Both the position numbers and the translations under genes were made by a program. Shown here piece by piece: positions 1 through 64,000 of a stretch of 64,000 nt of DNA. Where the stretch lies: NCBI GenBank assembly GCA_030220185.1, contig JASPKZ010001231.1:124001-188000 (forward strand), given 5' to 3'. Below the pieces are notes generated by a model. It made no database searches. It had not been told where the DNA came from and saw only the letters and a program-made list of their open reading frames with translations. The first letter of the stretch is position 1. The number at the start of each line of letters is the position of its first letter. Source of the DNA: Diploptera punctata (Eukaryota > Arthropoda > Insecta > Blattodea > Blaberidae).

Positions 1-860
1 ATACTTTTCTATTACCTATATAATTGTTAACACATGCATTAGAAGTGGCATATTTTTTTTTTTATCATTTGACCATTATTCCTCGTTTCCATAAATTCCC
101 CACCATATGCAGCTCTTAATTCCTTGTACTTTCAACATTAATAATATTCATGATAATTCCGTTAAGGTATTAGTCATAAAATTAAAATATAAAATTTTTA
201 CCTAACAGGTCCATTTTCTCAACTTTATAAACTATCGATCCTCTGTAGGGCTTTTAGGACTAGTCCCATTATCAGCAGGAGATAGGTCATATTTTACAAA
301 GTTGAGGAGACGGACCTATTAGGTAACAATTTTATATTATAATTTTAGTTTCTTTGTACTTTGTCTTTCGAGAAAATTTCATACACTACATTTAAGATTC
401 TTTAATTAAAAATCTTTTTGGTGGAAAGAAGAGTATTGACGTTGGGTTTTAGATTTGTAGAGTAATTCTTATTGATCGTAATGGAGTTTAATATTTTTGT
501 TGTATATATCAATTTCATAGTTCCAATTCAGATTTTCATAAATTTCACAGCTCAAGAAAAAACCTGTAATGATCCTATTTTGCCTATTGTGATTTATCAA
601 ATTAATTCTTCTAAGGTTTTGGAAAATTTATTTAAAACATGAAAATAGAATTAACTTCTTAGCTGCTTAATATTAGCCAGTGTGAATCTATTTAGATTTT
701 ATTCATCACCGAAGGATGTTGTCCATTGTTTTAATGAATAAGTATACTTCTTAATTAGAAATGTGTTGTTGTATTAACGTGGAGTCATTGAATTGCATAA
801 TGATGTAAAAGCTTGTCTGTTTTGAATTTAAGTTGAAGGTGATATTTAGTTTTTGAGTTT
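1..860. other. AT-rich noncoding DNA with one small foldback
   Basis: No reading frame is supported. The only structure is an imperfect inverted repeat, with arms about 178-231 and 295-349, whose ends mirror each other (acctaacaggtccatttt against the complement of the right arm). It looks like an old MITE or foldback element. The last 15 bases before 895 form the splice acceptor of the psq exon. The rest is probably intron. Confidence 0.5.
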
Positions 861-894
861 TAAATGAGAACAAATTGCATTTTTCCTCTTGCAG

Positions 895-1133
895 CTCTCA
901 ACGCCTGGCCTCCAAGGGTACGACCATATCGTCAATACACAAACGACAACCTGTGGGCTGCACTCATGGCAGTGAAGTGTGGTGGAAGTGTGTATCGAGC
1001 ATCCAAAGAGCATGGTATACCTCGTAAAACACTGCGCAACTGGATGAAACGTTGGAATATTAAGAGCCAGTTTGCTGCACCTGTTAGAAAAGCAGAGGCA
1101 GATAAATCTTATAAAGCTAGTATCAACTTTTAA
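895..1133 (+). CDS. Alternative 3' exon 1 encoding a psq helix-turn-helix domain
   Basis: Probable terminal coding exon of a sequence-specific nuclear DNA-binding protein. A pyrimidine-rich tract ending in AG (880-894) is a good 3' splice site. The open frame runs on from it to a TAA at 1131-1133, about 79 residues. The acceptor falls after the first base of a codon. Bases 936-1055 encode a pipsqueak-type HTH (starting YTNDNLWAALMAVKCGG, with GIPRKTLRNW as the recognition helix region). The sequence before it (RVRPYR) is basic. An in-frame ATG at 864 lies upstream of the acceptor and is not a credible start. Family knowledge: psq domains usually end BTB proteins in insects; the BTB part would be outside this window. 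The matching phase at 26835 and 35483 suggests all three belong to one gene. The domain call is strong; the gene identity is inference. Confidence 0.82.
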
Positions 1134-1479
1134 TATATTTTGTTTGACAAGATTTTCCTCTTATCATATTAGCACTAATTAATCTTTTTGTTGTACTGAT
1201 TATACTGGTCAACAATGAATTTTCACCAAATGTATGAATTATGTTCTGAGGTAGAAATCATCATGCTGATTTGTGGTTTCATTTTTGTTCTATCATACAT
1301 AGTTTTCAAATTTTTCCAAATAGATTGAAAGTAATTTTATTGATGCTAGCACTGTTAACCTATGAGAGGAAGATTACGACATCCCTGCGTGCAGCACGTC
1401 TTTCCAAAATAATCTTATTTCCAGCATATCCTGCAATTTTGAAGGAAATAGGGCATTTAGTTTGAACTTTTATAGGGAA

Positions 1480-2140
1480 AACTATAGGAACTTTTATAGA
1501 AAAACCACACTTCACTTATAAAACAAACAGAAGAAAACAAAATTCAAGAAATTCACTTACCATCCATTGAAGCACAACAAATTAAAAAAAAAAGTTTAAC
1601 ATAAGATTGGCACTGAAAAATTAATACAGCCTCAATGGGATAATTAAAAACCAACAAAAATGACAAAATTGAAGAAAAAACAAATTGGGAATATATCAGA
1701 TCAAATGCAGAGATTGTGACAATTTATGTAGGGAAAAAAAAAAATTGAAAACCAGGGTGAAAGAACATCTTAGAAATGTCAAAAATGGTGAAGTGGTAAA
1801 GTCAGCAGTAGCTGCTCATCCTGGTCTGAAAAATATCTAATTGATATAAAAGCTAGTTTAATTAAACAAATAGAAAACCAAAAGAGCTCACAGTTTAAAA
1901 AAAAAAATCCACATTAAAAAAAACAAGATATAAAAACTTGAAATTCCCACTGAATTTGATTTAATTCAGAGATTCATCGGTCCACCAACATAAGGAGTAA
2001 GAAGCAGTTCTGAATGACATAACATTGGTCGAGATATTACTGAAGATGAAACCACCAGGTTTTGAAACTGGTATAATTAAAAGACTGGATATGAGGTGAG
2101 GTATAAAGAATTTGAATTTAAATCTTGAGACACATTTAAC
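1480..2140 (+). pseudogene. Decayed 3' end of a Penelope-like element (GIY-YIG region)
   Basis: Conceptual translation in several frames matches the better-preserved PLE copies at 24.8-25.5 kb piece by piece: the NKND-KIE linker, a Y-VGK remnant of the YIGKT motif, then a SEKYLIDIKASLIKQIE-type tail. The GIY-YIG endonuclease cuts the target during PLE retrotransposition. There are many frameshifts and expanded A runs, so it is long dead. It ends with ATGAGGTGAG at 2091-2100, the same terminal signature as the other PLE copies here. It lies just downstream of psq exon 1 and contributes nothing to it. Confidence 0.6.
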
Positions 2141-2861
2141 CCATTTCATCCCCTTCAAAACATCCACCTCAGTCATATTTTGATTGTAGTATCATACACT
2201 TATTTCCAGTGCAAAACATATGATATTAGTGTACAAAAACTATGGTGTTGTGGGAATCATCTAAATCAAGTACAAGTGCATGTAACTTGTGCTAGTTGGG
2301 TATGCCTATTCAGTAATCACATTTTATTTATTAGGGGACTTTTCCCTTATGAGACCTGTATCTTTTACCAACAATGATGTCACAGGAAGTGGCCTTCAAC
2401 CATTTCCTAAAAGTACATTTATTTACATAAATTTGAGTGGGGCTAGTATTAATAGGCTTTATTTTGTTGCAGATTAGGCCTAAGTCACCTATAATGCCCT
2501 GAAAATATCTTAATCACCCATGTAACTTTTGCTACGGTATGTATGTGGCTCATACACTTCAAAATCTCAACTGTGCACAATCGCTCCGCAACATAAGAAA
2601 TTGTACCAATTTTACTTTGGCTGTCCACTTTAGTGATAAAGATAAAGGCTCGGCATCACATGTTAGATTGTTTCGACAGGATTGCAGGTTTGGTTGCAAA
2701 AGAAGAAAAAGTCTATGCCTTTTGCAATTCTAATGATTTGGCAGAAACTGAAAAACCACTGTTATGACTGCTATTTCTACTGTGTAAATATTAAGAAGTT
2801 CTGAGCAAAAACAAACATAAAATTGTGTTTTTATTATTCATTTCATACATCTCAATGATGG

Positions 2862-2932
2862 ATAGCCAAAGGTCCTGGGTTCAAGCCACAGTCTGAACTT
2901 ATAATTTTTCTCTTCAAATATGATAAAATTCA
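2862..2932 (+). repeat. 3' part of a tRNA-derived SINE head
   Basis: The segment gccaaaggtcctgggttcaa followed by cagtctgaact and a ttttctcttcaaat tail is the T-arm, acceptor end and start of the body of the SINE family seen more fully at 26636. The 5' half is missing or diverged. It sits directly before the relic coding region at 2940. Confidence 0.5.
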
Positions 2933-2939
2933 GATATTG

Positions 2940-4175
2940 AATCTGCAATGAGACCCATCCTTAATGAGATGCAGTTACTACCAATTCCCTGTCCTCCTGA
3001 AAGTGAAATAGAAATTTTTGAAGAAATGTGGTGTAGTAAGGATAGTGATTGTGAAGAATTAAAACATGATTCTGACACTGAATTCATTCCTGAGATGTTA
3101 AGTTTTGACCACAGAAATTAACACAATCGGAATTAAATGATCTCATTAGAGACTTGTCTTGTCACTCTCAAAAGACAAAGCTGAACTTCTATCCTTCAGA
3201 CTTAAATAAAAAAAGTCCTCTGGATAACAAAGTGTGCCATTACAGAAAACTAACTACCTCATTGGAAAAATTGTTTTCTATAGATGAGCCATTGATATTC
3301 AATCATGATGTTAATGGCATCTTTGAGGAACTAAAACATCAATTTGTTGCATCGGATTGGAGGCTATTTATACTTAAAGCCTTCTATTCCAATTGCTCAC
3401 TCAGTCCATTTAAAAGAAAGTAACAAAAATATGAATGTAATTCTAGAAGCAATTCAATAAGTCCTCACCAGTGGAATGTCTATGGCGATTTAAGTCATTG
3501 GCATGTTGATGGGCATTCAGGGAGATTTCACAAAATTCTGATGCTTTATATGTCTATGAGATAGCTGAAAAAACAGACAGACCCACATGAAAGTAAAGTG
3601 ACGACATATAGAAGAGCGTACAACCCTGGACAAGAAAAGGTTCAACATATCCCATTTGTTGATCCGAAGAAATTTCTTCATCTACTTCACATAAAACTCG
3701 ATCTGGCTAAAACCTTTCTAAAAGTTCTTGAAAGTGAACTTTGAAGGAATTCCCTTCTAAGTGAAAAATTTTGTAATTTATCTGCCAATAAAATTAAAGA
3801 GCTTTTAAAAGGACCACAAATAATTATTACAGATGAAAACTTAAATGAAACTGAACTGAGAGCTTAGAAAAGCCTTAGATGGCTCTGCATGAGCAAAGTT
3901 TCCTGATTACAAACAAGACATTCTGGATGCATGCAGGGTGATGGATCTCATGTGTCATTTAAACTCCATTTCTTGCATTCACATTTAGATATTTTCCTGG
4001 CTAATCTTGGTGATGTAAGAGACAAGATAAGTGAAAGGTTTCATCAGGACATTAAGTACATGAAACACGTTACCAGAGCTTCTTGATTAAGTCCATGATG
4101 GTGGACTATTGTTGGATGTTGTGCCATGTTGCTATAGAAAAAGTGCATAAAAGGTTATCTTCTGCTAAGCATTTC
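2940..4175 (+). pseudogene. Relic of a multicopy, uncharacterised arthropod protein family
   Basis: Joined over several frameshifts and stops, the plus strand spells a recognisable order of blocks: ELNDLIRDL (about 3135), SDWRLFI (about 3351), PIAHSVHLKE (about 3390), HLLHIKLDLAKTFLKVLESE (about 3680), a GPQI block (about 3810), LHFLHSHLD (3963-3989) and ERFHQDIKYM (about 4033). I know this block order from a repetitive, still uncharacterised protein family with many copies in arthropod genomes, probably carried by a transposon. I cannot name its superfamily. The longest open stretch (3154-3423) is one fragment of it. It is not a host gene as it stands. Confidence 0.55.
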
Positions 4176-4199
4176 AAGCTTCCAGTTCTTTCATTCAAT

Positions 4200-6340
4200 T
4201 AAGTGAGTGTATTTAAATGTTATTTTGAGTATTGTTATTGTTTATATGAATGTACGTACCGTTTTAAAAGGAATAAGTTCGAAAATATTTCTGCAGGAAA
4301 GAAATTTACTTGCATTTTCATAAATTTTTTCTTTTGTGCATAATTTGAAATCTGTATGTAATGATGGAAAACTGAATATATTTCTGTTATCAGCATCAAA
4401 AGTAAGTCTAAAAAAATTGAATTTTATTTCTGGCCATTAAAAATAATTTTTATTTTGTTGACCAGTGTTATATTTCTTAATATTACTTTGTTTTTAAGTA
4501 TCAGAAATCTAAATTTAATTCTATTTCTATTGAAAATAAAAAGTCAATATAATGTAGATTTTTTTCATTAACATGATTTCAAATGTTAAATGTTTATTAT
4601 TGGATTGGGATGCTAAGTGCATAAAAAATATTCATGGCAACATGAATGTTCTAACTTAATTGTATTTTACCATTGCACAAAATAAAAATACTATTCATAG
4701 GAATATAAATGTTCTAGCTATTTTCTAACTTAATTGTATTTCATCATCATCATCTGGAAAAAAAGTTTACAATGCATTATGAAAATGTTTAATTTGCAAT
4801 GTCTTTAATCTCTGTGGTGCATTTCATGCCAAAAACATTGTAAGTCAGAATTTTTGGAAAGCAAGAATGTCAAGGGCTTCATTGCCAGATGCAAGGCATT
4901 AAAAAATGGACAAACCTTTAATCAAATATAAAAAGCATTGAAGGAACAAGCGTGCAACAAGAATGAAGGATTTTTTGTATCTAGTCGTGAGATTTTTAGT
5001 ATCACCTTATGGTTCGTTTTTAAAATTCTCATTCATGCAGAGCAATTTTATATTCTTGTAACATAAATAACTGATAAGAGGTAACTTTGCAGTGCCACTT
5101 AGTTTTCTTTACTAATCATTGAGAAATGAAATACTATGTCCTAGAATTTTCAAATTTTGCTGTTTTTTTAATAATTTAATTACTGGAGTTATGTAACCTC
5201 CCTATAAATTATACAATTATTTTGACATTGAAATTTGAAAGAACAAAGTTTTAATTAATTTTGTTTTTAATTTTTATTAGATACATTTTATGAAATATTT
5301 AACATATAACAATTAAAATCTTTATTATTGGCTGTGCATTTCTATTGTTGTGTAATCGTGACTTTTCTGAAATTTAATGATGCTGTGAAATGACAATGGC
5401 TCGTGGTAATGTAATTCCATCTTGTCATTTTTCTTATGACATCAGTTTGGTCAGCCTCAGGACTTGAAACCTGACCTCCCGAATATAATTCTCACATATG
5501 AACCAGTTTTTCTTGGTTTTATCTAATTTAATTTCATTATATATAAATTTCCTGAAGAAGATAATTAATTTTTGGTGACATTTAGTCATTTAGATTACCT
5601 TTGTTGAATAACATAGTTCTAGTATTTTAACATTAAAATTAAGTTTAGTTTTAATCTAGAAATTTTTTTTTATTTTGATAAAAGTAATCTCCATTTTTGT
5701 TTAAAATTTATGTCATATATGAACGACATAATTCAGCGTTATTCATATTTTTTACACTTAAGAAACATTGAAAACCAAAGTTTGTCAATTTTGGTAGCTC
5801 TAACATTTGCCAAAGAATTCTGTGGTTGCAGAATAAAATCGGACCCAGTTCAGTAGATTTTAAACTTAAAAAAATGTTTTAAAAATTATGTTCTAAATAA
5901 TTAAAAAATAATTATTAGCAGTTGAAGCATTTATAAATAATTCCCTCCATCCACACTGTACTGGGAAGATAGCATCCATGTTATAATTTGGACAGAGACC
6001 TGCTTAATTTGTGTCTGTGTTTTATAACAGGTGATTCTTTAATATAATTTATGTCAGATTTCAATGTAAAATAAAATACAAATAGAAGTTAAAATAATTG
6101 CAGTTAAAATTTTTATTATTTTAATTGAAATCATTTATTTGGTCAATTCTTAAGACATCTTTTCTACTTCCAGAGATTGAATCGGTAATTTATATTTCAC
6201 ATCATATTTTGTTTTCTCACCTGGAACATGTCGATTTCTGGCTGAGAATAGCAAAATTGTCTGCCTGAACATGTTTCACATGAGAAAAAATATTTTTCTA
6301 TTCAGGATTGTTTCTGTTATTTACACATACCCTCAACCAA
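4200..6340. other. AT-rich noncoding DNA
   Basis: No supportable gene or complete element is visible. Base runs, short hairpins and weak tRNA-like patches (for example near 5440-5510) are present. It is probably intronic or intergenic. Confidence 0.5.
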
Positions 6341-6600
6341 AATATACAATTTTTTTCTTCCACACTTCCCGATCTTGTGTGTCTGCTTCTGTCATATTTC
6401 TCTTCTTCATGTTGTCTTGAATTCCCTTTATTCATGTTGGCTTTGGTCTATCACGTTTCCTTTTTCCCTGAGGTATCCATTTCAATACTTCTTTGTTTGT
6501 TTTCGGTGTCCCTTCTTCTCAGTATATGTCCATACCATCTTAGTTGGATTACTTCAATCTCTTGCACAATTCCTACATTTATAGAAAAAATATAAGGTCA
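6340..6600 (-). pseudogene. LINE reverse-transcriptase C-terminal fragment
   Basis: On the minus strand a frame reads EVIQLRWYGHILRRRDTEN followed by remnants of a W-GKR-RGRPK block. This is the usual end of the RT-associated C-terminal domain in several LINE clades. Stops interrupt it. The plus-strand reading frames over the same bases are shadows of it. Only the 3' end is present, as expected of a 5'-truncated insertion. Confidence 0.55.
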
Positions 6601-9490
6601 TTATAAATTCCGATTCAGTCTCTTTAATAAATTACCTCATGTGTATCTTATCAATGAGAATAAAACAGACCTTTTCTACTTACTAATATATATGTTGCTA
6701 TTTCTTACAAAATGTAATGAAATTACTTTATAATAATCAAAACCATAAAAACATACTCTTCCAAGCAAAGAAAAAAGTAGCTATTACAGTGACAATTATG
6801 AAAATTTTCCAAATGAAGGCTGAATATTTAGAAACTTGTCAGTGCTAGTCAAGACTTTATTATATAAGCTTAACTGGCTATAATAGTAGTGTTAAAGTCT
6901 CATTTAAAGTCTTCTTGAATAAGAAGCTGCAGGATAGCTTCTAGATTGAAGGTTCATGGCCTTGGGCAAGTGGGATTATATAAGAGAGGGAAAAATTTCT
7001 ATTTAAAGTGTGATGCCCAGGTAGCAGTCTAATTTTTCTCTTCAAATAAGCTTTTATTCGCTTATTTATTCTCTCTCATAACTGTAAGATTGTCATGAAC
7101 TTTTGCACTTTCAACTTAGTTGTGTTTCACTCATGTACATCATAACTTTATGAAAATCGCATATATTTTAAATGTAATATTTTGTTCATTAAATTAATTT
7201 GTTACTGATCATATATAATTGTTATAGCATAATTTTAACGATTCTAAATTAGGAATGGAATATATTTCTTTTTCATTGTAAATATACAATCCTTGACTTA
7301 CATACTCTTGTTACTTGGCATGAAAACAACTCATATGATTAGAAAAGTTAAATTGAGTGTCAAATTACATTTACAAAACTATATTTGCAGACTGATGTAA
7401 AGTGACAGTTACAATAAAATTGTCTTTTGATAGTCCTAAGAGGTATGTGGCACATGTAAATGTTGGAATGATTTTGAATTAAAATGTCTAGTTTCTCTAG
7501 TATAAGCATTACTTATCTCATTATTTAAATTTTTGTCAATTCTTCTTAAATGTTGTCTGTATATCAATTATTTTAAGTGCAGACAATAACTGGATATATA
7601 TGAAGGGTTAGGGCAATAACATGATAAGCCACATACTGTTTTTTCTGAGATATAAGTATTTTAATGTTTCAAAAAATTATAAATACTAATTAGGCAGTAT
7701 TATTAATAACATTGTGTGTCTACGTGTTTTAACTCATCACTGGCCACACTTAAAAATATTTTATGGATATTTCAATACATTTATTTGCTATCATTGTAAT
7801 AAATGACATTTCTTAACAGAATGTGGCTTATCAAGTTACTGCCCTAAGCCCATCATATATATATATTTGAAAATTTAAACATAATCACTGTAATGATTTC
7901 AAGGATTGTAAAATTATGAAGTGTATTGTAAATTCCATCTAACATTTCATCTGGTTTTAAGATAAATAGGACCTTTTGTGGTTTTACAATGAAAAGGCTT
8001 TATTAAGAAGTTTTAAAAAATAATTTAATCTTGGTTTTGATATATTTTACGTGTTGGTCCTAGTTTTGTGATAAAAATATTTTTATAGGGAATGTTTCAG
8101 TTTCCACAAATATATTTTCAAACGAACATTTTATTTCTACACAATGGATTTTTTGTTTCAAACTGAAATTTGAAAGCAGATATGTATCTTATTTCAGCAT
8201 TTTAATAATGAAAACTGAAATACTTTAATAACTGTAATTAGGAAGATATTGGATAGACTTTGCATCATATTATTTTTCAAAGTATTGGAAACTTAAATTT
8301 GTAAATACACTACATTTTTACATAAAGATAAAAATCTGTCTTTTTTAACAATTTTTAAAATTGTGTGTCCAATTTTGTATTATTAAGCTCAACATAGACA
8401 TTTGTATATTTAAACATAAGCTTCATAGCTATATTTCTAAAAATTAGTAAATGATATACGGAAGGACACAATTCAAAACAATGTTTAGCTTTAAGAAAGT
8501 ATCCAAAGAAATGATTGTTCCTTACAATTTATAATTAATATTATTCATATTTTAACACTAACTACCATAAATTGGGGATACATGAGGCATATTTTTAATT
8601 AATTTCTTTTATGGTATCAGCATCTTTCTGTGGATTGCAAATGCTGAATTTTTTTCTTGCAATATTTTCTGCAAATTGAAAAGCACAGAACCGAGTAATT
8701 TGTTCAGATGATAAATTTTTAAACATGCTTTTGAAAGGTTTAGATTCAAGTTCTGGAGCCAGTCAACCTGCAGAGATTTCTTCCTAATTTCGCTCAATCA
8801 AGGAAAATGTTGAATTGGAATTTCATTATTAGAATTAATTTCATTGTAAACATAATTTATATATTTCAGTTAAATCAGTAGGTTTCCACAGAAATACATT
8901 AAAAACTCAGTGACCAAAATACTGTTTACTAGTTACAGCTAAAGATCCCAGATGCAATATGATTTTAGATATAAAAGTAATAAAGAAATGAATAACTCAG
9001 GAAAGTTCTGCCAAGATAGAACATGTGACTGAATTTACTCTACTGTTCCATTATACCCAGTCTATGGTACATTATATAATTATAGGAAAAAATACATACT
9101 GGTAATCTTATATGAAGTTGTTTCACTGTTATTTTTAACAGAACTTGTGATTACATTAATTGAATAAGCATATACAGTTTTCTTAGAGAAGATCCTTTTT
9201 TAAGTTACCAAATGTTTTAAGTATTATTTTTAAACATTAAAGTGTATATTCAAGTAAAGTCTGATTTCATAATTATAGAGTGTGCCTCTGATTTTATATC
9301 TTATTTAATTATTTGAAAAAAATGTACAGATCTACGTGACTGAAATAAATGTATCTCAGATTATTTCTGTTGTATTAATTTCTCTAAACACATTTCTCTC
9401 CACACCTTTACTGTAATAATCCCAACTATACTTTATTCTACTATTTTGTATCATAAAATACAATCTATATCATGATCATTTGGATATTAA
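6600..9490. other. AT-rich noncoding DNA with a worn SINE-like patch
   Basis: No gene is supported. Near 6890-7050 there is a decayed SINE-related stretch (the aagtcttcttgaataagaag motif, then gcccaggtagcag and a tttttctcttcaaata tail). The rest is unremarkable AT-rich sequence, likely intron. Confidence 0.45.
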
Positions 9491-10080
9491 CTAACTCACT
9501 GGCACTATTGAACCCATAGGTTCATGGCCTCATGGACATAAGCTCTCCATATATCCCTATCCTGAGCCAATGTTTTCCAATCATCCCCTGTATAATCTAC
9601 TTCCCTCAAATCATACTTAATGTTATTCTCCCATCTCATTCTTGGTCTACCAACTGGGCGTTTTCCCTCTGGTTTTCCTACAATAAGCTTCCATGCACCT
9701 CTTTCATTACCCATTTGTGCCACATGTCCTGTCCATTGTAGTCTACAAGACTTAACTGTTCTCATTATATCTGGCTTCCTATAAAGACCATGTAATTCAC
9801 TGTTACGTAGATCTTCTCCATTCACCTGTCTGTTCATCTTTCTTTGGACCAAAAATTTTCCTAAGAACTTTATTCTCAAATACTCGTAATCTCCTTTCCT
9901 CCCTTAAAGTAAGAGTCCATGTTTCGTATCCATAAAATATAACTGGTAGAATAACAGTTTATATATTTTCAGTTTAACGTTTTTTGAAAGGAGTTGGGAC
10001 AATTCCCTGTAATGCATAATAGCACGCATTTCCAGAATTGAGTCTATGTTTAATTTCTTTGTGCATCTCATTCCTGTTTG
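9490..10080 (-). mobile_element. LINE family A, 3' fragment
   Basis: The minus strand encodes the C-terminus of a LINE pol protein (GLYRKPDIMRTVKSCRLQWT, then RPVGRPRMRWENNIKYDLRE and DWKTLAQDRDIWRAYVHEAM) ending near 9505. Its 3' end, read on the minus strand, is a short TAAGT/TTAG-type repeat next to gtgccagtgag. The same 3' end recurs at 19040, 19340 and 31640. It is 5'-truncated and dead, with a frameshift near 9880. Confidence 0.75.
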
Positions 10081-10155
10081 TGATTATTGTTCCCAGATAC
10101 CATTACTTTAATTTATATTGTAATATTAAGATTTGGGAATTAAATTATGTAACTA

Positions 10156-10690
10156 AATAGGTACAATAGAACTTAAGAAAATGGTGTAACATGGAAAATT
10201 GATACTTTTCCAACAAGGATTCAGAAGAATAATTAATTTAGACAGTATAAAGCTTCAAGGTTGTGCAACAACAACAATAATAATAATAATAATAATTGAT
10301 TTTACTTGAGGAGTTAAACCATAAGGTCTTCTCTTCCACTTCACCAGGGTTAAATTATAAACATATCAACAAGTAAGGTATATTATAAAATTACAATAGG
10401 AAGTAACAGTATGAGGTTCTTTTTAATAAATAAGGTGAGTCTGTTTTCATCTTACCTCATAGAAGTTGAGTTCTTTTAGGATATGTTTGAAAATGTATGA
10501 TAGAACTTAAGAAAATGGTATAACATGGACAATTGATAATTTTTCAGCAAGGATTCAGGAAAATAATTAATTTGGACATTATGAAGCTTCAAGGTTGTGC
10601 AACAGCAGCAATAATAATTATAATAATAGTTTATTTTACTTCAGGAAGTTAAACCATAAGGTCTTCTCTTCCACATCACCAGCTTAATTT
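10156..10690. repeat. Direct repeat of about 190 bp flanking a PLE tail
   Basis: Bases 10156-10345 and 10500-10687 are close copies (both start with tagaacttaagaaaatgg and both carry ggttgtgcaac, an AAT microsatellite and ttaaaccataaggtcttctc). Between them lies about 130 bp (10375-10500) beginning ggaagtaacagtatgaggtt, the terminal sequence of Penelope-like copies in this window. A local duplication linked to a PLE insertion would explain it. Confidence 0.6.
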
Positions 10691-10854
10691 TCTCATAAAT
10701 ATGTATTGATAATAGAAAAAATGATATTGATAATTGTTATACTCTTCTGCATCATCACAGTTTTGGTTACATAAGAAATTATTTCACGGAGATATAGATG
10801 TGAAAAAAAAGTTAGTGTGTTATTTTATTTTTGTTGTGTAAGACTTTCATTATC

Positions 10855-11265
10855 GAATCCATAGGTTCATGATCATGCTGATATAAGCTCTCCATTCACC
10901 CCTATCCTGACCTATTGTTTTCTAATCACCCCCTGTATAATTTATCTCCCTTGTGTCATAGTTAATGTTAATTTTCTCATCTCATTCTTGGCCTATCTAT
11001 TGGGTGCTTTTCCTCTGGTTTTTTTTACAAAGAGTTTCCATATCCTTCTTCCATTTTCTATTTGTGCTACATGCCCTGTCCATCACAGTCTTTGAAACTT
11101 AATTACATCTGATTTCCCATAAAGTTCATGTAGTTCATTGTATTGTAGTCTTCTCCATTCCTAAGAACTTTATTCCAAATACTTGTAATATCATCTCTCC
11201 TTTAAAGTGTCAGTGTTTCACATCCATATAACTGGAAGAGTAACAGTTTTATATATTTTTGTTTA
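10855..11265 (-). pseudogene. LINE family A, old 3' fragment
   Basis: It aligns by eye with the minus-strand LINE A sequence at 9505-9950 (tccataggttcatg, then ataagctctccat, then a cctctggtttt block), but with several deletions and no open frame. An older copy of the same family. Confidence 0.6.
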
Positions 11266-11269
11266 ACGT

Positions 11270-12570
11270 TTATTGAAAGAACTTGTAATCAATAAGTCTT
11301 TTTTTGGAATAACAGAAAAATATTTTTTTATACAATCATAAAAGCCAGGCAAACAAAAAGTATGTACAGTATTTTTTATGGGAGTTGTTTAACTTTACTT
11401 TTTTCATTTTCTCTCATCATTTTTTGTGTATTCTGAATGAAGGAAAAGGCATTTAAAATTTTAATTTAATTTGACCTCTTTTGAAGTATAGTAATGCTCC
11501 ATTACTTTAGACTGTTGTTGTGATATTTTAATAACACATTTCACGTTAAATTTTCTTATATTGTGGCTAATTAGCAAAAGTGCTTAAAAATTGAAACAAT
11601 GCAAAAAGAACCAGTAATTGACATAAACTAGAGAACTTTCAGTCTCTTCCTTCTATTGAATTCCAAAGGAATGAAGCTTTTGATTTGTTCTTATAAAAAG
11701 ACTTTGGAAAAATTTTTACAGATTTTCACTGATCCTGTCTAGTAGACACCAAAAATGACCATTACCAAAATATATGTGTGTGTGTGCGCGTGTGTATCCA
11801 TGCAGCTGCAATTTTTGTTTCATCGAATCCAAATTTGGCATATACCAATGAATTGAAAAAAAGTAAGGTTGAATTTGTTAACAGGCAAAATTGGACCATT
11901 AGGTGTAAGAGTTCATCTAAAAGAAAAATTTTAAAATTGCTCTAGCAGTCAAAATTGTTTATGTTTCACAATGAAACTCAGTATATGATATTAAAATAAA
12001 CCAAGGAAGGTATTCTCCAAAAATCAATAAAATCAGACCATTAGAAATGGGGGTTTATCTTAAACTCTAAATTAAAAATTAACTGACAACCGTCATGTTT
12101 GATTTGTGGCATTATTTACCATATGATTGTATTAACCATTAAATTAGCAATGTAACTTAATTAGTTTAATTTATTTAATATTTTTTTATAAAGTAATGGA
12201 AAAATGAATAGGTAGATATTATTTAAATTGGAGTCAATTATACAACAATATGTAAATAGGTAATAACTTAAAGTTATGCAAAATTCCTTTTCTCTACAGT
12301 CCAACACTTTTAAATAAGCTGGCATCAGAAATTGAGTTTCTCCAATTTAACAGAAGAAATATATTTTCCGTAAATCAGCATAATGGGATCATAAATTTTA
12401 CTTGCTGAGGAATTCACTTAGTTTATGCAATTCCTGCATGATGGACCTTTTTAATTCTCCATGTACCCATTAATAATGAAGTTCTAATCACATTATACTT
12501 GGATTCAGGTAGAAATTTTTCTCTTAAGCACATTAGATGTTGCATGCGAACGGTTTGCCTGAGTACATTG
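11270..12570. other. AT-rich noncoding DNA
   Basis: No gene found. A short TG/GC microsatellite lies near 11773-11796. A worn tRNA-like patch may be present at about 12510-12545. Nothing else is supportable. Confidence 0.45.
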
Positions 12571-12574
12571 TTTC

Positions 12575-12770
12575 AGATTTAAATTAAAATTCTTTACATC
12601 ACACCTCATATCCAGTCTTCTAATTAAATTGGCTTCAAAACAAAAAGCAGTTCTCCTAGACAAGAGAACATTTGTCGTGAAATTAGTGATGATGAAACTG
12701 GTTTAATTAGAAAACTGGATTTGAGATGAGGTGTAAATAAATTTAATTTAAATCTTAAATAAATCTCATA
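12575..12770. repeat. Foldback hairpin related to PLE termini
   Basis: The left arm (about 12575-12660, with cacctcatatccagtcttct) and right arm (about 12680-12770, with actggatttgagatgaggtg) are inverted copies around a short centre. The right arm matches the end of the PLE relic at 2060-2140. It is therefore probably a tail-only derivative of a Penelope-like element. Confidence 0.55.
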
Positions 12771-12904
12771 GTGACATTTTCTATAATATTCAACATTGTT
12801 TCAGTGTTGCATTTGTAATTAGGTAATATGTGCATGTACCCCATACGTCCCGCGTGGGGACATGGTTGCTTCCTAGCGGGAGTTTCTTAACCAAGCTAAT
12901 TTAG

Positions 12905-13075
12905 TTACACTTGGATGGATGAAGGTTGGTTAAATTTTGCACAGAGGCCTTTTTATTCAGGCTTGCAGTTCTTTTACAAACCTGAAAATCTTCAGACTCA
13001 GGACCCACAGTGTCAATTGGTGAATGATGATGACGCAGCTCTGGTAGCTCAGGTGGTCTTACACATGACACTATG
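12905..13075. repeat. SINE-related fragment
   Basis: Shares ggatggatgaaggt, the ttcaggcttgcagttctttt block and cctgaaaatcttcagact with the SINE at 19728-19965. It lacks the tRNA-like head of that copy. The reading frame across it is not a gene. Confidence 0.5.
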
Positions 13076-13119
13076 GGTAATAATATATAATAATTTAGTC
13101 GAAAGGATAATTAAATAAG

Positions 13120-13366
13120 GAGGAACACTTCATAATATTGAAGAACTTATATATTTGAATAACTAGTAAACTTAACTTGATGATTCCGTCTCGCACTTGT
13201 AACTTGTATTTGATGAGTTGAATTTAGATGTGATGTGTGATATGTAACGCAGCACTTTATCTTGAACTACGAATTTTGATGATACATATGGGGTGGTGCC
13301 AACGATCAGGCAATGTGAGATCCCATATGTGTCGATGGGTTTCCAAATGTGTTGATTAATTGACAC
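13120..13366. other. Unidentified sequence hosting a Harbinger-type insertion
   Basis: Higher in GC than its surroundings, with an open minus-strand frame of about 97 codons that partly overlaps the inserted element. I recognise no domain. Together with 13948-14300 it may be one older repeat split by the element at 13370. Confidence 0.3.
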
Positions 13367-13369
13367 TAA

Positions 13370-13944
13370 GGTCAAATCTATGAATGCATTAGACCGTTTA
13401 AAGGTGTTCTCTGCTGAGAAAGTTGTATCCCAATACGATTTTGCTTTACTCAGAAATCTGTTCATGCGATAATAATTGTTGAAATTCGTAAGCTACCTGG
13501 TGAGGTGACTTAGAAACGAATCGTGAGAATCCCGAAGGGAACCGATGTAGTTTGAAACCTTGCCGCGTACCTTGCTGCTTTATCCAAGATGTCGGACCTT
13601 GAAGACTTCGATCATGTTTTCGGTATACGCAGAGAAGAGGAATTTGATAGAGTCTACCAAAGAATTCAACTGGAAGAACAGGCAAATCGGTGTAATATTG
13701 CACGATGCAGACGTCGTTGTATATGGTATTATTTGCGGGACGCAAGCGTAAATGCATTCCTCTAGCAGACGAAAATAACGGAAGTGGTTTTATCACTGAG
13801 AATTCTGGGTAATTTCTTGCCAATATTACGAAAATGATGACTTTCATGCATGACCAGTTAGTGGGTAGCTAATTCGATCTTTGCACTCGCTCACCAGTGA
13901 TTGGAAGTAATTTGAGTAGAGACTAATGTACTTGAATGCGGCCC
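13370..13944 (+). mobile_element. Non-autonomous PIF/Harbinger-type element, copy 1
   Basis: A 575-bp element flanked by TAA on both sides (13367-13369 and 13945-13947), the 3-bp TWA target duplication typical of PIF/Harbinger. Its ends are imperfect inverted repeats about 27 bp long, built on ggtc and cattagac motifs. It is about 90% similar by eye to 42747-43342. It holds a plus-strand frame from 13589 to 13765 (58 residues, starting MSDLEDFDHVFGI, acidic then Arg-rich). This may be the N-terminus of a Harbinger transposase or DNA-binding partner left by internal deletion. The rest of any transposase is absent. Confidence 0.7.
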
Positions 13945-13947
13945 TAA

Positions 13948-14300
13948 GTCATGTTGAATGTGTTTGTATGTGTAAGTTACATTGGGTTTTGATCTCCGGC
14001 TCATCATGTGTAGTAGAACTACCCAGCACAGATGCTAAACGAAGAGTGATGAATCTAAGCACGCTGCTAGAGCTGGTGGAGAAGGAGGGAGGAATCAAGC
14101 CAAATCAAAGTTGGTATCCCTTAATAACACCTCTAAGAAGGGGAGGAGGTGTTAGCGAATTAAACACTGCTATGACGTCATTGACAATGAATGTGATTGG
14201 TCGACAATTTCATCATCTTATTAGACAAATAATGTTACCAACATATATAATTTTGCTGATGTGAGTGAAGTCAAACTGTACTTCCCAGATGTGTGAACTT
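13948..14300. other. Unidentified GC-richer sequence
   Basis: An open plus-strand frame (ends 14264) has no motif I can recognise. Its composition differs from the AT-rich surroundings, suggesting a repeat of unknown type. No splice or promoter logic supports a gene. Confidence 0.25.
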
Positions 14301-14454
14301 AACAGGAAGCAGGTTTTCATAATGTGGGAATTAATTATATGAGGCCCGACATTCTGGTACCTAAGTTGCATGCAAGACAGATTTATGATACAAAATATGT
14401 TTTACATATTTTGACAAATAAGACAGTAAATGAAAGAAAAGACACATAATTTGA

Positions 14455-14605
14455 ATCAACACACAGCTTAAAGTCCTTCCTGGAGGACTTGTCCCTTAGA
14501 TTTTTCCATCCTACAAATCTATCGACCCTGGCTGGGTTTGAACCTGCAACCTTCGGGACTAGAGGCATGGAACACAACCACTAGACCACTGCAGCCAACA
14601 ATTAG
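14455..14605 (-). repeat. tRNA-derived SINE, family C
   Basis: Read on the minus strand it begins with a tRNA-like head: box A-like tggtctagtggttg, then box B-like ggttcaaacccag, followed by a body with a short inverted motif (gtcctccaggaaggac). Related copies lie at 19728-19965 and 20400-20535, both also on the minus strand. Confidence 0.65.
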
Positions 14606-14756
14606 CTGATATAGCATGGAATAAATCCCATCATAACGTCTTAGTAGAAGCAATCCAGTTGTAATGTGAATAGAAGTTCACAACTGTGGGTACATGGAAA
14701 TTAAAAAAAATGGAGATATATTTGTGCCAGTTTCTGATTTTCTTGAGCAGTTCAAA

Positions 14757-15000
14757 TGGTTAGAGCACTGGTGCATAAAGCTGGACTTTTTGGATTCAAA
14801 TCTTGGTTCAGACAGAAATTTTTCTTATAAAATTACAATAGGAAGTAATATTATGAGGTTGTTCTTAATAAATAAGGTGAGTCTGTTGCATCTTACCTTG
14901 TAAAAGTTGAATTCTTTTAGAACATGTTTCAAAACACTTCTGTTTCTTTGTGAGCTTGTCCAGACTGAGATAAGATCCAACAGACTCACCTTAGAAATGT
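14757..15000 (+). repeat. SINE head followed by a PLE terminal hairpin
   Basis: 14757-14826 looks like the middle and 3' part of a tRNA-derived head (tggttagagcac, then ggattcaaatcttggttcag). From about 14836 the sequence switches to the PLE terminal motif (ggaagtaatattatgaggtt) and forms a hairpin in which aaggtgagtctgtt near 14873 pairs with aacagactcacctt near 14979. The PLE tail appears to have inserted into the SINE. Confidence 0.5.
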
Positions 15001-15094
15001 TTCTCTTTAATTGTATTTGATTATTTGTTGTTAATTTTTACTGTTGAGATGAATGGAGTAATATTATAATGATATTGTGAAAAGAAAAATTAAT

Positions 15095-15335
15095 ATTTAA
15101 TTTTAGGAAGTTATATTTTGAGGTTATTTTAATTATATTATTTTTGGTCTGGACATCTTACCTCAATATTAATGTTGATTTGTTCTTGAACATGTTTCAA
15201 AACAATTCTGTTTTATCTTCAGCTTTCCCAGACTCTGACAAAGCTGAAGATAAAACAGAATTGTTTTGAAACATGTTCAAGAACAAATCAACATTAATAT
15301 TGAGGTAAGATGTCCAGACCAAAAATAATATAAAT
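15095..15335. mobile_element. Mini Penelope-like hairpin element with 13-bp TSD
   Basis: A 241-bp unit consisting of a short lead (ttaggaagttatattttgag) and a nearly perfect hairpin, arms about 15136-15227 and 15240-15335. It is flanked by a 13-bp direct repeat aagaaaaattaat at 15082-15094 and 15336-15348. Its left arm is the same sequence that precedes the GIY-YIG-coding PLE at 57746. It encodes nothing, so it must have been mobilised in trans. It is inserted into the tail of a minus-strand SINE (15336-15425). Confidence 0.75.
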
Positions 15336-15425
15336 AAGAAAAATTAATGTCTGAACCAGCAATCGAACCGTGGACTTCTCCTTCTCCGTAGGAGTGTGCA
15401 GCCCACTACACTATTCTAGACCTGG
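15336..15425 (-). repeat. tRNA-derived SINE head
   Basis: On the minus strand it shows box A-like and box B-like motifs (cacggttcgattgctggttc) followed by acattaatttttctt. The mini PLE at 15095 interrupts its body. Confidence 0.5.
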
Positions 15426-16116
15426 TACAAACATTAACAGTTCTTTCACATATACAAATCTATAATTCTCGTTTTGTCCGCTGCCAGGTAGGTGTCACTA
15501 CCATCGCCAACCAATGAATGATTCCATAATTTATATTATTACCTAATATTGCCAGGATAGTTAAGTACCAGAGATGGGCATGTCATGTACCTCAAATGGG
15601 TGACAGTAGAAATGCTTCAAAAAATTTTTATTGAGAAATCTTTTGGAAAAATTCTATTAGGAAAGCTTAGACTTAGGTGGAGGATAATATTTGAATGGAT
15701 CTTATAAACCAGAATCTATGATCTGTACTGGATTCAGTTGGCAGATGAACCTGTGGGGTCCATAATTCATAACGTTATTGAGATATTACATTCCTATTTT
15801 AATTATACACGTCTTAAATTAAGTATTTATCATTGTTTATTTAATTTATTTACAATGTGGCAATATTAACTCTCATAATAGTATTTGGGAAAATACTGCT
15901 ACCTTGATCTCCATGCAGTATGAGAGTTCTGAAAATAATGAAACAGGTGGTGGTGGTGGTGATGGTGGCATCTGAAATGGGTTGAATTACTTTAATTCCA
16001 CTTACACCAGTTTTAAAAGAATTCAAATCTTCTTTATATCTTTCACAATACATATTTAAGTAAGTTTCTGCTTTTTTGCTATAAGAGTCTGTTAAAAATA
16101 CAGTTTCCAAGACAGT

Positions 16117-16330
16117 AAGGTAAAGGAAGGATTTATGCTTGGATGGGAAGGAAGCCTGGATTAGCTCAATGGTTAGAGCATCAGCACGGAAAGCTGAAGG
16201 TTCGGGGTTCGATTCCCGGTTCAGGCATAAATTTTTCTCTTTACCATTTGATTACAATAATTTAGTAGTGTACTTTAATATACTTATTTCAATCATAGTA
16301 ACAGCTTTAGCTTCTTAATATTAATTTAAT
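16117..16330 (+). repeat. tRNA-derived SINE, family A, copy 1
   Basis: The tRNA-like head spans about 16150-16227: acceptor gcctgga/ttcaggc, D-arm gctcaatggttagagc, anticodon stem tcagc/gctga with loop acggaaa, T-arm ggttcgattcc. A body atttttctctttaccatttg and a 3' region repeated almost exactly at 46185-46262 follow. Loop position 33 is C instead of T, so it is not a functional tRNA gene. Confidence 0.8.
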
Positions 16331-16970
16331 ACATTTCTCCACTGCTCACTCTTCAGATCACACTCACTAGCTGTCACCTTGCACAAGACCGACTATTGAG
16401 GTCTCTGTCTGGTTTTATATAACCAGTGAAGATATCCAGAAATTTCCAGAAGTGGCCTACAGTATACCTCTGACCGCCACTAGAACAGTTGCAAAAGTTG
16501 CCCTTCCAGAAAACATGTCTGCAGAGATCACCTGCAAGTTGCACAAGTCAAATTCAAATCCCTATTGCATTATAAGACAAGATCTTAGTCCTACTGCTGC
16601 CCACGAAACTCAAAGATGGTAATTTGAGTAATGGATCAACAATGTGTCACAATAATATTGTTCTATTCAGATAATAATTGGTCAGTTAGAATTTTATGGC
16701 AAAGAAAATAATTTGTTTGAAGAAAACAATAGATCATGTATTAGCATTAGCATCTATGAAAAGTGTTGCCAGATTTGACATTCCACGAACTACATTTTCG
16801 TAATTTTATGAAACATAATACATCTGTTTCCATTTTTCCCACCTTAGGAAGGAGAAGAATAAAACATGTCAGATATTTGAATAATGATTAAATAATTCCT
16901 GGCCATAATTAACTAAAATTCTGAGCTTTAAAAATTTTAATTATCAATTTTTTTATAATCTGTATTCAAT
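16331..16970. other. Noncoding DNA
   Basis: No gene or element is clearly supported. A GC-richer patch at about 16350-16600 may be an unclassified repeat. Confidence 0.35.
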
Positions 16971-17082
16971 AACTGTATTATTTCAATTTTAAATTTGTAC
17001 CTCAACTATAATAATTTGTCCTCAGCTATAATAATTTTAAATTTGCACCCTATAAAACAGTCACACGTAGAAATTCATTATA

Positions 17083-18373
17083 CGAGGGTCATACTGAAGG
17101 TCATGAGCAACATTTTTTTAAACAATCATAATATTTATTTTAGACAAACCAAGTACACCATGTTAATCTACAGACCTTTGTGCTACTTTTCAACATAGTC
17201 TCCATTTCTTTGCACACATTTTGTCCAGCATTCTACAAGCTTGAAAATTCCCATATGATAGAAGTCCGTTCCAGCTGCTCAAAGACACTGACGCACTGCT
17301 TTCCGAATATCCTCCAGCGTCTCATAGCGTTGGCCTCTCATCTGCTCCTTCACAGAACAGAAAAGATGGTAGTCGGAGGGTGCCAAATCGAGACTATAGG
17401 GAGGATGTGGAAGAGTTTCCCACCCAAATGTCCTGATCTTCTCCACAGTGGCATGAGCAGTGTGAGGACGCGCGTTATCGTGTTGCAGAATGATCTTCCT
17501 TCCAGGGCGTTTGTCGTGCAATGCACGACAGAGCTTCACAAGTGTCTGGATACAGCGGGCAGCATTTATGGTTTGTCCAGGTTCAAGAAATTCAACAGAA
17601 TGCAACCTTGCGCATCCCAGAAGACGCTGCCCATAACTTTCCCAACAGATTGCACTGTCTTTGCTTTTTTCTTTGATGGCGAATTCAAGTGGTGCCATTC
17701 CATACTCTGGCGTTTTGTTTCAGGCTCGTAGCGATGAAATCAGCTTTCGTCACCTGTCACAATACTCGTCAAAAAATCATCACCTTCATTTTGAAATCTC
17801 TGAAGAAGATTATGGGTGATGGTTCTTCTCTGAAGTTTGTGGTCTTCACTCAATAAACGTGAAACCCAACGGGCACTAACTTTTCGGTAACCTAAGCTGT
17901 GAATCATTTCTTGCACTGCACTGTGTCCTACTGCAAGTTTTGTAGCGATTTCATTCACTGTGATACGCCTGTCGTCTCTAATGAGCGCATCAACTCTTTC
18001 CTTGTTGCAATCCGTGGAGGCAGAGCGTGGGCGACCGCTACGAGGCTCATCTTTAAAATGTTTCACCCATCTCCTAACACTGCTGGCACCCATGCAGGCA
18101 TCTCCGTAAGCACATTGAAGTCTTTGGTGAATATCAACAGCAGATTGTTCCTCTTTAACAAGGAATTCAATGACAGCGCGCTGTCGAAACGAAACATTGA
18201 TGTCTGCCATTTTGGAAACACTGCGTGTGGTCACATGATAGAAGCCATGACGCCACAAAACGGCAATGTTGTGGTATAAAGTCTGTAGATTACGATCCTG
18301 CAGTTGTTTTTGTTACATTGTTGAAATTTGAATTTTAACAATGGGTTGCTCACGACTTTCAGTATGACCCTCG
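17083..18373 (-). mobile_element. mariner transposon (1.29 kb)
   Basis: Near-perfect terminal inverted repeats start cgagggtcatactgaa at both ends and are followed by TA on each side (17081-17082, 18374-18375), the mariner target duplication. The length of 1291 bp is standard for a full mariner. The single gene lies on the minus strand (see 17190-18258). It is inserted inside a LINE fragment, so it is the youngest of the three nested insertions here. Confidence 0.92.
17190..18258 (-). pseudogene. mariner transposase, broken
   Basis: Cut-and-paste DDD transposase. The N-terminal part (18258 down to 17740, 172 residues) has the paired HTH region, including the linker RSGRPRSAS, and ends at VTGDES, where GDE carries the first catalytic Asp. 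The next codon, normally Trp in this family, is TGA. The C-terminal part resumes in another frame (17698 to 17279) with LQHDNARPHTA (second Asp) and YSLDLAPSDYHLF (third Asp), 34 residues apart, the D34D spacing of true mariners. More frameshifts follow after 17279. At least one nonsense change and one frameshift make it inactive. Confidence 0.9.
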
Positions 18374-19335
18374 TATAATGGAAATGGACAGCTAATGACA
18401 AATGAGAGAAATTTTGAGGAAGTGGCTGAATTCAAATACCTAGTAACAATAATCACAAATAGGAATGAGATGCACAAAGAAATTAAACATAGGCTCAATT
18501 CTGGAAATGCGTGCTATTATGCATTGCAGAGACTCTTGATGTCCCAACTCCTTTCAAAAAACATTAAGCTGAAAATATATAAAACTATCATTCTACCAGT
18601 TATATTATATGGGTGCGAAACATGGACTCTTACTTTAAGGGAGGAAAGGAGATTACAAGTATTTGAGAATAAAGTACTTAGGACAATTTTTGGACCAAAG
18701 AGAGATGAACAGACAGGTGAATGGAGAAGTCTTACATAACAATGAACTACATGGTCTTTATAGGAAGCCAGATATAATAAGAACAGTTAAGTTTCGTAGA
18801 CTGCGATGGGCAGGACATGTTGCACGTATGGGGAATGAAAGACTTGCATGGAAGCTTCTTGTAGGAAAGCCAGAGGGAAAACGCCCAGTTGGTAGACTAA
18901 GAATGAGGTGGGAGAATAACATAAACTATGATTTGAGGGAAGTAGATTATAAAGGGAATGATTGGAAAGCATTAGCTCAGGATGGGGATGTATGGAGAGC
19001 TTATGTCCGTGTGGCCATGAACCTACGGGTTCGATAGTGCCAGTGAGTAAGTAAGTATAAAACAGTCGTCCTCAACTATAATTATTTTATAGTTGAAGAC
19101 GACTGTTTTATAAAGTACAAATTTAAAATTGAAATAATTTTAACCTCAACGGTGTACAAACATGATTATTAAAAGTGTAGATAACTGTATTACTCGTAAA
19201 TTATGTATTATTATTTTCTTAACAGAAGTTGATTAAATTAGTATATTAGGTATTAATTTATACTTGATTTGGTGAATTATTTTAAGGAATTAGGCAAAGG
19301 TTTATATTATTTATGTTATGAGAATTAACTAACTC

Positions 19336-19635
19336 ACTGACATTATCAAACCTGTACGTTCATGGACAAACTCTCCATACATCCGTATCCTGAGCCAACA
19401 TTTTGCATTCATCTCCTGTATAATTTACTTTATTCAAATCATGGTTAATGTTATTCTCTTACTCGTTCTTGGCCTACTACTGGATGCTTTCCCTCTGGTT
19501 TTCCTACATTTTCTCCTACTTTGTTATTGGCGTACCTATAGGGCACTTTCCCTCTAGTGTTCCTACATTGAGTTTCCATGTCCCTCTTTCATTCCCCATT
19601 CGTGACAGATATCCTGTCCATCACAGGTATTTTAT
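19336..19635 (-). pseudogene. LINE family A, decayed 3' fragment
   Basis: Minus-strand match to LINE A: 3' end at aactaactcactgac, then the ctctccatacatcc and gttattctct blocks. It includes a small internal duplication around ttttcctaca (19498 and 19559). The plus-strand frame over it is a shadow. Confidence 0.6.
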
Positions 19636-19727
19636 GAGAATGTGTTATTTATTTTATATAGTATGTCACAAGGATAACATGTATTTGTATATACCCAATA
19701 AATGCCATGTGGGCAACTAAGGTATTA

Positions 19728-19965
19728 TTTGGATGGATGAAGGTCAGTTAAATTTTGCTCAGAGGTCTTTTATTCAGATTTGAGGTTCTTTTATGAGCCT
19801 GAAAATATTCAGACTTGAGACCCATGCCTTAAAGTCCCTTCCAGAGAACTGTCCTTTGAATTTTTCCACCCTAAAAACCCATCGACCCCAACTGGGTTTG
19901 AACCCATGACCCTCGGGACCGGAGTCAAGGAACATGACTACTATATCACTCTGGTCAACACGAGG
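19728..19965 (-). repeat. tRNA-derived SINE, family C
   Basis: Longest copy of this family in the window. On the minus strand the head (box B ggttcaaacccag near 19905) is followed by the body seen at 14455 and then by the region shared with 12905-13010. Confidence 0.6.
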
Positions 19966-20399
19966 ATAATATAACTCTCAAATAGTAGTTTAGAAAGTGA
20001 AGGGTATTGTGGAACTAACTAGCTTAAAATCTGTTGATTTCATGTTTTAGCCCTGACTGCCCTGTTGTTACAACAACATAAAGGAATTTGTTTTATATAT
20101 TGCCAAAATTTCCACATTTAATAATCCATTGTTATTATGTAGATATACATTGTTTATAAAAAATATAATAATAGTTTAAAATTTTACTATACTAGCACCC
20201 CTGGAATATGAGTTTGGAAGATGACTGCAGAAAATTTAGTGAAATATCTACAGTACCTAATTAAATAGAACTGTTATTATTCTTATTTTATTTTATGCCA
20301 CTCTGTAATAGCTGAGCTCATTGGCATAACAAAATTTGGGCATGAAAGGCCTCATTTTTCTGGCAAGAGATTATTTTACATAAGGTACACCTATTATTA

Positions 20400-20535
20400 C
20401 AGGATCCATGGTTTTAGTTTCCTTCTGGAGGAAGCCATGCTCAGAAATTTTACACCATGGAAAATCCATCGACCCAGGCTCGGCTTGAATCTACAAACTA
20501 TAGAACCAGAGGGAAGCTTGATGACCCCTAGTCCA
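20400..20535 (-). repeat. tRNA-derived SINE, family C, diverged
   Basis: Same order as 14455-14605 (ccttctggaggaagcc, then ccatcgacccaggct and a degenerate box B) with more substitutions. Confidence 0.5.
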
Positions 20536-20639
20536 TCAGAATCAACTATATGTAGAAATAATATAACTCCAAAGAAAATAAAGCAAATAACATAGACTCA
20601 ATAGGTTTCACTTGATATAATAAATCATCATCATCATCA

Positions 20640-21175
20640 TCATGAACAAATTCGTTTTAGGCCATGTGGCCTGTACGGTAAACCTAGCGAAGATGGTCTT
20701 GATCTTTCCACCGATGTTTTGGTCTTCCTTGGTCCCTATGTCCAGTTGGGGTATATTGGAATGCCAATTTTGGAAGTCTATTTCTTGCCATTCTTCTCAG
20801 ATGATTTTTCCATTCTTGTTGGTATCTTTGTATATCTTCATTTAAACTTGTTACTCCAAGTTTTCCTCTGATAGTAGTGTTCCTTTGGTGATCCAGTCTA
20901 TTAACTCCTAACAATGATCGTAAGAAGCGCATTTGGCTTACTTGAAGTTTATGAGAGTTTCTTTTATTTAAAATCCAAATTTCACTTCCATATTTTAGGG
21001 CAGCTTTTGATGTGATGTTATGTAATCTTAGTTTTGTCTCTGTCCTCATCTGTTTACCAAAATGTCTTCGTATTACCCCATTCATTTTATTATATTTTTG
21101 TAATTTTGAATCAATGTCACTCTTATACTCTGCAAATACACTTCCTAAGTAAGAGAAATCTGACACTTTGATATA
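20640..21175 (-). mobile_element. LINE family B, 3' fragment
   Basis: A 160-residue minus-strand frame (21166 to 20684) covers the end of an RT protein: FSYLGSVF, then KAALKYGSEIWILNKRN, RFLRSLLGVNRLDHQRN, and a QGRPKHRW block. The 3' end on the minus strand is an ATG/TGA microsatellite (20626-20643), a common LINE tail. The open frame is longer than in most fragments here, so it may be relatively young. Confidence 0.75.
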
Positions 21176-21198
21176 ATAAATAAATAAATATATACTCA

Positions 21199-21521
21199 GA
21201 CCATCGGATCTGTGCCCCTACAGTGCTGACATCGTTCTTAGAAAAATGCACGTCTATACTCACACCATTTCACTGCACTTCCCTCCCACTACATCAAACA
21301 ACAGCAATGATAACTTATCAAGTAGGAATGTTGCCAAACTTCCCCCCCTGTCATGGCTCTTGAATATTGAATAATGCAATGTTGGAGTTGAGTTGACAAC
21401 ACTGGAGTGCAAGTGCAAGAGAGGATGAGATAGAAATGCAGGGAGGGAAATGATTTTCCGAGACAGAAAAGGAACTAGGCTTTAGTTTGCATATCTTACA
21501 GGGGCACAGATCCGTTGGACA
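21199..21521. mobile_element. MITE with 20-bp inverted ends
   Basis: About 323 bp with mirrored ends: left ccatcggatctgtgcccct (from 21201), right aggggcacagatccgttgg (to 21518), one mismatch. No coding capacity. I could not fix a target-site duplication, so the superfamily is open. Confidence 0.65.
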
Positions 21522-21641
21522 GATAATACATGTTACATAATAAAGTTGTAAGTTTTAAATGTGAGCTAGGCATTAATTTCTCATATGTTTTATATTTTTA
21601 AATTGAACTTCTATAGGAATATATCACTATGATGTTTAATT

Positions 21642-21840
21642 TAAGATAAATTAAAATGTTTCATACCTCTCCTCGTAACCAATCTTCTAAGTAGATCATG
21701 ATTTCAGGGCATTGGCAGTCCCACCCTCAGTACATTTTGATGACTGATGTATTGAGGATGGGGATGCCAATGCCGTGAAATCACAATCTACTCAGAAGAT
21801 TGGTTATGAGGAGAGGAATGAAACATTTTAATTTATCTTA
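21642..21840. mobile_element. Foldback element
   Basis: A near-perfect palindrome of 199 bp. The outermost 20 bases of each side pair exactly (taagataaattaaaatgttt) and the arms meet near 21740 around a tgatgactgatg centre. Family unknown. Confidence 0.65.
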
Positions 21841-22004
21841 TATTTTTCAATATTCATTTGAATTAGCAGAGATTTAAGGATTCTAATAATATTGTGAATA
21901 AGCTTTAATAAATCTGATTATAGCCTTGAACCAAAATTAGGTAGAAGCCATTCATTGTGTATTTGTGAATGATGATTTATTGCAATTGAATGTGGGACCA
22001 GTAG

Positions 22005-22140
22005 AGTAAGGTAAAGGAAGGATTTCTGCTTGGATGGGAATGAAGCCTGGATTAGCTCAGTGGTCTGAGCATTAGCACGGAAAGCTAAAGGTTCGGGGTT
22101 CGATTCCCGGTTCAGGCAAAAATGTTTCTCTTTACCATTG
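22005..22140 (+). repeat. tRNA-derived SINE, family A, copy 2
   Basis: Same lead (gtaaggtaaaggaagga) and tRNA-like head as 16117, truncated after tctctttaccat. The A-box carries gctcagtggtctgagc. Confidence 0.75.
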
Positions 22141-22159
22141 ATTTATGCTATTCTAACGT

Positions 22160-22260
22160 TCAGTTAAAAAAGAAAAGTAGAATGGGAATCGAACCTGTGA
22201 GGTTACAAATGCAGATGATGTCTGTTAAACCTCTCGACCACAAAAACACACTAAACCAAG
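22160..22260 (-). repeat. Possible SINE head
   Basis: gggaatcgaacctgtgaggt and the following cctctcgaccac look like box B and box A of a tRNA-like head read on the minus strand. The body is not clear. Confidence 0.4.
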
Positions 22261-22269
22261 CTCTCTCTT

Positions 22270-23025
22270 TCATGTTGCTTGAGTGTGCGCAGCGTTAACT
22301 GGGAAACAACCCAAGTACAATTACTGAAAACATGTTGATGTGAATATGGCTTCTGCAAGTGCTCACGAAGTTCCCTGATCGGTTGATAGAATCTGCGGAT
22401 GACTCTTTTTTTTTGTCTAAGGTTGTACATATATTAATATTTTATGCTATAGTTAGAATTTTACCATAGAAAAATATATGCTTTGCTTTTACTGTGATTT
22501 TTTAAAAGTAATTTTACACTTTGAAAAAGTGTGTATGCATTTAAATTATAATTTAGCAATTTATTCCCCAAGTGTCTTAATTTATAATAATGAGGTCAGT
22601 TGAGAACTGTTAAAGAAAAAAATCTTAATATTTTGATAGTATGTAGAGACTCTTGATTGAATATTTATCCGTAGTTTGTGAGTATTCTTTCTTTTCAAAA
22701 GTAATAGAAAATTTTAGAATTCCTGAAATTTGTTTTGACTTGATCCCTTTTCTTTTATTATTTCTTAAACTCTTTATGAGAGATAAAAACTGCATTTCTA
22801 ATTAATTAATATGTAATGATTCCCCCTCCCCTTTATTTGGGATTTGTGTAATGAATATATTATGTGAAAATAAATTTTTATTTTATTTTCATTTAAGGTG
22901 ATTGATTGAAATTACTAGATAATACAGTTTCTTGCAGAGAAACATAAGTACAATAATATTATTGAAGGTCTTACACTATTCTATTTTAGATATGTTAAAT
23001 TTTTCAAATAACTTGCATCATCCTT
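22270..23025. other. AT-rich noncoding DNA
   Basis: Nothing supportable as a gene or element. Confidence 0.4.
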
Positions 23026-23032
23026 CCATGTA

Positions 23033-23690
23033 TTAGGCCCGGTGGCCCGTTACGGTCTCTTGCCATCTTTTAAGTGGTCTTCCCAAAGATCTCCTTCCTT
23101 GGAGATGATAATTAAAAATCTGATGGGGAATGCAAGATTGATCCATATGCTGAATGTGTTGTAGCCAATTACTTCTATGTATAGTTATATGGTCCATAAT
23201 CGAAGTGATTTGAAGTTCTTGAAGGATATCTATGTTTTTCTTTTTGTCTAACTTTGTGTATCCAGCTGTTCTTCTCGTGAACTTCATTTTGCTAGCTGTT
23301 ATTCTGCTTATATCTCTTTTGCGTATAGTCCAAGCTTCGCTTCCATAGGTAAGCATTGGTCTTGCTAAGGTTTTATAAGCTCTTATTTATTCTTCTATGC
23401 CTTTGTACTAAAGATGGTTTAAAAACTCTATGAATTGTTTCGATGGATTTATTATAATTTTGAATTTTAATTGATATATCAATTTCGCTGTTATAACTAA
23501 AATGATATCCAAGATATTTGAATGAAGAAACTTGTTCAATTATCTTATCGTAAACACAAGTTTTGTTACGAACAGGTAATCTTCCTTTGAACGTCATCAC
23601 TTTTGTTTTACTTGTAGAGATTTTCATATCATACTGTTCTGCCAAAATTTGAAGTTGATAAGTAGTCAAATAACTTGTGACAGTCGTATA
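23033..23690 (-). mobile_element. LINE family B-like, 3' fragment
   Basis: Two minus-strand frames cover the thumb and C-terminal region: 23669-23373 (MKISTSKTKVMTFKGRLPVR, then EQVSSFKYLGY, FKPSLVQRHRRIN) and 23356-23033 (MLTYGSEAWTIRKRD, then RRSLGRPLKRWQETV), separated by a frameshift. It is related to the fragment at 44622-45960. The RT core is missing and it is dead. Confidence 0.72.
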
Positions 23691-24059
23691 TTTGAAATAT
23701 TAACAAATGGAATGAACTTTCAAATCAAGAAATAGAAGACAAATTGACAGTAGCACATGTTGTAAATCTTTATGATTCAAATAATAGTAAATCTAGAAAA
23801 TATTGATAAGAAACGTATTTTCATTATGATTTTCTAGTTATTACATTTTGCAACTATGTATAAATACATATTTATAAACATATTTCATTAACAGAATTTA
23901 TGAAATCTAATTTTGTAATTTTTAAACTAAAGACAGTAATTAAGTTATGTAGATAGGAAATAACACTATGAGGTTTTTTAATATTGTTTATTTTTTATTA
24001 TTTCACTCACCTCATACTTCATAATTCATAGCAGACCCTGGGTTTCTTCACATATTTTG

Positions 24060-24772
24060 TGACATTGTCAATGCTGCGTCACGTTCACAACTGACGTCCA
24101 ACGGCCTTCTATCCTGCAGACTGACCTCTGCGCCATCTGGTGGCCGACCGAAGAATTTCCAAATCAGTCCTCTTTCTTTATAACCGGGTATTTCAAATTC
24201 ATAGTTGTATTTTCATTCTTGCATATGTAAATTTTTTCCCAAATTGTGAGTTCCTTCGGTTTTTCCAATTGTTTAAGTAATTTTGTTTTGGTTTCTATTC
24301 TATGTTTTTCTGACCAGGCATGTGCAGCTATTGCAGATTTTTTGGTTTCTCCATTTTAACATTTCTGAGGTGTTCTTTTTAATCTTGTATTTAGATTCCT
24401 TTTTGTTTTTCCTATGTATATCTTTTCACAATCTTTACAATTAATTTGATAAATTCCCGATTTTTTGCAGTCTTCAATCTTTTCATTTTTGTTGGTTTTT
24501 ATTAAATTACCTAAGCTGTAATCATTTTTTGGTGCTAATTTAATGCTGAATTTGTTGAAAATTTTTTGAAACTTGTCAAATACGAAAGGATGGTATGTGA
24601 ACTTCTTGAATTTTTTGCCTATATTTTTATCTGTCTGAAGAGTACTTTCATTGATGACTTTTTGTTCTTTGAATTTATTTATTTTCTTGTGTATCATTTT
24701 CTTTTGAAAACCATTATCCTTAGCAATTTGTATGATGTGTTCTTTCTCTTTATTGTAATTTTCTTTGCTCAT
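24060..24772 (-). pseudogene. PLE C-terminal region with GIY-YIG endonuclease, left arm
   Basis: The main frame (24772 to 24356) reads the linker after the RT, IAKDNGFQKKMIHKKINKF, then KSGIYQINCKDC and YIGKTKRNLNTRLK, the GIY-YIG nuclease motif that nicks target DNA. A frameshift near 24380 breaks the rest, which continues in other frames to about 24060. No RT domain precedes it. The first codon has no start context; it is only where the inverted junction falls. Confidence 0.75.
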
Positions 24773-24789
24773 GGGGACATGTCCCCATC

Positions 24790-25476
24790 ATACAAATTGC
24801 TAAGGATAATGGTTTTCAAAAGAAAATGATACACAAGAAAATAAATAAATTTAAAGAACAAAAAGTCATCAATGAAAGTACTCTTCAGACAGATAAAAAT
24901 ATAGGCAAAAAATTCAAGAAGTTCACATACCATCCTTTCGTATTTGACAAGTTTCAAAAAATTTTCAACAAATTCAACATTAAATTAGCACCGAAAAATG
25001 ATTACAGCTTAGGTAATTTAATAAAAACCAACAAAAATGAAAAGATTGAAGACTGCAAAAAATCGGGAATTTTTCAAATTAATTGTAAAGATTGTGAAAA
25101 GATATACATAGGAAAAACAAAAAGGAATCTAAATACAAGATTAAAAGAACACCTCAGAAATGTTAAAAATGGAGAAACCGAAAAATCTGCAATAGCTGCA
25201 CATGCCTGGTCAGAAAAACATAGAATAGAAACCAAAACAAAATTACTTAAACAATTGGAAAAACAGAAGGAACTCACAATTTGGGAAAAAATTTACATAT
25301 GCAAGAATGAAAATACAACTATGAATTTTGAAATACCCTGTTATAAAGAAAGAGGACTGATTTGGAAATTCTTCGGTCGGCCACCAGATGGCGCGGAGGT
25401 CAGTCTGCAGGATAGAAGGCCGTTGGACGTCAGTTGTGAACGTGACGCAGCATTGACAATGTCACAAAATATGTGA
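24790..25476 (+). pseudogene. PLE C-terminal region with GIY-YIG endonuclease, right arm
   Basis: The longest PLE frame in the window (216 residues as open frame from 24826). It contains the linker, KSGIFQINCKDC, YIGKTKRNLNTRLKEHLRNV, EKSAIAAHAW and a tail ending in ERDAALTMSQNM. The GIY-YIG pair is GIF-YIG here, while the mirror arm keeps GIY. The frame is intact through the nuclease domain but has no RT, so it is a truncated C-terminal piece of the element's single protein. Its close similarity to the left arm suggests recent joint origin. Confidence 0.78.
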
Positions 25477-25577
25477 AGAAACCCAGGGTCTGCTATGAAT
25501 TATGAAGTATGAGGTGAGTGAAATAATAAAAAATAAACAATATAAAGACAGTAATGTTTACCATATTGCTTCTATTA

Positions 25578-26125
25578 AAGGTATACTCACAAGGGAACTT
25601 ATTGCATAAGAATCAAATGAATCATGAATTCTTCTTGCCTCATACATCTATGTTTTTTTAAACACAGCACCGCAGTATCGGAGAACCATCTTCTTCATCG
25701 TCAGCTGTTTTCACGAACTTATTGCATGCTGAAATGTATCTTGAAATTTCTCCCAGAGAAGCATTGTAATGTACCAAGAACATGTTCAAAATATTATCTG
25801 CCACTTTTAACTGCAAGGCACTAAAATCCAATGCCAAATCTCTCATTTAAACTAGAGGGAAATAATACTTCTGACTTGGTGGATTGGATAACCCTAACAA
25901 CCACATCTTGCCTCAGTCTACACCATTCTACTGAAGCAGGGAGTACATCTGCTTTGCACAATGGGTTGCCATTGCTGGATTCTGACTCTGTGCCTAGCAA
26001 TTAAATGCTACTGATTTTTTTTTACATGGCCTTGATACATCACAGTGCTTCTCTGGGAGAAATTTCAAGATAGGTTTTGGCATATAATGGCATGTAAGTT
26101 CCCTTATCAGTATATTCAATAATTG
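25578..26125. mobile_element. Foldback element interrupted by a PLE-type tail
   Basis: The left arm (25578-25593 plus 25730-25789, cttgaaatttctcccagaga) pairs with the right arm (about 26020-26112, tctctgggagaaatttcaag). The left arm is interrupted by about 136 bp (25594-25729, including cacagcaccgcagtatcgg) that matches the end of the foldback at 27816. The bases gaacttattgcat occur on both sides of that insert and look like its target duplication. Confidence 0.6.
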
Positions 26126-26218
26126 CAATAAAAATCCTCAGGCCAATTTTAACGTAGGCCTAAATATTAACTGCATTCAATGTTTTTATTGTTAATTTAA
26201 TATTTCTCACTGAAGGAC

Positions 26219-26740
26219 AAATTCTATTTGAAGAGAAAAATTATACACTCAGACTGGGCTTTGACCCCAGGATCTTTGGCTTTCTATGTCTATGTTCTAC
26301 TGCTGAGCTATCTGAGCACTCCAATCTAAATGCAAATTTTTCTTTTATACATTATTAATTCCTGAGCACCTAATGCTATGAGCCTTTACTCGATTATGCA
26401 AATGGTCGCTTCTTATTTAAGAAGACATTTATTGGAAATTTGAACATTTACTTTATAAATTATAAAGTATAAAAATATTGAAAGAAGCCCCACTGGCTTT
26501 ATAAAGTAGTGTTTAAATTCTAAATAAATGTCTTCTTAAATAAGAAACTTAAAATTTGCATAATTGAGCAAAGGCTTGTAGCATTCAGCGCTCGGGAATC
26601 AACAATGTATAAGAGAAAAATTTGCATTTTTATGGGTGTGCTCAGATAGCTCAGCAGTAGAGCATTGGCCTAGAAAGCCAAAGGTCCTGGGTTCAAACTC
26701 CGGTCTGAGCTTATAATTTTTCTCTTCAAATATTAATTAA
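26219..26740. repeat. Inverted pair of tRNA-SINEs just upstream of psq exon 2
   Basis: The left half (26225-26440) is a minus-strand SINE; the right half (26520-26740) is the same SINE on the plus strand. They point away from each other with their tails meeting near 26480. The right tRNA-like head (26636-26711) has acceptor gctcaga/tctgagc paired perfectly, anticodon stem ttggc/gccaa and loop ctagaaa. Transcribed, the whole would fold into a hairpin with arms of about 220 bp. It ends about 95 bp before the acceptor of psq exon 2. Confidence 0.7.
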
Positions 26741-26834
26741 TTGCATTGCTTAATTGTAAAATAAAAAGTAATATGATTTATTAAAATTGGGAAATATGGA
26801 TAATCATCAAATAATGTGTAATTGTTTCTTTCAG

Positions 26835-27199
26835 TATTGGAACTTCCCAACTCCATGGAAATACTTCCTTCTACTACATATGCATATCAAGAAGTTACAA
26901 AATTTGAAGATTTACAAGATTTTTCTGCTCCAGAAAAACATGTAGATTTACAATCAACACTTCTGAAGAGACCTGGAAAAGTTCGTTCGTTTGGAAGAGG
27001 AAACAGATGTTCAAGAACAGAAGAACTATTACAGTTAGCTGCAGAACAAGTGCTAGGTGGTATATCACTTAGACGTGTAGGAAAAGCATATAACATACCT
27101 CGTACAACATTACATGATTATATGATGCGAAAAGGACTCTTTTCTCAGCGTTCTTGGAAACGCAGATTGTTAAAGATACAAAAACAAAATGCTGGTTGA
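26835..27199 (+). CDS. Alternative 3' exon 2 encoding a psq helix-turn-helix domain
   Basis: The acceptor is attgtttctttcag (26821-26834). The frame then stays open to a TGA at 27197-27199, about 121 residues, again entering after the first base of a codon. The first 50 residues are acidic and unstructured-looking (ELPNSMEILPSTTYAYQEV). A basic stretch follows (RPGKVRSFGRGNRCSR), then the psq domain at 27014-27136 (RTEELLQLAAEQVLGGISLR and YNIPRTTLHDYM), then a short basic C-terminus (WKRRLLKIQKQ). The IPRTTL and GGISLRR blocks are canonical for psq domains. The frame has no in-frame ATG near its start that would be needed if it were a separate gene. Predicted nuclear DNA-binding; partner exons are outside the window. 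Confidence 0.85.
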
Positions 27200-27790
27200 C
27201 ATATCTTTGTTATGTAATTTCTGTATTATAGTTTGATAAAAACATAAACATATAAAGGAACTTCCTATTTTTTTAATGATTAAGTAGTGGGATATTGTAA
27301 CATTTTGATCCATATGTAGCAAAATGAAGATTGTATGAGACACACTGAACTTATACACAGTGGAAATCTATTAATCTTATAATGTGGCCAGATAAAAGAA
27401 CTTTTTGAATTATATTTTTATTTTCATAACCTTATTCTAATGCTGATAAGATGTTGTGAAGTCAAATTGATGAAGTAATATTCTCTAGTCTTTTTGAGTT
27501 CTCTTTCATATGAGAGAATTATTTTTTGTAGATCAGTTAATATACAAATTCTAATGGTATGTTTCTGTAATAATTATAAGTAGTTAGCTAGTATTATAAT
27601 ATATTGATCTTAAATTGTTTAACCATAGTGATTTCAGTCTTTAAGACTAGTGTTGCTGTTTATTTTACTAAAAAACAGATTCATAATGAAAAGTTGATAG
27701 AAAATTTGACTAGTGTGTGTAATATAAAGTTGTAATACATTTAATTGAGTCAGTAACATCTTACTCTTATTGTGGTAGAATTCTTGAGAA
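27200..27790. other. AT-rich DNA downstream of psq exon 2
   Basis: Probable 3' UTR followed by intergenic or intronic DNA. I do not see a clear AATAAA with a GT-rich element close to the stop codon; candidates lie further on, such as 28497-28502. Confidence 0.35.
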
Positions 27791-27799
27791 CACGTTTCT

Positions 27800-28315
27800 G
27801 TATATAAGAATTAAATTAATCGTGATTATTTCTTACCTCATACTTCTATGTTTTTTTAAACACAGCACCGCAGTATCGGCAACCCATTGTCACCACCATC
27901 AGCTGTTTTCATGACTGTCAATTCTCACCTTTGCCGACAATCATCCAAACTGCCATCTGGTGCTCCCCTGAAGGAATCATTTTCCAAACTGCCATCTGGT
28001 GTTCTTTTGAATTAATCATTTTCTAAACTGCCATCTGTTGTATTTTTTAAGAACTTTGTAATCAAGCTCGGTTCAAGTTCTTCAAAAATACAACAGATGG
28101 CAGTTTAGAAAATTATTCATTCAAAAGAACACCGGATGGCGGTTTGGATGATTGCCAGCAAAGGTGAGAATTGACAGTCGTGAAAACAGCTGACAATGGG
28201 TCGCCGATACTGCGGTGCTGTGTTTGAAAAAACATAGAAGTATGAGGTAAGAAATAATCACAATTCATTTAATTCTTATGAATTGAACCTCATAATGTTA
28301 AAAATTCCCAAATTT
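27800..28315. mobile_element. PLE-type foldback element
   Basis: Arms of about 230 bp (27816-28050 and 28065-28258) mirror each other around aagctcggttcaag. Each arm repeats a ccatctggtgtt/ccatctgttgt motif three times. The outer end on each side is the tatgaggtaag signature of the PLE copies and the right flank carries the PLE lead (cctcataatgttaaaaattc). The outermost gtttctgt on both sides may be a worn target duplication. No PLE protein is encoded. Confidence 0.6.
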
Positions 28316-28814
28316 AATATATAAATGTTTCTGTGTGCCTATCATCAAGAAACATATTATTTTCATTGTATTGATTGGACTCTTATGTTGTAAGCAGTAA
28401 TATGAGTATGTCCTCTTCTTTTTTTTAATAGCTCTTTAAATTATGTTTACATTATTATTTTGTCTTGTTTAAAGAATGTATTGTCAAATGGTATTTAAAT
28501 AAATGGTACTGTTCAGTTTTATTTTCCATTAAATATACTTAAGTGTAATATTAATTTGTTGTAAATGTAACAATGCTTTGATATTGTATTGGCCCTAGAA
28601 GCACATACATAAATGCACTTATCAAAACAAAGTTCATAGATTCAACATGTGACCAAGATGTGTATTTAGTAATCATTAAAATAATTATTTTGCTCATAGA
28701 GTGGAATTGTTTATGTTTATATATATTCTTGTGCTCTACAATTGTTTTCTAGGAGTTAAAGGAACTTAATTTATAACATTTCATAAGCTTAATAAAATAA
28801 TATAATTTGTCTAC

Positions 28815-28990
28815 TACTCCATGCTGCAACAGGCCTAGAAGGTCCTTGGCTTACCAGCTGATTGCTGGCCTCACATCAATATGTGTTAATCAAAGAGGTG
28901 GGCAATTTTCTAGCAAGTGTATGTGTGACATGTGGTCAGCATATAGGGTTCCCCAGCCATTATAACTGGTTTTCTCAACTTGGTTATTTG
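28815..28990 (-). repeat. SINE body fragment
   Basis: Matches the body of the SINE at 36232-36536 in the same orientation (aggcctagaaggtccttggc, then cacatcaatatgtgttaatc and a tgacatgtggtcagca block), without the tRNA-like head. Confidence 0.6.
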
Positions 28991-28999
28991 TCTTTTTAT

Positions 29000-29685
29000 G
29001 TAAAATTGTACCAATTCCACTTTGTACTTTAAAATATCTGTGGTTCTTCGAAATTTGCATCCAATTGTTAGTTATTTAATATAATTAAATTCTTACTTTT
29101 GAGCATAAGAAATTTATTTTAATATATCATAAAAGTTTCCTCTATCATATTATTTGTTTTCCTTTGTTTCTATATTGAAAATAAAAAAAATACGTAATTT
29201 TGAGGTCCTGTTTATTCAAAAGAAATCTTCACTATCATTCCCTTAATGTATCCTCCTTTTTCTCAAGAGAAATAAATAAAAAAATCATGAAAGTAAAATG
29301 ATTGCTATTATCATTTCTAAAGGTAAACTGCTGAGTTTAACCTATTAGTTTCTGGTTTTATATTATAAATGGACATTGTTCTTTGAATCTTTATCAAAAG
29401 TAATATGACCAGTGATTTCCAAATCATGATAAATTCACAAAGTGACAAGTGAATTTATCTAGATGTTTTGGAAATCAAGAGTGGCATTTGTTAGAACTAT
29501 TTAATGAATAAAATTAAGCTGTTTACTCAAAAATCATTATTTAAATACAGTTACCAGTATTTTAAAATATTTATATATTTAATGTAAACAGTGATGTTTG
29601 AAAACAAATCAGTATTGTGTGGTTATGTTTAATTTGTTTATCCAGTGCAACTTGATCATATAATATTATTATTTGCAGTAACATT
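29000..29685. other. AT-rich noncoding DNA
   Basis: Nothing supportable. Confidence 0.4.
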
Positions 29686-29689
29686 CCAC

Positions 29690-29965
29690 ATGGTTTTCAG
29701 ACTGTATCTTTTCTTTCTAGTCTTCTCCATTTCTTTTCCTCATATTAACACTCCAGTCTTTCAATATGTTGGCAATGTCTTTTGTTGGTGTTTCTGATGT
29801 TAATACACAATTTTGTTGTTGACAAAATCTTTTGAACTGGCTCCAGATATATTTCCTATTACTGTGAGTGTTTTGAGGCTTAGATTGCTAGATTAATTTG
29901 TCTATATCTTCATTTGAAGTGCAGCCAAATCTTGGGTCTGCCATTTTGTACATTCAAACCTGGTG
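29690..29965 (-). pseudogene. Possible Crypton-like recombinase N-terminal relic
   Basis: The minus strand reads MADPRFGCTSNEDIDKLI then, past a stop, NRKYIWSQFKRFCQQQNCV and TPTKDIANILKDWSVNMRKR-NGED. The spacing and content (an N-terminal helix, a W-x-x-F-x-x-F element, then a VRKK-G-Y-like stretch) resemble the N-terminal core-binding domain shared by Crypton-type tyrosine recombinases and the host proteins derived from them. No catalytic domain follows. The assignment is tentative. Confidence 0.35.
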
Positions 29966-29969
29966 GCTT

Positions 29970-31635
29970 TGTTGGAGAGTCAGTCACTGCAAAATAATGC
30001 TCTGGCATGTTCAGAATATTAAAAAAGAGGAGCTTTCTTTATCACAAAAGCATGAGGTAGTTAAGAGAATTCGGTAAAGAGTGAATCACGACTGTCATTG
30101 GTTGTATAATAAAATTCATTGAAACGTGATTGGTCATTAACTCCCATTTGGGGCATGAGTTAAATAGTCACAGTTAAGCTTCATGCACACATTCATGATA
30201 AAGTCTTCAGTACGATAATACATCTTGCAGATATAATATTGAAAGTGAAATGATTGTGTGAAATTAATAATTTAATATCTTGTATCTTGTGATGTTTACA
30301 TTTTTTATTATTCAATTAATTTAATGGAAGATTAATATTCTGAAGATAAATGGAATAAACATTTCATTGTTTTATTTATGGATGGAATTCAGATCTTTGG
30401 TCTTCTGACAGCTGTAACTGGAGTCTAGAGGAGATGAACAATGTTTCTTTCATACATGGAGTGATGGTGGAGGAAGCACATCTGTGTCAGAATTTGTAAT
30501 TCAGATGTGGTAACTTTTTGTTACGAATAGTAAAAATAGATAGGATCATTAACTGTATTGTAACAGAGATTTCACTAATTAGCTGATTATTAATTTTTAC
30601 ATTAAAAATGAAAACCAGACACAATAAACAAAATCTGAACTAAAATAATGTGACTGTATTTTGGAGAACTTGCAATATTTTATTCTATTTTATGGGAAAG
30701 TTCAAGTTTGTGTTCAGGAGGGTATGGGATGATCTTGTAATGATATGTTGATTTCAAGGTTGAATATGTTGCTATGACTACACAGATCTTTAATTTTGAA
30801 ATGCTGAACTGTTAGAAGTTAAAATATCTATTAATTTCACTATAAAATGATGAACTATATGTATGACTTCTATAAAAATCTATGAATAGTACCATCTTGT
30901 TCAGATAGGTTATGTCAAATATTTTAAGTAATCAATTGAGTTGGTGTTTACTTGATGAAAATCCATATTCATTAATTAAATAAAAATAAAACTTAGTTTT
31001 ATTTGTTTATATCTTAATAAATATGAAAATCAAATAAAACTAAGTTTTATTTTTATTTAATTAATAGATATTTTAAGAATTTAAAGATTACATTAATGCA
31101 TATTTTTTAATATTGTAATTTATTTATTACAATTTTTCTAATTGTGTAATATTTTTAAATTGTAAAAATATAATTTATAATTCTATATTTTGAAAATTGT
31201 ATGTAGGCTATATATAATTTGATGTAAGTAGTAACAAATACAGAGAATTTTAAAATTACGGCATAACATAGTATTTTATTAATGTACATTATGTTATTTA
31301 AAAAAATTACCAATTTATTGTATTCTTCAGTCATGCTATAAATGGGTGAAAATTCCCTGAAACCATTACTGTTGCATCAAACTTTTTATTATTTTTCAGA
31401 TTCTCTTATTATGAAACCTGTTTTCTGCTTTTAACCAATTTTCTTTTTTTTTTTATATATATAATTTATTACATCCTGACAGTACAAGTGCTCATTAGAG
31501 AAAGCTAATGTAAAAAATTGAGATGTATAGATAAATATTTTGAAAGCTTAAATTGCACATTTTTATGTGAAAATTATTTCTGAGTTATGAAATGGGATTT
31601 GTTGTTTGTATTAAATATAGATATGTAATAAAATC
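29970..31635. other. AT-rich noncoding DNA with one perfect hairpin
   Basis: The only clear structure is a perfect 34-bp inverted repeat, arms 30971-31004 and 31032-31065, with a 27-base loop. No gene is supported. Confidence 0.5.
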
Positions 31636-31639
31636 AATT

Positions 31640-32110
31640 CAATACTTACTTACTTACTCACTGGCACTATCGAACCTGCAGGTTCATGACCACATGGACA
31701 TAAGCTCTCCATACATCCCTATCCTGAGCTAATGCTTTCCAATCATTCCCTGTATAATCTACTTCCCTCAAATCATAGATAATGTTATTCTCCCACCTCA
31801 TTTTTGGTCTACCAACTGGGCATTTTCCCTCTGGTTTTCCTACAAGAAGCCTCCATGCATGTCTTTCATTCCCCATACGTGCCACATGTTCTACCCATCG
31901 CAATCTACGAGACTTAACTGTTCTTATTATATCTGGCTTCTTATAAAGACCATGTAGCTCATTGTTATGTAGTCATCTCCATTCACCTGTATGTTCATCT
32001 CTCTTTGATCCAAAAATTTTCCTAAATACTTTATTCTCAAATACTTGTAATCTCCTTTCCTCCCTTAAAGTAAGAGTCCCATGTTTCGCATCCATATAAT
32101 GTAACAACAT
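31640..32110 (-). mobile_element. LINE family A, 3' fragment
   Basis: The minus strand encodes RMGNERHAWRLLVGKPEGK, then CPVGRPKMRWENNI and DWKALAQDRDVWRAYVHVVM. The 3' end is an ACTT/TAAG repeat (31645-31662). The block ends abruptly at about 32107, which is the 5' truncation. A frameshift lies near 31965. Confidence 0.78.
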
Positions 32111-32213
32111 CAATTTAATAACATAAAAAAAATAGGAGGATAATGTAATTCTGCAGTTTTACATTATTTTCTGCAATTGTCCAATTTTGCGCTCAGTAGT
32201 AGCTTTTGATATA

Positions 32214-33535
32214 CAGGGTGGACCGCTCGAATGGACCTAATTTCAATTGCTTGTTACTGGCAAACGGTTGAAGATAGAAACTTAAAACAACGTTCATATT
32301 ACAGAAAAACTCACCAAGTTTTGATATCCAGATCACCACATCTCTATATGAGCCGCAGCAGTCACTGTGACGATATCAAAGCGATGAACAATTTCTTGCC
32401 AAGTACGTTGGAGTATGTCTTCTGGAATGTTCTCAATAGCCTCTATGATGCGCTCACGAAGATCACGAAGGTCTTTGACTGGGGTGGTGTAAACTTTATC
32501 TTTGACATAGCCCCAGAGAAAGAAATCCAGTGGTGTTAAATCGGGAGATCTCGGGGGCCACGCGATTGGTCCTCCCCTACCAATCCAACGGCCAGGGAAA
32601 ATGTTGTCCAAAGTCGTACGAACTTCATTGGACCAGTGGGGAGGAGCACATCTTGCTGGAAAACGATGTTAGGCTGCAGTTGTTCAATTTGTGGAAAGAA
32701 GAACTGCTCCAGCATGTCAAGATATGTGGTACCACGAACAGTTTTCTCGGCGAAGAAAAACGGTCCAATGACCTTATTATGTGACAAACTGCACCAAACA
32801 TTCATCTTCGGACTATCACGAACATGCTCTTGAATAGCGTGAGGATTCTCCGATCCCCAGATCCGCACATTATGCCGGTTTACCTTGCCGGACAAATGGA
32901 AAGTGGCTTCGTCCGAGAAGAAAATCTGGTCATGAAGTCAGGATCAGCGCCGAGACGGTCCAGCATCGTATTGGCGAATTCCACTCGTTCGGCATGTCAT
33001 TCGGCTCCAGACGTTGCACTAACTGCACTTTATATGCGTGCAGTTTGAGGCGTTTGTGGACAATCCGTTGTAATGTCGATTTTGGTATTTGAAGTTCCCG
33101 CGAAGCTCTTCTTAATGACTTCCGGGGGCTTCGCTCAAATGCGGCTTGAACATTTGCTACCATTTCATCGGATGCTCTGCGACCACCACCATGCTTCTTC
33201 AACACAGATCCTGTAGCAATAATGTATCACGCCACTTCTTTATGCTTCTAGCAGTTGGAGCATCACGGTTAAACACACGCCGGAACTCCCTTTGAACTCT
33301 AATGATTGATTTAAACTCCGCATACCACAAAACAGCTTGCGCTTTCATCTGCGGAGTCGCCATTTTCACAAACAATTAAATCTAAGAACGAGAAACGTAT
33401 CTTTGTGCCATCTACCGACAGGATTCGAAACTTGGTGAGTTTTTCTGTACTATGAACGTTGTTTTAAGTTTCTATCTTCAACCGTTTGCCAGTAACAAGC
33501 AATTGAAATTAGGTCCATTCGAGCGGTCCACCCTG
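32214..33535 (-). mobile_element. IS630-Tc1-mariner transposon with 108-bp inverted repeats
   Basis: Flanked by TA (32212-32213, 33536-33537). The ends cagggtggaccgctcgaatg are the start of 108-bp terminal inverted repeats (32214-32321 and 33428-33535) that differ at only one or two positions by eye. The length is 1322 bp, a complete element in size. It carries one broken transposase gene on the minus strand. The near-identical ends suggest a fairly recent insertion despite the broken gene. Confidence 0.92.
32333..33363 (-). pseudogene. IS630-Tc1 transposase with DD41D spacing, broken
   Basis: Starts at an ATG at 33363 (MATPQMKAQAVLWYAEFKS). The N-terminal helix-turn-helix region of the type labelled DUF4817 in insect annotations spans about 33363-33200, then HGGGRRASDEMVANVQAAFE and KSTLQRIVHKRLKLHAYKVQ. 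The catalytic core is in two further frames: VWCSLSHNKVIGPFFFAEKT, FQQD (second Asp, about 32655), then PRSPDLTPLDFFLWGYVKDK (third Asp). Counting through the shift, 41 residues separate the second and third Asp. At least two or three indels break the frame (near 33215, 32935 and 32650). Confidence 0.85.
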
Positions 33536-33539
33536 TATA

Positions 33540-33945
33540 GTATTTCATATACATATATATAATGATATGTAGCTGATACATTTATTGCTCCTTTATTATT
33601 TTATTTTTTCCTTTTTTTTACTTATCTCCGAGGAATATTAAATATTGTTTCTTTGATTTAGCTCACTGTACTGGCATATACCAAAATGCTTGGATTTGGA
33701 GACTTTGCTGAAAAGGTATTGCACCCTTCAAATATATGAAGGATAATAATTGTAAATAATTATGAGCACTGTAACTTAACTTCGTAAAAATATATATTAA
33801 TTGTGAATACATTATCATGTGAATTCAGACTTAGTAAATTACGGTATCGTATGGAATAAATCAACATTTCTAACATAAACTTTTAAATTTGAATAAAAAA
33901 TATGTTTAGATGTTATATTTTAAATTAAATATATCTTGAAGGAAC
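33540..33945. other. AT-rich DNA with a possible 54-nt exon
   Basis: Mostly featureless. Bases 33662-33715 lie between a fair acceptor (ttgtttctttgatttag) and a weak donor (aaaag|gtattg) and are open in frame 1 (LTVLAYTKMLGFGDFAEK). This is only a candidate. Confidence 0.2.
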
Positions 33946-33949
33946 TACG

Positions 33950-34165
33950 TTTAGAACCAGTCATTGAATACATACATAGATACCAGAACAACTGGATGAA
34001 TCATTTGCAATGAATGAGTTCAAGGCCATGCTTCGTTATTGTCCAACAGGGAAGAGATCTCTGGGCCACCCAAGGAAATGCTGGATACAAAATTCATCAG
34101 TGAGACATAACATGGCTATAGGCCTAGACTTAGTTGGATGACGAAGAAGAAGATTTTAAATTAAC
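33950..34165 (+). pseudogene. LINE C-terminal fragment
   Basis: The plus strand reads EYIHRYQNNWMNHLQ followed, after a stop and a shift, by GKRSLGHPRKCWIQN. This is the usual end of a LINE pol protein (YRNNW-HL, then R-S-GRP-K-W). Confidence 0.6.
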
Positions 34166-34194
34166 ACATTCCAAAATTGGACATAGTTTTATTT

Positions 34195-34300
34195 TAGAAA
34201 GAAAAATTAACGCTTGGACCAGGATTCGAACCACGGATCTCTGACTCTGCATATCAGTATGATACCGATTGCACCATCCGAACTCTGATACAGCGTCAAC
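34195..34300 (-). repeat. tRNA-derived SINE head
   Basis: On the minus strand box B-like gtggttcgaatcctggtcca and a following ttaatttttctttct tail are clear; box A is degenerate. Confidence 0.5.
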
Positions 34301-34349
34301 ATTTATTTCCTCCTTGAAAGAGAATCCTGGTTCGAGTGTTAATTTTTCT

Positions 34350-35390
34350 TTCTAAAATAGAAAAATATGTGCCTAAATCAGGATTTGAACCCAATGTCTC
34401 TGGTTCTGTACACCAGTGTTCTACCATCTGAACTATTCATCATTATCTGTGGTCCTACAGCCCTTTTAGTTTAGCCTTGACCTCCTTAAGAATTGCCACC
34501 CAATCCTCTCTTCCAAAGCTCTCTGTCTCCATCTCTTAATTCCTGTCTTCACAAAGTCATCCTGGACATCATTTAACCACCGTAATATGGGTCTTCCAAC
34601 TCTTCCTTTACCACTTGGTTTGGTATCTAATTATATTTTAGGAATTCTATTATTGTCCACCTTGATTATGTGGCCCAGCCATTCCAACCATATGATTCTG
34701 AACTATTAGGCATACAATTTATTCGTTGATTTTTCTCTCTACTAATATGCACCAGGTAGCAGGGAATTTCCTTCCATGAATGCCATCTAGTAAAATCTTA
34801 TTAAGAAGACTTTTAAATGGGAATTAACACCACATTTCAGCCAGTGAAGCTTAAATTTGTTGTTTAATATTAAATTTATCACTTCTCACCAAATGACAAA
34901 TTAAATTTGAAGAGAAAAATGTATGCCTAAATCAGGATTTGAACCCAATACCTCAGGTTCTATACACCATTGCTCTACCATTTGAGCTATTAGGCATCCA
35001 ATTTATTCCTAGAGTTTTCTCTATACTATTATAATTCCTGCATGTCAGGTAGCAGTGAACTTTGTTCCACCAACACCATCTAGCGGCTTCTTAAATAAGA
35101 ATACTTTTAAATGGGAATCAACACCACATTTATAGGCAGTGAAACTTAAATTTGACGAGAAAAATATGCACTTAAATCAGGATTTGAACCCAATCACTAT
35201 GGTTCTGTACACCAGTATAGAGAAAAATCTACAAATAAATTGGATGCCTAATAGTTCAGATGGTAGAGCACTCATGTACAGAGCAGAGAGATTGAATTTT
35301 AAACCTAATTTAGGCATATATTTTTTTCTACAAATTTAATTTGTCATTCAATGAGAAGTGATAAATTTAATATTAAACAACATGAACTGT
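34350..35390. repeat. Tandem and inverted SINE units upstream of psq exon 3
   Basis: A unit made of a minus-strand tRNA-like head (aggatttgaacccaat, then ctctaccat-tgagctatt) plus a body ending aacaccacattt-cagtgaa recurs in direct order at about 34355, 34905 and 35150 (the last cut short). A plus-strand copy (about 35225-35390) then faces it. The first unit is interrupted by a LINE fragment (34438-34696). The period is about 250-280 bp once that insert is removed. The array ends about 90 bp before psq exon 3. Confidence 0.65.
34438..34696 (-). mobile_element. Short LINE 3' fragment with 11-bp TSD
   Basis: Flanked by tctgaactatt at 34427-34437 and 34697-34707. The minus strand encodes a LINE pol tail (EMETESFGREDWVAILKEVK) and ends with a TGA/ATG-rich 3' end. 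It is inserted in a SINE head of the array. Confidence 0.78.
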
Positions 35391-35482
35391 ATTTCTTCAG
35401 CATTATAAGTTTGATTTGTTGCTAGTGTTTCTTATACTTGCTTGAATTTCAGTGAAACTAAAGTATTATTATTTTATTTCAG

Positions 35483-35835
35483 ACATGAATGCTGCTGCAG
35501 CATTAGCTCTGCAGAATGTGATGTGTGTATTATCACCAAATGACAGAAATAAATGGAAAGAAGGCAGTGGTACACCTACAAGGATTCGTCGATCTGAAGC
35601 AGAACTCACCAAGGCAGCTGAATGTGTCCAAAAGGGCATGACTTTTCAAAATGTCTCTGACATCTTCAATATCCCTATTTCGACTATTCGATTCTACATG
35701 GCAAGAAGAGGCATACTACCACAGCGACGCAGGGGTCGGACTGCAAGTACACAACAACCAAATTCTGGTTCATCTCAATATATGATGATGCATTACAAAC
35801 TGGATGATATTAACAAAAAACAGTCTACACCGTGA
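35483..35835 (+). CDS. Alternative 3' exon 3 encoding a psq helix-turn-helix domain
   Basis: The acceptor is tattattttatttcag (35467-35482). The frame enters after the first base of a codon, as in the other two psq exons, and stays open to TGA at 35833-35835, about 117 residues. The first part is Ala-rich (MNAAAALALQNVM). The psq domain spans 35593-35712 (SEAELTKAAECVQKGMTFQN and FNIPISTIRFYMARRG). A strongly basic tail (LPQRRRGR) could serve as a nuclear localisation signal. The final codons overlap accGTGAGT (35830-35838), a good splice-donor match, so the exon could also be internal with a donor at 35832. The domain call is firm; membership of the same gene as the exons at 895 and 26835 is inferred from strand, domain and phase. 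Confidence 0.84.
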
Positions 35836-35839
35836 GTGA

Positions 35840-36215
35840 AATCTCTCATTTAAAGTACCCACTTTGCTATTGCATGGTAAACATGACAGTATTTTAATTA
35901 TTATGACGTACATTAGTCTCACGTGATGCTGGAGTTTATTTCCATGTTTCTTTTAACGTGGAAGATAATGATTAATTGAAATATTAGCTTTAACAATGTT
36001 GTAAGTTTTAAAATAATTGCAATTGTAAAATTGTGTTTTTCACAAAGTAAACAATTTTATTATTTTACAATTGAATGAGTCTCATTAACCTGATCTGGTA
36101 AATTTTAATACTTTATGATTTTTACTATGTTTACTTAAGGTGATGATTAGTTGATTAAATTTTAATATTAGTTTGTAATCTATCAGAACTCATTATGATC
36201 CAAACGCCATGCTAC
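35840..36215. other. AT-rich DNA downstream of psq exon 3
   Basis: Possible 3' UTR or intron. Repeated short stretches of ttacaattg type (36018, 36063) occur. No other feature is supportable. Confidence 0.35.
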
Positions 36216-36231
36216 ATATCTAACACTTCAA

Positions 36232-36536
36232 AAACTTCAAGCGTGACAGGCCTAGAAGGCCCTTGGCCTACCATCAGGCTGCTGACCTCACATCCACATG
36301 TGTTAATCACAGAGGTAGATGATCATCAAGCCAGTGTAGGGGTGACATGTGGTCAGAATGTCGCATCCCCAGCTGGTATAGCTGGTCTTCTCAACCTGGA
36401 ATCGCTACTTATTGTAGCTACCCAAATGCCTCATGATGCCCTGAAATTCCATGAAAAAATGTCTTCCCCCATGAGGACTCGAACCAGCTCTGCACCAAGG
36501 TTTCTTGCCTTAACCATTCAGCTACGGTGCAGGACT
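36232..36536 (-). repeat. tRNA-derived SINE with 14-bp TSD
   Basis: Flanked by atctaacacttcaa (36218-36231) and atctagcacttcaa (36537-36550). On the minus strand it opens with a tRNA-like head (cctgcaccgtagctgaatgg, then gagctggttcgagtcctcat) and continues through a body of about 220 bp shared with 28815-28990. Confidence 0.8.
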
Positions 36537-36614
36537 ATCTAGCACTTCAACAATACATTATTCCTTATGTCAAAACACTTAGCTAATATTCCTGAACAAT
36601 ATGTAAAAGTTTAT

Positions 36615-36787
36615 ATTTGAAGAGAAAAATATACACTCAGACTGGAGTTTAAACCTAGGACCTGTCACTTTCTACGCGAATGCTCTACCGACTGAGCTAC
36701 CTGAACACTCCAATCTAAATGCAAATTTTTCTCTTATATACCTGTTAATTCCAAGTGCCAAATGCTATGAACCATTGCTCGATCAAG
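36615..36787 (-). repeat. tRNA-derived SINE split by a PLE dimer
   Basis: The minus-strand tRNA-like head (ctcagactggagtttaaacc, then ctctaccgactgagctacct) belongs to the family at 26219. Its body continues after the PLE insertion, at 38053-38100 (attaagaagacctttattgg). Confidence 0.65.
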
Positions 36788-36807
36788 TAAATGGCAGTTT
36801 GTTTATT

Positions 36808-38039
36808 TTTTATCATTTCACTCACCTCATACTTCATAATTTATAGCAGACCCAGGGTTTCTTCACGTAATTCGTGACATTGTCAATGCTGCGTCATGTT
36901 CACAACTGACGTCCAACGGCTTTCTATCCTGCAGACTGACCTCCGCGCCATCTGGTGGCCGACCGAAGAATTTCCAAATCAGGCCTCTTTCTTTATAACC
37001 GGGTATTTCAAAATTCATAGTTGTATTTTCATTCTTGCATATGTAAATTTTTTCCCAAATTGTGAGTTCCTTCGGTTTTTCCAATTGTTTAAGTAATTTT
37101 GTTTTGGTTTCTATTCTATGTTTTTCTGACCAGGCATGTGCAGCTATTGCAGATTTTTCGGTTTCTCCATTTTTAACATTTCTGAGGTGTTCTTTTAATC
37201 TTGTATTTAGATTCCTTTTTGTTTTTCCTATGTATATCTTTTCACAATCTTTACAATTAATTTGATAAATTCCCGATTTTTTGCAGTCTTCAATTTTTTC
37301 ATTTTTGTTGGTTTTTATTAAATTACCTAAGCTGTAATCATTTATGTAATATAGGCAAAAAATTCAAGAAGTTCACATACCATCCTTTCGTATTTGACAA
37401 GTTTCAAAAAATTTTCAACAAATTCAACATTAAATTAGCACCGAAAAATGATTACAGCTTAGGTAATTTAATAAAAACCAACAAAAATGAAAAAATTGAA
37501 GACTGCAAAAAATCGGGAATTTATCAAATTAATTGTAAAGATTGTGAAAAGATATACATAGGAAAAACAAAAAGGAATCTAAATACAAGATTAAAAGAAC
37601 ACCTCAGAAATGTTAAAAATGGAGAAACCGAAAAATCTGCAATAGCTGCACATGCCTGGTCAGAAAAACATAGAATAGAAACCAAAACAAAATTACTTAA
37701 ACAATTGGAAAAAACCGAAGGAACTCACAATTTGGGAAAAAATTTACATATGCAAGAATGAAAATACAACTATGAATTTTGAAATACCCGGTTATAAGAA
37801 AGAGGCCTGATTTGGAAATTCTTCGGTCGGCCACCAGATGGCGCGGAGGTCAGTCTGCAGGATAGAAAGCCGTTGGACGTCAGTTGTGAACATGACGCAG
37901 CATTGACAATGTCACGAATTACGTGAAGAAACCCTGGGTCTGCTCTAAATTATGAAGTATGAGGGGGAGTGAAATGATAAAAAATAAACAATATTTAAAG
38001 AAACTCATAGGTTTTATTTCCTATCTAAATAAAACTTAA
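36808..38039. mobile_element. Head-to-head Penelope-like inverted dimer 2
   Basis: The minus-strand GIY-YIG arm runs about 36808-37350 and the plus-strand arm about 37350-37975, followed by a lead of about 60 bp (gaaactcataggttttattt). It is flanked by taaatggcagttt (36788-36800 and 38040-38052); seven further matching bases may belong to the element itself. The arms are close copies of those at 23941-25542. Each carries the YIGKTKRNLNTRLKEHLRNV block, and the plus arm also KSGIYQINCKDC. Frameshifts and A-run changes break both. No RT. Confidence 0.8.
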
Positions 38040-38190
38040 TAAATGGCAGTTTGTTTATTAAGAAGACCTTTATTGGAAATTTTACATTACATTATAAAGC
38101 AAGTACGGCCTCTGAGGGGTGTGTGTTTAAGTGAATATAGTGATTTAACATGTTTATAAGTGTAAGTGCATATCAGGTAGGAGGTAATAA

Positions 38191-38676
38191 TTTTGTTTAT
38201 TTTTAATTATTTCACTCACCTCATACTTCATAATGCATAGCAGACCCTGGGTTTCTTCGCGTAATTACGACATAGGTGACACATTGTCATGGCTGCGTCA
38301 CGAGTTCACAAACTGAGACGATCCAACGGCCTTCTATCCTGCAGACTGACCTCCGCGCCATCTGGTGGCCGACCGAAGAATTTCCAAATCAGTCCTCTTT
38401 CTTTATAACCGGGTATTTCAAAATTCATAGTTATAAAGAAAGAGGACTGATTTGGAAATTCTTCGGTCGGCCACCAGATGGCGCGGAGGTCAGTCTGCAG
38501 GATAGAAGGCCGTTGGACGTCAGTTGTGAACGTGACGCAGCATTGACAATGTCACAAATTACGCGAAGAAACCCAGGGTCTGCTATGCATTATGAAGTAT
38601 GAGGTGAGTGAAATAATTAAAAATAAACAATATTAAAGAACCTCATAGTGTTATTTCCTATCTACATAACTTAATA
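38191..38676. mobile_element. Penelope-like inverted dimer 3, minimal
   Basis: A 486-bp unit flanked by the 12-bp repeat aggaggtaataa (38179-38190, 38677-38688). It contains only the last ~200 bp of the PLE on each arm, meeting near 38427, plus the 3' lead (cctcatagtgttatttccta). It shows that even this short palindrome is a complete inserted unit. The open frame across it is just both strands of the palindrome read through. Confidence 0.8.
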
Positions 38677-38689
38677 AGGAGGTAATAAA

Positions 38690-38945
38690 CTTGATTTTTA
38701 TTGTGCAGTGCATTTACTATTGAATTCCAATAATATTTTTTTTGTTTAATATATAGTTAGTCCAAATAGTTAATTTTAATTTTTTTCTTATAAATAGTTT
38801 GAATTCTAACATTTAATTAGATAGTTCAACTAGTTCATTTTAATTTTTTCTTATTAATTTTTATTATAACTAGTTCTTTCATAGCCTATATTTAATTTTT
38901 AGTAGTAATTAATATTTTAATTTGTTTGTTTATATACCTGTAATT
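38690..38945. other. AT-rich DNA with worn internal repeats
   Basis: The string tagtt-aattttaatttttt recurs three times (about 38758-38880). No gene. Confidence 0.35.
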
Positions 38946-39050
38946 TCTCTTGACGTTAGCTGACCAATAGAAATGTTGTATTCAGATTCTCACTAAACTT
39001 ATATACTCAGTACTAGCTGAACTTGACAGCTGCTGACCAATAGGGAAGCA

Positions 39051-40316
39051 GCATGCCAGGGGAGGCCACTACCATCAACCCTGGAGGCTCTAAAGCCTCA
39101 AACTCGACATCAGACCCTAAATCCAAAACCACAAATCCTAAATCCAAACCATAGAGATCACTACTCATACCCATCACCCTTGATGACTCCATCTGACTTT
39201 ACAAATCCAATAGGCTATGTTTCCTGACTTCTGGATTTCAAAAACAAGATACAGCTCACATCAGAACACTCATGAAAGCAGACACTAAATTCCATGACAT
39301 CAAACTAGAGCAGGAGCAATGACCAACCTCAGACTATACCACTTTGGGAATACTGAACTAATGACATTGACCTTGCCAAACTATCTACAAATGCTGATGT
39401 TCTAACTGGAGATGATATGGACGATGCCCAAAACTCCATTACACCAGACCCAAGCTCCGAGCCAGAAGAAATTGATAGTCAGGATAATGAATGGAAAACT
39501 CAAAAATCAAGGAACAAGAAAACAAACAAAGACAAAAAAAGAATCAGCGAAAAATGCTGGCAATATCCAGAGTAAAGAAACCAATGAGAAAAAGGATACC
39601 ATAGAAGAACGACAAGGAGCTGGTGAGAACATGGTAAAATCCATCAACATGAAGTTAAACAAGGAAACCCAATTCATATGAACGCAACCTTAAACAGATA
39701 TAATGTACAACTGCTAATCAGACAATACTTTTCCTCTGGAACCAAGATCACAAAACTAGTTTTTTGAATCTAAAGACCTGGCTATCAACTTCATAAAACA
39801 CCCAACATGTTCGGCGAGAACGCCTCATACCAATTGTCAAGCCTGTCACATAAGACCCAAACAGCTGTCAGTGTAACCCAAGATTGGAATGCCGTGATCA
39901 GAGGGGTTGACACTGACATCGACATAAAAGACTTTAAGAAGGAACTACAAGACCATGATATTAAATTTAGAAAGCTGACACGAATCATTACAGCCAATGG
40001 AGACAAAACCCATATGATCAGGATCTTCTTTGAGAATGAAGAATCCACAAAGAAAGCTATCTTTAATGGCATTGGGCCTACGATTCAGGGTCGAACATCC
40101 CAGACTGGAAGTGAGGCATATTCCGTGCAGAAGATGTGTGCAATATGGCCATGTAGTCAGCTCTGGCAAAAATAGTGCGTGTGAACGCAAGCCTGGCTCT
40201 TGCACCCATGCCCCTAGGGAGAAAGTGCTATTTTGCACAACCTGTGGAGAGACCAATCACTCTACACGAGTCAAGTACGTTGTATCCCAGATCAGAACAA
40301 CCTCCAGAATCAGATA
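39051..40316 (+). pseudogene. LINE ORF1 (Gag-like, CCHC zinc knuckles), broken
   Basis: Starts MPGEATTINPGGSKASNS. A central stretch (39807-40100) reads TAVSVTQDWNAVIRGVDTDI and THMIRIFFENEESTKKAIFN, the RNA-binding pre-knuckle region of Jockey-type Gags. After a shift come CRRCVQYGH (about 40122) and CTTCGETNHSTRVKYV (about 40236); the first knuckle keeps C-x2-C and H, the second has lost its last Cys. Several frameshifts. The protein would package the LINE RNA in the cytoplasm. Confidence 0.72.
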
Positions 40317-40389
40317 GACCCAGATAGACCATCAAATTGCTCCCTAGACCCAGCCTAGTGGAAGATTTTCTGATGATGAGTCAGAACGT

Positions 40390-40611
40390 TTGGAAAAAAA
40401 AAACACTTTGAATACTGAAGAGACCACACAAAGCACTTCACCTACAGGACCAGCCTCTGACGATCTCAAGAAAAGGATTGAGAGAGTCATGGAGGTCACG
40501 GTCCGTAAGCTCGAGAGCTACATTGATGCCAGAGTCAACACCATAACAGACCAAGTCATTAAATTCACAATGACACTGGATCAGGTAGGAGTACTACAAC
40601 AACCAACTTGA
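40390..40611 (+). pseudogene. LINE ORF1 C-terminal piece
   Basis: An open frame of 73 codons downstream of the knuckles, rich in Lys/Glu/Thr with a weak coiled-coil-like run (DDLKKRIERVMEVTVRKLES). Probably the tail of ORF1, separated from it by a frameshift. Confidence 0.4.
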
Positions 40612-40829
40612 CATGACTCCTAATATGGACAACATGGCCAGAGCCCTTTGGAAAAAGAGAGTAAAAGTGCTCCCATTGAGAAGAAACCAGGTAGAAATCC
40701 TAATTAACGACATGACTGACAACTTAGACAAGATTTAAGAAACATTCTCAAAGCAAACGACGACAATAACATAACTACACCAATAGATGAACCAGCACAA
40801 CCTCCAGACAATAATATATAATCACGATG

Positions 40830-43800
40830 AGCAAGAGATTAGCATTGTACATTTAAACATACGTGAACACAGAACTCGATGCACTCCTTAATGAAACACA
40901 GCCTCATGTAATCACATTAAATGAAACATTTCTAAAGCCAAAAGATAAATTAACATATTTCAACTGTCACATAATTAGAAAATACAGAATAAACAGAAAC
41001 AATGGTGGAGTGGCTATCCTCTATCTTAAAACCCTGCCAGCAAATTAAGTCCGACTGCCAAATTGGTTTGAACAGTATGAAGCCTTGACTCTAGGTAAAG
41101 ATTCACATATCCAATTGGTCTATCCAAATAAGTACTATCTACACTCCATCTGATGATAACCTTCTGCAAGACCTTATAAAATACCTGTTTTCCTTTCATA
41201 AATCAATCCTACTTGCAGATCTAAATGCTCATCACCATTATTTTGGAGATTGCCCTTCATGTAAGAATTGAAAGGGAAAGGATCTGGTCAATCTGTCGAA
41301 CTTCACTCATGTCACACTCCCAGGGCCAACGAGATACCCTACCACCAATCTCCAGACATTCACAGCTCCAGATAAAATCCTAACCACTATGCCTATTTAC
41401 CATAGAATTAAAGATATTAAAATTCACGACTCTTCTAATACTGATCATGCCCCAGTACAAGTCATTCTGTTAACATCACGTGGGAAACCCACAGCCGAAA
41501 TTAGTGTGAAACTGGTGCCCAGCTTCGATAATGCACATTGGACAGGGTTTCATGAAACCCTGGACAATGCATTGCCAGAGACGAACCTTATACATGCTAA
41601 TGATATAGACACGGACAATGCTCATCTCTTGAAAGCCATAAAAAAGGCACAATATGCAGCTATACCCTTTAGGCAAATTAAAATTAATAACATTAAACAC
41701 CATAGGCCTTTACCAGCCTATGTCTTGGACATTATCAAAATTAAAAGAACAACCCATTGATTATATATTAAAACTAAAACTGACGATGACTAACGACTCC
41801 ACAGGAAAGTACAAGAAGACATCAAAGCGGTTATAGCACTCTTTGAAAAACTACTGAACACTTTCAAAGTCTCAGGAAAAACAACCCTAGAAAATTTTGG
41901 CAAAATATCTCCAAATTCTGCGGTAATAAAGTGAACTCAAACCACCCCATTAAGGATGGTACCAATATCATTCTCAATGACGCAGATCAAGTAGAAATTT
42001 TTTTTAATTTACGCCAAGAAATTTATCGAATTCCAAGGAGTCCAAATTTTGACAATGATCTACTCTTAGAAACTGAAAACTTTATCGCGAATCATACTTT
42101 TCTCTATAAACCTTTACAAGAATTACCTCAAAATTTCAACTTCTTTACAGTAGAAGAAACTAAGCTAGCACTCAAAAAATTAAAAGCAACAGCTCCAGGT
42201 CCAGATGGCATTTCTAATGTCATCTGGAAAAAATGTATCAGAAAAAGCCCTTCTTTATATCACAAAATTATTTTCAACTAGTTTCACTTTAGGTTACCAC
42301 CCCAAAGATGGAAAGAGGCCTGTATATTAATGTTCCCGAAAGCTGTCATCTGGGAAAATCTATCAAAAAAAGCCCTTCTCTATGTCACAAAATTATTTTC
42401 AGCTAGTTTCACTTTAGGTTACCTCCTCCAAAGATGGAAAGAGGCCCATATATTAATGTTCCCGAAAGCCAATAAAAACCCTAGTAATATGAATTCTTAT
42501 AGACCTATCAGCTTGACTATCACGATTTCCAAATTACTCGAAAGAATAATAGTAGCAAAATTAATCAACTAATCTTAAATTCCCTGCCCGAAAGTCAAGC
42601 TGGATTCCGTCCAGAAACAGAAGTCACAGATCAGCTTCTAAGAGTATTTACACCCATTGAAAAAGCCTACTATAATAAAGGCTTCACCTCAATTATAGTC
42701 ATCCAAAAAGGTTTTGACACCATGTGGCATGATGGACTTAGACTAAGGGTCGAATCTTTGAACCATTAGACCGTAAAAGGCATTCTCTGCTGAGAAAGTT
42801 TTATCCTAATACGATTTTGCTTACTCAGAAATCTATTCATGCGATAATAATTGTTGAAATTCGTAAGCTACCTGACGAGGTAACTTAAGATCATAACTTA
42901 AGATAGAAACTTATTGTGAGAATCCCGAAGGGAACCGATGTAGTTTGAAACCTTGCCGCTTTATCCAAGATGTCAGACCTTGAAGACTTCAATCATGTTT
43001 TCGGTATATGCGGAGAAGAGGAATTTGATAGAGTCTACCAAAGAATTCAACTGGAAGAACAGGAGAATCGGCGTAATATTGCGCGATGCAGATGTCGTTG
43101 TATACGGTATTATTTGCGAGACGTAAGCATAAATGCGTTCCTCTATAGCAGATGAAAATAACGGAAGTGGTTTTATCGCTGAGAATTCTGGGTAATTTCT
43201 TGCCAATATTACGAAAACGACGACTTTCATGCATGACCAGTTTGTGGGTAGCTAATTCGATCTTTGCACTTGCTCACGGTGAGTCAGCTCACCAGTGATT
43301 GGAAGTAATTTGAGTAGAGACTAATGTATTTGCATACGACCCTAAAACTCACAAGACTCAATTTCCCAATCAAGTTGCTAAGATGGATCTAAAAATTTCT
43401 TAACTAACAGAAAAGCTAGAATCAAAATTAATGATCATCTATTTTCACAAATTGATATGGATGCTGGTGCCCTGCAAGGATTAGTAATTAGCCCTACTCT
43501 GTATAATCTTTACATTCATGACATTCCGCAACCAACTGACAATAGTACTGGCCTTTCCCAGCGGACGATACCTGTTTCTGGATGTCGGCCCCGCGGGTAG
43601 ACATGGCCAGTGGAAAAATGAACCAAATACTATAAAGCTACTTGGAATGGACTAGACAATGGAGAATCACAATAAACACTGATAAAACACAAGCCATGCT
43701 CATCAAATGAAAAAGACGCAAAATGCTAATGCTCTTGCAATACCCAGTAAGAATTGATAACATCCTAATACCATTCAAAAAACAAATTCAATATCTTGGC

Positions 43801-44110
43801 GTAACAATTACAAACAGACTTAGCCTCACTCAACATATTAAAAGCATTTTAACACGAACACAGTCTTTCAGTAAAACACTACACTGTTTCTCAAGAAAAA
43901 AACACAGATCACAAATATAACTCGAATATACTTACTCAACACAGTAATAAAGACCTTGCTGACTTATGCAGCACCCTTATTACTCAAACTCAATAAAACA
44001 AATACAACGATACTAAACACAACATACAGAAACTCTCTCAGAACATGCATGAATCTCAGGAAGTCATTCCCCAGCCAACTCTCCATCACTTAACAAGAAC
44101 TGATCCTCTG
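40830..44110 (+). pseudogene. LINE ORF2 (endonuclease and reverse transcriptase), broken
   Basis: Endonuclease blocks: EISIVHLNI (40840), ELDALLNETQPHVITLNETF (from 40869) and NNGGVAILY (about 41001), then TDHAPVQVILL (41440). RT blocks: LKKLKATAPGPDGISNVIWK (42170), SYRPISLT (42497), SQAGFRPETEV (42594), GALQGLVISPTLYNLYIHDI (43464), a shifted ADD of the FADD motif at about 43563, then IQYLGVTITNRLSLTQHI (43786). About ten shifts or stops. A tandem duplication of about 128 bp (42218-42475) lies inside the finger region. Dead. Confidence 0.78.
42747..43342 (+). mobile_element. Non-autonomous PIF/Harbinger-type element, copy 2
   Basis: A 596-bp element flanked by TAA (42744-42746, 43343-43345), with inverted ends gggtcgaat/atacgaccc extending through a cattagac motif. 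It is inserted in the LINE RT coding region. With the element and one TAA removed, the RT frame reads straight through (GLRLKLTRLNFPIKLL), which proves the boundaries. It keeps an open frame at 42970-43155 (61 residues, MSDLEDFNHVFGICGEEEFD, then an Arg/Cys-rich end) nearly identical to that of copy 1. Confidence 0.85.
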
Positions 44111-44130
44111 ACTGTCCATATCAAATACCT

Positions 44131-44507
44131 CATCATCATCATCATCAACAACAAGGATTAAGCCCAATGGCCTGTTCCGATCTCATTATAGGTCAAATTG
44201 GTCCTTCCATCTCTTCAATGGTCTTCCCAACATTCTTCTCCCTTTTGGTTTATAATTATACATTCTTCTTGGTATGCGCCGTTCATTCATTCATAATACG
44301 TGCTGAAGATAAGCATTTTGATAATATTTTATTCTTTCACAGAGATTAAATATATTAAGTTCTGTTCTTATATCTTCGTTTTTCTTTTTATCGGTCCTTT
44401 GGTATCCTGCTATTGCTCTCAACATCTTCATTTCAGCAACCTCTATTTGTTTACTATTTGCCTTTGTTAATGTCTAGGCTTCACATCGATAGATAAGAGA
44501 TGGTATT
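44131..44507 (-). mobile_element. LINE 3' fragment inserted in the Jockey-like LINE
   Basis: Flanked by aaatacct (44123-44130, 44508-44515). Its minus-strand 3' end is a TGA/ATG microsatellite. Translation gives worn pol C-terminal blocks (KRW-KDQFDL, and SLYRCEAWTLTK near 44470). Confidence 0.65.
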
Positions 44508-44621
44508 AAATACCTAAGCTTAAAATATGGAACAAGAGCCTTGTCACGTCCACAATAAGAAACCTTATTCATAATGCCCCTCCAAATATGACAGTAACCC
44601 AACTTAAGAGATCTATAAACA

Positions 44622-45960
44622 GCATCATCGTCCTTTCAAGTATTAGGCCCAGTGGCCCGTTATGGTCTCCCGCCATCTCCGAAAAGGTCGACCCACAGAT
44701 CTTCTGCCTCGAGGAATGTAGTGAAGAATTTGTTTTGGTATTCTGTGATGATCCATGCGCTGAATATGGGCTAGCCAATTGTTTCTATATTCTTGGAGGT
44801 ATTCAGATATAGGTACGATGTTTAACTCTCTGGCTATTGTTGAATTTCTTTGGTGGTCTAGAAGGCTATAACCTGCAGTTTGTCGCAGAAATTTCATCTC
44901 CGTGGCTGTAATATGACGATCATCCTGAGTTCTGATGGTCCAAGCTTCACTGCCATAACAGATTATGGGTCTAGCAAGAATTTTATAGATTTTCATTCTT
45001 GTGTGTCTCTGCACTTTTGATGGTTTAAAAACTTGGTTGATAATTCTTAAAGCTTTATTATAGTTTTGTATTTTAAAGGATATATCACATAACCCGGAAT
45101 CACTCAACATTACGATTACCGGCCGTGAAAGCCTGCATTCAACGATATATCACATTCCTCATTATAAGTTAGATTATATCCTAAGTATTTAAATGAATTA
45201 ACTTGCTCTAATATTGAATTCTGAATACAAATTTTACTTCTTACTGGGAATTTCCCTTGAAAGGCCATAACTTTAGATTTTGTTGTTGATATTTCCATGT
45301 TAAATCGTTGGGCTATTATATTAAGATGATGAGTGGAATATTGTAATTCATCTTCATTATTGCCGAAAAGAGCCTGATCATCTGCATATAAGAGTGTGTC
45401 TAAAATTGTGTGTCTTGAGAGAGGAATATTACCATGAACTGTCAATCTCCAGTGTCTGATGATAGCAGAATCCTTGTCTGGCTCCGTAATTTATATGTTT
45501 CCAATCTGACAATTCTGTTCCTATTTGTACTGCTATGATGTTATTTTTATACATATTAAAAATTGTTTGGATCAGTTGATTTGGTGTTCCATCATCAGTT
45601 AAGATATCTAAAAGTTTTTGTCTGTCAACTCGATCAAATGCTTTGATAAAATCTATAAACGCTATATGTAGTTTTTTATTGAATTCTTTGTGCTTTTCAA
45701 TCAATAAGTAGTTTTAAGGTGAAATAACCATCGGCACAGGATCTTCCCTTACGAAAACCATTTTGTTCTTCCCCTAATAATTTTTCATAGTGTTTTTGTA
45801 ATTTAGAAGCTAGAATTTTTGTAAAAACTTTATATCCACTGTTGAGAAGGCTAATGCCTCGATAATTATTATAATCTTTGAGGTTACCTTTTTTAAAAAT
45901 TGGTATGATAATGGCTTTCTGCCAAGATGAAGGTAGGTCTTCTCCTAAGATTATTTTGTT
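44622..45960 (-). mobile_element. LINE family B-like, 5'-truncated, 13-bp TSD
   Basis: Flanked by agatctataaaca (44609-44621 and 45961-45973). The minus strand carries RT blocks in order: LPSSWQKAIIIPIFKKGNLK, YRGISLLNSGYKVFTKILA, EQNGFRKGRSCADGYFTLK, then KKLHIAFIDFIKAFDRVDRQ, GARQG, YADDQALFGN (catalytic YADD near 45385), MEISTTKSKVMAFQGKFPVR, SFKYLGYNLTYNEECDIS, and ICYGSEAWTIRTQDD up to RRSVGRPFRRW. Shifts lie near 45700, 45460 and 45115. A 53-bp insertion sits at 45091. Confidence 0.85.
45091..45143. mobile_element. 53-bp insertion with 12-bp TSD
   Basis: Foreign sequence (contains ccggccgtgaaagcctgcat) between gatatatcacat at 45079-45090 and 45144-45155. Removing it and one repeat restores the LINE frame (NEECDIS joined to FKIQNYNKAL). 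Its small size fits a severely 5'-truncated retrotransposon end. Confidence 0.75.
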
Positions 45961-46071
45961 AGATCTATAAACAAAGACATAAAACCCTCAATTAATTACA
46001 ATAAACCATCCCATTCAGATGAAAACACAACTGACATAAAGTGGCCACCCATATAAATTAATAATGCAATA

Positions 46072-46262
46072 AGCAAATGGTAAAGAGAAAATGAATTAGC
46101 TCAATGGTTAAGAGCATCAGCATGGAAAACTGAAAGTTTAGGGTTCGATTCCCGGTTCAGGCATACATTTTTCTCTTTACCATTTGATTACAATAAATTT
46201 ACTTGAGTACTTTGATATACTTATTTCAATCATAGTAACAGCTGTAGCTTCTTAATATTAAT
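46072..46262 (+). repeat. tRNA-derived SINE, family A, copy 3, 14-bp TSD
   Basis: Flanked by ttaataatgcaata (46058-46071, 46263-46276). Head at about 46093-46163 with box A tagctcaatggtta and box B gggttcgattcccgg, then the family A tail. This copy defines the family length (about 191 bp). Confidence 0.85.
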
Positions 46263-46279
46263 TTAATAATAATGCAATA

Positions 46280-49200
46280 GTTTAACCAAATTTGAACAGA
46301 AAAAGAAACCATCTGCATATTGAAAGGAAGAAAGTAAAACAAAAGCATTATTACAATATTCATTAAGTTTCAGTAAGTCTTGGATATGCACTAATACAAA
46401 CCATTAATCACTTAATATCTAAATCCATTGAGGGTGCATCTGGTCTCGTCAACTGTCCTCCTTTGGCATTAAACAACAATGATAACAACTAATGAAAAAC
46501 TGAAATCAGGCTTTAGTGCTCAATGACAGGATCTTTGTCTCCTGATCTATTGCAGGTTATGGCTGGCAGCTGGATCATCGCTCTACCATCAACATAAAAA
46601 AACAATATCTATGAGCTGAAGAGGGCATTTAAGTCCCTAAAGCAGCCAGAAGAGACAGGCCACAGGTCCTGCTCGTTGACTTCACTTGGCTCCCAAATCG
46701 CTCGGCAGGGGGGGGGGACAACGGGTATGGGTACATAAAGGGTGGCTCTGCTCGTCCAACCCCATGTATAGTCTAGTCTAGTTTTTAATGTTTTTTTGTA
46801 TTATTCATTTAATACATCTCAGTGATGGATAAATTATTTATCCTTCATTAAAATGTATTTAATGAACAATAAAAAAACATTGAATGTAGAAGTTTGTTGG
46901 TAGAGTACTGTTCCACTCTGTTTATAGACATATATATATATATATACATAGCAATGTACGAAGCATGTTTAAATGAAGACCGAAGTTTCTTGAAATTAAC
47001 TTCACAGTTGTTTACATAAAATTTACAAATGTACTTCATTTATATCACTGTTTTCTCTTCCTTCACAGTTTATTATATTGCTCAGTTCTTTCTACTCACT
47101 GATTGTTTCGTTTAGAGCATCGTCTTGTCTTCACACTTAGGTATTGTCTACTCATCCACACTTTGGACACTACACACTGGTCTGATCCTGACACTTCTTA
47201 TATATGCGAGGGTAAAAATTCTGGACATCAGTCTTGAATTCTCTCATACATAAAGTCCAAGAAATGATTATTCCAGAATCAATGTATCTGGAAAATTATT
47301 TCTCTAGAAAGTATGTTTGCTGACTCAACATGACACGAATCCAACTCCTATTGGCTTATAAGGAATTCTTCTGCTGCCTGCGAAATTCAAAGGTGGTAAT
47401 TTGGCAACAGATCAAGAATGTGTTTTTTTTTGCCCAATTTGATAGTGTATTAAATTTAATACAATAAATTAACATTAACCTGTGCCACAATTGTTTTAGC
47501 TCAATGCAGCACGGGTTCCTCATCTTAAATTTCAACAAAATGGACTTTAAATTACCTCTTACAAGTAGAGGGGGAAAAAAGAAGTATGTGGAATGTAATA
47601 CAAGAAGTAAAAAAATATGGATGACCCTAATGTACACACCTCCAATCTGGTGTGACTATTGAAAAGGTAAAGGAATGTTAACTGACCATAAAGGCCCATG
47701 GAGAACATGTCTTTGGGTAAACAGGAGGAGTAACTATGACTCTCTTAAGAGCAGTCTGCCCCGCTTCCCTTATACAACAAATGAATACACATGTTCGCCA
47801 GTGGTGGCTGATGATAGGGAATGAGGATTTCAATTCAAACTGGTCTTTTGGGTGAAACTTTGGGTAATCCCATTAAACTTTATGAACATATACGTTGGTT
47901 ACCACAGCAGCTTAAGGTGGGAAGTTTACCAACTGGGGAAATACTTTACAACATGTGACGTAAACATTTTTTCTATGTTCCAATCATACACCATGCACAT
48001 GCGCCAACAAATGCAAAGTGGTTTACACTATGGAATCAAGTAATGCAGCCAACATATACATGATATTTGAATGAACCTAAAAGCTAACCTAATGCAATTT
48101 AAGTACTCTAACCTGTGAAAGAATGCACACTGATTTTATTTAGTGTAAGTTAATTAGTATAGACTCTATGTTGGCTGCACTGGAACACAAAATATTTGTT
48201 AAAATCACTATGGCTACCACATCTTCATGAAGTTCAATATCGTGAATAAATATATTCAAATAATCATTAGAAAACATGTAAAAATCATTGTAAATGGTGG
48301 GAAATAATTTGAAAAGTGCAACCCTAAAAATAAAATTTGAAAGGAGTTTATGAAGAAATTTAAAAAGTCGCATCACAGGTTTTAAAGTTTAGCCCTAACT
48401 GGTATTGAGAATGACCAAATGCCTTATCTAATTAGTGACGCACATGAATGAATTAACTTTGTCCCTATCTATACATGTCATATTTTATAAGGTGAGGAGG
48501 TATATATTACCATTTCCACATGTTGAATGAGTTTTGTTAGTGTGAAACTAATATCTTTCAAAGTTATATATAAAAGAGTTTGAATATTTATTAAGATCAT
48601 GGATTATACCTAGGTATTAAAATTGTATAATTATAACATATTGGTATACTTATTAGTTTAGAATTCATTCTTCTTTTACTTTCATTAAATTTTTTTATTT
48701 GTACTTGATATTTTTTTTTAATTATAGACTGTATTTTAGATCAGTTATGTCTTAGCATTTTATACCAATTTTCTTCTCATAAGATTTTTTGCCATTTGGA
48801 ATTTAGAAAAAATGGTAAAATTCTATTGAAATTCTCTTAACAACAAATGTAGATTAGGTAATATTTCAATTAATTGTATTGATAGTTGAAACTAATATCT
48901 GATGTTATAATTGAATATAATTACAAGCTTACAACATTGTTTTAGTACTGACAATTCATATTTTTATGAATTTAATATGCTAAAAGATAGGGTATTACTT
49001 ACCTTCAAAACAATTTTTGTGGTAAAATGAACTATTTTCAAGGCAAAAATCATTTGACTTGAAAAAAAAAATTGCAACATTTTATCAGATTATCAATTTT
49101 ATAGGCTATTTGTAGACAGAATGATCAATAAATATTATTACTTCTTTATTATTATTAAATAATATATGCACAAATTAACAAGTGAAGTTATTTTTTACAG

Positions 49201-50490
49201 ACTTTTTATGTTGTTTGTCATCTAATTTTAGGATGATAAAAATAGGTATTTTTATATAATTGTATAAGCTGAAATACATCACATGCCAGCTTATAATATA
49301 TTGTATTCTCAACATGTTATTCAACCTCTCATTTTTATTCAAACTAAACATGATTGTATTGTTTTACCAATGATTGACTTTTACTAATTGGACCTGTAAC
49401 GTAAGTTTGTGAAATTTGATGAAAACATGTAATTGTAAGGCATACCTCTTACTTTAAAAATAGTAAAATTAGAAAAAATTAAAAGCAGAAGTATAAAGAA
49501 ATGTCTGCAATTGTTCTTCCAGAATGTATGTGTGAGGATTTGGAGATTAGAGAGACTCGTGCATAATTACCAGTATAATAGTATTAAACTGTTGTTGTTC
49601 CGTGCATTAATCGATGTCCATATCTTCAATGTATTCAGGGGTTTGTTACGTGTATACGATGTACATATAGTGGCAAAATAATATTTTTATTTTGTGTGTG
49701 CTTCCTTTTATGAAGTTACACATTATGTCTGCAGATACAGCCTTCTTATAATAAACTCGCTTACCTCTCTGGAATTTTATTAATGTAGAGCAAACCAAAG
49801 TTCTTTCAGTGTTTGACTATTAAAAGCATTCTAAGGAGATTCTTAATGCAAATGTGACTGATACTCAATTACTTTTATCTCCACCAATTTTGCTTGCAGG
49901 TGAAGGTTGGATTAGCTTACATTGCAAATGAAACAAATTAGAATTGACTCATGAAGTGAGTTACAAACAACTTTCCTCCAACTTGTCCATCTGTCTTGTC
50001 TTTTTTAGGATGATTGTGCCTTTTTTCCTGCCTACTTACCATTATTATTCAAAGCTTTTTAAGTTGACAATACTGCAAATTCTCTGATTGCTGTACAATT
50101 GAAAGAAATTGTAGTGTTATAATCATTACTTATTGAGTTGTGAGATAAATAGAAACAGATTGAATCCTTATTTAAATTAAATTACTTATCCTGTATTAAC
50201 TTACCTGTCCTATATGCTTCTTCAATATATTCATCCACTGAATTCTCGACTAATTCATCTGTGATAATCATTAAATGGTTAAAAAATTTCAAATTGAACT
50301 CATAATTTGATCAAATTAATAGAAATTTCATTACCAGGAAAGTACTGACTGTACACTGAAGAAACCAAATAATCTACATATTGACTTGAGGGTGTTCAAA
50401 ACTCTCTTTTACTTATCAAACAAATTTATGGAACAGTCATTAAATAAATAATAATTTAGGCCTAATCTCATGTTTCCAGGACTAGTTTCA
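46280..50490. other. Largely AT-rich noncoding DNA
   Basis: Holds a run of G (46711-46719) in a GC-richer patch of unknown origin (46500-46790), a TA repeat (46931-46946), and GC-moderate stretches at 47040-47230 and 47640-48010 without recognisable domains. 48500-50490 is plain AT-rich DNA. No gene is supported. Confidence 0.4.
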
Positions 50491-50499
50491 AGCAAATTT

Positions 50500-51200
50500 T
50501 TTCCTCAATATCAACTGGCATCTGACTGTTGATTTGAGGGTTTGTATTCCTTCCTCTGTTGGTGGACCGATGAACCTCCAGTTTAAATATTTTTAATTAT
50601 AACCAGCCTCATGGGCTAGTGGTCAGCGTTACTGACTACTGTTCATGAAGTCCTGGGTTCGATTCCCGGTCAGACCATAGGAATTTTTTCATAAAGGGAA
50701 TTATTCCTGTGGTTGTCCATGGTCTGGAATTTAGGTTAAGTTTAGTTAAGAACTCTCCTGGCGCTTCATTATCATTTATCACCCATCATATCATCAGGGT
50801 AACGTAACTCTGCCTTCCAGGTGCCCCAGCCTAAGAAATGGATTACAATTCTGCCAATGCCTGGAGAGAAAGCTAGAAATGTCATAAGACAACCTGGTGA
50901 CATTAGACAAAAAAATATATTTTTAATTATTATGAGTTAGGCTGTTTTGACTCACCTCATATTTACAGTTTTATTGCAGACTGCAGAACACACTATGTGT
51001 CATTGTCAATGCTTCCTAACTGTTGAATTTGCAGTTGGCGATCTTGTAGTAAGTTGATTTCTGTTTCCTCTGTTGGCTGACCAATGAACTTCCAAATCTT
51101 TTTTTCCCCGGGAATTTCAAAATTCATTATTTTGTCTTTGTATTTTTTAATGTAGATTTTTCCCAATTTGCGAATTCTTTAGATTTAAAAAATATCAATT
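50500..51200 (-). pseudogene. Worn Penelope-like 3' end carrying a SINE
   Basis: On the minus strand, remnants of the PLE tail appear on both sides of the SINE: ctctgttggtggaccgatga at 50558 and cctctgttggctgaccaatg at 51076, plus the gactcacctcatatttac signature at 50949. A frame fragment covering the region after GIY-YIG is visible at 51100-51185. Decayed. Confidence 0.55.
50601..50916 (+). repeat. tRNA-derived SINE with 14-bp TSD
   Basis: Flanked by atatttttaattat (50587-50600, 50917-50930). The tRNA-like head has box A-like gggctagtggtcagcg and box B gggttcgattcccgg. The 3' body (ttaggttaagtttagttaag onward) is shared with the SINE at 61579-61968, although their tRNA heads differ. Confidence 0.85.
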
Positions 51201-51209
51201 TTTTGCAAT

Positions 51210-52135
51210 ATTCAGAATAAAAAAACAATTTATTTAAATGATCATTAAAAATAGTGTGCAATACATTTGTATTAAATGCATAACAGATTTTCAGGTGATT
51301 TTTTTCCCCCCAAATTTTTCCTCAATTTTGTTATAACACTTCATTTGTAAGCAATATACTATTATTAGTTAATTGGTTCCAGTTTGCCAATTGTGCTACA
51401 TCTTCCTGTAGTTATTTAATACTATTTTCTCTTCTAAGTATCCCTTTCTCCCTTGACATCTTATAACTGTCCCTCTTCTGTGACTATGTTAGCGATAATT
51501 AAACCAAAGTTCTTAAGGCAGATTTTCTTCTTCCCATAGCTAAAATCCAACATTTTTAGTGTCACATTGCTGAAAGAGCTTTTGTTTTCCCTATATTAGA
51601 ATTCTGCACAGTCCTGAAACTCAGGGTAATAAACATCCTTAAAACTAATAGTCTAGTGGTAATCTAAGTGCCATTAATGTTTTCTTAAGTGACAGTATAG
51701 ATCAACCAAAGAATGGACATATAATCAGATAACATGCCTTTTATTTTAGTTCAACCAAAGAACAAATGTTACTTCTTTTGAAGTATCAAGCTAACTAAAT
51801 GAGTTTCATGTTGCCATATTCTTGTATTACGAAATGACTGATCATACTAGTGATCTATAGTATTAAGAAGTTGTATTAATATAGTATTAGAACTAGCTTA
51901 TGTAGTGATGAATTGTGAAGCTTTTTGTATTGCCTGCTCTGTGGTGATTTTTCTTATTAAACAAAATTCTCCATTTTATAAGTCTGCATATCTAGTTGTG
52001 TTCTCTTCAGACATTTATAACTATTTAAATGTTTAGTGAATGAGTATAACTATAAAAAGTAGTAAAAGTAATACTTTTAAGTATAGCGTTAAGTTGTTCT
52101 TTTTATTTGATATATACAGCATATTGACTCTAATG
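51210..52135. other. AT-rich noncoding DNA
   Basis: Nothing supportable. Confidence 0.4.
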
Positions 52136-52150
52136 AATATGTATAGTATT

Positions 52151-52318
52151 AATATTTAATTTTAGGAAGTAATATTTTGAGGTTATTTTAATTATATTAT
52201 TTTTAGTCTGATCATCTTACCTCAATATTAATGTTGATTTGTTCTTGGACATGTTTCAAAACAATTCTGTTTTATCGTCAGCTTGTCCAGCTAAGATGAT
52301 CAGACTAAAAATAATATA
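52151..52318. mobile_element. Mini Penelope-like hairpin element with 12-bp TSD
   Basis: A 168-bp unit flanked by atgtatagtatt (52139-52150, 52319-52330). It starts like 15095 (tttaattttaggaagt) and has the same left arm, but its right arm is short (about 30 bp pairing with agtctgatcatctta). A second, differently truncated member of the hairpin-only family. Confidence 0.75.
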
Positions 52319-52746
52319 ATGTATAGTATTGACTGAATGATTTTTAAACATTCAATAGAATATTGAGTTTTCCATTACCAAACTATATCTGCATCTGTTT
52401 ATATATTCAGTTGGAATAAAAAAAAAATCCATCCTTTAATGATAAATTTAATGATGTCTGGTACCAGAAACTTTGAAAGACATTTTCTTTATATTCAGTG
52501 ATTCACTTTAATATTGGAGCATTCTTATCTTCCCTATTTTCAGGACATTACTTTACATTTAAAATGTTAATGATAAACAAGCTATCAAAATGAGAACAAT
52601 GCATCAATTTGCATTATATAAAATTTTGGAAAGATCAGTTCTCTGTTGTGGGAGCAAGGCATAGACCCTGCAAAAGAGTGATGACAGTAGAATTACAGCT
52701 GGTGAGATGAGATTCTTGCTCAAAACAGAGCATTATCAGTTGGGAT

Positions 52747-53690
52747 CATGATAAGAAAAAGTGTGGGCGGGATTTGAACCTAGACCTCTGGATTGATACT
52801 CCAGTGTGCTAACAATTACGCTCGCAAGCAAATTTAGTACAAATAATTATTTTTCTTTACATATATTCTCTATTAGAGGTAGCGGGAACTCGGTTCCACT
52901 GCATTCTAGTAGCTCCTGTTATAAGTAAACAAATTAAAGAGAATCTTTTTACTTTATAGCAGTGACAGTTCTTTATTTTGATGCTATAATTAAATTTTTG
53001 ACATTGAGCAATGCAAGCTTCATATGACATGATCCATCCATCCATAGTAATTCTGCCCAAGGGCAGGTCTTTCACTGCAATCATAGCATTTTCATGCTAT
53101 GCTTTGCAGCTTTACTAGGGAATTATAGGTGTGGTAGCTTCCCGTTCTATTCACACTGTGAAAAATGATGATGATAATGGTGATGGCCAGATGATTTTCG
53201 GGGACTGTTGGGCCCTAAGCTTCCTGACATTTGTCTTACAGGTGAGGAAAAAACCCGAAAGAACCTCAACCAGGAACCTGTCCCAACCAGAAATTGAACC
53301 TGAGCCCGCTGCATGACAAGGCAGCACACTACTTCGAGACCACAGTGATGGACTATGACATGATAAGAAAAATAAATGCTTGGACAGAATTTGAACCCAG
53401 ACCTCTAGATTAATACTCCAGTGTGCTACCAATTATGCTACCAAGCAAATCTAGCACAAACATTTATTTTTCTTTGTATATATTCTCTATTATGAGAGGT
53501 AGTGGGAACTTGATCTCCACTGCCCTCTAATAGCTTCTATAACAAATAAGCAAATTAAAGAGAATATTTTTACTTTATAGCAGTGACACTTCTTTATTTC
53601 GATGCTAAAATTAAATTTTTGACATTGAGCAATGCAAGCTTAATATGACATGATAAGAAAAATAAATGCTTGAACAGGATTATATATATA
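52747..53690. repeat. Tandem units with minus-strand SINE heads
   Basis: Two direct copies (about 52747-53033 and 53354-53650) each hold a minus-strand tRNA-like head (gggatttgaacctagacctc) and a body through ttgacattgagcaatgcaag. A third starts at 53645 and is cut by a TA microsatellite (53682-53704). A different SINE (53034-53353) is inserted between the first two. Confidence 0.7.
53034..53353 (-). repeat. tRNA-derived SINE with 11-bp TSD
   Basis: Flanked by tatgacatgat (53023-53033, 53354-53364). It is the reverse orientation of the family at 59455-59775, with head near 53285-53350 and a CCAT repeat at its 3' end (53034-53045). Open frames over it are shadows. Confidence 0.82.
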
Positions 53691-53704
53691 TATATATATA
53701 TATA

Positions 53705-54780
53705 ATTTCTATATTTAAAAATGTATTTATTATAAAAAATTGCTTTTCAATCATGTTGAGACAGAGAAAGGTTAAAAAAACTCGCTGTTGCAGTGAACAA
53801 TGAAAACTTTAAATAATATGAGTTAGAAAATACACAGCTCACCTCATATTTGTGGTTTATTGTCATTGTCATTTGTTTCTAACTCAATTTTACACTTTAC
53901 ACTCCCAAAAATGGAATTCAGTGTTGCTCCAAAATTATATTGATTCACTGTATATAAAATAATATATTGTAGTATTTATACGTATAAAGTAATTAAGAGG
54001 AATTTTTGTTTGTTGAATTTCAATCTAGGCTGTTTAGCTTTGCGTAAGAACTACTAAAAATACAGTGATTGAATTTACCTCTAACAGTGAAGGATTTTAA
54101 CTACCTCTATGAACCAGATAAGCCATGTGTCAAGAGTTACATAAAAGATAAGCCAAGCTATAACAAGAATATTTATACTTTAATATCGATTATAAATATT
54201 TCCCTCCAAATGTAGTAGTAAAAATAGTATAAATTGAATAATTTATTTCCTGTGTTAGTTATAAAAAAATATATATATAGTTATATTTAATTTCATATAA
54301 CAGAATTTATCTTAAACAATCAAATTATTTTATTAAATTTTAGTAGTAATATTCATATAAAAATTTCCCAAACATATCTACACATGTATATGACTGATCT
54401 ACACTGCATTCCAGTTATGTTGGGAAAGCAAGTCAATGGAGAGTGTCTGATGTTCAACCGAATGTTGCTATGCATTAGTTGTCAAGCAGGGAATTCCCAT
54501 GGAGCATAATTTACAGCAACTCACTTTGTTTCTCTGGCAGTTCTGTTTCCGACGTAATAAATTGAGTAAAATAAATGTTCACTATTAATGTTATTTAACA
54601 ACAAAGTGTACAAGTGCCATTGAACTGCAGTAGTGTGAAGTGCAGATTAATTTTATGTAGTGTGATGTAGAATGCTGAAATTAATGGTGATTATCAACCA
54701 GGATGTTCTGCACATTCGCTAGTCGACGCACGTAAGTGGGAGAAGAGTTTCATATAGGAGAAAAATGCAGGTTATAAATG
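53705..54780. other. AT-rich DNA, then a GC-moderate stretch
   Basis: 53810-53900 carries another PLE terminal signature (cagctcacctcatatttg). From about 54400 to 54780 the composition is more balanced and ends in a donor-like cacgtaagtggg (54727-54738); no coding frame of note precedes it. It could be the 5' end of an unknown transcript, but evidence is thin. Confidence 0.3.
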
Positions 54781-55166
54781 TATACAGCAAGCTCCCAATT
54801 ATCCGTGCACGTGTTATCTGGTTTGCAGATTATATCTGAGCATAACTCTTTTTAATAATGAGTGGAGAACATACTTTTAACGACTCACATCATACATTTT
54901 CAAATTTCTTTGATACCGACGGTTTCAGGCAATATTTTGTCCCTCTTCAGTCATGACTTCTACTGATGAAATTCTCTGGTTGTTGATTTCTCTATGGACA
55001 TCAAATATTCAATAGAGAAGTTCAGAAGAATAAATATTGATCTATGATTATATTTAATTAATGTTGGGAAGTAAACATTATGAGGTATAATCATTAAAAA
55101 TCATCGGAGAACATATTGTTTAAATAACTCACCTCATAGGATTTATGCTTCCATGATATCGCGATT

Positions 55167-55935
55167 TCAAACATAATCATGTTCATCGTCAGCCATAACT
55201 CCGACTGTTGAAATTCTTCGGCCGTCAACTATTCTATTGTCACCATCTTCAGTGCTGCTATCTATGGTTGAATTTATGAACTTCGAAATCAATGTAATTT
55301 CGTTAGGGATATCAAAATTCATTGATCTATTTTTGTTTTTCTGAATGTATATTTTTTCCCAAACTGTCAATTCCAAAGGTTTCTCTACTTGTTTTAAAAG
55401 TTTAGCTTCTCTTCCAATTTTATGATGTTCTAATAAACTATGTGCAGCAATTGCAGATTTTTCAATTTCACAATTTTTAATATTTCTGAAATGTTTCTTT
55501 TGTCCGAATTTCCAAATTCCTTTTTGTTTTTCCTATATATACTTTATTGCAATCTTCACAATTTATTTGATAAATTCCAGATTTCTTACTGTCTGGAACT
55601 TTGACTTTTTTATTGGTACTTAGAAGATTACCCAGACTAAATTTATTTATTGGTGCCAAAAAAATGTTGTATTTGTCAAAATTTTTTGAAATTTCCTATG
55701 CATTTCAGGATGGTAAGTAATTTTCTTGTATTTTTTCTTTTCTTTGCAATTTTGTAAAGTAGTATATTCATTAAGTCTTTTATTGTGTTTGAATTTCTTC
55801 AACTTATTTATAATTAATTCTTTATCAAAACCATTTAATCTAGCAGTGTTTAAGATATGTTTGAACTCTTTATTGAAATTTTCTTCGTTTAATGGTACAT
55901 TTGTCAATCTGTAAATTAAGCTATTGAATATAAAT
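55167..55935 (-). pseudogene. PLE linker and GIY-YIG domain, left arm
   Basis: Minus-strand frames give the linker (FNKEFKHILNTARLNGFDKE), then KKSGIYQINCEDCNKVYIGK and TKRNLEIRTKE, then the C-terminal tail ELTVWEKIYIQKNKNRSMNF. Two shifts break it (near 55660 and 55490). Confidence 0.72.
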
Positions 55936-56008
55936 ATATATATCTAAATGGCTAGTACAAAAATTTAATGAGTTTCCCAAATTTGACACTAAAAATATTC
56001 AGAACTCT

Positions 56009-57377
56009 TTGGAATTGGTTGACAAATTGGAAAATATGAGTCTAGGACATGATGACAGATTGGTTTCATTTGATGTAATTTCATTGTTTCCTAGTATACC
56101 AGTTGAAAAAATGCTAATTTTTTTGAGAAAATGGTTAAGTTCTTTAAATATTAAAAATGAAATATTAGAGGAATATATAACTCTTACTAAGCTATGTGTC
56201 AGTAATTCTTATTTTACCTATAATGAAAAATTTTACCAACAGGTTTCGGGTTTGTCAATGGGTAATCCGCTTTCACCATTTTTAGCTGATTTGTTCATGA
56301 GTTACTTGGAGTGTCAAATCACTAAAGCATACCCATGGATGTTTAAGACTTGTACAGATATGTGGATGATATTTTTGCAATAATAAATTCTAAGGATATT
56401 GAAGATGCTCTTAAATTATTAAACCTTCAGGATGAATCAGTAAAGTTTACCGTCGAATTAGAAAAAGAAAACAAAATTCCTTTTTTGGATTTATGTATAA
56501 TTAGGAATGATCAAACACTGAAAATTGAATTTGATATATTTAGAAAAGGAACTCATACAGATAATTGCATTAAATCATCAGGCTTCAATCACATTGCTCA
56601 TAAGCATGCAATATTCAATAGCTTAATTTACAGATTGACAAATGTACCATTAAACGAAGAAAATTTCAATAAAGAGTTCAAACATATCTTAAACACTGCT
56701 AGATTAAATGGTTTTGATAAAGAATTAATTATAAATAAGTTGAAGAAATTCAAACACAATAAAAGACTTAATGAATATACTACTTTACAAAAAATTGCAA
56801 AGAAAAGAAAAAATACAAGAAAATTACTTACCATCCTGAAATGCATAGGAAATTTCAAAAAATTTTTGACAAATACAACATTTTTTTGGCACCAATAAAT
56901 AAATTTAGTCTGGGTAATCTTCTAAGTACCAATAAAAAAGTCAAAGTTCCAGACAGTAAGAAATCTGGAATTTATCAAATAAATTGTGAAGATTGCAATA
57001 AAGTTTAATTAGGAAAAACAAAAAGGAATTCGGAAATTCGGACAAAAGAACATTTCAGAAATATTAAAAATTGTGAAATTGAAAAATCTGCAATTGCTGC
57101 ACATAGTTTATTAGAACATCATAAAATTGGAAGAGAAGCTAAACTTTTAAAACAAGTAGAGAAACCTTTGGAATTGACAGTTTGGGAAAAAATATACATT
57201 CAGAAAAACAAAAATAGATCAATGAATTTTGATATCCCTAACGAAATTACATTGATTTCGAAGTTCATAAATTCAACCATAGATAGCAGCACTGAAGATG
57301 GTGACAATAGAATAGTTGACGGCCGAAGAATTTCAACAGTCGGAGTTATGGCTGACGATGAACATGATTATGTTTGA
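56009..57377 (+). pseudogene. PLE reverse transcriptase plus GIY-YIG endonuclease, broken
   Basis: The first frame (56009-56383) has DRLVSFDVISLFPSIPVEKM (RT motif A, FDVISLFPSIP) and YQQVSGLSMGNPLSPFLADL (motif B, GLSMG-PLSP). A shift leads to the next frame (56350-56898), which opens with YRYVDDIFAIINS, the catalytic YVDD, and continues into KIPFLDLCIIRNDQTLKIEF, KGTHTD and the linker. After another shift come KSGIYQINCEDCNKV, where the nuclease YIGKT has become LGKT after a stop, and the C-terminal frame ending 57377. It copies its RNA and primes at a nick; this copy cannot. Confidence 0.82.
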
Positions 57378-57745
57378 AATCGCAATATCATGGAAGCATG
57401 AATCCTATGAGGTGAGTTATTTAAACAATATGTTCTCCGATGATTTTTTTATTGATCTATGAACTTCGATATTCTGGTGGATAAAAATTTAATTTCAAAA
57501 TTTATAATCCCAACCAAAGATGGCAGCACAAGAGGTGATGTCCATAGAGAAATCAACAACCAGAGAATTTCATCAGTGAAAGTCATGACTGAAGCGAGAC
57601 AAGATATTGTCTAAAACCGTCGGTATCAAAGAAATTTGAAAATGTATGAGGTGAGCCATTACAAATATGTTCTCCACTCACTATTAATGAAATAACCTGA
57701 TAATGTTTACTTCCCAACATTAATTTAAATATGACTCTTTTTAAT

Positions 57746-58420
57746 TATATTATTTTTAGTCTGGACATCTTACCTCAGTATTAATGTTGATGTTCTTGAA
57801 CATGTTTCAAAACAATTATGTTTTATCGTCAGCTTTCCCAGACTGGTTTTATTTATGTTGCACAACCTGGATGTCGATGTCATCTCCATCCTGTGGTTGG
57901 CCAAAGAAGCTCCAAACAAGGTCACGCTCCATTGGTATATCAAAATTCATAACTCTGTTTCTGTTCTTCTGAATATAAATTTTTTCCCAAATAGTCAACT
58001 CTTTTGTATTTTCTAACTGTTTTAATAATTTAGTGTCTGAATTTTATATTATGTTTTTCAGGCCAAACATGAGCAGCAACTGCAGATTTTTCTATTTCCC
58101 CATTTTTAATATTTCTTATGTGTTCTTTGGTTCTAATTTTTAGGTTTCTTTTTGTTTTTCCTATATATATCTTTTCACAACCCATGCATTCAATTAGATA
58201 TATTCCTGGCTTTTTATTTTTATCAGTTTTTTCATTTTTGTTGGTTTTTATTAGTTTATTTAAACTGTAGTTTTTTTTGGTGCTAATTCAATATTAAACT
58301 TCTCAAATATCTTTTGAAATTTATTATGTACCCAAGGGTGATATGTGAATTTCCTATATTTTTTTCAAAGGTGGTTCTTCTTTTTCAAGAGTACTTCTGT
58401 TTATCATTTTTTGTTTTGGT
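57746..58420 (-). pseudogene. Another Penelope-like family, GIY-YIG 3' part
   Basis: 57750-57845 equals the left arm of the mini hairpins at 15095 and 52151. Continuing, the minus strand encodes a diverged GIY-YIG region (KPGIYLIECMGCEKIYIGKT, KRNLKIRTKEHIRNIKNGEI, EKSAVAAHVWPEKHNI). This copy therefore identifies the protein-coding relative of the coding-free hairpins. Confidence 0.7.
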
Positions 58421-58424
58421 TACT

Positions 58425-58525
58425 AGTGTGGTTATCACTGATTATTTGTGTCGTCACTGGTTATAAGTGTGGTAATGAGTGGTTACTAGTGTAGTTATCG
58501 CTGGTTACGATGGTCATTTTGAATA
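58425..58525. repeat. Short minisatellite-like block
   Basis: Variants of ggttactagtgtggttatcact recur about four times in imperfect tandem. Confidence 0.45.
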
Positions 58526-58799
58526 ACTGTTATAGCCAGAGTGGTCATGACAGGAAATAGTCTCACTTTTTTTCATATTTACAAATAAATGAATTAACAT
58601 TAATTACGACTCGCACCTAATTGCATTTAATATAACATTTTATGAATATTTGTTGCATTTAAGTAGTGTTAAAGTGGGTAAATAAATTTCTGGTCAACTT
58701 CCACGGCGCCAAATAACTTAATTGGATATCCATGTTTTTTTTTTATTTTCCGTGCATATCTCGGTCCCAATTAACACAGATAATCAGGAGCTTGCTGTA

Positions 58800-59450
58800 T
58801 AAAATTTTTGAAAGAGACCCCTCAAGTAGATTTAACAGATGTGCTCCAAAAGTATATATTACATTTATTATTTTAGGCTTTATTAAAATTTCAAACAAAA
58901 TTAATTAACAATCCAAGTTTGTTTTTTTATAACTCGTGCACTGCACTTTATGTCTCTGGTTGTGTTACTCCATCCATTGAAAATGTGCTGAAAAGTATCT
59001 TGATCTTTTAATGATTGATTACCAAAACTGAAGCAACTATGCCTCGATAACATTCTTGTTGACTGTAATAGCTAATAGATAAGTTTAAATATTTCAGATT
59101 ATATTTAATCACAGTGACAATGCAGTAGCATTTAGGTGCAATAAAAAATCAAAAGATTAAAATAATATTTTTATCCTTCCCTCATTTGATTAATATGTAA
59201 AAAAATTATCAAGAATATCTGTATACTGAATAATTTAACTACATATTTTTTAAAGATATTGTACAGTATTATCAAGAATATGCAGTTTCATCAACCTCTT
59301 ATACAGTATAAAAATAAAATAAATGTCATTTTTGTAAATAAATTTTGTTTAGAATTGTCCCACAATACATAACAAAGATATTTTGCATATTATCTGAATT
59401 GTGGTGAAAAAAACTTTTTGCTTAAAATAATAATTATGATTTTAAAATAA
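58800..59450. other. AT-rich noncoding DNA
   Basis: Nothing supportable. Confidence 0.4.
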
Positions 59451-59454
59451 TTAG

Positions 59455-59775
59455 AAGTTCACCGCTGTGGTCTCGAGGTGGCGTGCTGCCTTGTCACGCA
59501 GCAGGCCCGGGTTTGATTCGCAGTCAGGACAGGCTCCTGGGTGAGGTTTTTTTCAGGGTTTTTCCTCACCTGTAAGACAAATGTCAGGAAGCTTAGGGCC
59601 CAACGGTCCCCAAACATCATTTGGCCATCATCATCATCATTCACCAGCGTGGAAAGCAACGGGAAGCTTCCACACTTATAATTCCCTAGTAAAGCTGCAA
59701 ATGTAGCATGCAAATGTAGCATGAAAATGCTATGATTGCAGTGAAAGACCTGCCCTCAGGCAGAATTACTATGAA
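59455..59775 (+). repeat. tRNA-derived SINE
   Basis: Head with box A-like tggtctcgaggtggcgtg and box B-like gggtttgattcgcag, a body with cctcacctgtaagacaaatg, a CAT repeat, and an atggaa end. Reverse copy at 53034-53353; related head at 61579. Confidence 0.78.
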
Positions 59776-59829
59776 TGGAATAATCAGAATTCAAAATAAC
59801 TATTTAAACCTAAATATATGCTATTATGT

Positions 59830-60035
59830 CCTGTGCTGTAGCCAAGTGGTTAAGGCAGGAAGCCTTGGTGCAGAGCTATGGGACTTGGGCTGGTTTGAGT
59901 TTTATATACATTTATACACTCATACTGAACGATAAATTATACCCAGATGGAATAGTTGTTTAATGTGCTAGTACATAAAACTATAGATTGGGGTTCAAAC
60001 ACCAGTTCAGGTGAAAAATTTTCTCTTCAAAAAAT
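59830..60035 (+). repeat. SINE-like fragments
   Basis: 59837-59860 (tgtagccaagtggttaaggc) looks like box A of a further tRNA-like head; 59940-60035 ends with ggggttcaaacaccagttca and the ttttctcttcaaa tail of the family at 26219. Both are incomplete. Confidence 0.45.
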
Positions 60036-60120
60036 TGAATTTGTTGAATCATATATTTCAAATCATATTCTGAAAAGTCTCAAGTCTTCATAATTTGTAT
60101 TAGTATTAGTAGTAAATTAA

Positions 60121-60787
60121 TTAACACATTCAGTACCGTAAATCAGTTAAGGCGTTTAAAGAGACTATCGTGTATGCGGCCATCGGCCAGTTAACTCGTT
60201 TTAGAGCGGGCGCTTAGATTTTGTGTTGGCTTAGTATGTCTTGGAGATCATAGATGGCATGTAAATGTACATTTTCTATTCCTGTTTGACACGTTTAACC
60301 TTGGTGAATCCCCTTTTATTTTTAAAACAAACAACACATGGAATTCGTTCACCCAAACTTGCCTCCAGGCTCCAATGCAGTCGTATATGTTTCTCGTTAT
60401 CACGCTGTTGTTTGTGCGTGAGTGAAACCATGGCAAAAGAAAAATATCTCACTGAAGAAGAATTAGTGAATATTTTGTATAATGATGATTCAGGTGATGA
60501 ACTGATTCCTGAATTAGAAGATTCACAAAGTGAAAGTGAAGATGAACTTCCACTTCCTGAAATTGATACGCCGATACCATGTGATGTCAAACACCCAAGT
60601 TATTTCACCATCAAACCCTACTAGGATATTTCCTTTAGATATGTACAAAATTTGAATTTTCTAGACTAATAGTTTTGTGAATAATGGTCCATTTTCTGAA
60701 GTGCCACGAAAAGGGTAGCTGGGGTATTTAAATGGCTGGCCTGTGGGTTTAAATGCCCTGCTCAGTGCCTGGTACTGAATGTGTTAA
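60121..60787 (+). mobile_element. Internally deleted piggyBac-type element
   Basis: A 667-bp span bounded by TTAA at both ends (60121-60124, 60784-60787), with perfect 13-bp inverted ends cacattcagtacc/ggtactgaatgtg. TTAA target choice and about 13-bp terminal repeats are hallmarks of piggyBac. The internal sequence keeps the start of a transposase gene and then jumps to the 3' end. Confidence 0.88.
60430..60624 (+). pseudogene. piggyBac transposase N-terminal remnant
   Basis: A 64-residue frame (MAKEKYLTEEELVNILYNDD, then a Glu/Asp/Ser-rich run) matches the acidic N-terminal leader typical of piggyBac transposases. It stops at TAG 60622-60624. The DDD catalytic domain and the C-terminal Cys-rich domain are deleted. 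The start codon has good context (accATGg). Confidence 0.75.
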
Positions 60788-60789
60788 GC

Positions 60790-61560
60790 AAGCAATCTTA
60801 ATTTAATTTGCATAAATTGCTAATAGATAGTTACCCAAATATTTAACCAACAAACCTTCTTGTTGTCAGTCACTTATTATATTCTGTGTTATAACATTCT
60901 TGGCAATCAACGTTGGGGGAAGTCTTAAAATTAAGTAGAATATTAACAGATTAATTTTGGTTTTAGTACAATGTAAGTAAGGAAATCCAAATAAGTATTT
61001 TTTCCAATAGACCACAATTTGACTTTTAATAAGAGCACATTAATGCCATCTATCTGCCCAGCATGGAACCTGAAGTACGTAAAGTGCAGTGGGTGGCATT
61101 AGAACAGTCACACGTATTTTATTGGATAGATGCCTTTTGGGATAGCAATGTGGTTATTATTGCTGCAATAGAAGTGGTTAACATATGTAAATACAATACA
61201 GATGATCATTTATTTTTAATTGAAACTTTTTGATTACTTTCAGACTCAAGTGTTAGGACTTTGCTTACTAGTTCTATATTTTTCAGTAAAAAAAAAGCGA
61301 GCTTCGAGTGATTTTATTAAAAGCAAGTTTTCTTATGTTAAGTAGGAATATATTTAAGATATGTGTGGATTATTAGAAAATACATCTGGAATTGAAAGTT
61401 GTAATTTTATATTTAATTCATCATTTTTCATTGTAATCTGTGGACAACATCTTCAGTTCAATCATTGCTTGAAAATTTTGTTTACCTGTTGATTTGAATA
61501 ACTTGGAGTGGTAATGGATGCCAGACTCACATATACCAAATGTAATTTAAATTGCCTCGC
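60790..61560. other. AT-rich noncoding DNA
   Basis: Nothing supportable; a short A run lies near 61289. Confidence 0.4.
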
Positions 61561-61578
61561 AAAGAATTTACAAATTGT

Positions 61579-61968
61579 CCACCGCTGTGGTCTCGGGGTA
61601 GCATGCTGCCTTGTCACGCAGCAGGCCCGGGTTCAATCCCCGGTTGGGACAGTTTTTCTGGGTGAGGTTTTTATCGGGGTTCTTCCTCACCTGTAAGACA
61701 AATGTCAGGAAAACTTTAAGGCCCAAACGGTCCCCGAAATCATATGGCCATTGCAATCATCATCATTCATATTCATCTTAGGTTAAGTTTAGGATTAGGG
61801 ACTCTCCTGGCACACCACTTTCATCATCATCACCCATCATATCATCGGGGCAACGTAACCCTGCCTTCCAGGCGCCCCAACCTCAGAAGTGGGTTACAAT
61901 TATGCCATGCCAGGAGAGAAACCAGGAATGTTGAAAGACAAACCTGCGGCATTTGTAAAAAAAAAAAG
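61579..61968 (+). repeat. tRNA-derived SINE, 390 bp, 16-bp TSD
   Basis: Flanked by agaatttacaaattgt (61563-61578) and agaatttacgaattgt (61969-61984). The head and first body match 59455; the second body (ttaggttaagtttaggatta onward) and the A-rich end match the SINE at 50601. It is thus a composite of two SINE body modules. Confidence 0.85.
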
Positions 61969-62283
61969 AGAATTTACGAATTGTTCGTATTGTTTCTAGA
62001 ACACATTTCCTTTATGTACTGAAAGATCTCTGTCTGTCATCCGACTCTTCTCCATATACAGTTGAAGTCTAGAGCAACACACACACCATCGCCTTGGACC
62101 TTTCAAGAATATTCAATGACAAATATCAATACTAATCACAGATACATAACTACAAACAACTTCCTCTACTTGGTGCTACAGTTATCAGACATATCAACTA
62201 TATAACTTGATAACTATCTTTTTTGCACAGCTTACAGTTTCATCCAAATCCACTGATTCGAGAATTAACATAATCTAATCATA

Positions 62284-63582
62284 CGTGGGGTTGTTTCTGA
62301 TCTCTGAGAACGATTTGCCAAGTAGATTGTGACGTTGGAGTGTGAGTCATCAGGACAGTAGTGTGCGAGGTGATCAAACCAGTCAGTGTGCTGCTTCTGT
62401 TACACTCACAGGCGTGTTGCTATCATAATGCCTAAGCAGATAGACCCTTTTGGGAAGGGTACATTACTGCCCTTTCCGACGCTAATTATAGTTATTCCCG
62501 ATTATTGAGGCTTGCAAAAAACGTAATTTTGTGGTGTCAAAGTGTGGTATTAGCTCAGTGCTTAATAAAAAGGGAAAGGGTCGCTTGGGATTAATTCCAA
62601 AAGGAAAAAAAACAGGCAAATTCAAGACCTGACTACCTGCACCCCAGATGTAATCAGAAAGGTCAAGGTCCTTATCTCTGGTAGTAACCCTGCCACACAA
62701 AGAGTGATTGCAAACATTGGGAATATTCCTTAAAACTGTAAACACCATAATAAACAAAAGATTTAAACATGGAGAAGCGCCACAAAAGCAGGGTTCATAA
62801 ATTGTTGCCACATCACATTGCCTAATGCCGCACCAACAGCAGGAAGCTCTATGAAAAGCACCTGGCAGGAGAAAAATGGAAATTTTTGGTCACACTTGAT
62901 GAAGCATATGTTTATCTAAGAGACTGCAACAAACCCCGGGCAATTTACTATAGAGAAAGGGGTGAAAAAAATTTTCAAAAGTAGTATGCCGAATGCAAAG
63001 AAAGTTTCTCCAAGAGATTTATGGTCATCGCATGATATTGCTACAATGGAAAACTTACCATTCGTAGAGTAGCTAAAAAGGCCAAAATCAACTCCCAGTA
63101 CTACCACGAAGAAGTTCTCACCCCAATTTACCCGACTGAAATCCCAGCTCTCTATGGTACAAGCAAAAACCAAGTCTGGGTGCACCAAGACAAGGCATCC
63201 AGTCACACTTTGGGTTCAACCCTGGCGTTTCTGGAGAGAATGGAGCACAAAACTGGAATACATGCTATTCCATTCAGCAACATCCCAGTGAAGTCTCCTG
63301 ATGCATCACCGATGGACTTTTGTGCCTTTGGACTCTTCAAAAGGGCACTGGGAAACAGGCATCCTCGAATAATAGACGGTCTCTGGAAAGCATGTAAAGA
63401 GGAGTGGGAAATTCTAGACATGGCTGTACTGCATAAGAGTCTTCTGCAGTGGAAACTCTGATGCCGAGCCATAGCTTGGGTGAAGGGCTATCAAATAGAG
63501 CATGCTCGATAGTGGAGACATGGCTTTTCTTAAGGTAAAACTTAAAAATCATTTGTTATCAGAGATCAGAAACAACCCTCCG
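62284..63582 (+). mobile_element. IS630-Tc1 transposon, second family
   Basis: Flanked by TA (62282-62283, 63583-63584). The ends cgtggggttgtttctgatct and its near-complement (cgg-gggttgtttctgatct) form inverted repeats of about 27 bp. The length is 1299 bp, full size. It contains one broken plus-strand transposase. Confidence 0.85.
62427..63506 (+). pseudogene. IS630-Tc1 transposase with DD41D-like spacing, broken
   Basis: N-terminal blocks appear in fragments (FVVSKCGISSVLNKKGKGRL, then RVIANIGNIP). The catalytic domain is better kept: KWKFLVTLDEAYVYLRDCNK (first Asp, about 62898), VWVHQDKASSHT (second Asp, about 63187) and KSPDASPMDFCAFGLFKRAL (third Asp), the last two 41 residues apart. 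The final frame (63180-63461) is intact to SLLQWKL. Earlier frames have several stops and shifts. Different from the element at 32214 in ends and sequence. Confidence 0.8.
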
Positions 63583-63619
63583 TAAAACTATGTTCCACCT
63601 TTGGTGGATAGGCAGTAGT

Positions 63620-63745
63620 ATAATAACAAATGAATCCTGGAATGAAGTTAAGGCTGTTAGCAGTAATCGTGACCAATGGAAAGTCTTTATTGATGCCCTG
63701 CGCTCCTAAATGGAGCTACAGGATCATGATGATGAGGCTTCACTA
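63620..63745 (+). pseudogene. LINE 3' tail fragment
   Basis: Reads AVSSNRDQWKVFIDALRS followed by TAA (63707-63709) and an ATGATG-rich stretch, the usual end of a LINE pol frame and its microsatellite tail. Confidence 0.55.
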
Positions 63746-63749
63746 TCAT

Positions 63750-64000
63750 CACTGGACTGCACCTATCAATGAACTCCTGAAGATGCTCTCATATGTCAAT
63801 GAACTGTTTATAAAGGAGAAATTAATAGAAAACTGTGGTCTTCAATCCGGAAAATATTTTCTAATAATAATGTCAACAATGAAAATTGTATAAATGTTTG
63901 CCATAGAGCTTATACTTAAAATAATGCCATTTGAGTTTGTGATTGAGAAAATAATAATGATTATGAAAAATATCATTTAGTAAATTGCAGTCCTGCATAT
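63750..64000. other. AT-rich end of window
   Basis: Nothing supportable. Confidence 0.35.

What the first reader, a model, noticed from the sequence alone, without database searches (positions are those of the whole stretch)
895..35835. Three phase-matched psq exons: a candidate alternative DNA-binding exon array
Seen: exons at 895-1133, 26835-27199 and 35483-35835 lie on one strand, each follows a good acceptor, each is entered after codon base 1, each encodes one diverged psq HTH, and each then reaches a stop. Known: insect BTB genes such as lola and mod(mdg4) swap DNA-binding domains through alternative 3' exons, mostly zinc fingers or FLYWCH. An array of swapped single psq domains would be an HTH version of that design. 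Inference: one gene, with its BTB exon left of the window.
Basis: partly seen in the sequence, partly recalled or inferred. Interest (0 to 1): 0.85.

Follow-up and report, generated by a model that had tools for sequence, protein, structure and literature searches.

The report
Cockroach gene with swappable DNA-binding ends
The three spotted exons look like alternative endings of one insect gene: each would give the same protein front half a different small DNA-reading module, a known trick of insect gene regulators done here with an unusual type of module.

Summary
The three exons each encode one HTH_psq domain above Pfam's cut-off and follow an AG acceptor entered after codon base 1. The BTB exon and a second constant exon lie near the end of contig C2677. 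In termites, Periplaneta and orthopterans this constant part is annotated with alternative tails, including orthologues of exon 1 (91%), exon 3 (Gryllus, 61%) and, less surely, exon 2 (Anabrus, 27%, E 3e-12). Between donor and window lie three more phase-1 exons: two psq exons (one off frame in this assembly) and one matching an AT-hook tail of Cryptotermes. This is the lola/mod(mdg4) design with single psq helix-turn-helix modules swapped. My paper searches found no description, but NCBI gene models already list isoforms. RNA use in this species, and cis versus trans splicing, could not be tested. Verdict: new variant of a known kind.

The parts
895..1133 (+). E1: alternative 3' terminal coding exon, phase 1 in, 79 aa with the split codon, stop at 1131-1133
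   Evidence: 91% identical over 64 aa to the tail of the Cryptotermes BTB isoform P0013
921..1067 (+). HTH_psq domain of E1; identical to Cryptotermes P0013 over the 50 columns compared
26835..27199 (+). E2: alternative 3' terminal coding exon, phase 1 in, 121 aa with the split codon; the only match to it found in the genome
   Evidence: of 13 isoforms compared, best match the tail of Anabrus BTB isoform P0084, 27% over 111 aa
26999..27145 (+). HTH_psq domain of E2; predicted three-helix HTH with block mean pLDDT 90-93
35483..35835 (+). E3: alternative 3' terminal coding exon, phase 1 in, 117 aa with the split codon
   Evidence: 84% to Zootermopsis P0006, 61% to Gryllus longicercus P0011
35575..35721 (+). 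HTH_psq domain of E3; identical to Zootermopsis P0006 over the 49 columns compared; psq class found from mayflies to flies
893..894 (+). AG acceptor of E1 (TTTTTCCTCTTGCAG)
26833..26834 (+). AG acceptor of E2 (TTGTTTCTTTCAG)
35481..35482 (+). AG acceptor of E3 (TTATTTTATTTCAG)

Best explanation
The three exons are alternative 3' terminal exons of one insect gene for a BTB transcription factor, probably of the TTK type. A shared constant part (BTB domain plus acidic linker, three exons) ends with one donor that leaves codon base 1, a G. That donor can be joined to any one of at least six downstream exons (an AT-hook-type exon, psqA, psqB, E1, E2, E3), each with an acceptor that enters after codon base 1 and each ending in its own stop (psqB's frame is off by one base in this assembly). 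Every mRNA would thus give the same BTB multimerisation part with a different C-terminal module, in most cases a single psq helix-turn-helix. Shown by sequence: the exon anatomy, the shared donor, strand, order and phase in this genome, and orthologous isoforms in related insects' gene models. Inferred: that all are spliced in this species, that recognition differs between isoforms, that isoforms mix through their BTB domains, and that splicing is in cis.
For: One search places the window at C1228:124001-188000; constant exon 3 is C1228:3708-3819 (112 nt, donor CTGCAG|GTAATG, last base G); variable exons on the same strand start at 76432 (AT-hook type), 93655 (psqA), 109188 (psqB), 124895 (E1), 150835 (E2) and 159483 (E3), all entered in phase 1; BTB exon C2677:628138-628803 and constant exon 2 C2677:661903-662000 lie towards the 3' end of a contig ending at 679437; in Cryptotermes, P0013, P0070 and P0071 share residues 1-293 exactly (P0072 the same but for one skipped residue) and then diverge into E1, psqA, psqB and AT-hook tails; Zootermopsis P0014, P0073, P0074, P0075 share 293 residues, Periplaneta P0076-P0079 share 296. 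E2's best relative joins that constant part in Anabrus (P0084), E3 in Gryllus longicercus (P0011), E1 in Schistocerca (P0018). The order psqB-E1-E2-E3 recurs in a fused Gryllus bimaculatus model (P0004); psq domains. E2 has one match in the genome.
Against: No RNA data for this species were available. C2677 and C1228 are separate contigs, so their adjacency is inferred. Constant exon 2 and psqB are each off frame by one base inside a run of A in this assembly; I read that as consensus error, but decay is possible. Pfam finds no AT-hook in this species' AT-hook-type exon. No E2 or E3 isoform appears among the termite and Periplaneta models retrieved, apart from Zootermopsis P0006, which leaves the standard constant part after residue 222 and reaches E3 through another linker. 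psqA's acceptor (CACGTGAAG) is poorer than the others. E2's orthology rests on 27% identity (E 3e-12) and a tree group with weak support (94/50, long branches); no supported clade holds E1 with its orthologues alone.
Confidence: 0.92

Rival explanations
1. The array is real, but the constant part and some variable exons are transcribed separately and joined by trans-splicing, as reported for Drosophila lola and mod(mdg4).
For: Same design; the eLife 2024 paper (passages read) names lola and mod(mdg4) as the two trans-spliced loci. The distances are large: 121-156 kb from the donor to E1-E3.
Against: Nothing here shows separate promoters or strand switches, though promoters were not tested; the constant exon 3 and the six variable exons found lie on one strand, which cis splicing explains more simply.
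Confidence: 0.15
2. The three exons are ends of three different genes, or solo psq genes, that share phase by coincidence.
For: psq-like HTHs are very common in this genome (150 of the 150 candidates scored were over the cut-off, 5473 candidates in the first look), and one strand plus one phase for three exons is a weak coincidence taken alone.
Against: Orthologues of E1 and E3, and the best relative of E2, are each fused to one and the same kind of BTB constant part in other insects; the predicted donor exists on the contig.
Confidence: 0.04
3. The psq exons are decaying transposase pieces, not host exons.
For: The window has many open frames that look like transposon fragments (my reading), and psq-like HTHs occur in transposases (recalled).
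Against: E1's psq is identical to that of Cryptotermes over 50 columns and E3's to that of Zootermopsis over 49; E2 has one match in the genome, unlike a transposon family. Copies of E1 and E3 were not counted.
Confidence: 0.01

Closest known systems
lola (longitudinals lacking), Drosophila: BTB gene with about 20 alternative 3' ends
   Same: One constant BTB part, many alternative C-terminal DNA-binding ends
   Different: lola ends are mostly C2H2 zinc fingers (17 of 20 isoforms, passages in PMC11426971); here they are single psq HTHs and one AT-hook-type exon. Trans-splicing is known for lola, untested here
mod(mdg4), Drosophila: BTB gene with at least 30 alternative 3' ends
   Same: Constant BTB part with swapped C-terminal modules
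   Different: Modules are mostly FLYWCH (same passages); trans-splicing reported
pipsqueak, bric-a-brac, ribbon: Drosophila BTB-psq proteins
   Same: BTB with psq DNA-binding domain
   Different: In the passages I read psq is a fixed part: all three Rib isoforms carry the PSQ motif (PMC5127561). I found no alternative psq exons described for these genes
Unnamed insect gene annotated as 'protein bric-a-brac 2 isoform X5/X7/X8/X9' (Cryptotermes), 'CP190-like' (Zootermopsis), 'bric-a-brac 2-like' (Periplaneta)
   Same: By its constant part and tails this is the same gene
   Different: Gene models only, under inconsistent names; E2 and E3 tails are missing from the termite and Periplaneta models I retrieved, except Zootermopsis P0006 (E3)

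Membership tests
HTH_psq domain (PF05225) | Match above Pfam's gathering score (20.4 bits) | tested here: met
   E1 27.6, E2 33.5, E3 25.8 bits; this genome's psqA exon 33.7. E1 scores slightly better against HTH_23 (29.1). Among relatives, P0011's E3 is just under (20.0) and P0071's psqB gives no HTH_psq hit at E 0.01.
HTH_psq domain (PF05225) | Three-helix HTH fold | tested here: met
TTK-type BTB transcription factors | BTB domain with N-terminal FxLRWN motif | tested here: inconclusive
   BTB met at 87.6 bits in the relative P0013. The motif reads FCVKWN here (exon 1 translation), a conservative departure from FxLRWN (motif). The CG6765 BTB, 8rc6, is the third best PDB sequence match to P0013's BTB.
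lola/mod(mdg4)-type alternative 3' exon arrays | One constant BTB part ending in a shared donor; multiple phase-compatible 3' exons each with its own stop | tested here: met
   Constant exon 3 donor and six phase-1 variable exons on one strand; psqB's frame is off by one base in this assembly, and the BTB exon is on another contig.
lola/mod(mdg4)-type alternative 3' exon arrays | Transcripts joining the constant part to each 3' exon | not testable with these tools
   No RNA reads held. Gene models of other species show such joins.
lola/mod(mdg4)-type alternative 3' exon arrays | Trans-splicing | not testable with these tools
   Needs allele-linked or two-molecule RNA evidence.
bric-a-brac (bab1/bab2) orthologue | psq plus AT-hook in one protein | tested here: not met
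   In Cryptotermes psq and AT-hook lie in different alternative isoforms (P0070 versus P0072). That bab carries both is from PMC8121916 passages. The NCBI name is therefore probably misleading.
lola orthologue | Orthology of the constant region to Drosophila lola | not tested
   No Drosophila protein set was at hand; I saw no protein named as Drosophila among the hits listed (one search lists 120 of 124).

The most novel reading that the evidence does not exclude
An ancient winged-insect BTB gene works as an alternative-HTH code. One BTB part is spliced to four or five psq readers with different recognition helices, or to an AT-hook-type end. Because TTK-type BTBs can form hexamers, a cell could combine several readers in one complex by choosing 3' exons. 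This would be a helix-turn-helix counterpart of lola and mod(mdg4), perhaps reduced or lost in Drosophila.
Probability: 0.45. Interest if true: 0.65.

Novelty: new variant of a known kind. Interest (0 to 1): 0.55.

Why it matters
It extends the swappable-DNA-reader design of insect BTB genes from zinc fingers and FLYWCH to psq helix-turn-helix modules, in a gene that databases file under several borrowed names (bric-a-brac 2, CP190-like, jim lovell, broad-complex). Psq modules of the E3 class occur in BTB proteins from mayflies to beetles and flies, so it gives a test case for how alternative 3' exon arrays arise and diverge, and the junctions predicted here can each be tested with one RT-PCR.

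Tried and rejected
Considered and rejected: three separate genes; transposase remnants; a bric-a-brac orthologue (psq and AT-hook are in different isoforms in Cryptotermes); chance open frames (acceptor plus frame alone is weak evidence, so I did not rest on it). The poly(A)-signal scan found ATTAAA 319-611 bases past each stop, but such hits are common in this AT-rich DNA, so I make nothing of it. A search of E. coli genomes was pointless. NCBIfam gave nothing. The Periplaneta Cys-rich tail (P0077) has no tblastn match at E 0.01 in C1228:1-188000; a whole-genome search for it did not complete. Copies of E1 and E3 elsewhere in the genome were not counted with their own sequences, because those calls did not complete; C1228 beyond 188000 was not read, so further 3' exons there are not excluded.

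Literature: nine answered searches looked for BTB-psq proteins and alternative exons; I found no paper describing alternative psq exons in the listings or in the passages I opened (PMC11426971, PMC3503823, PMC4033408, PMC8121916, PMC5127561). sought Diploptera papers and gave nothing useful. Most subscription papers are not in the library. Siegmund and Lehmann 2002 on the psq family was not read.
Full report
What was claimed.

The observation. It is exact. With a G as codon base 1 the exons read A-LNAWPPRVRPYRQY..., V-LELPNSMEIL... and D-MNAAAALALQN.... Pfam gives HTH_psq 27.6, 33.5 and 25.8 bits against a cut-off of 20.4. An acceptor followed by a long phase-1 frame is not rare here (10 on the + strand, 5 of them in E1-E3, and 5 on the - strand, at 75 codons or more), but the domain content is far beyond chance: an HMM trained on 46 psq domains of other species' proteins gives 91.2, 54.3 and 84.5 bits for E1, E2 and E3, while the best score in ten Markov sequences of the window's length is 10.2. 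Those proteins were found with the window's own exons, so the training set is not independent.

The same gene in relatives. A pooled search with the three tails (66 proteins at E <= 0.001 among 4152 candidates) returned proteins of which 57 of 66 carry the BTB Pfam domain; the named ones are insects. Exon 1 is the tail of Cryptotermes P0013 (91% over 64 aa) and Zootermopsis P0014 (89%), exon 3 that of Zootermopsis P0006 (84% over 89 aa) and Gryllus longicercus P0011 (61% over 132). A search with the gene-specific linker of P0013 (23 proteins among 146 candidates) gave the isoform set. Cryptotermes P0013, P0070 and P0071 are identical over residues 1-293 (P0072 likewise but for one skipped residue) and then diverge into an E1, psqA, psqB or AT-hook tail. 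Zootermopsis has the same four kinds (P0014, P0074, P0073, P0075; 293 shared residues). Periplaneta has psqA, psqB, an AT-hook-type and a Cys-rich tail (P0076, P0078, P0079, P0077; 296 shared). Pfam scores an AT-hook only in Cryptotermes P0072, barely (17.7 against 17.4), not in P0075 or P0079. Anabrus P0084 has the best relative of window exon 2 among 13 isoforms compared (27% over 111 aa, E 2.7e-12), with the junction ...DKAAT|V. Gryllus longicercus has E3 with the junction ...EKAAT|E. Schistocerca P0018 has E1. The junction residues in these models (V, A, G, E) are all ones that a codon beginning with G can give, as are A, V and D in the window. One fused Gryllus bimaculatus model (P0004) carries psqB-, E1- and E2-like psq domains and the start of E3 in that order, the same order as here. 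Against: no E2 or E3 tail is among the termite and Periplaneta models retrieved, except Zootermopsis P0006, which leaves the standard constant part after residue 222.

The gene in this genome. The genome search answered: the window is C1228:124001-188000 of a 3.12 Gb assembly. The P0013 query found a BTB exon on C2677, a short linker match on C1228:3705-3818 and psqB-like and E1 matches on C1228; other BTB loci matched less well. I fetched C1228:1-124500 and C2677:627000-679437 and worked out the exons. The variable exons on the same strand are: AT-hook type 76432-76919, psqA 93655-93869, psqB from 109188, E1 124895-125133, E2 150835-151199, E3 159483-159835. All six are entered in phase 1; psqA's acceptor is the poorest. 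Pfam scores HTH_psq in psqA (33.7 bits) and nothing in the AT-hook-type exon of this species. The introns from the donor to E1, E2 and E3 would be 121,075, 147,015 and 155,663 bases. C2677 ends at 679437, 17 kb past constant exon 2, and constant exon 3 is 3.7 kb from the start of C1228; the contigs look adjacent, but this is inferred.

Two blemishes. Compared with relatives, constant exon 2 and psqB each fall out of frame by one base inside a run of A. Two one-base losses, both in A-runs, look more like consensus errors of the assembly than decay, but I cannot prove it.

Species. C2677 is 679,437 bases long, the same as the contig length given for P0088, a Diploptera punctata protein, and P0088 is letter for letter the translation of constant exon 1 running on through its donor. 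I infer that the window is Diploptera punctata (Blattodea, Blaberidae).

Relations of the psq modules. In a tree of 49 psq domains from a chosen part of the hits (50 columns, so many forks are unresolved) the E3 class forms one group of 24 rows (99/96) that spans mayflies, damselfly, louse, thrips, bugs, beetle, lacewing, wasp, moths, flies, cricket and termite; psqA groups with a bug domain (99/98); psqB of termites, Periplaneta and cricket groups at 97/79; E2 groups with Anabrus and Gryllus only weakly (94/50, long branches); E1 has no supported group of its own. The recognition-helix stretches differ: IPRKTLRNWMKRWN (E1), IPRTTLHDYMMRKG (E2), IPISTIRFYMARRG (E3), VPMTTLHYRVKLKQ (psqA); psqB of relatives carries nearly the E1 helix, so those two may read the same DNA. 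Pairwise identities among psqA, E1, E2 and E3 are 7 of 44 to 18 of 48. AlphaFold2 gives E2 a three-helix HTH with block pLDDT 90-93, the N-terminal half of the exon being of low confidence; the closest solved structures are mostly HTH DNA-binding domains, including the LCoR HTH 2cob, with low scores. E2 has a single match in the genome (1 of 16 candidates), unlike the psq-like domains that are abundant here.

How it most likely works. One donor after the linker is spliced to one of at least six terminal exons. Each product has the same BTB part and one C-terminal end. Shown by sequence: anatomy, phase, strand, order and conservation. Inferred: use of all exons in this species, different DNA targets, and mixing through BTB. 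TTK-type BTB domains form hexamers and mix (PMC11426971, passages); here the motif reads FCVKWN rather than FxLRWN. Whether splicing is in cis or trans is open.

Independent hints of transcripts. One search lists BTB plus E3-type open frames on contigs of only 1.8-2.7 kb from source 'lgn' (P0022, P0027, P0039, P0055). I take 'lgn' to be assembled sequencing runs (recalled, not checked); if they are RNA, these are spliced mRNAs, in unnamed species.

What is known. The eLife 2024 paper says that many TTK-type BTB genes have isoforms that typically differ in the DNA-binding domain, that lola (17 of 20 isoforms with C2H2) and mod(mdg4) (mostly FLYWCH) are trans-spliced, and that psq/HTH occurs with BTB (passages). 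Ribbon's three isoforms all carry the PSQ motif (PMC5127561, passages). A silkworm survey lists two BTB-HTH genes and has no occurrence of 'isoform' or 'psq' in its main text (PMC4033408, passages). Nine answered paper searches found no account of alternative psq exons. NCBI gene models, however, already list several of these isoforms under borrowed names, so the gene is annotated but, as far as I could find, not described. I saw no protein named as Drosophila among the hits listed (120 of 124 listed), while Glossina, Bactrocera, Culicoides and Condylostylus are there; candidates were limited by length, so the Drosophila counterpart is unresolved.

Verdict. Real, and the inference is supported: a BTB gene with an array of alternative single-psq 3' exons plus an AT-hook-type exon, a new variant of a known kind.

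Noticed in passing
C1228:76432-76919, 93655-93869, 109188-about 109461 (about 48, 31 and 16 kb left of E1): Three further variable exons of the same gene: AT-hook type, psqA and psqB; psqB's frame is off by one base inside an A-run in this assembly.
   Followed up: yes
C2677:661903-662000: Constant exon 2 is also off frame by one base inside an A-run; together with psqB this suggests homopolymer consensus errors in the assembly.
   Followed up: partly
P0077, Periplaneta americana isoform X3 of the same gene: An alternative tail with a Cys-rich, zinc-ribbon-like pattern that resembles (recalled) the C-terminal zinc domain of piggyBac transposases; Pfam gives no hit to it and no match was found in C1228:1-188000. 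A possible captured transposase domain as an alternative exon.
   Followed up: partly
window 16154-16227, 22045-22118, 26246-26317, 26640-26711, 34211-34995, 46093-46159, 50605-50677, 53376-53447: Many tRNA-like hits (8 Rfam, 5 ARAGORN), three of them called tRNA-Ser with GGA or AGA anticodons; probably tRNA-derived SINEs (not tested), one ending 124 bases before E2.
   Followed up: no
window 17279-18312 and 32333-33226, - strand: Open frames that look (recalled) like mariner-type transposase fragments; the second carries an HTH that weakly hits the psq HMM (13.2 bits).
   Followed up: no
window 24356-25476, 36863-37761, 55167-57377: Repeated GIY-YIG-like and reverse-transcriptase-like open frames in both orientations, as of Penelope-like elements (recalled, not tested).
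   Followed up: no
G000, whole genome: HTH_psq matches are very abundant (the 150 candidates scored, of 5473 in the first look, were all over the cut-off), many in long open frames with equal scores, probably transposase families.
   Followed up: no
P0004, P0012, P0015, P0017, P0026: Gene models of cricket, midge, thrips and bug hold two or three psq domains of the array's kinds in one protein; probably prediction artefacts, but real multi-psq isoforms are not excluded.
   Followed up: no
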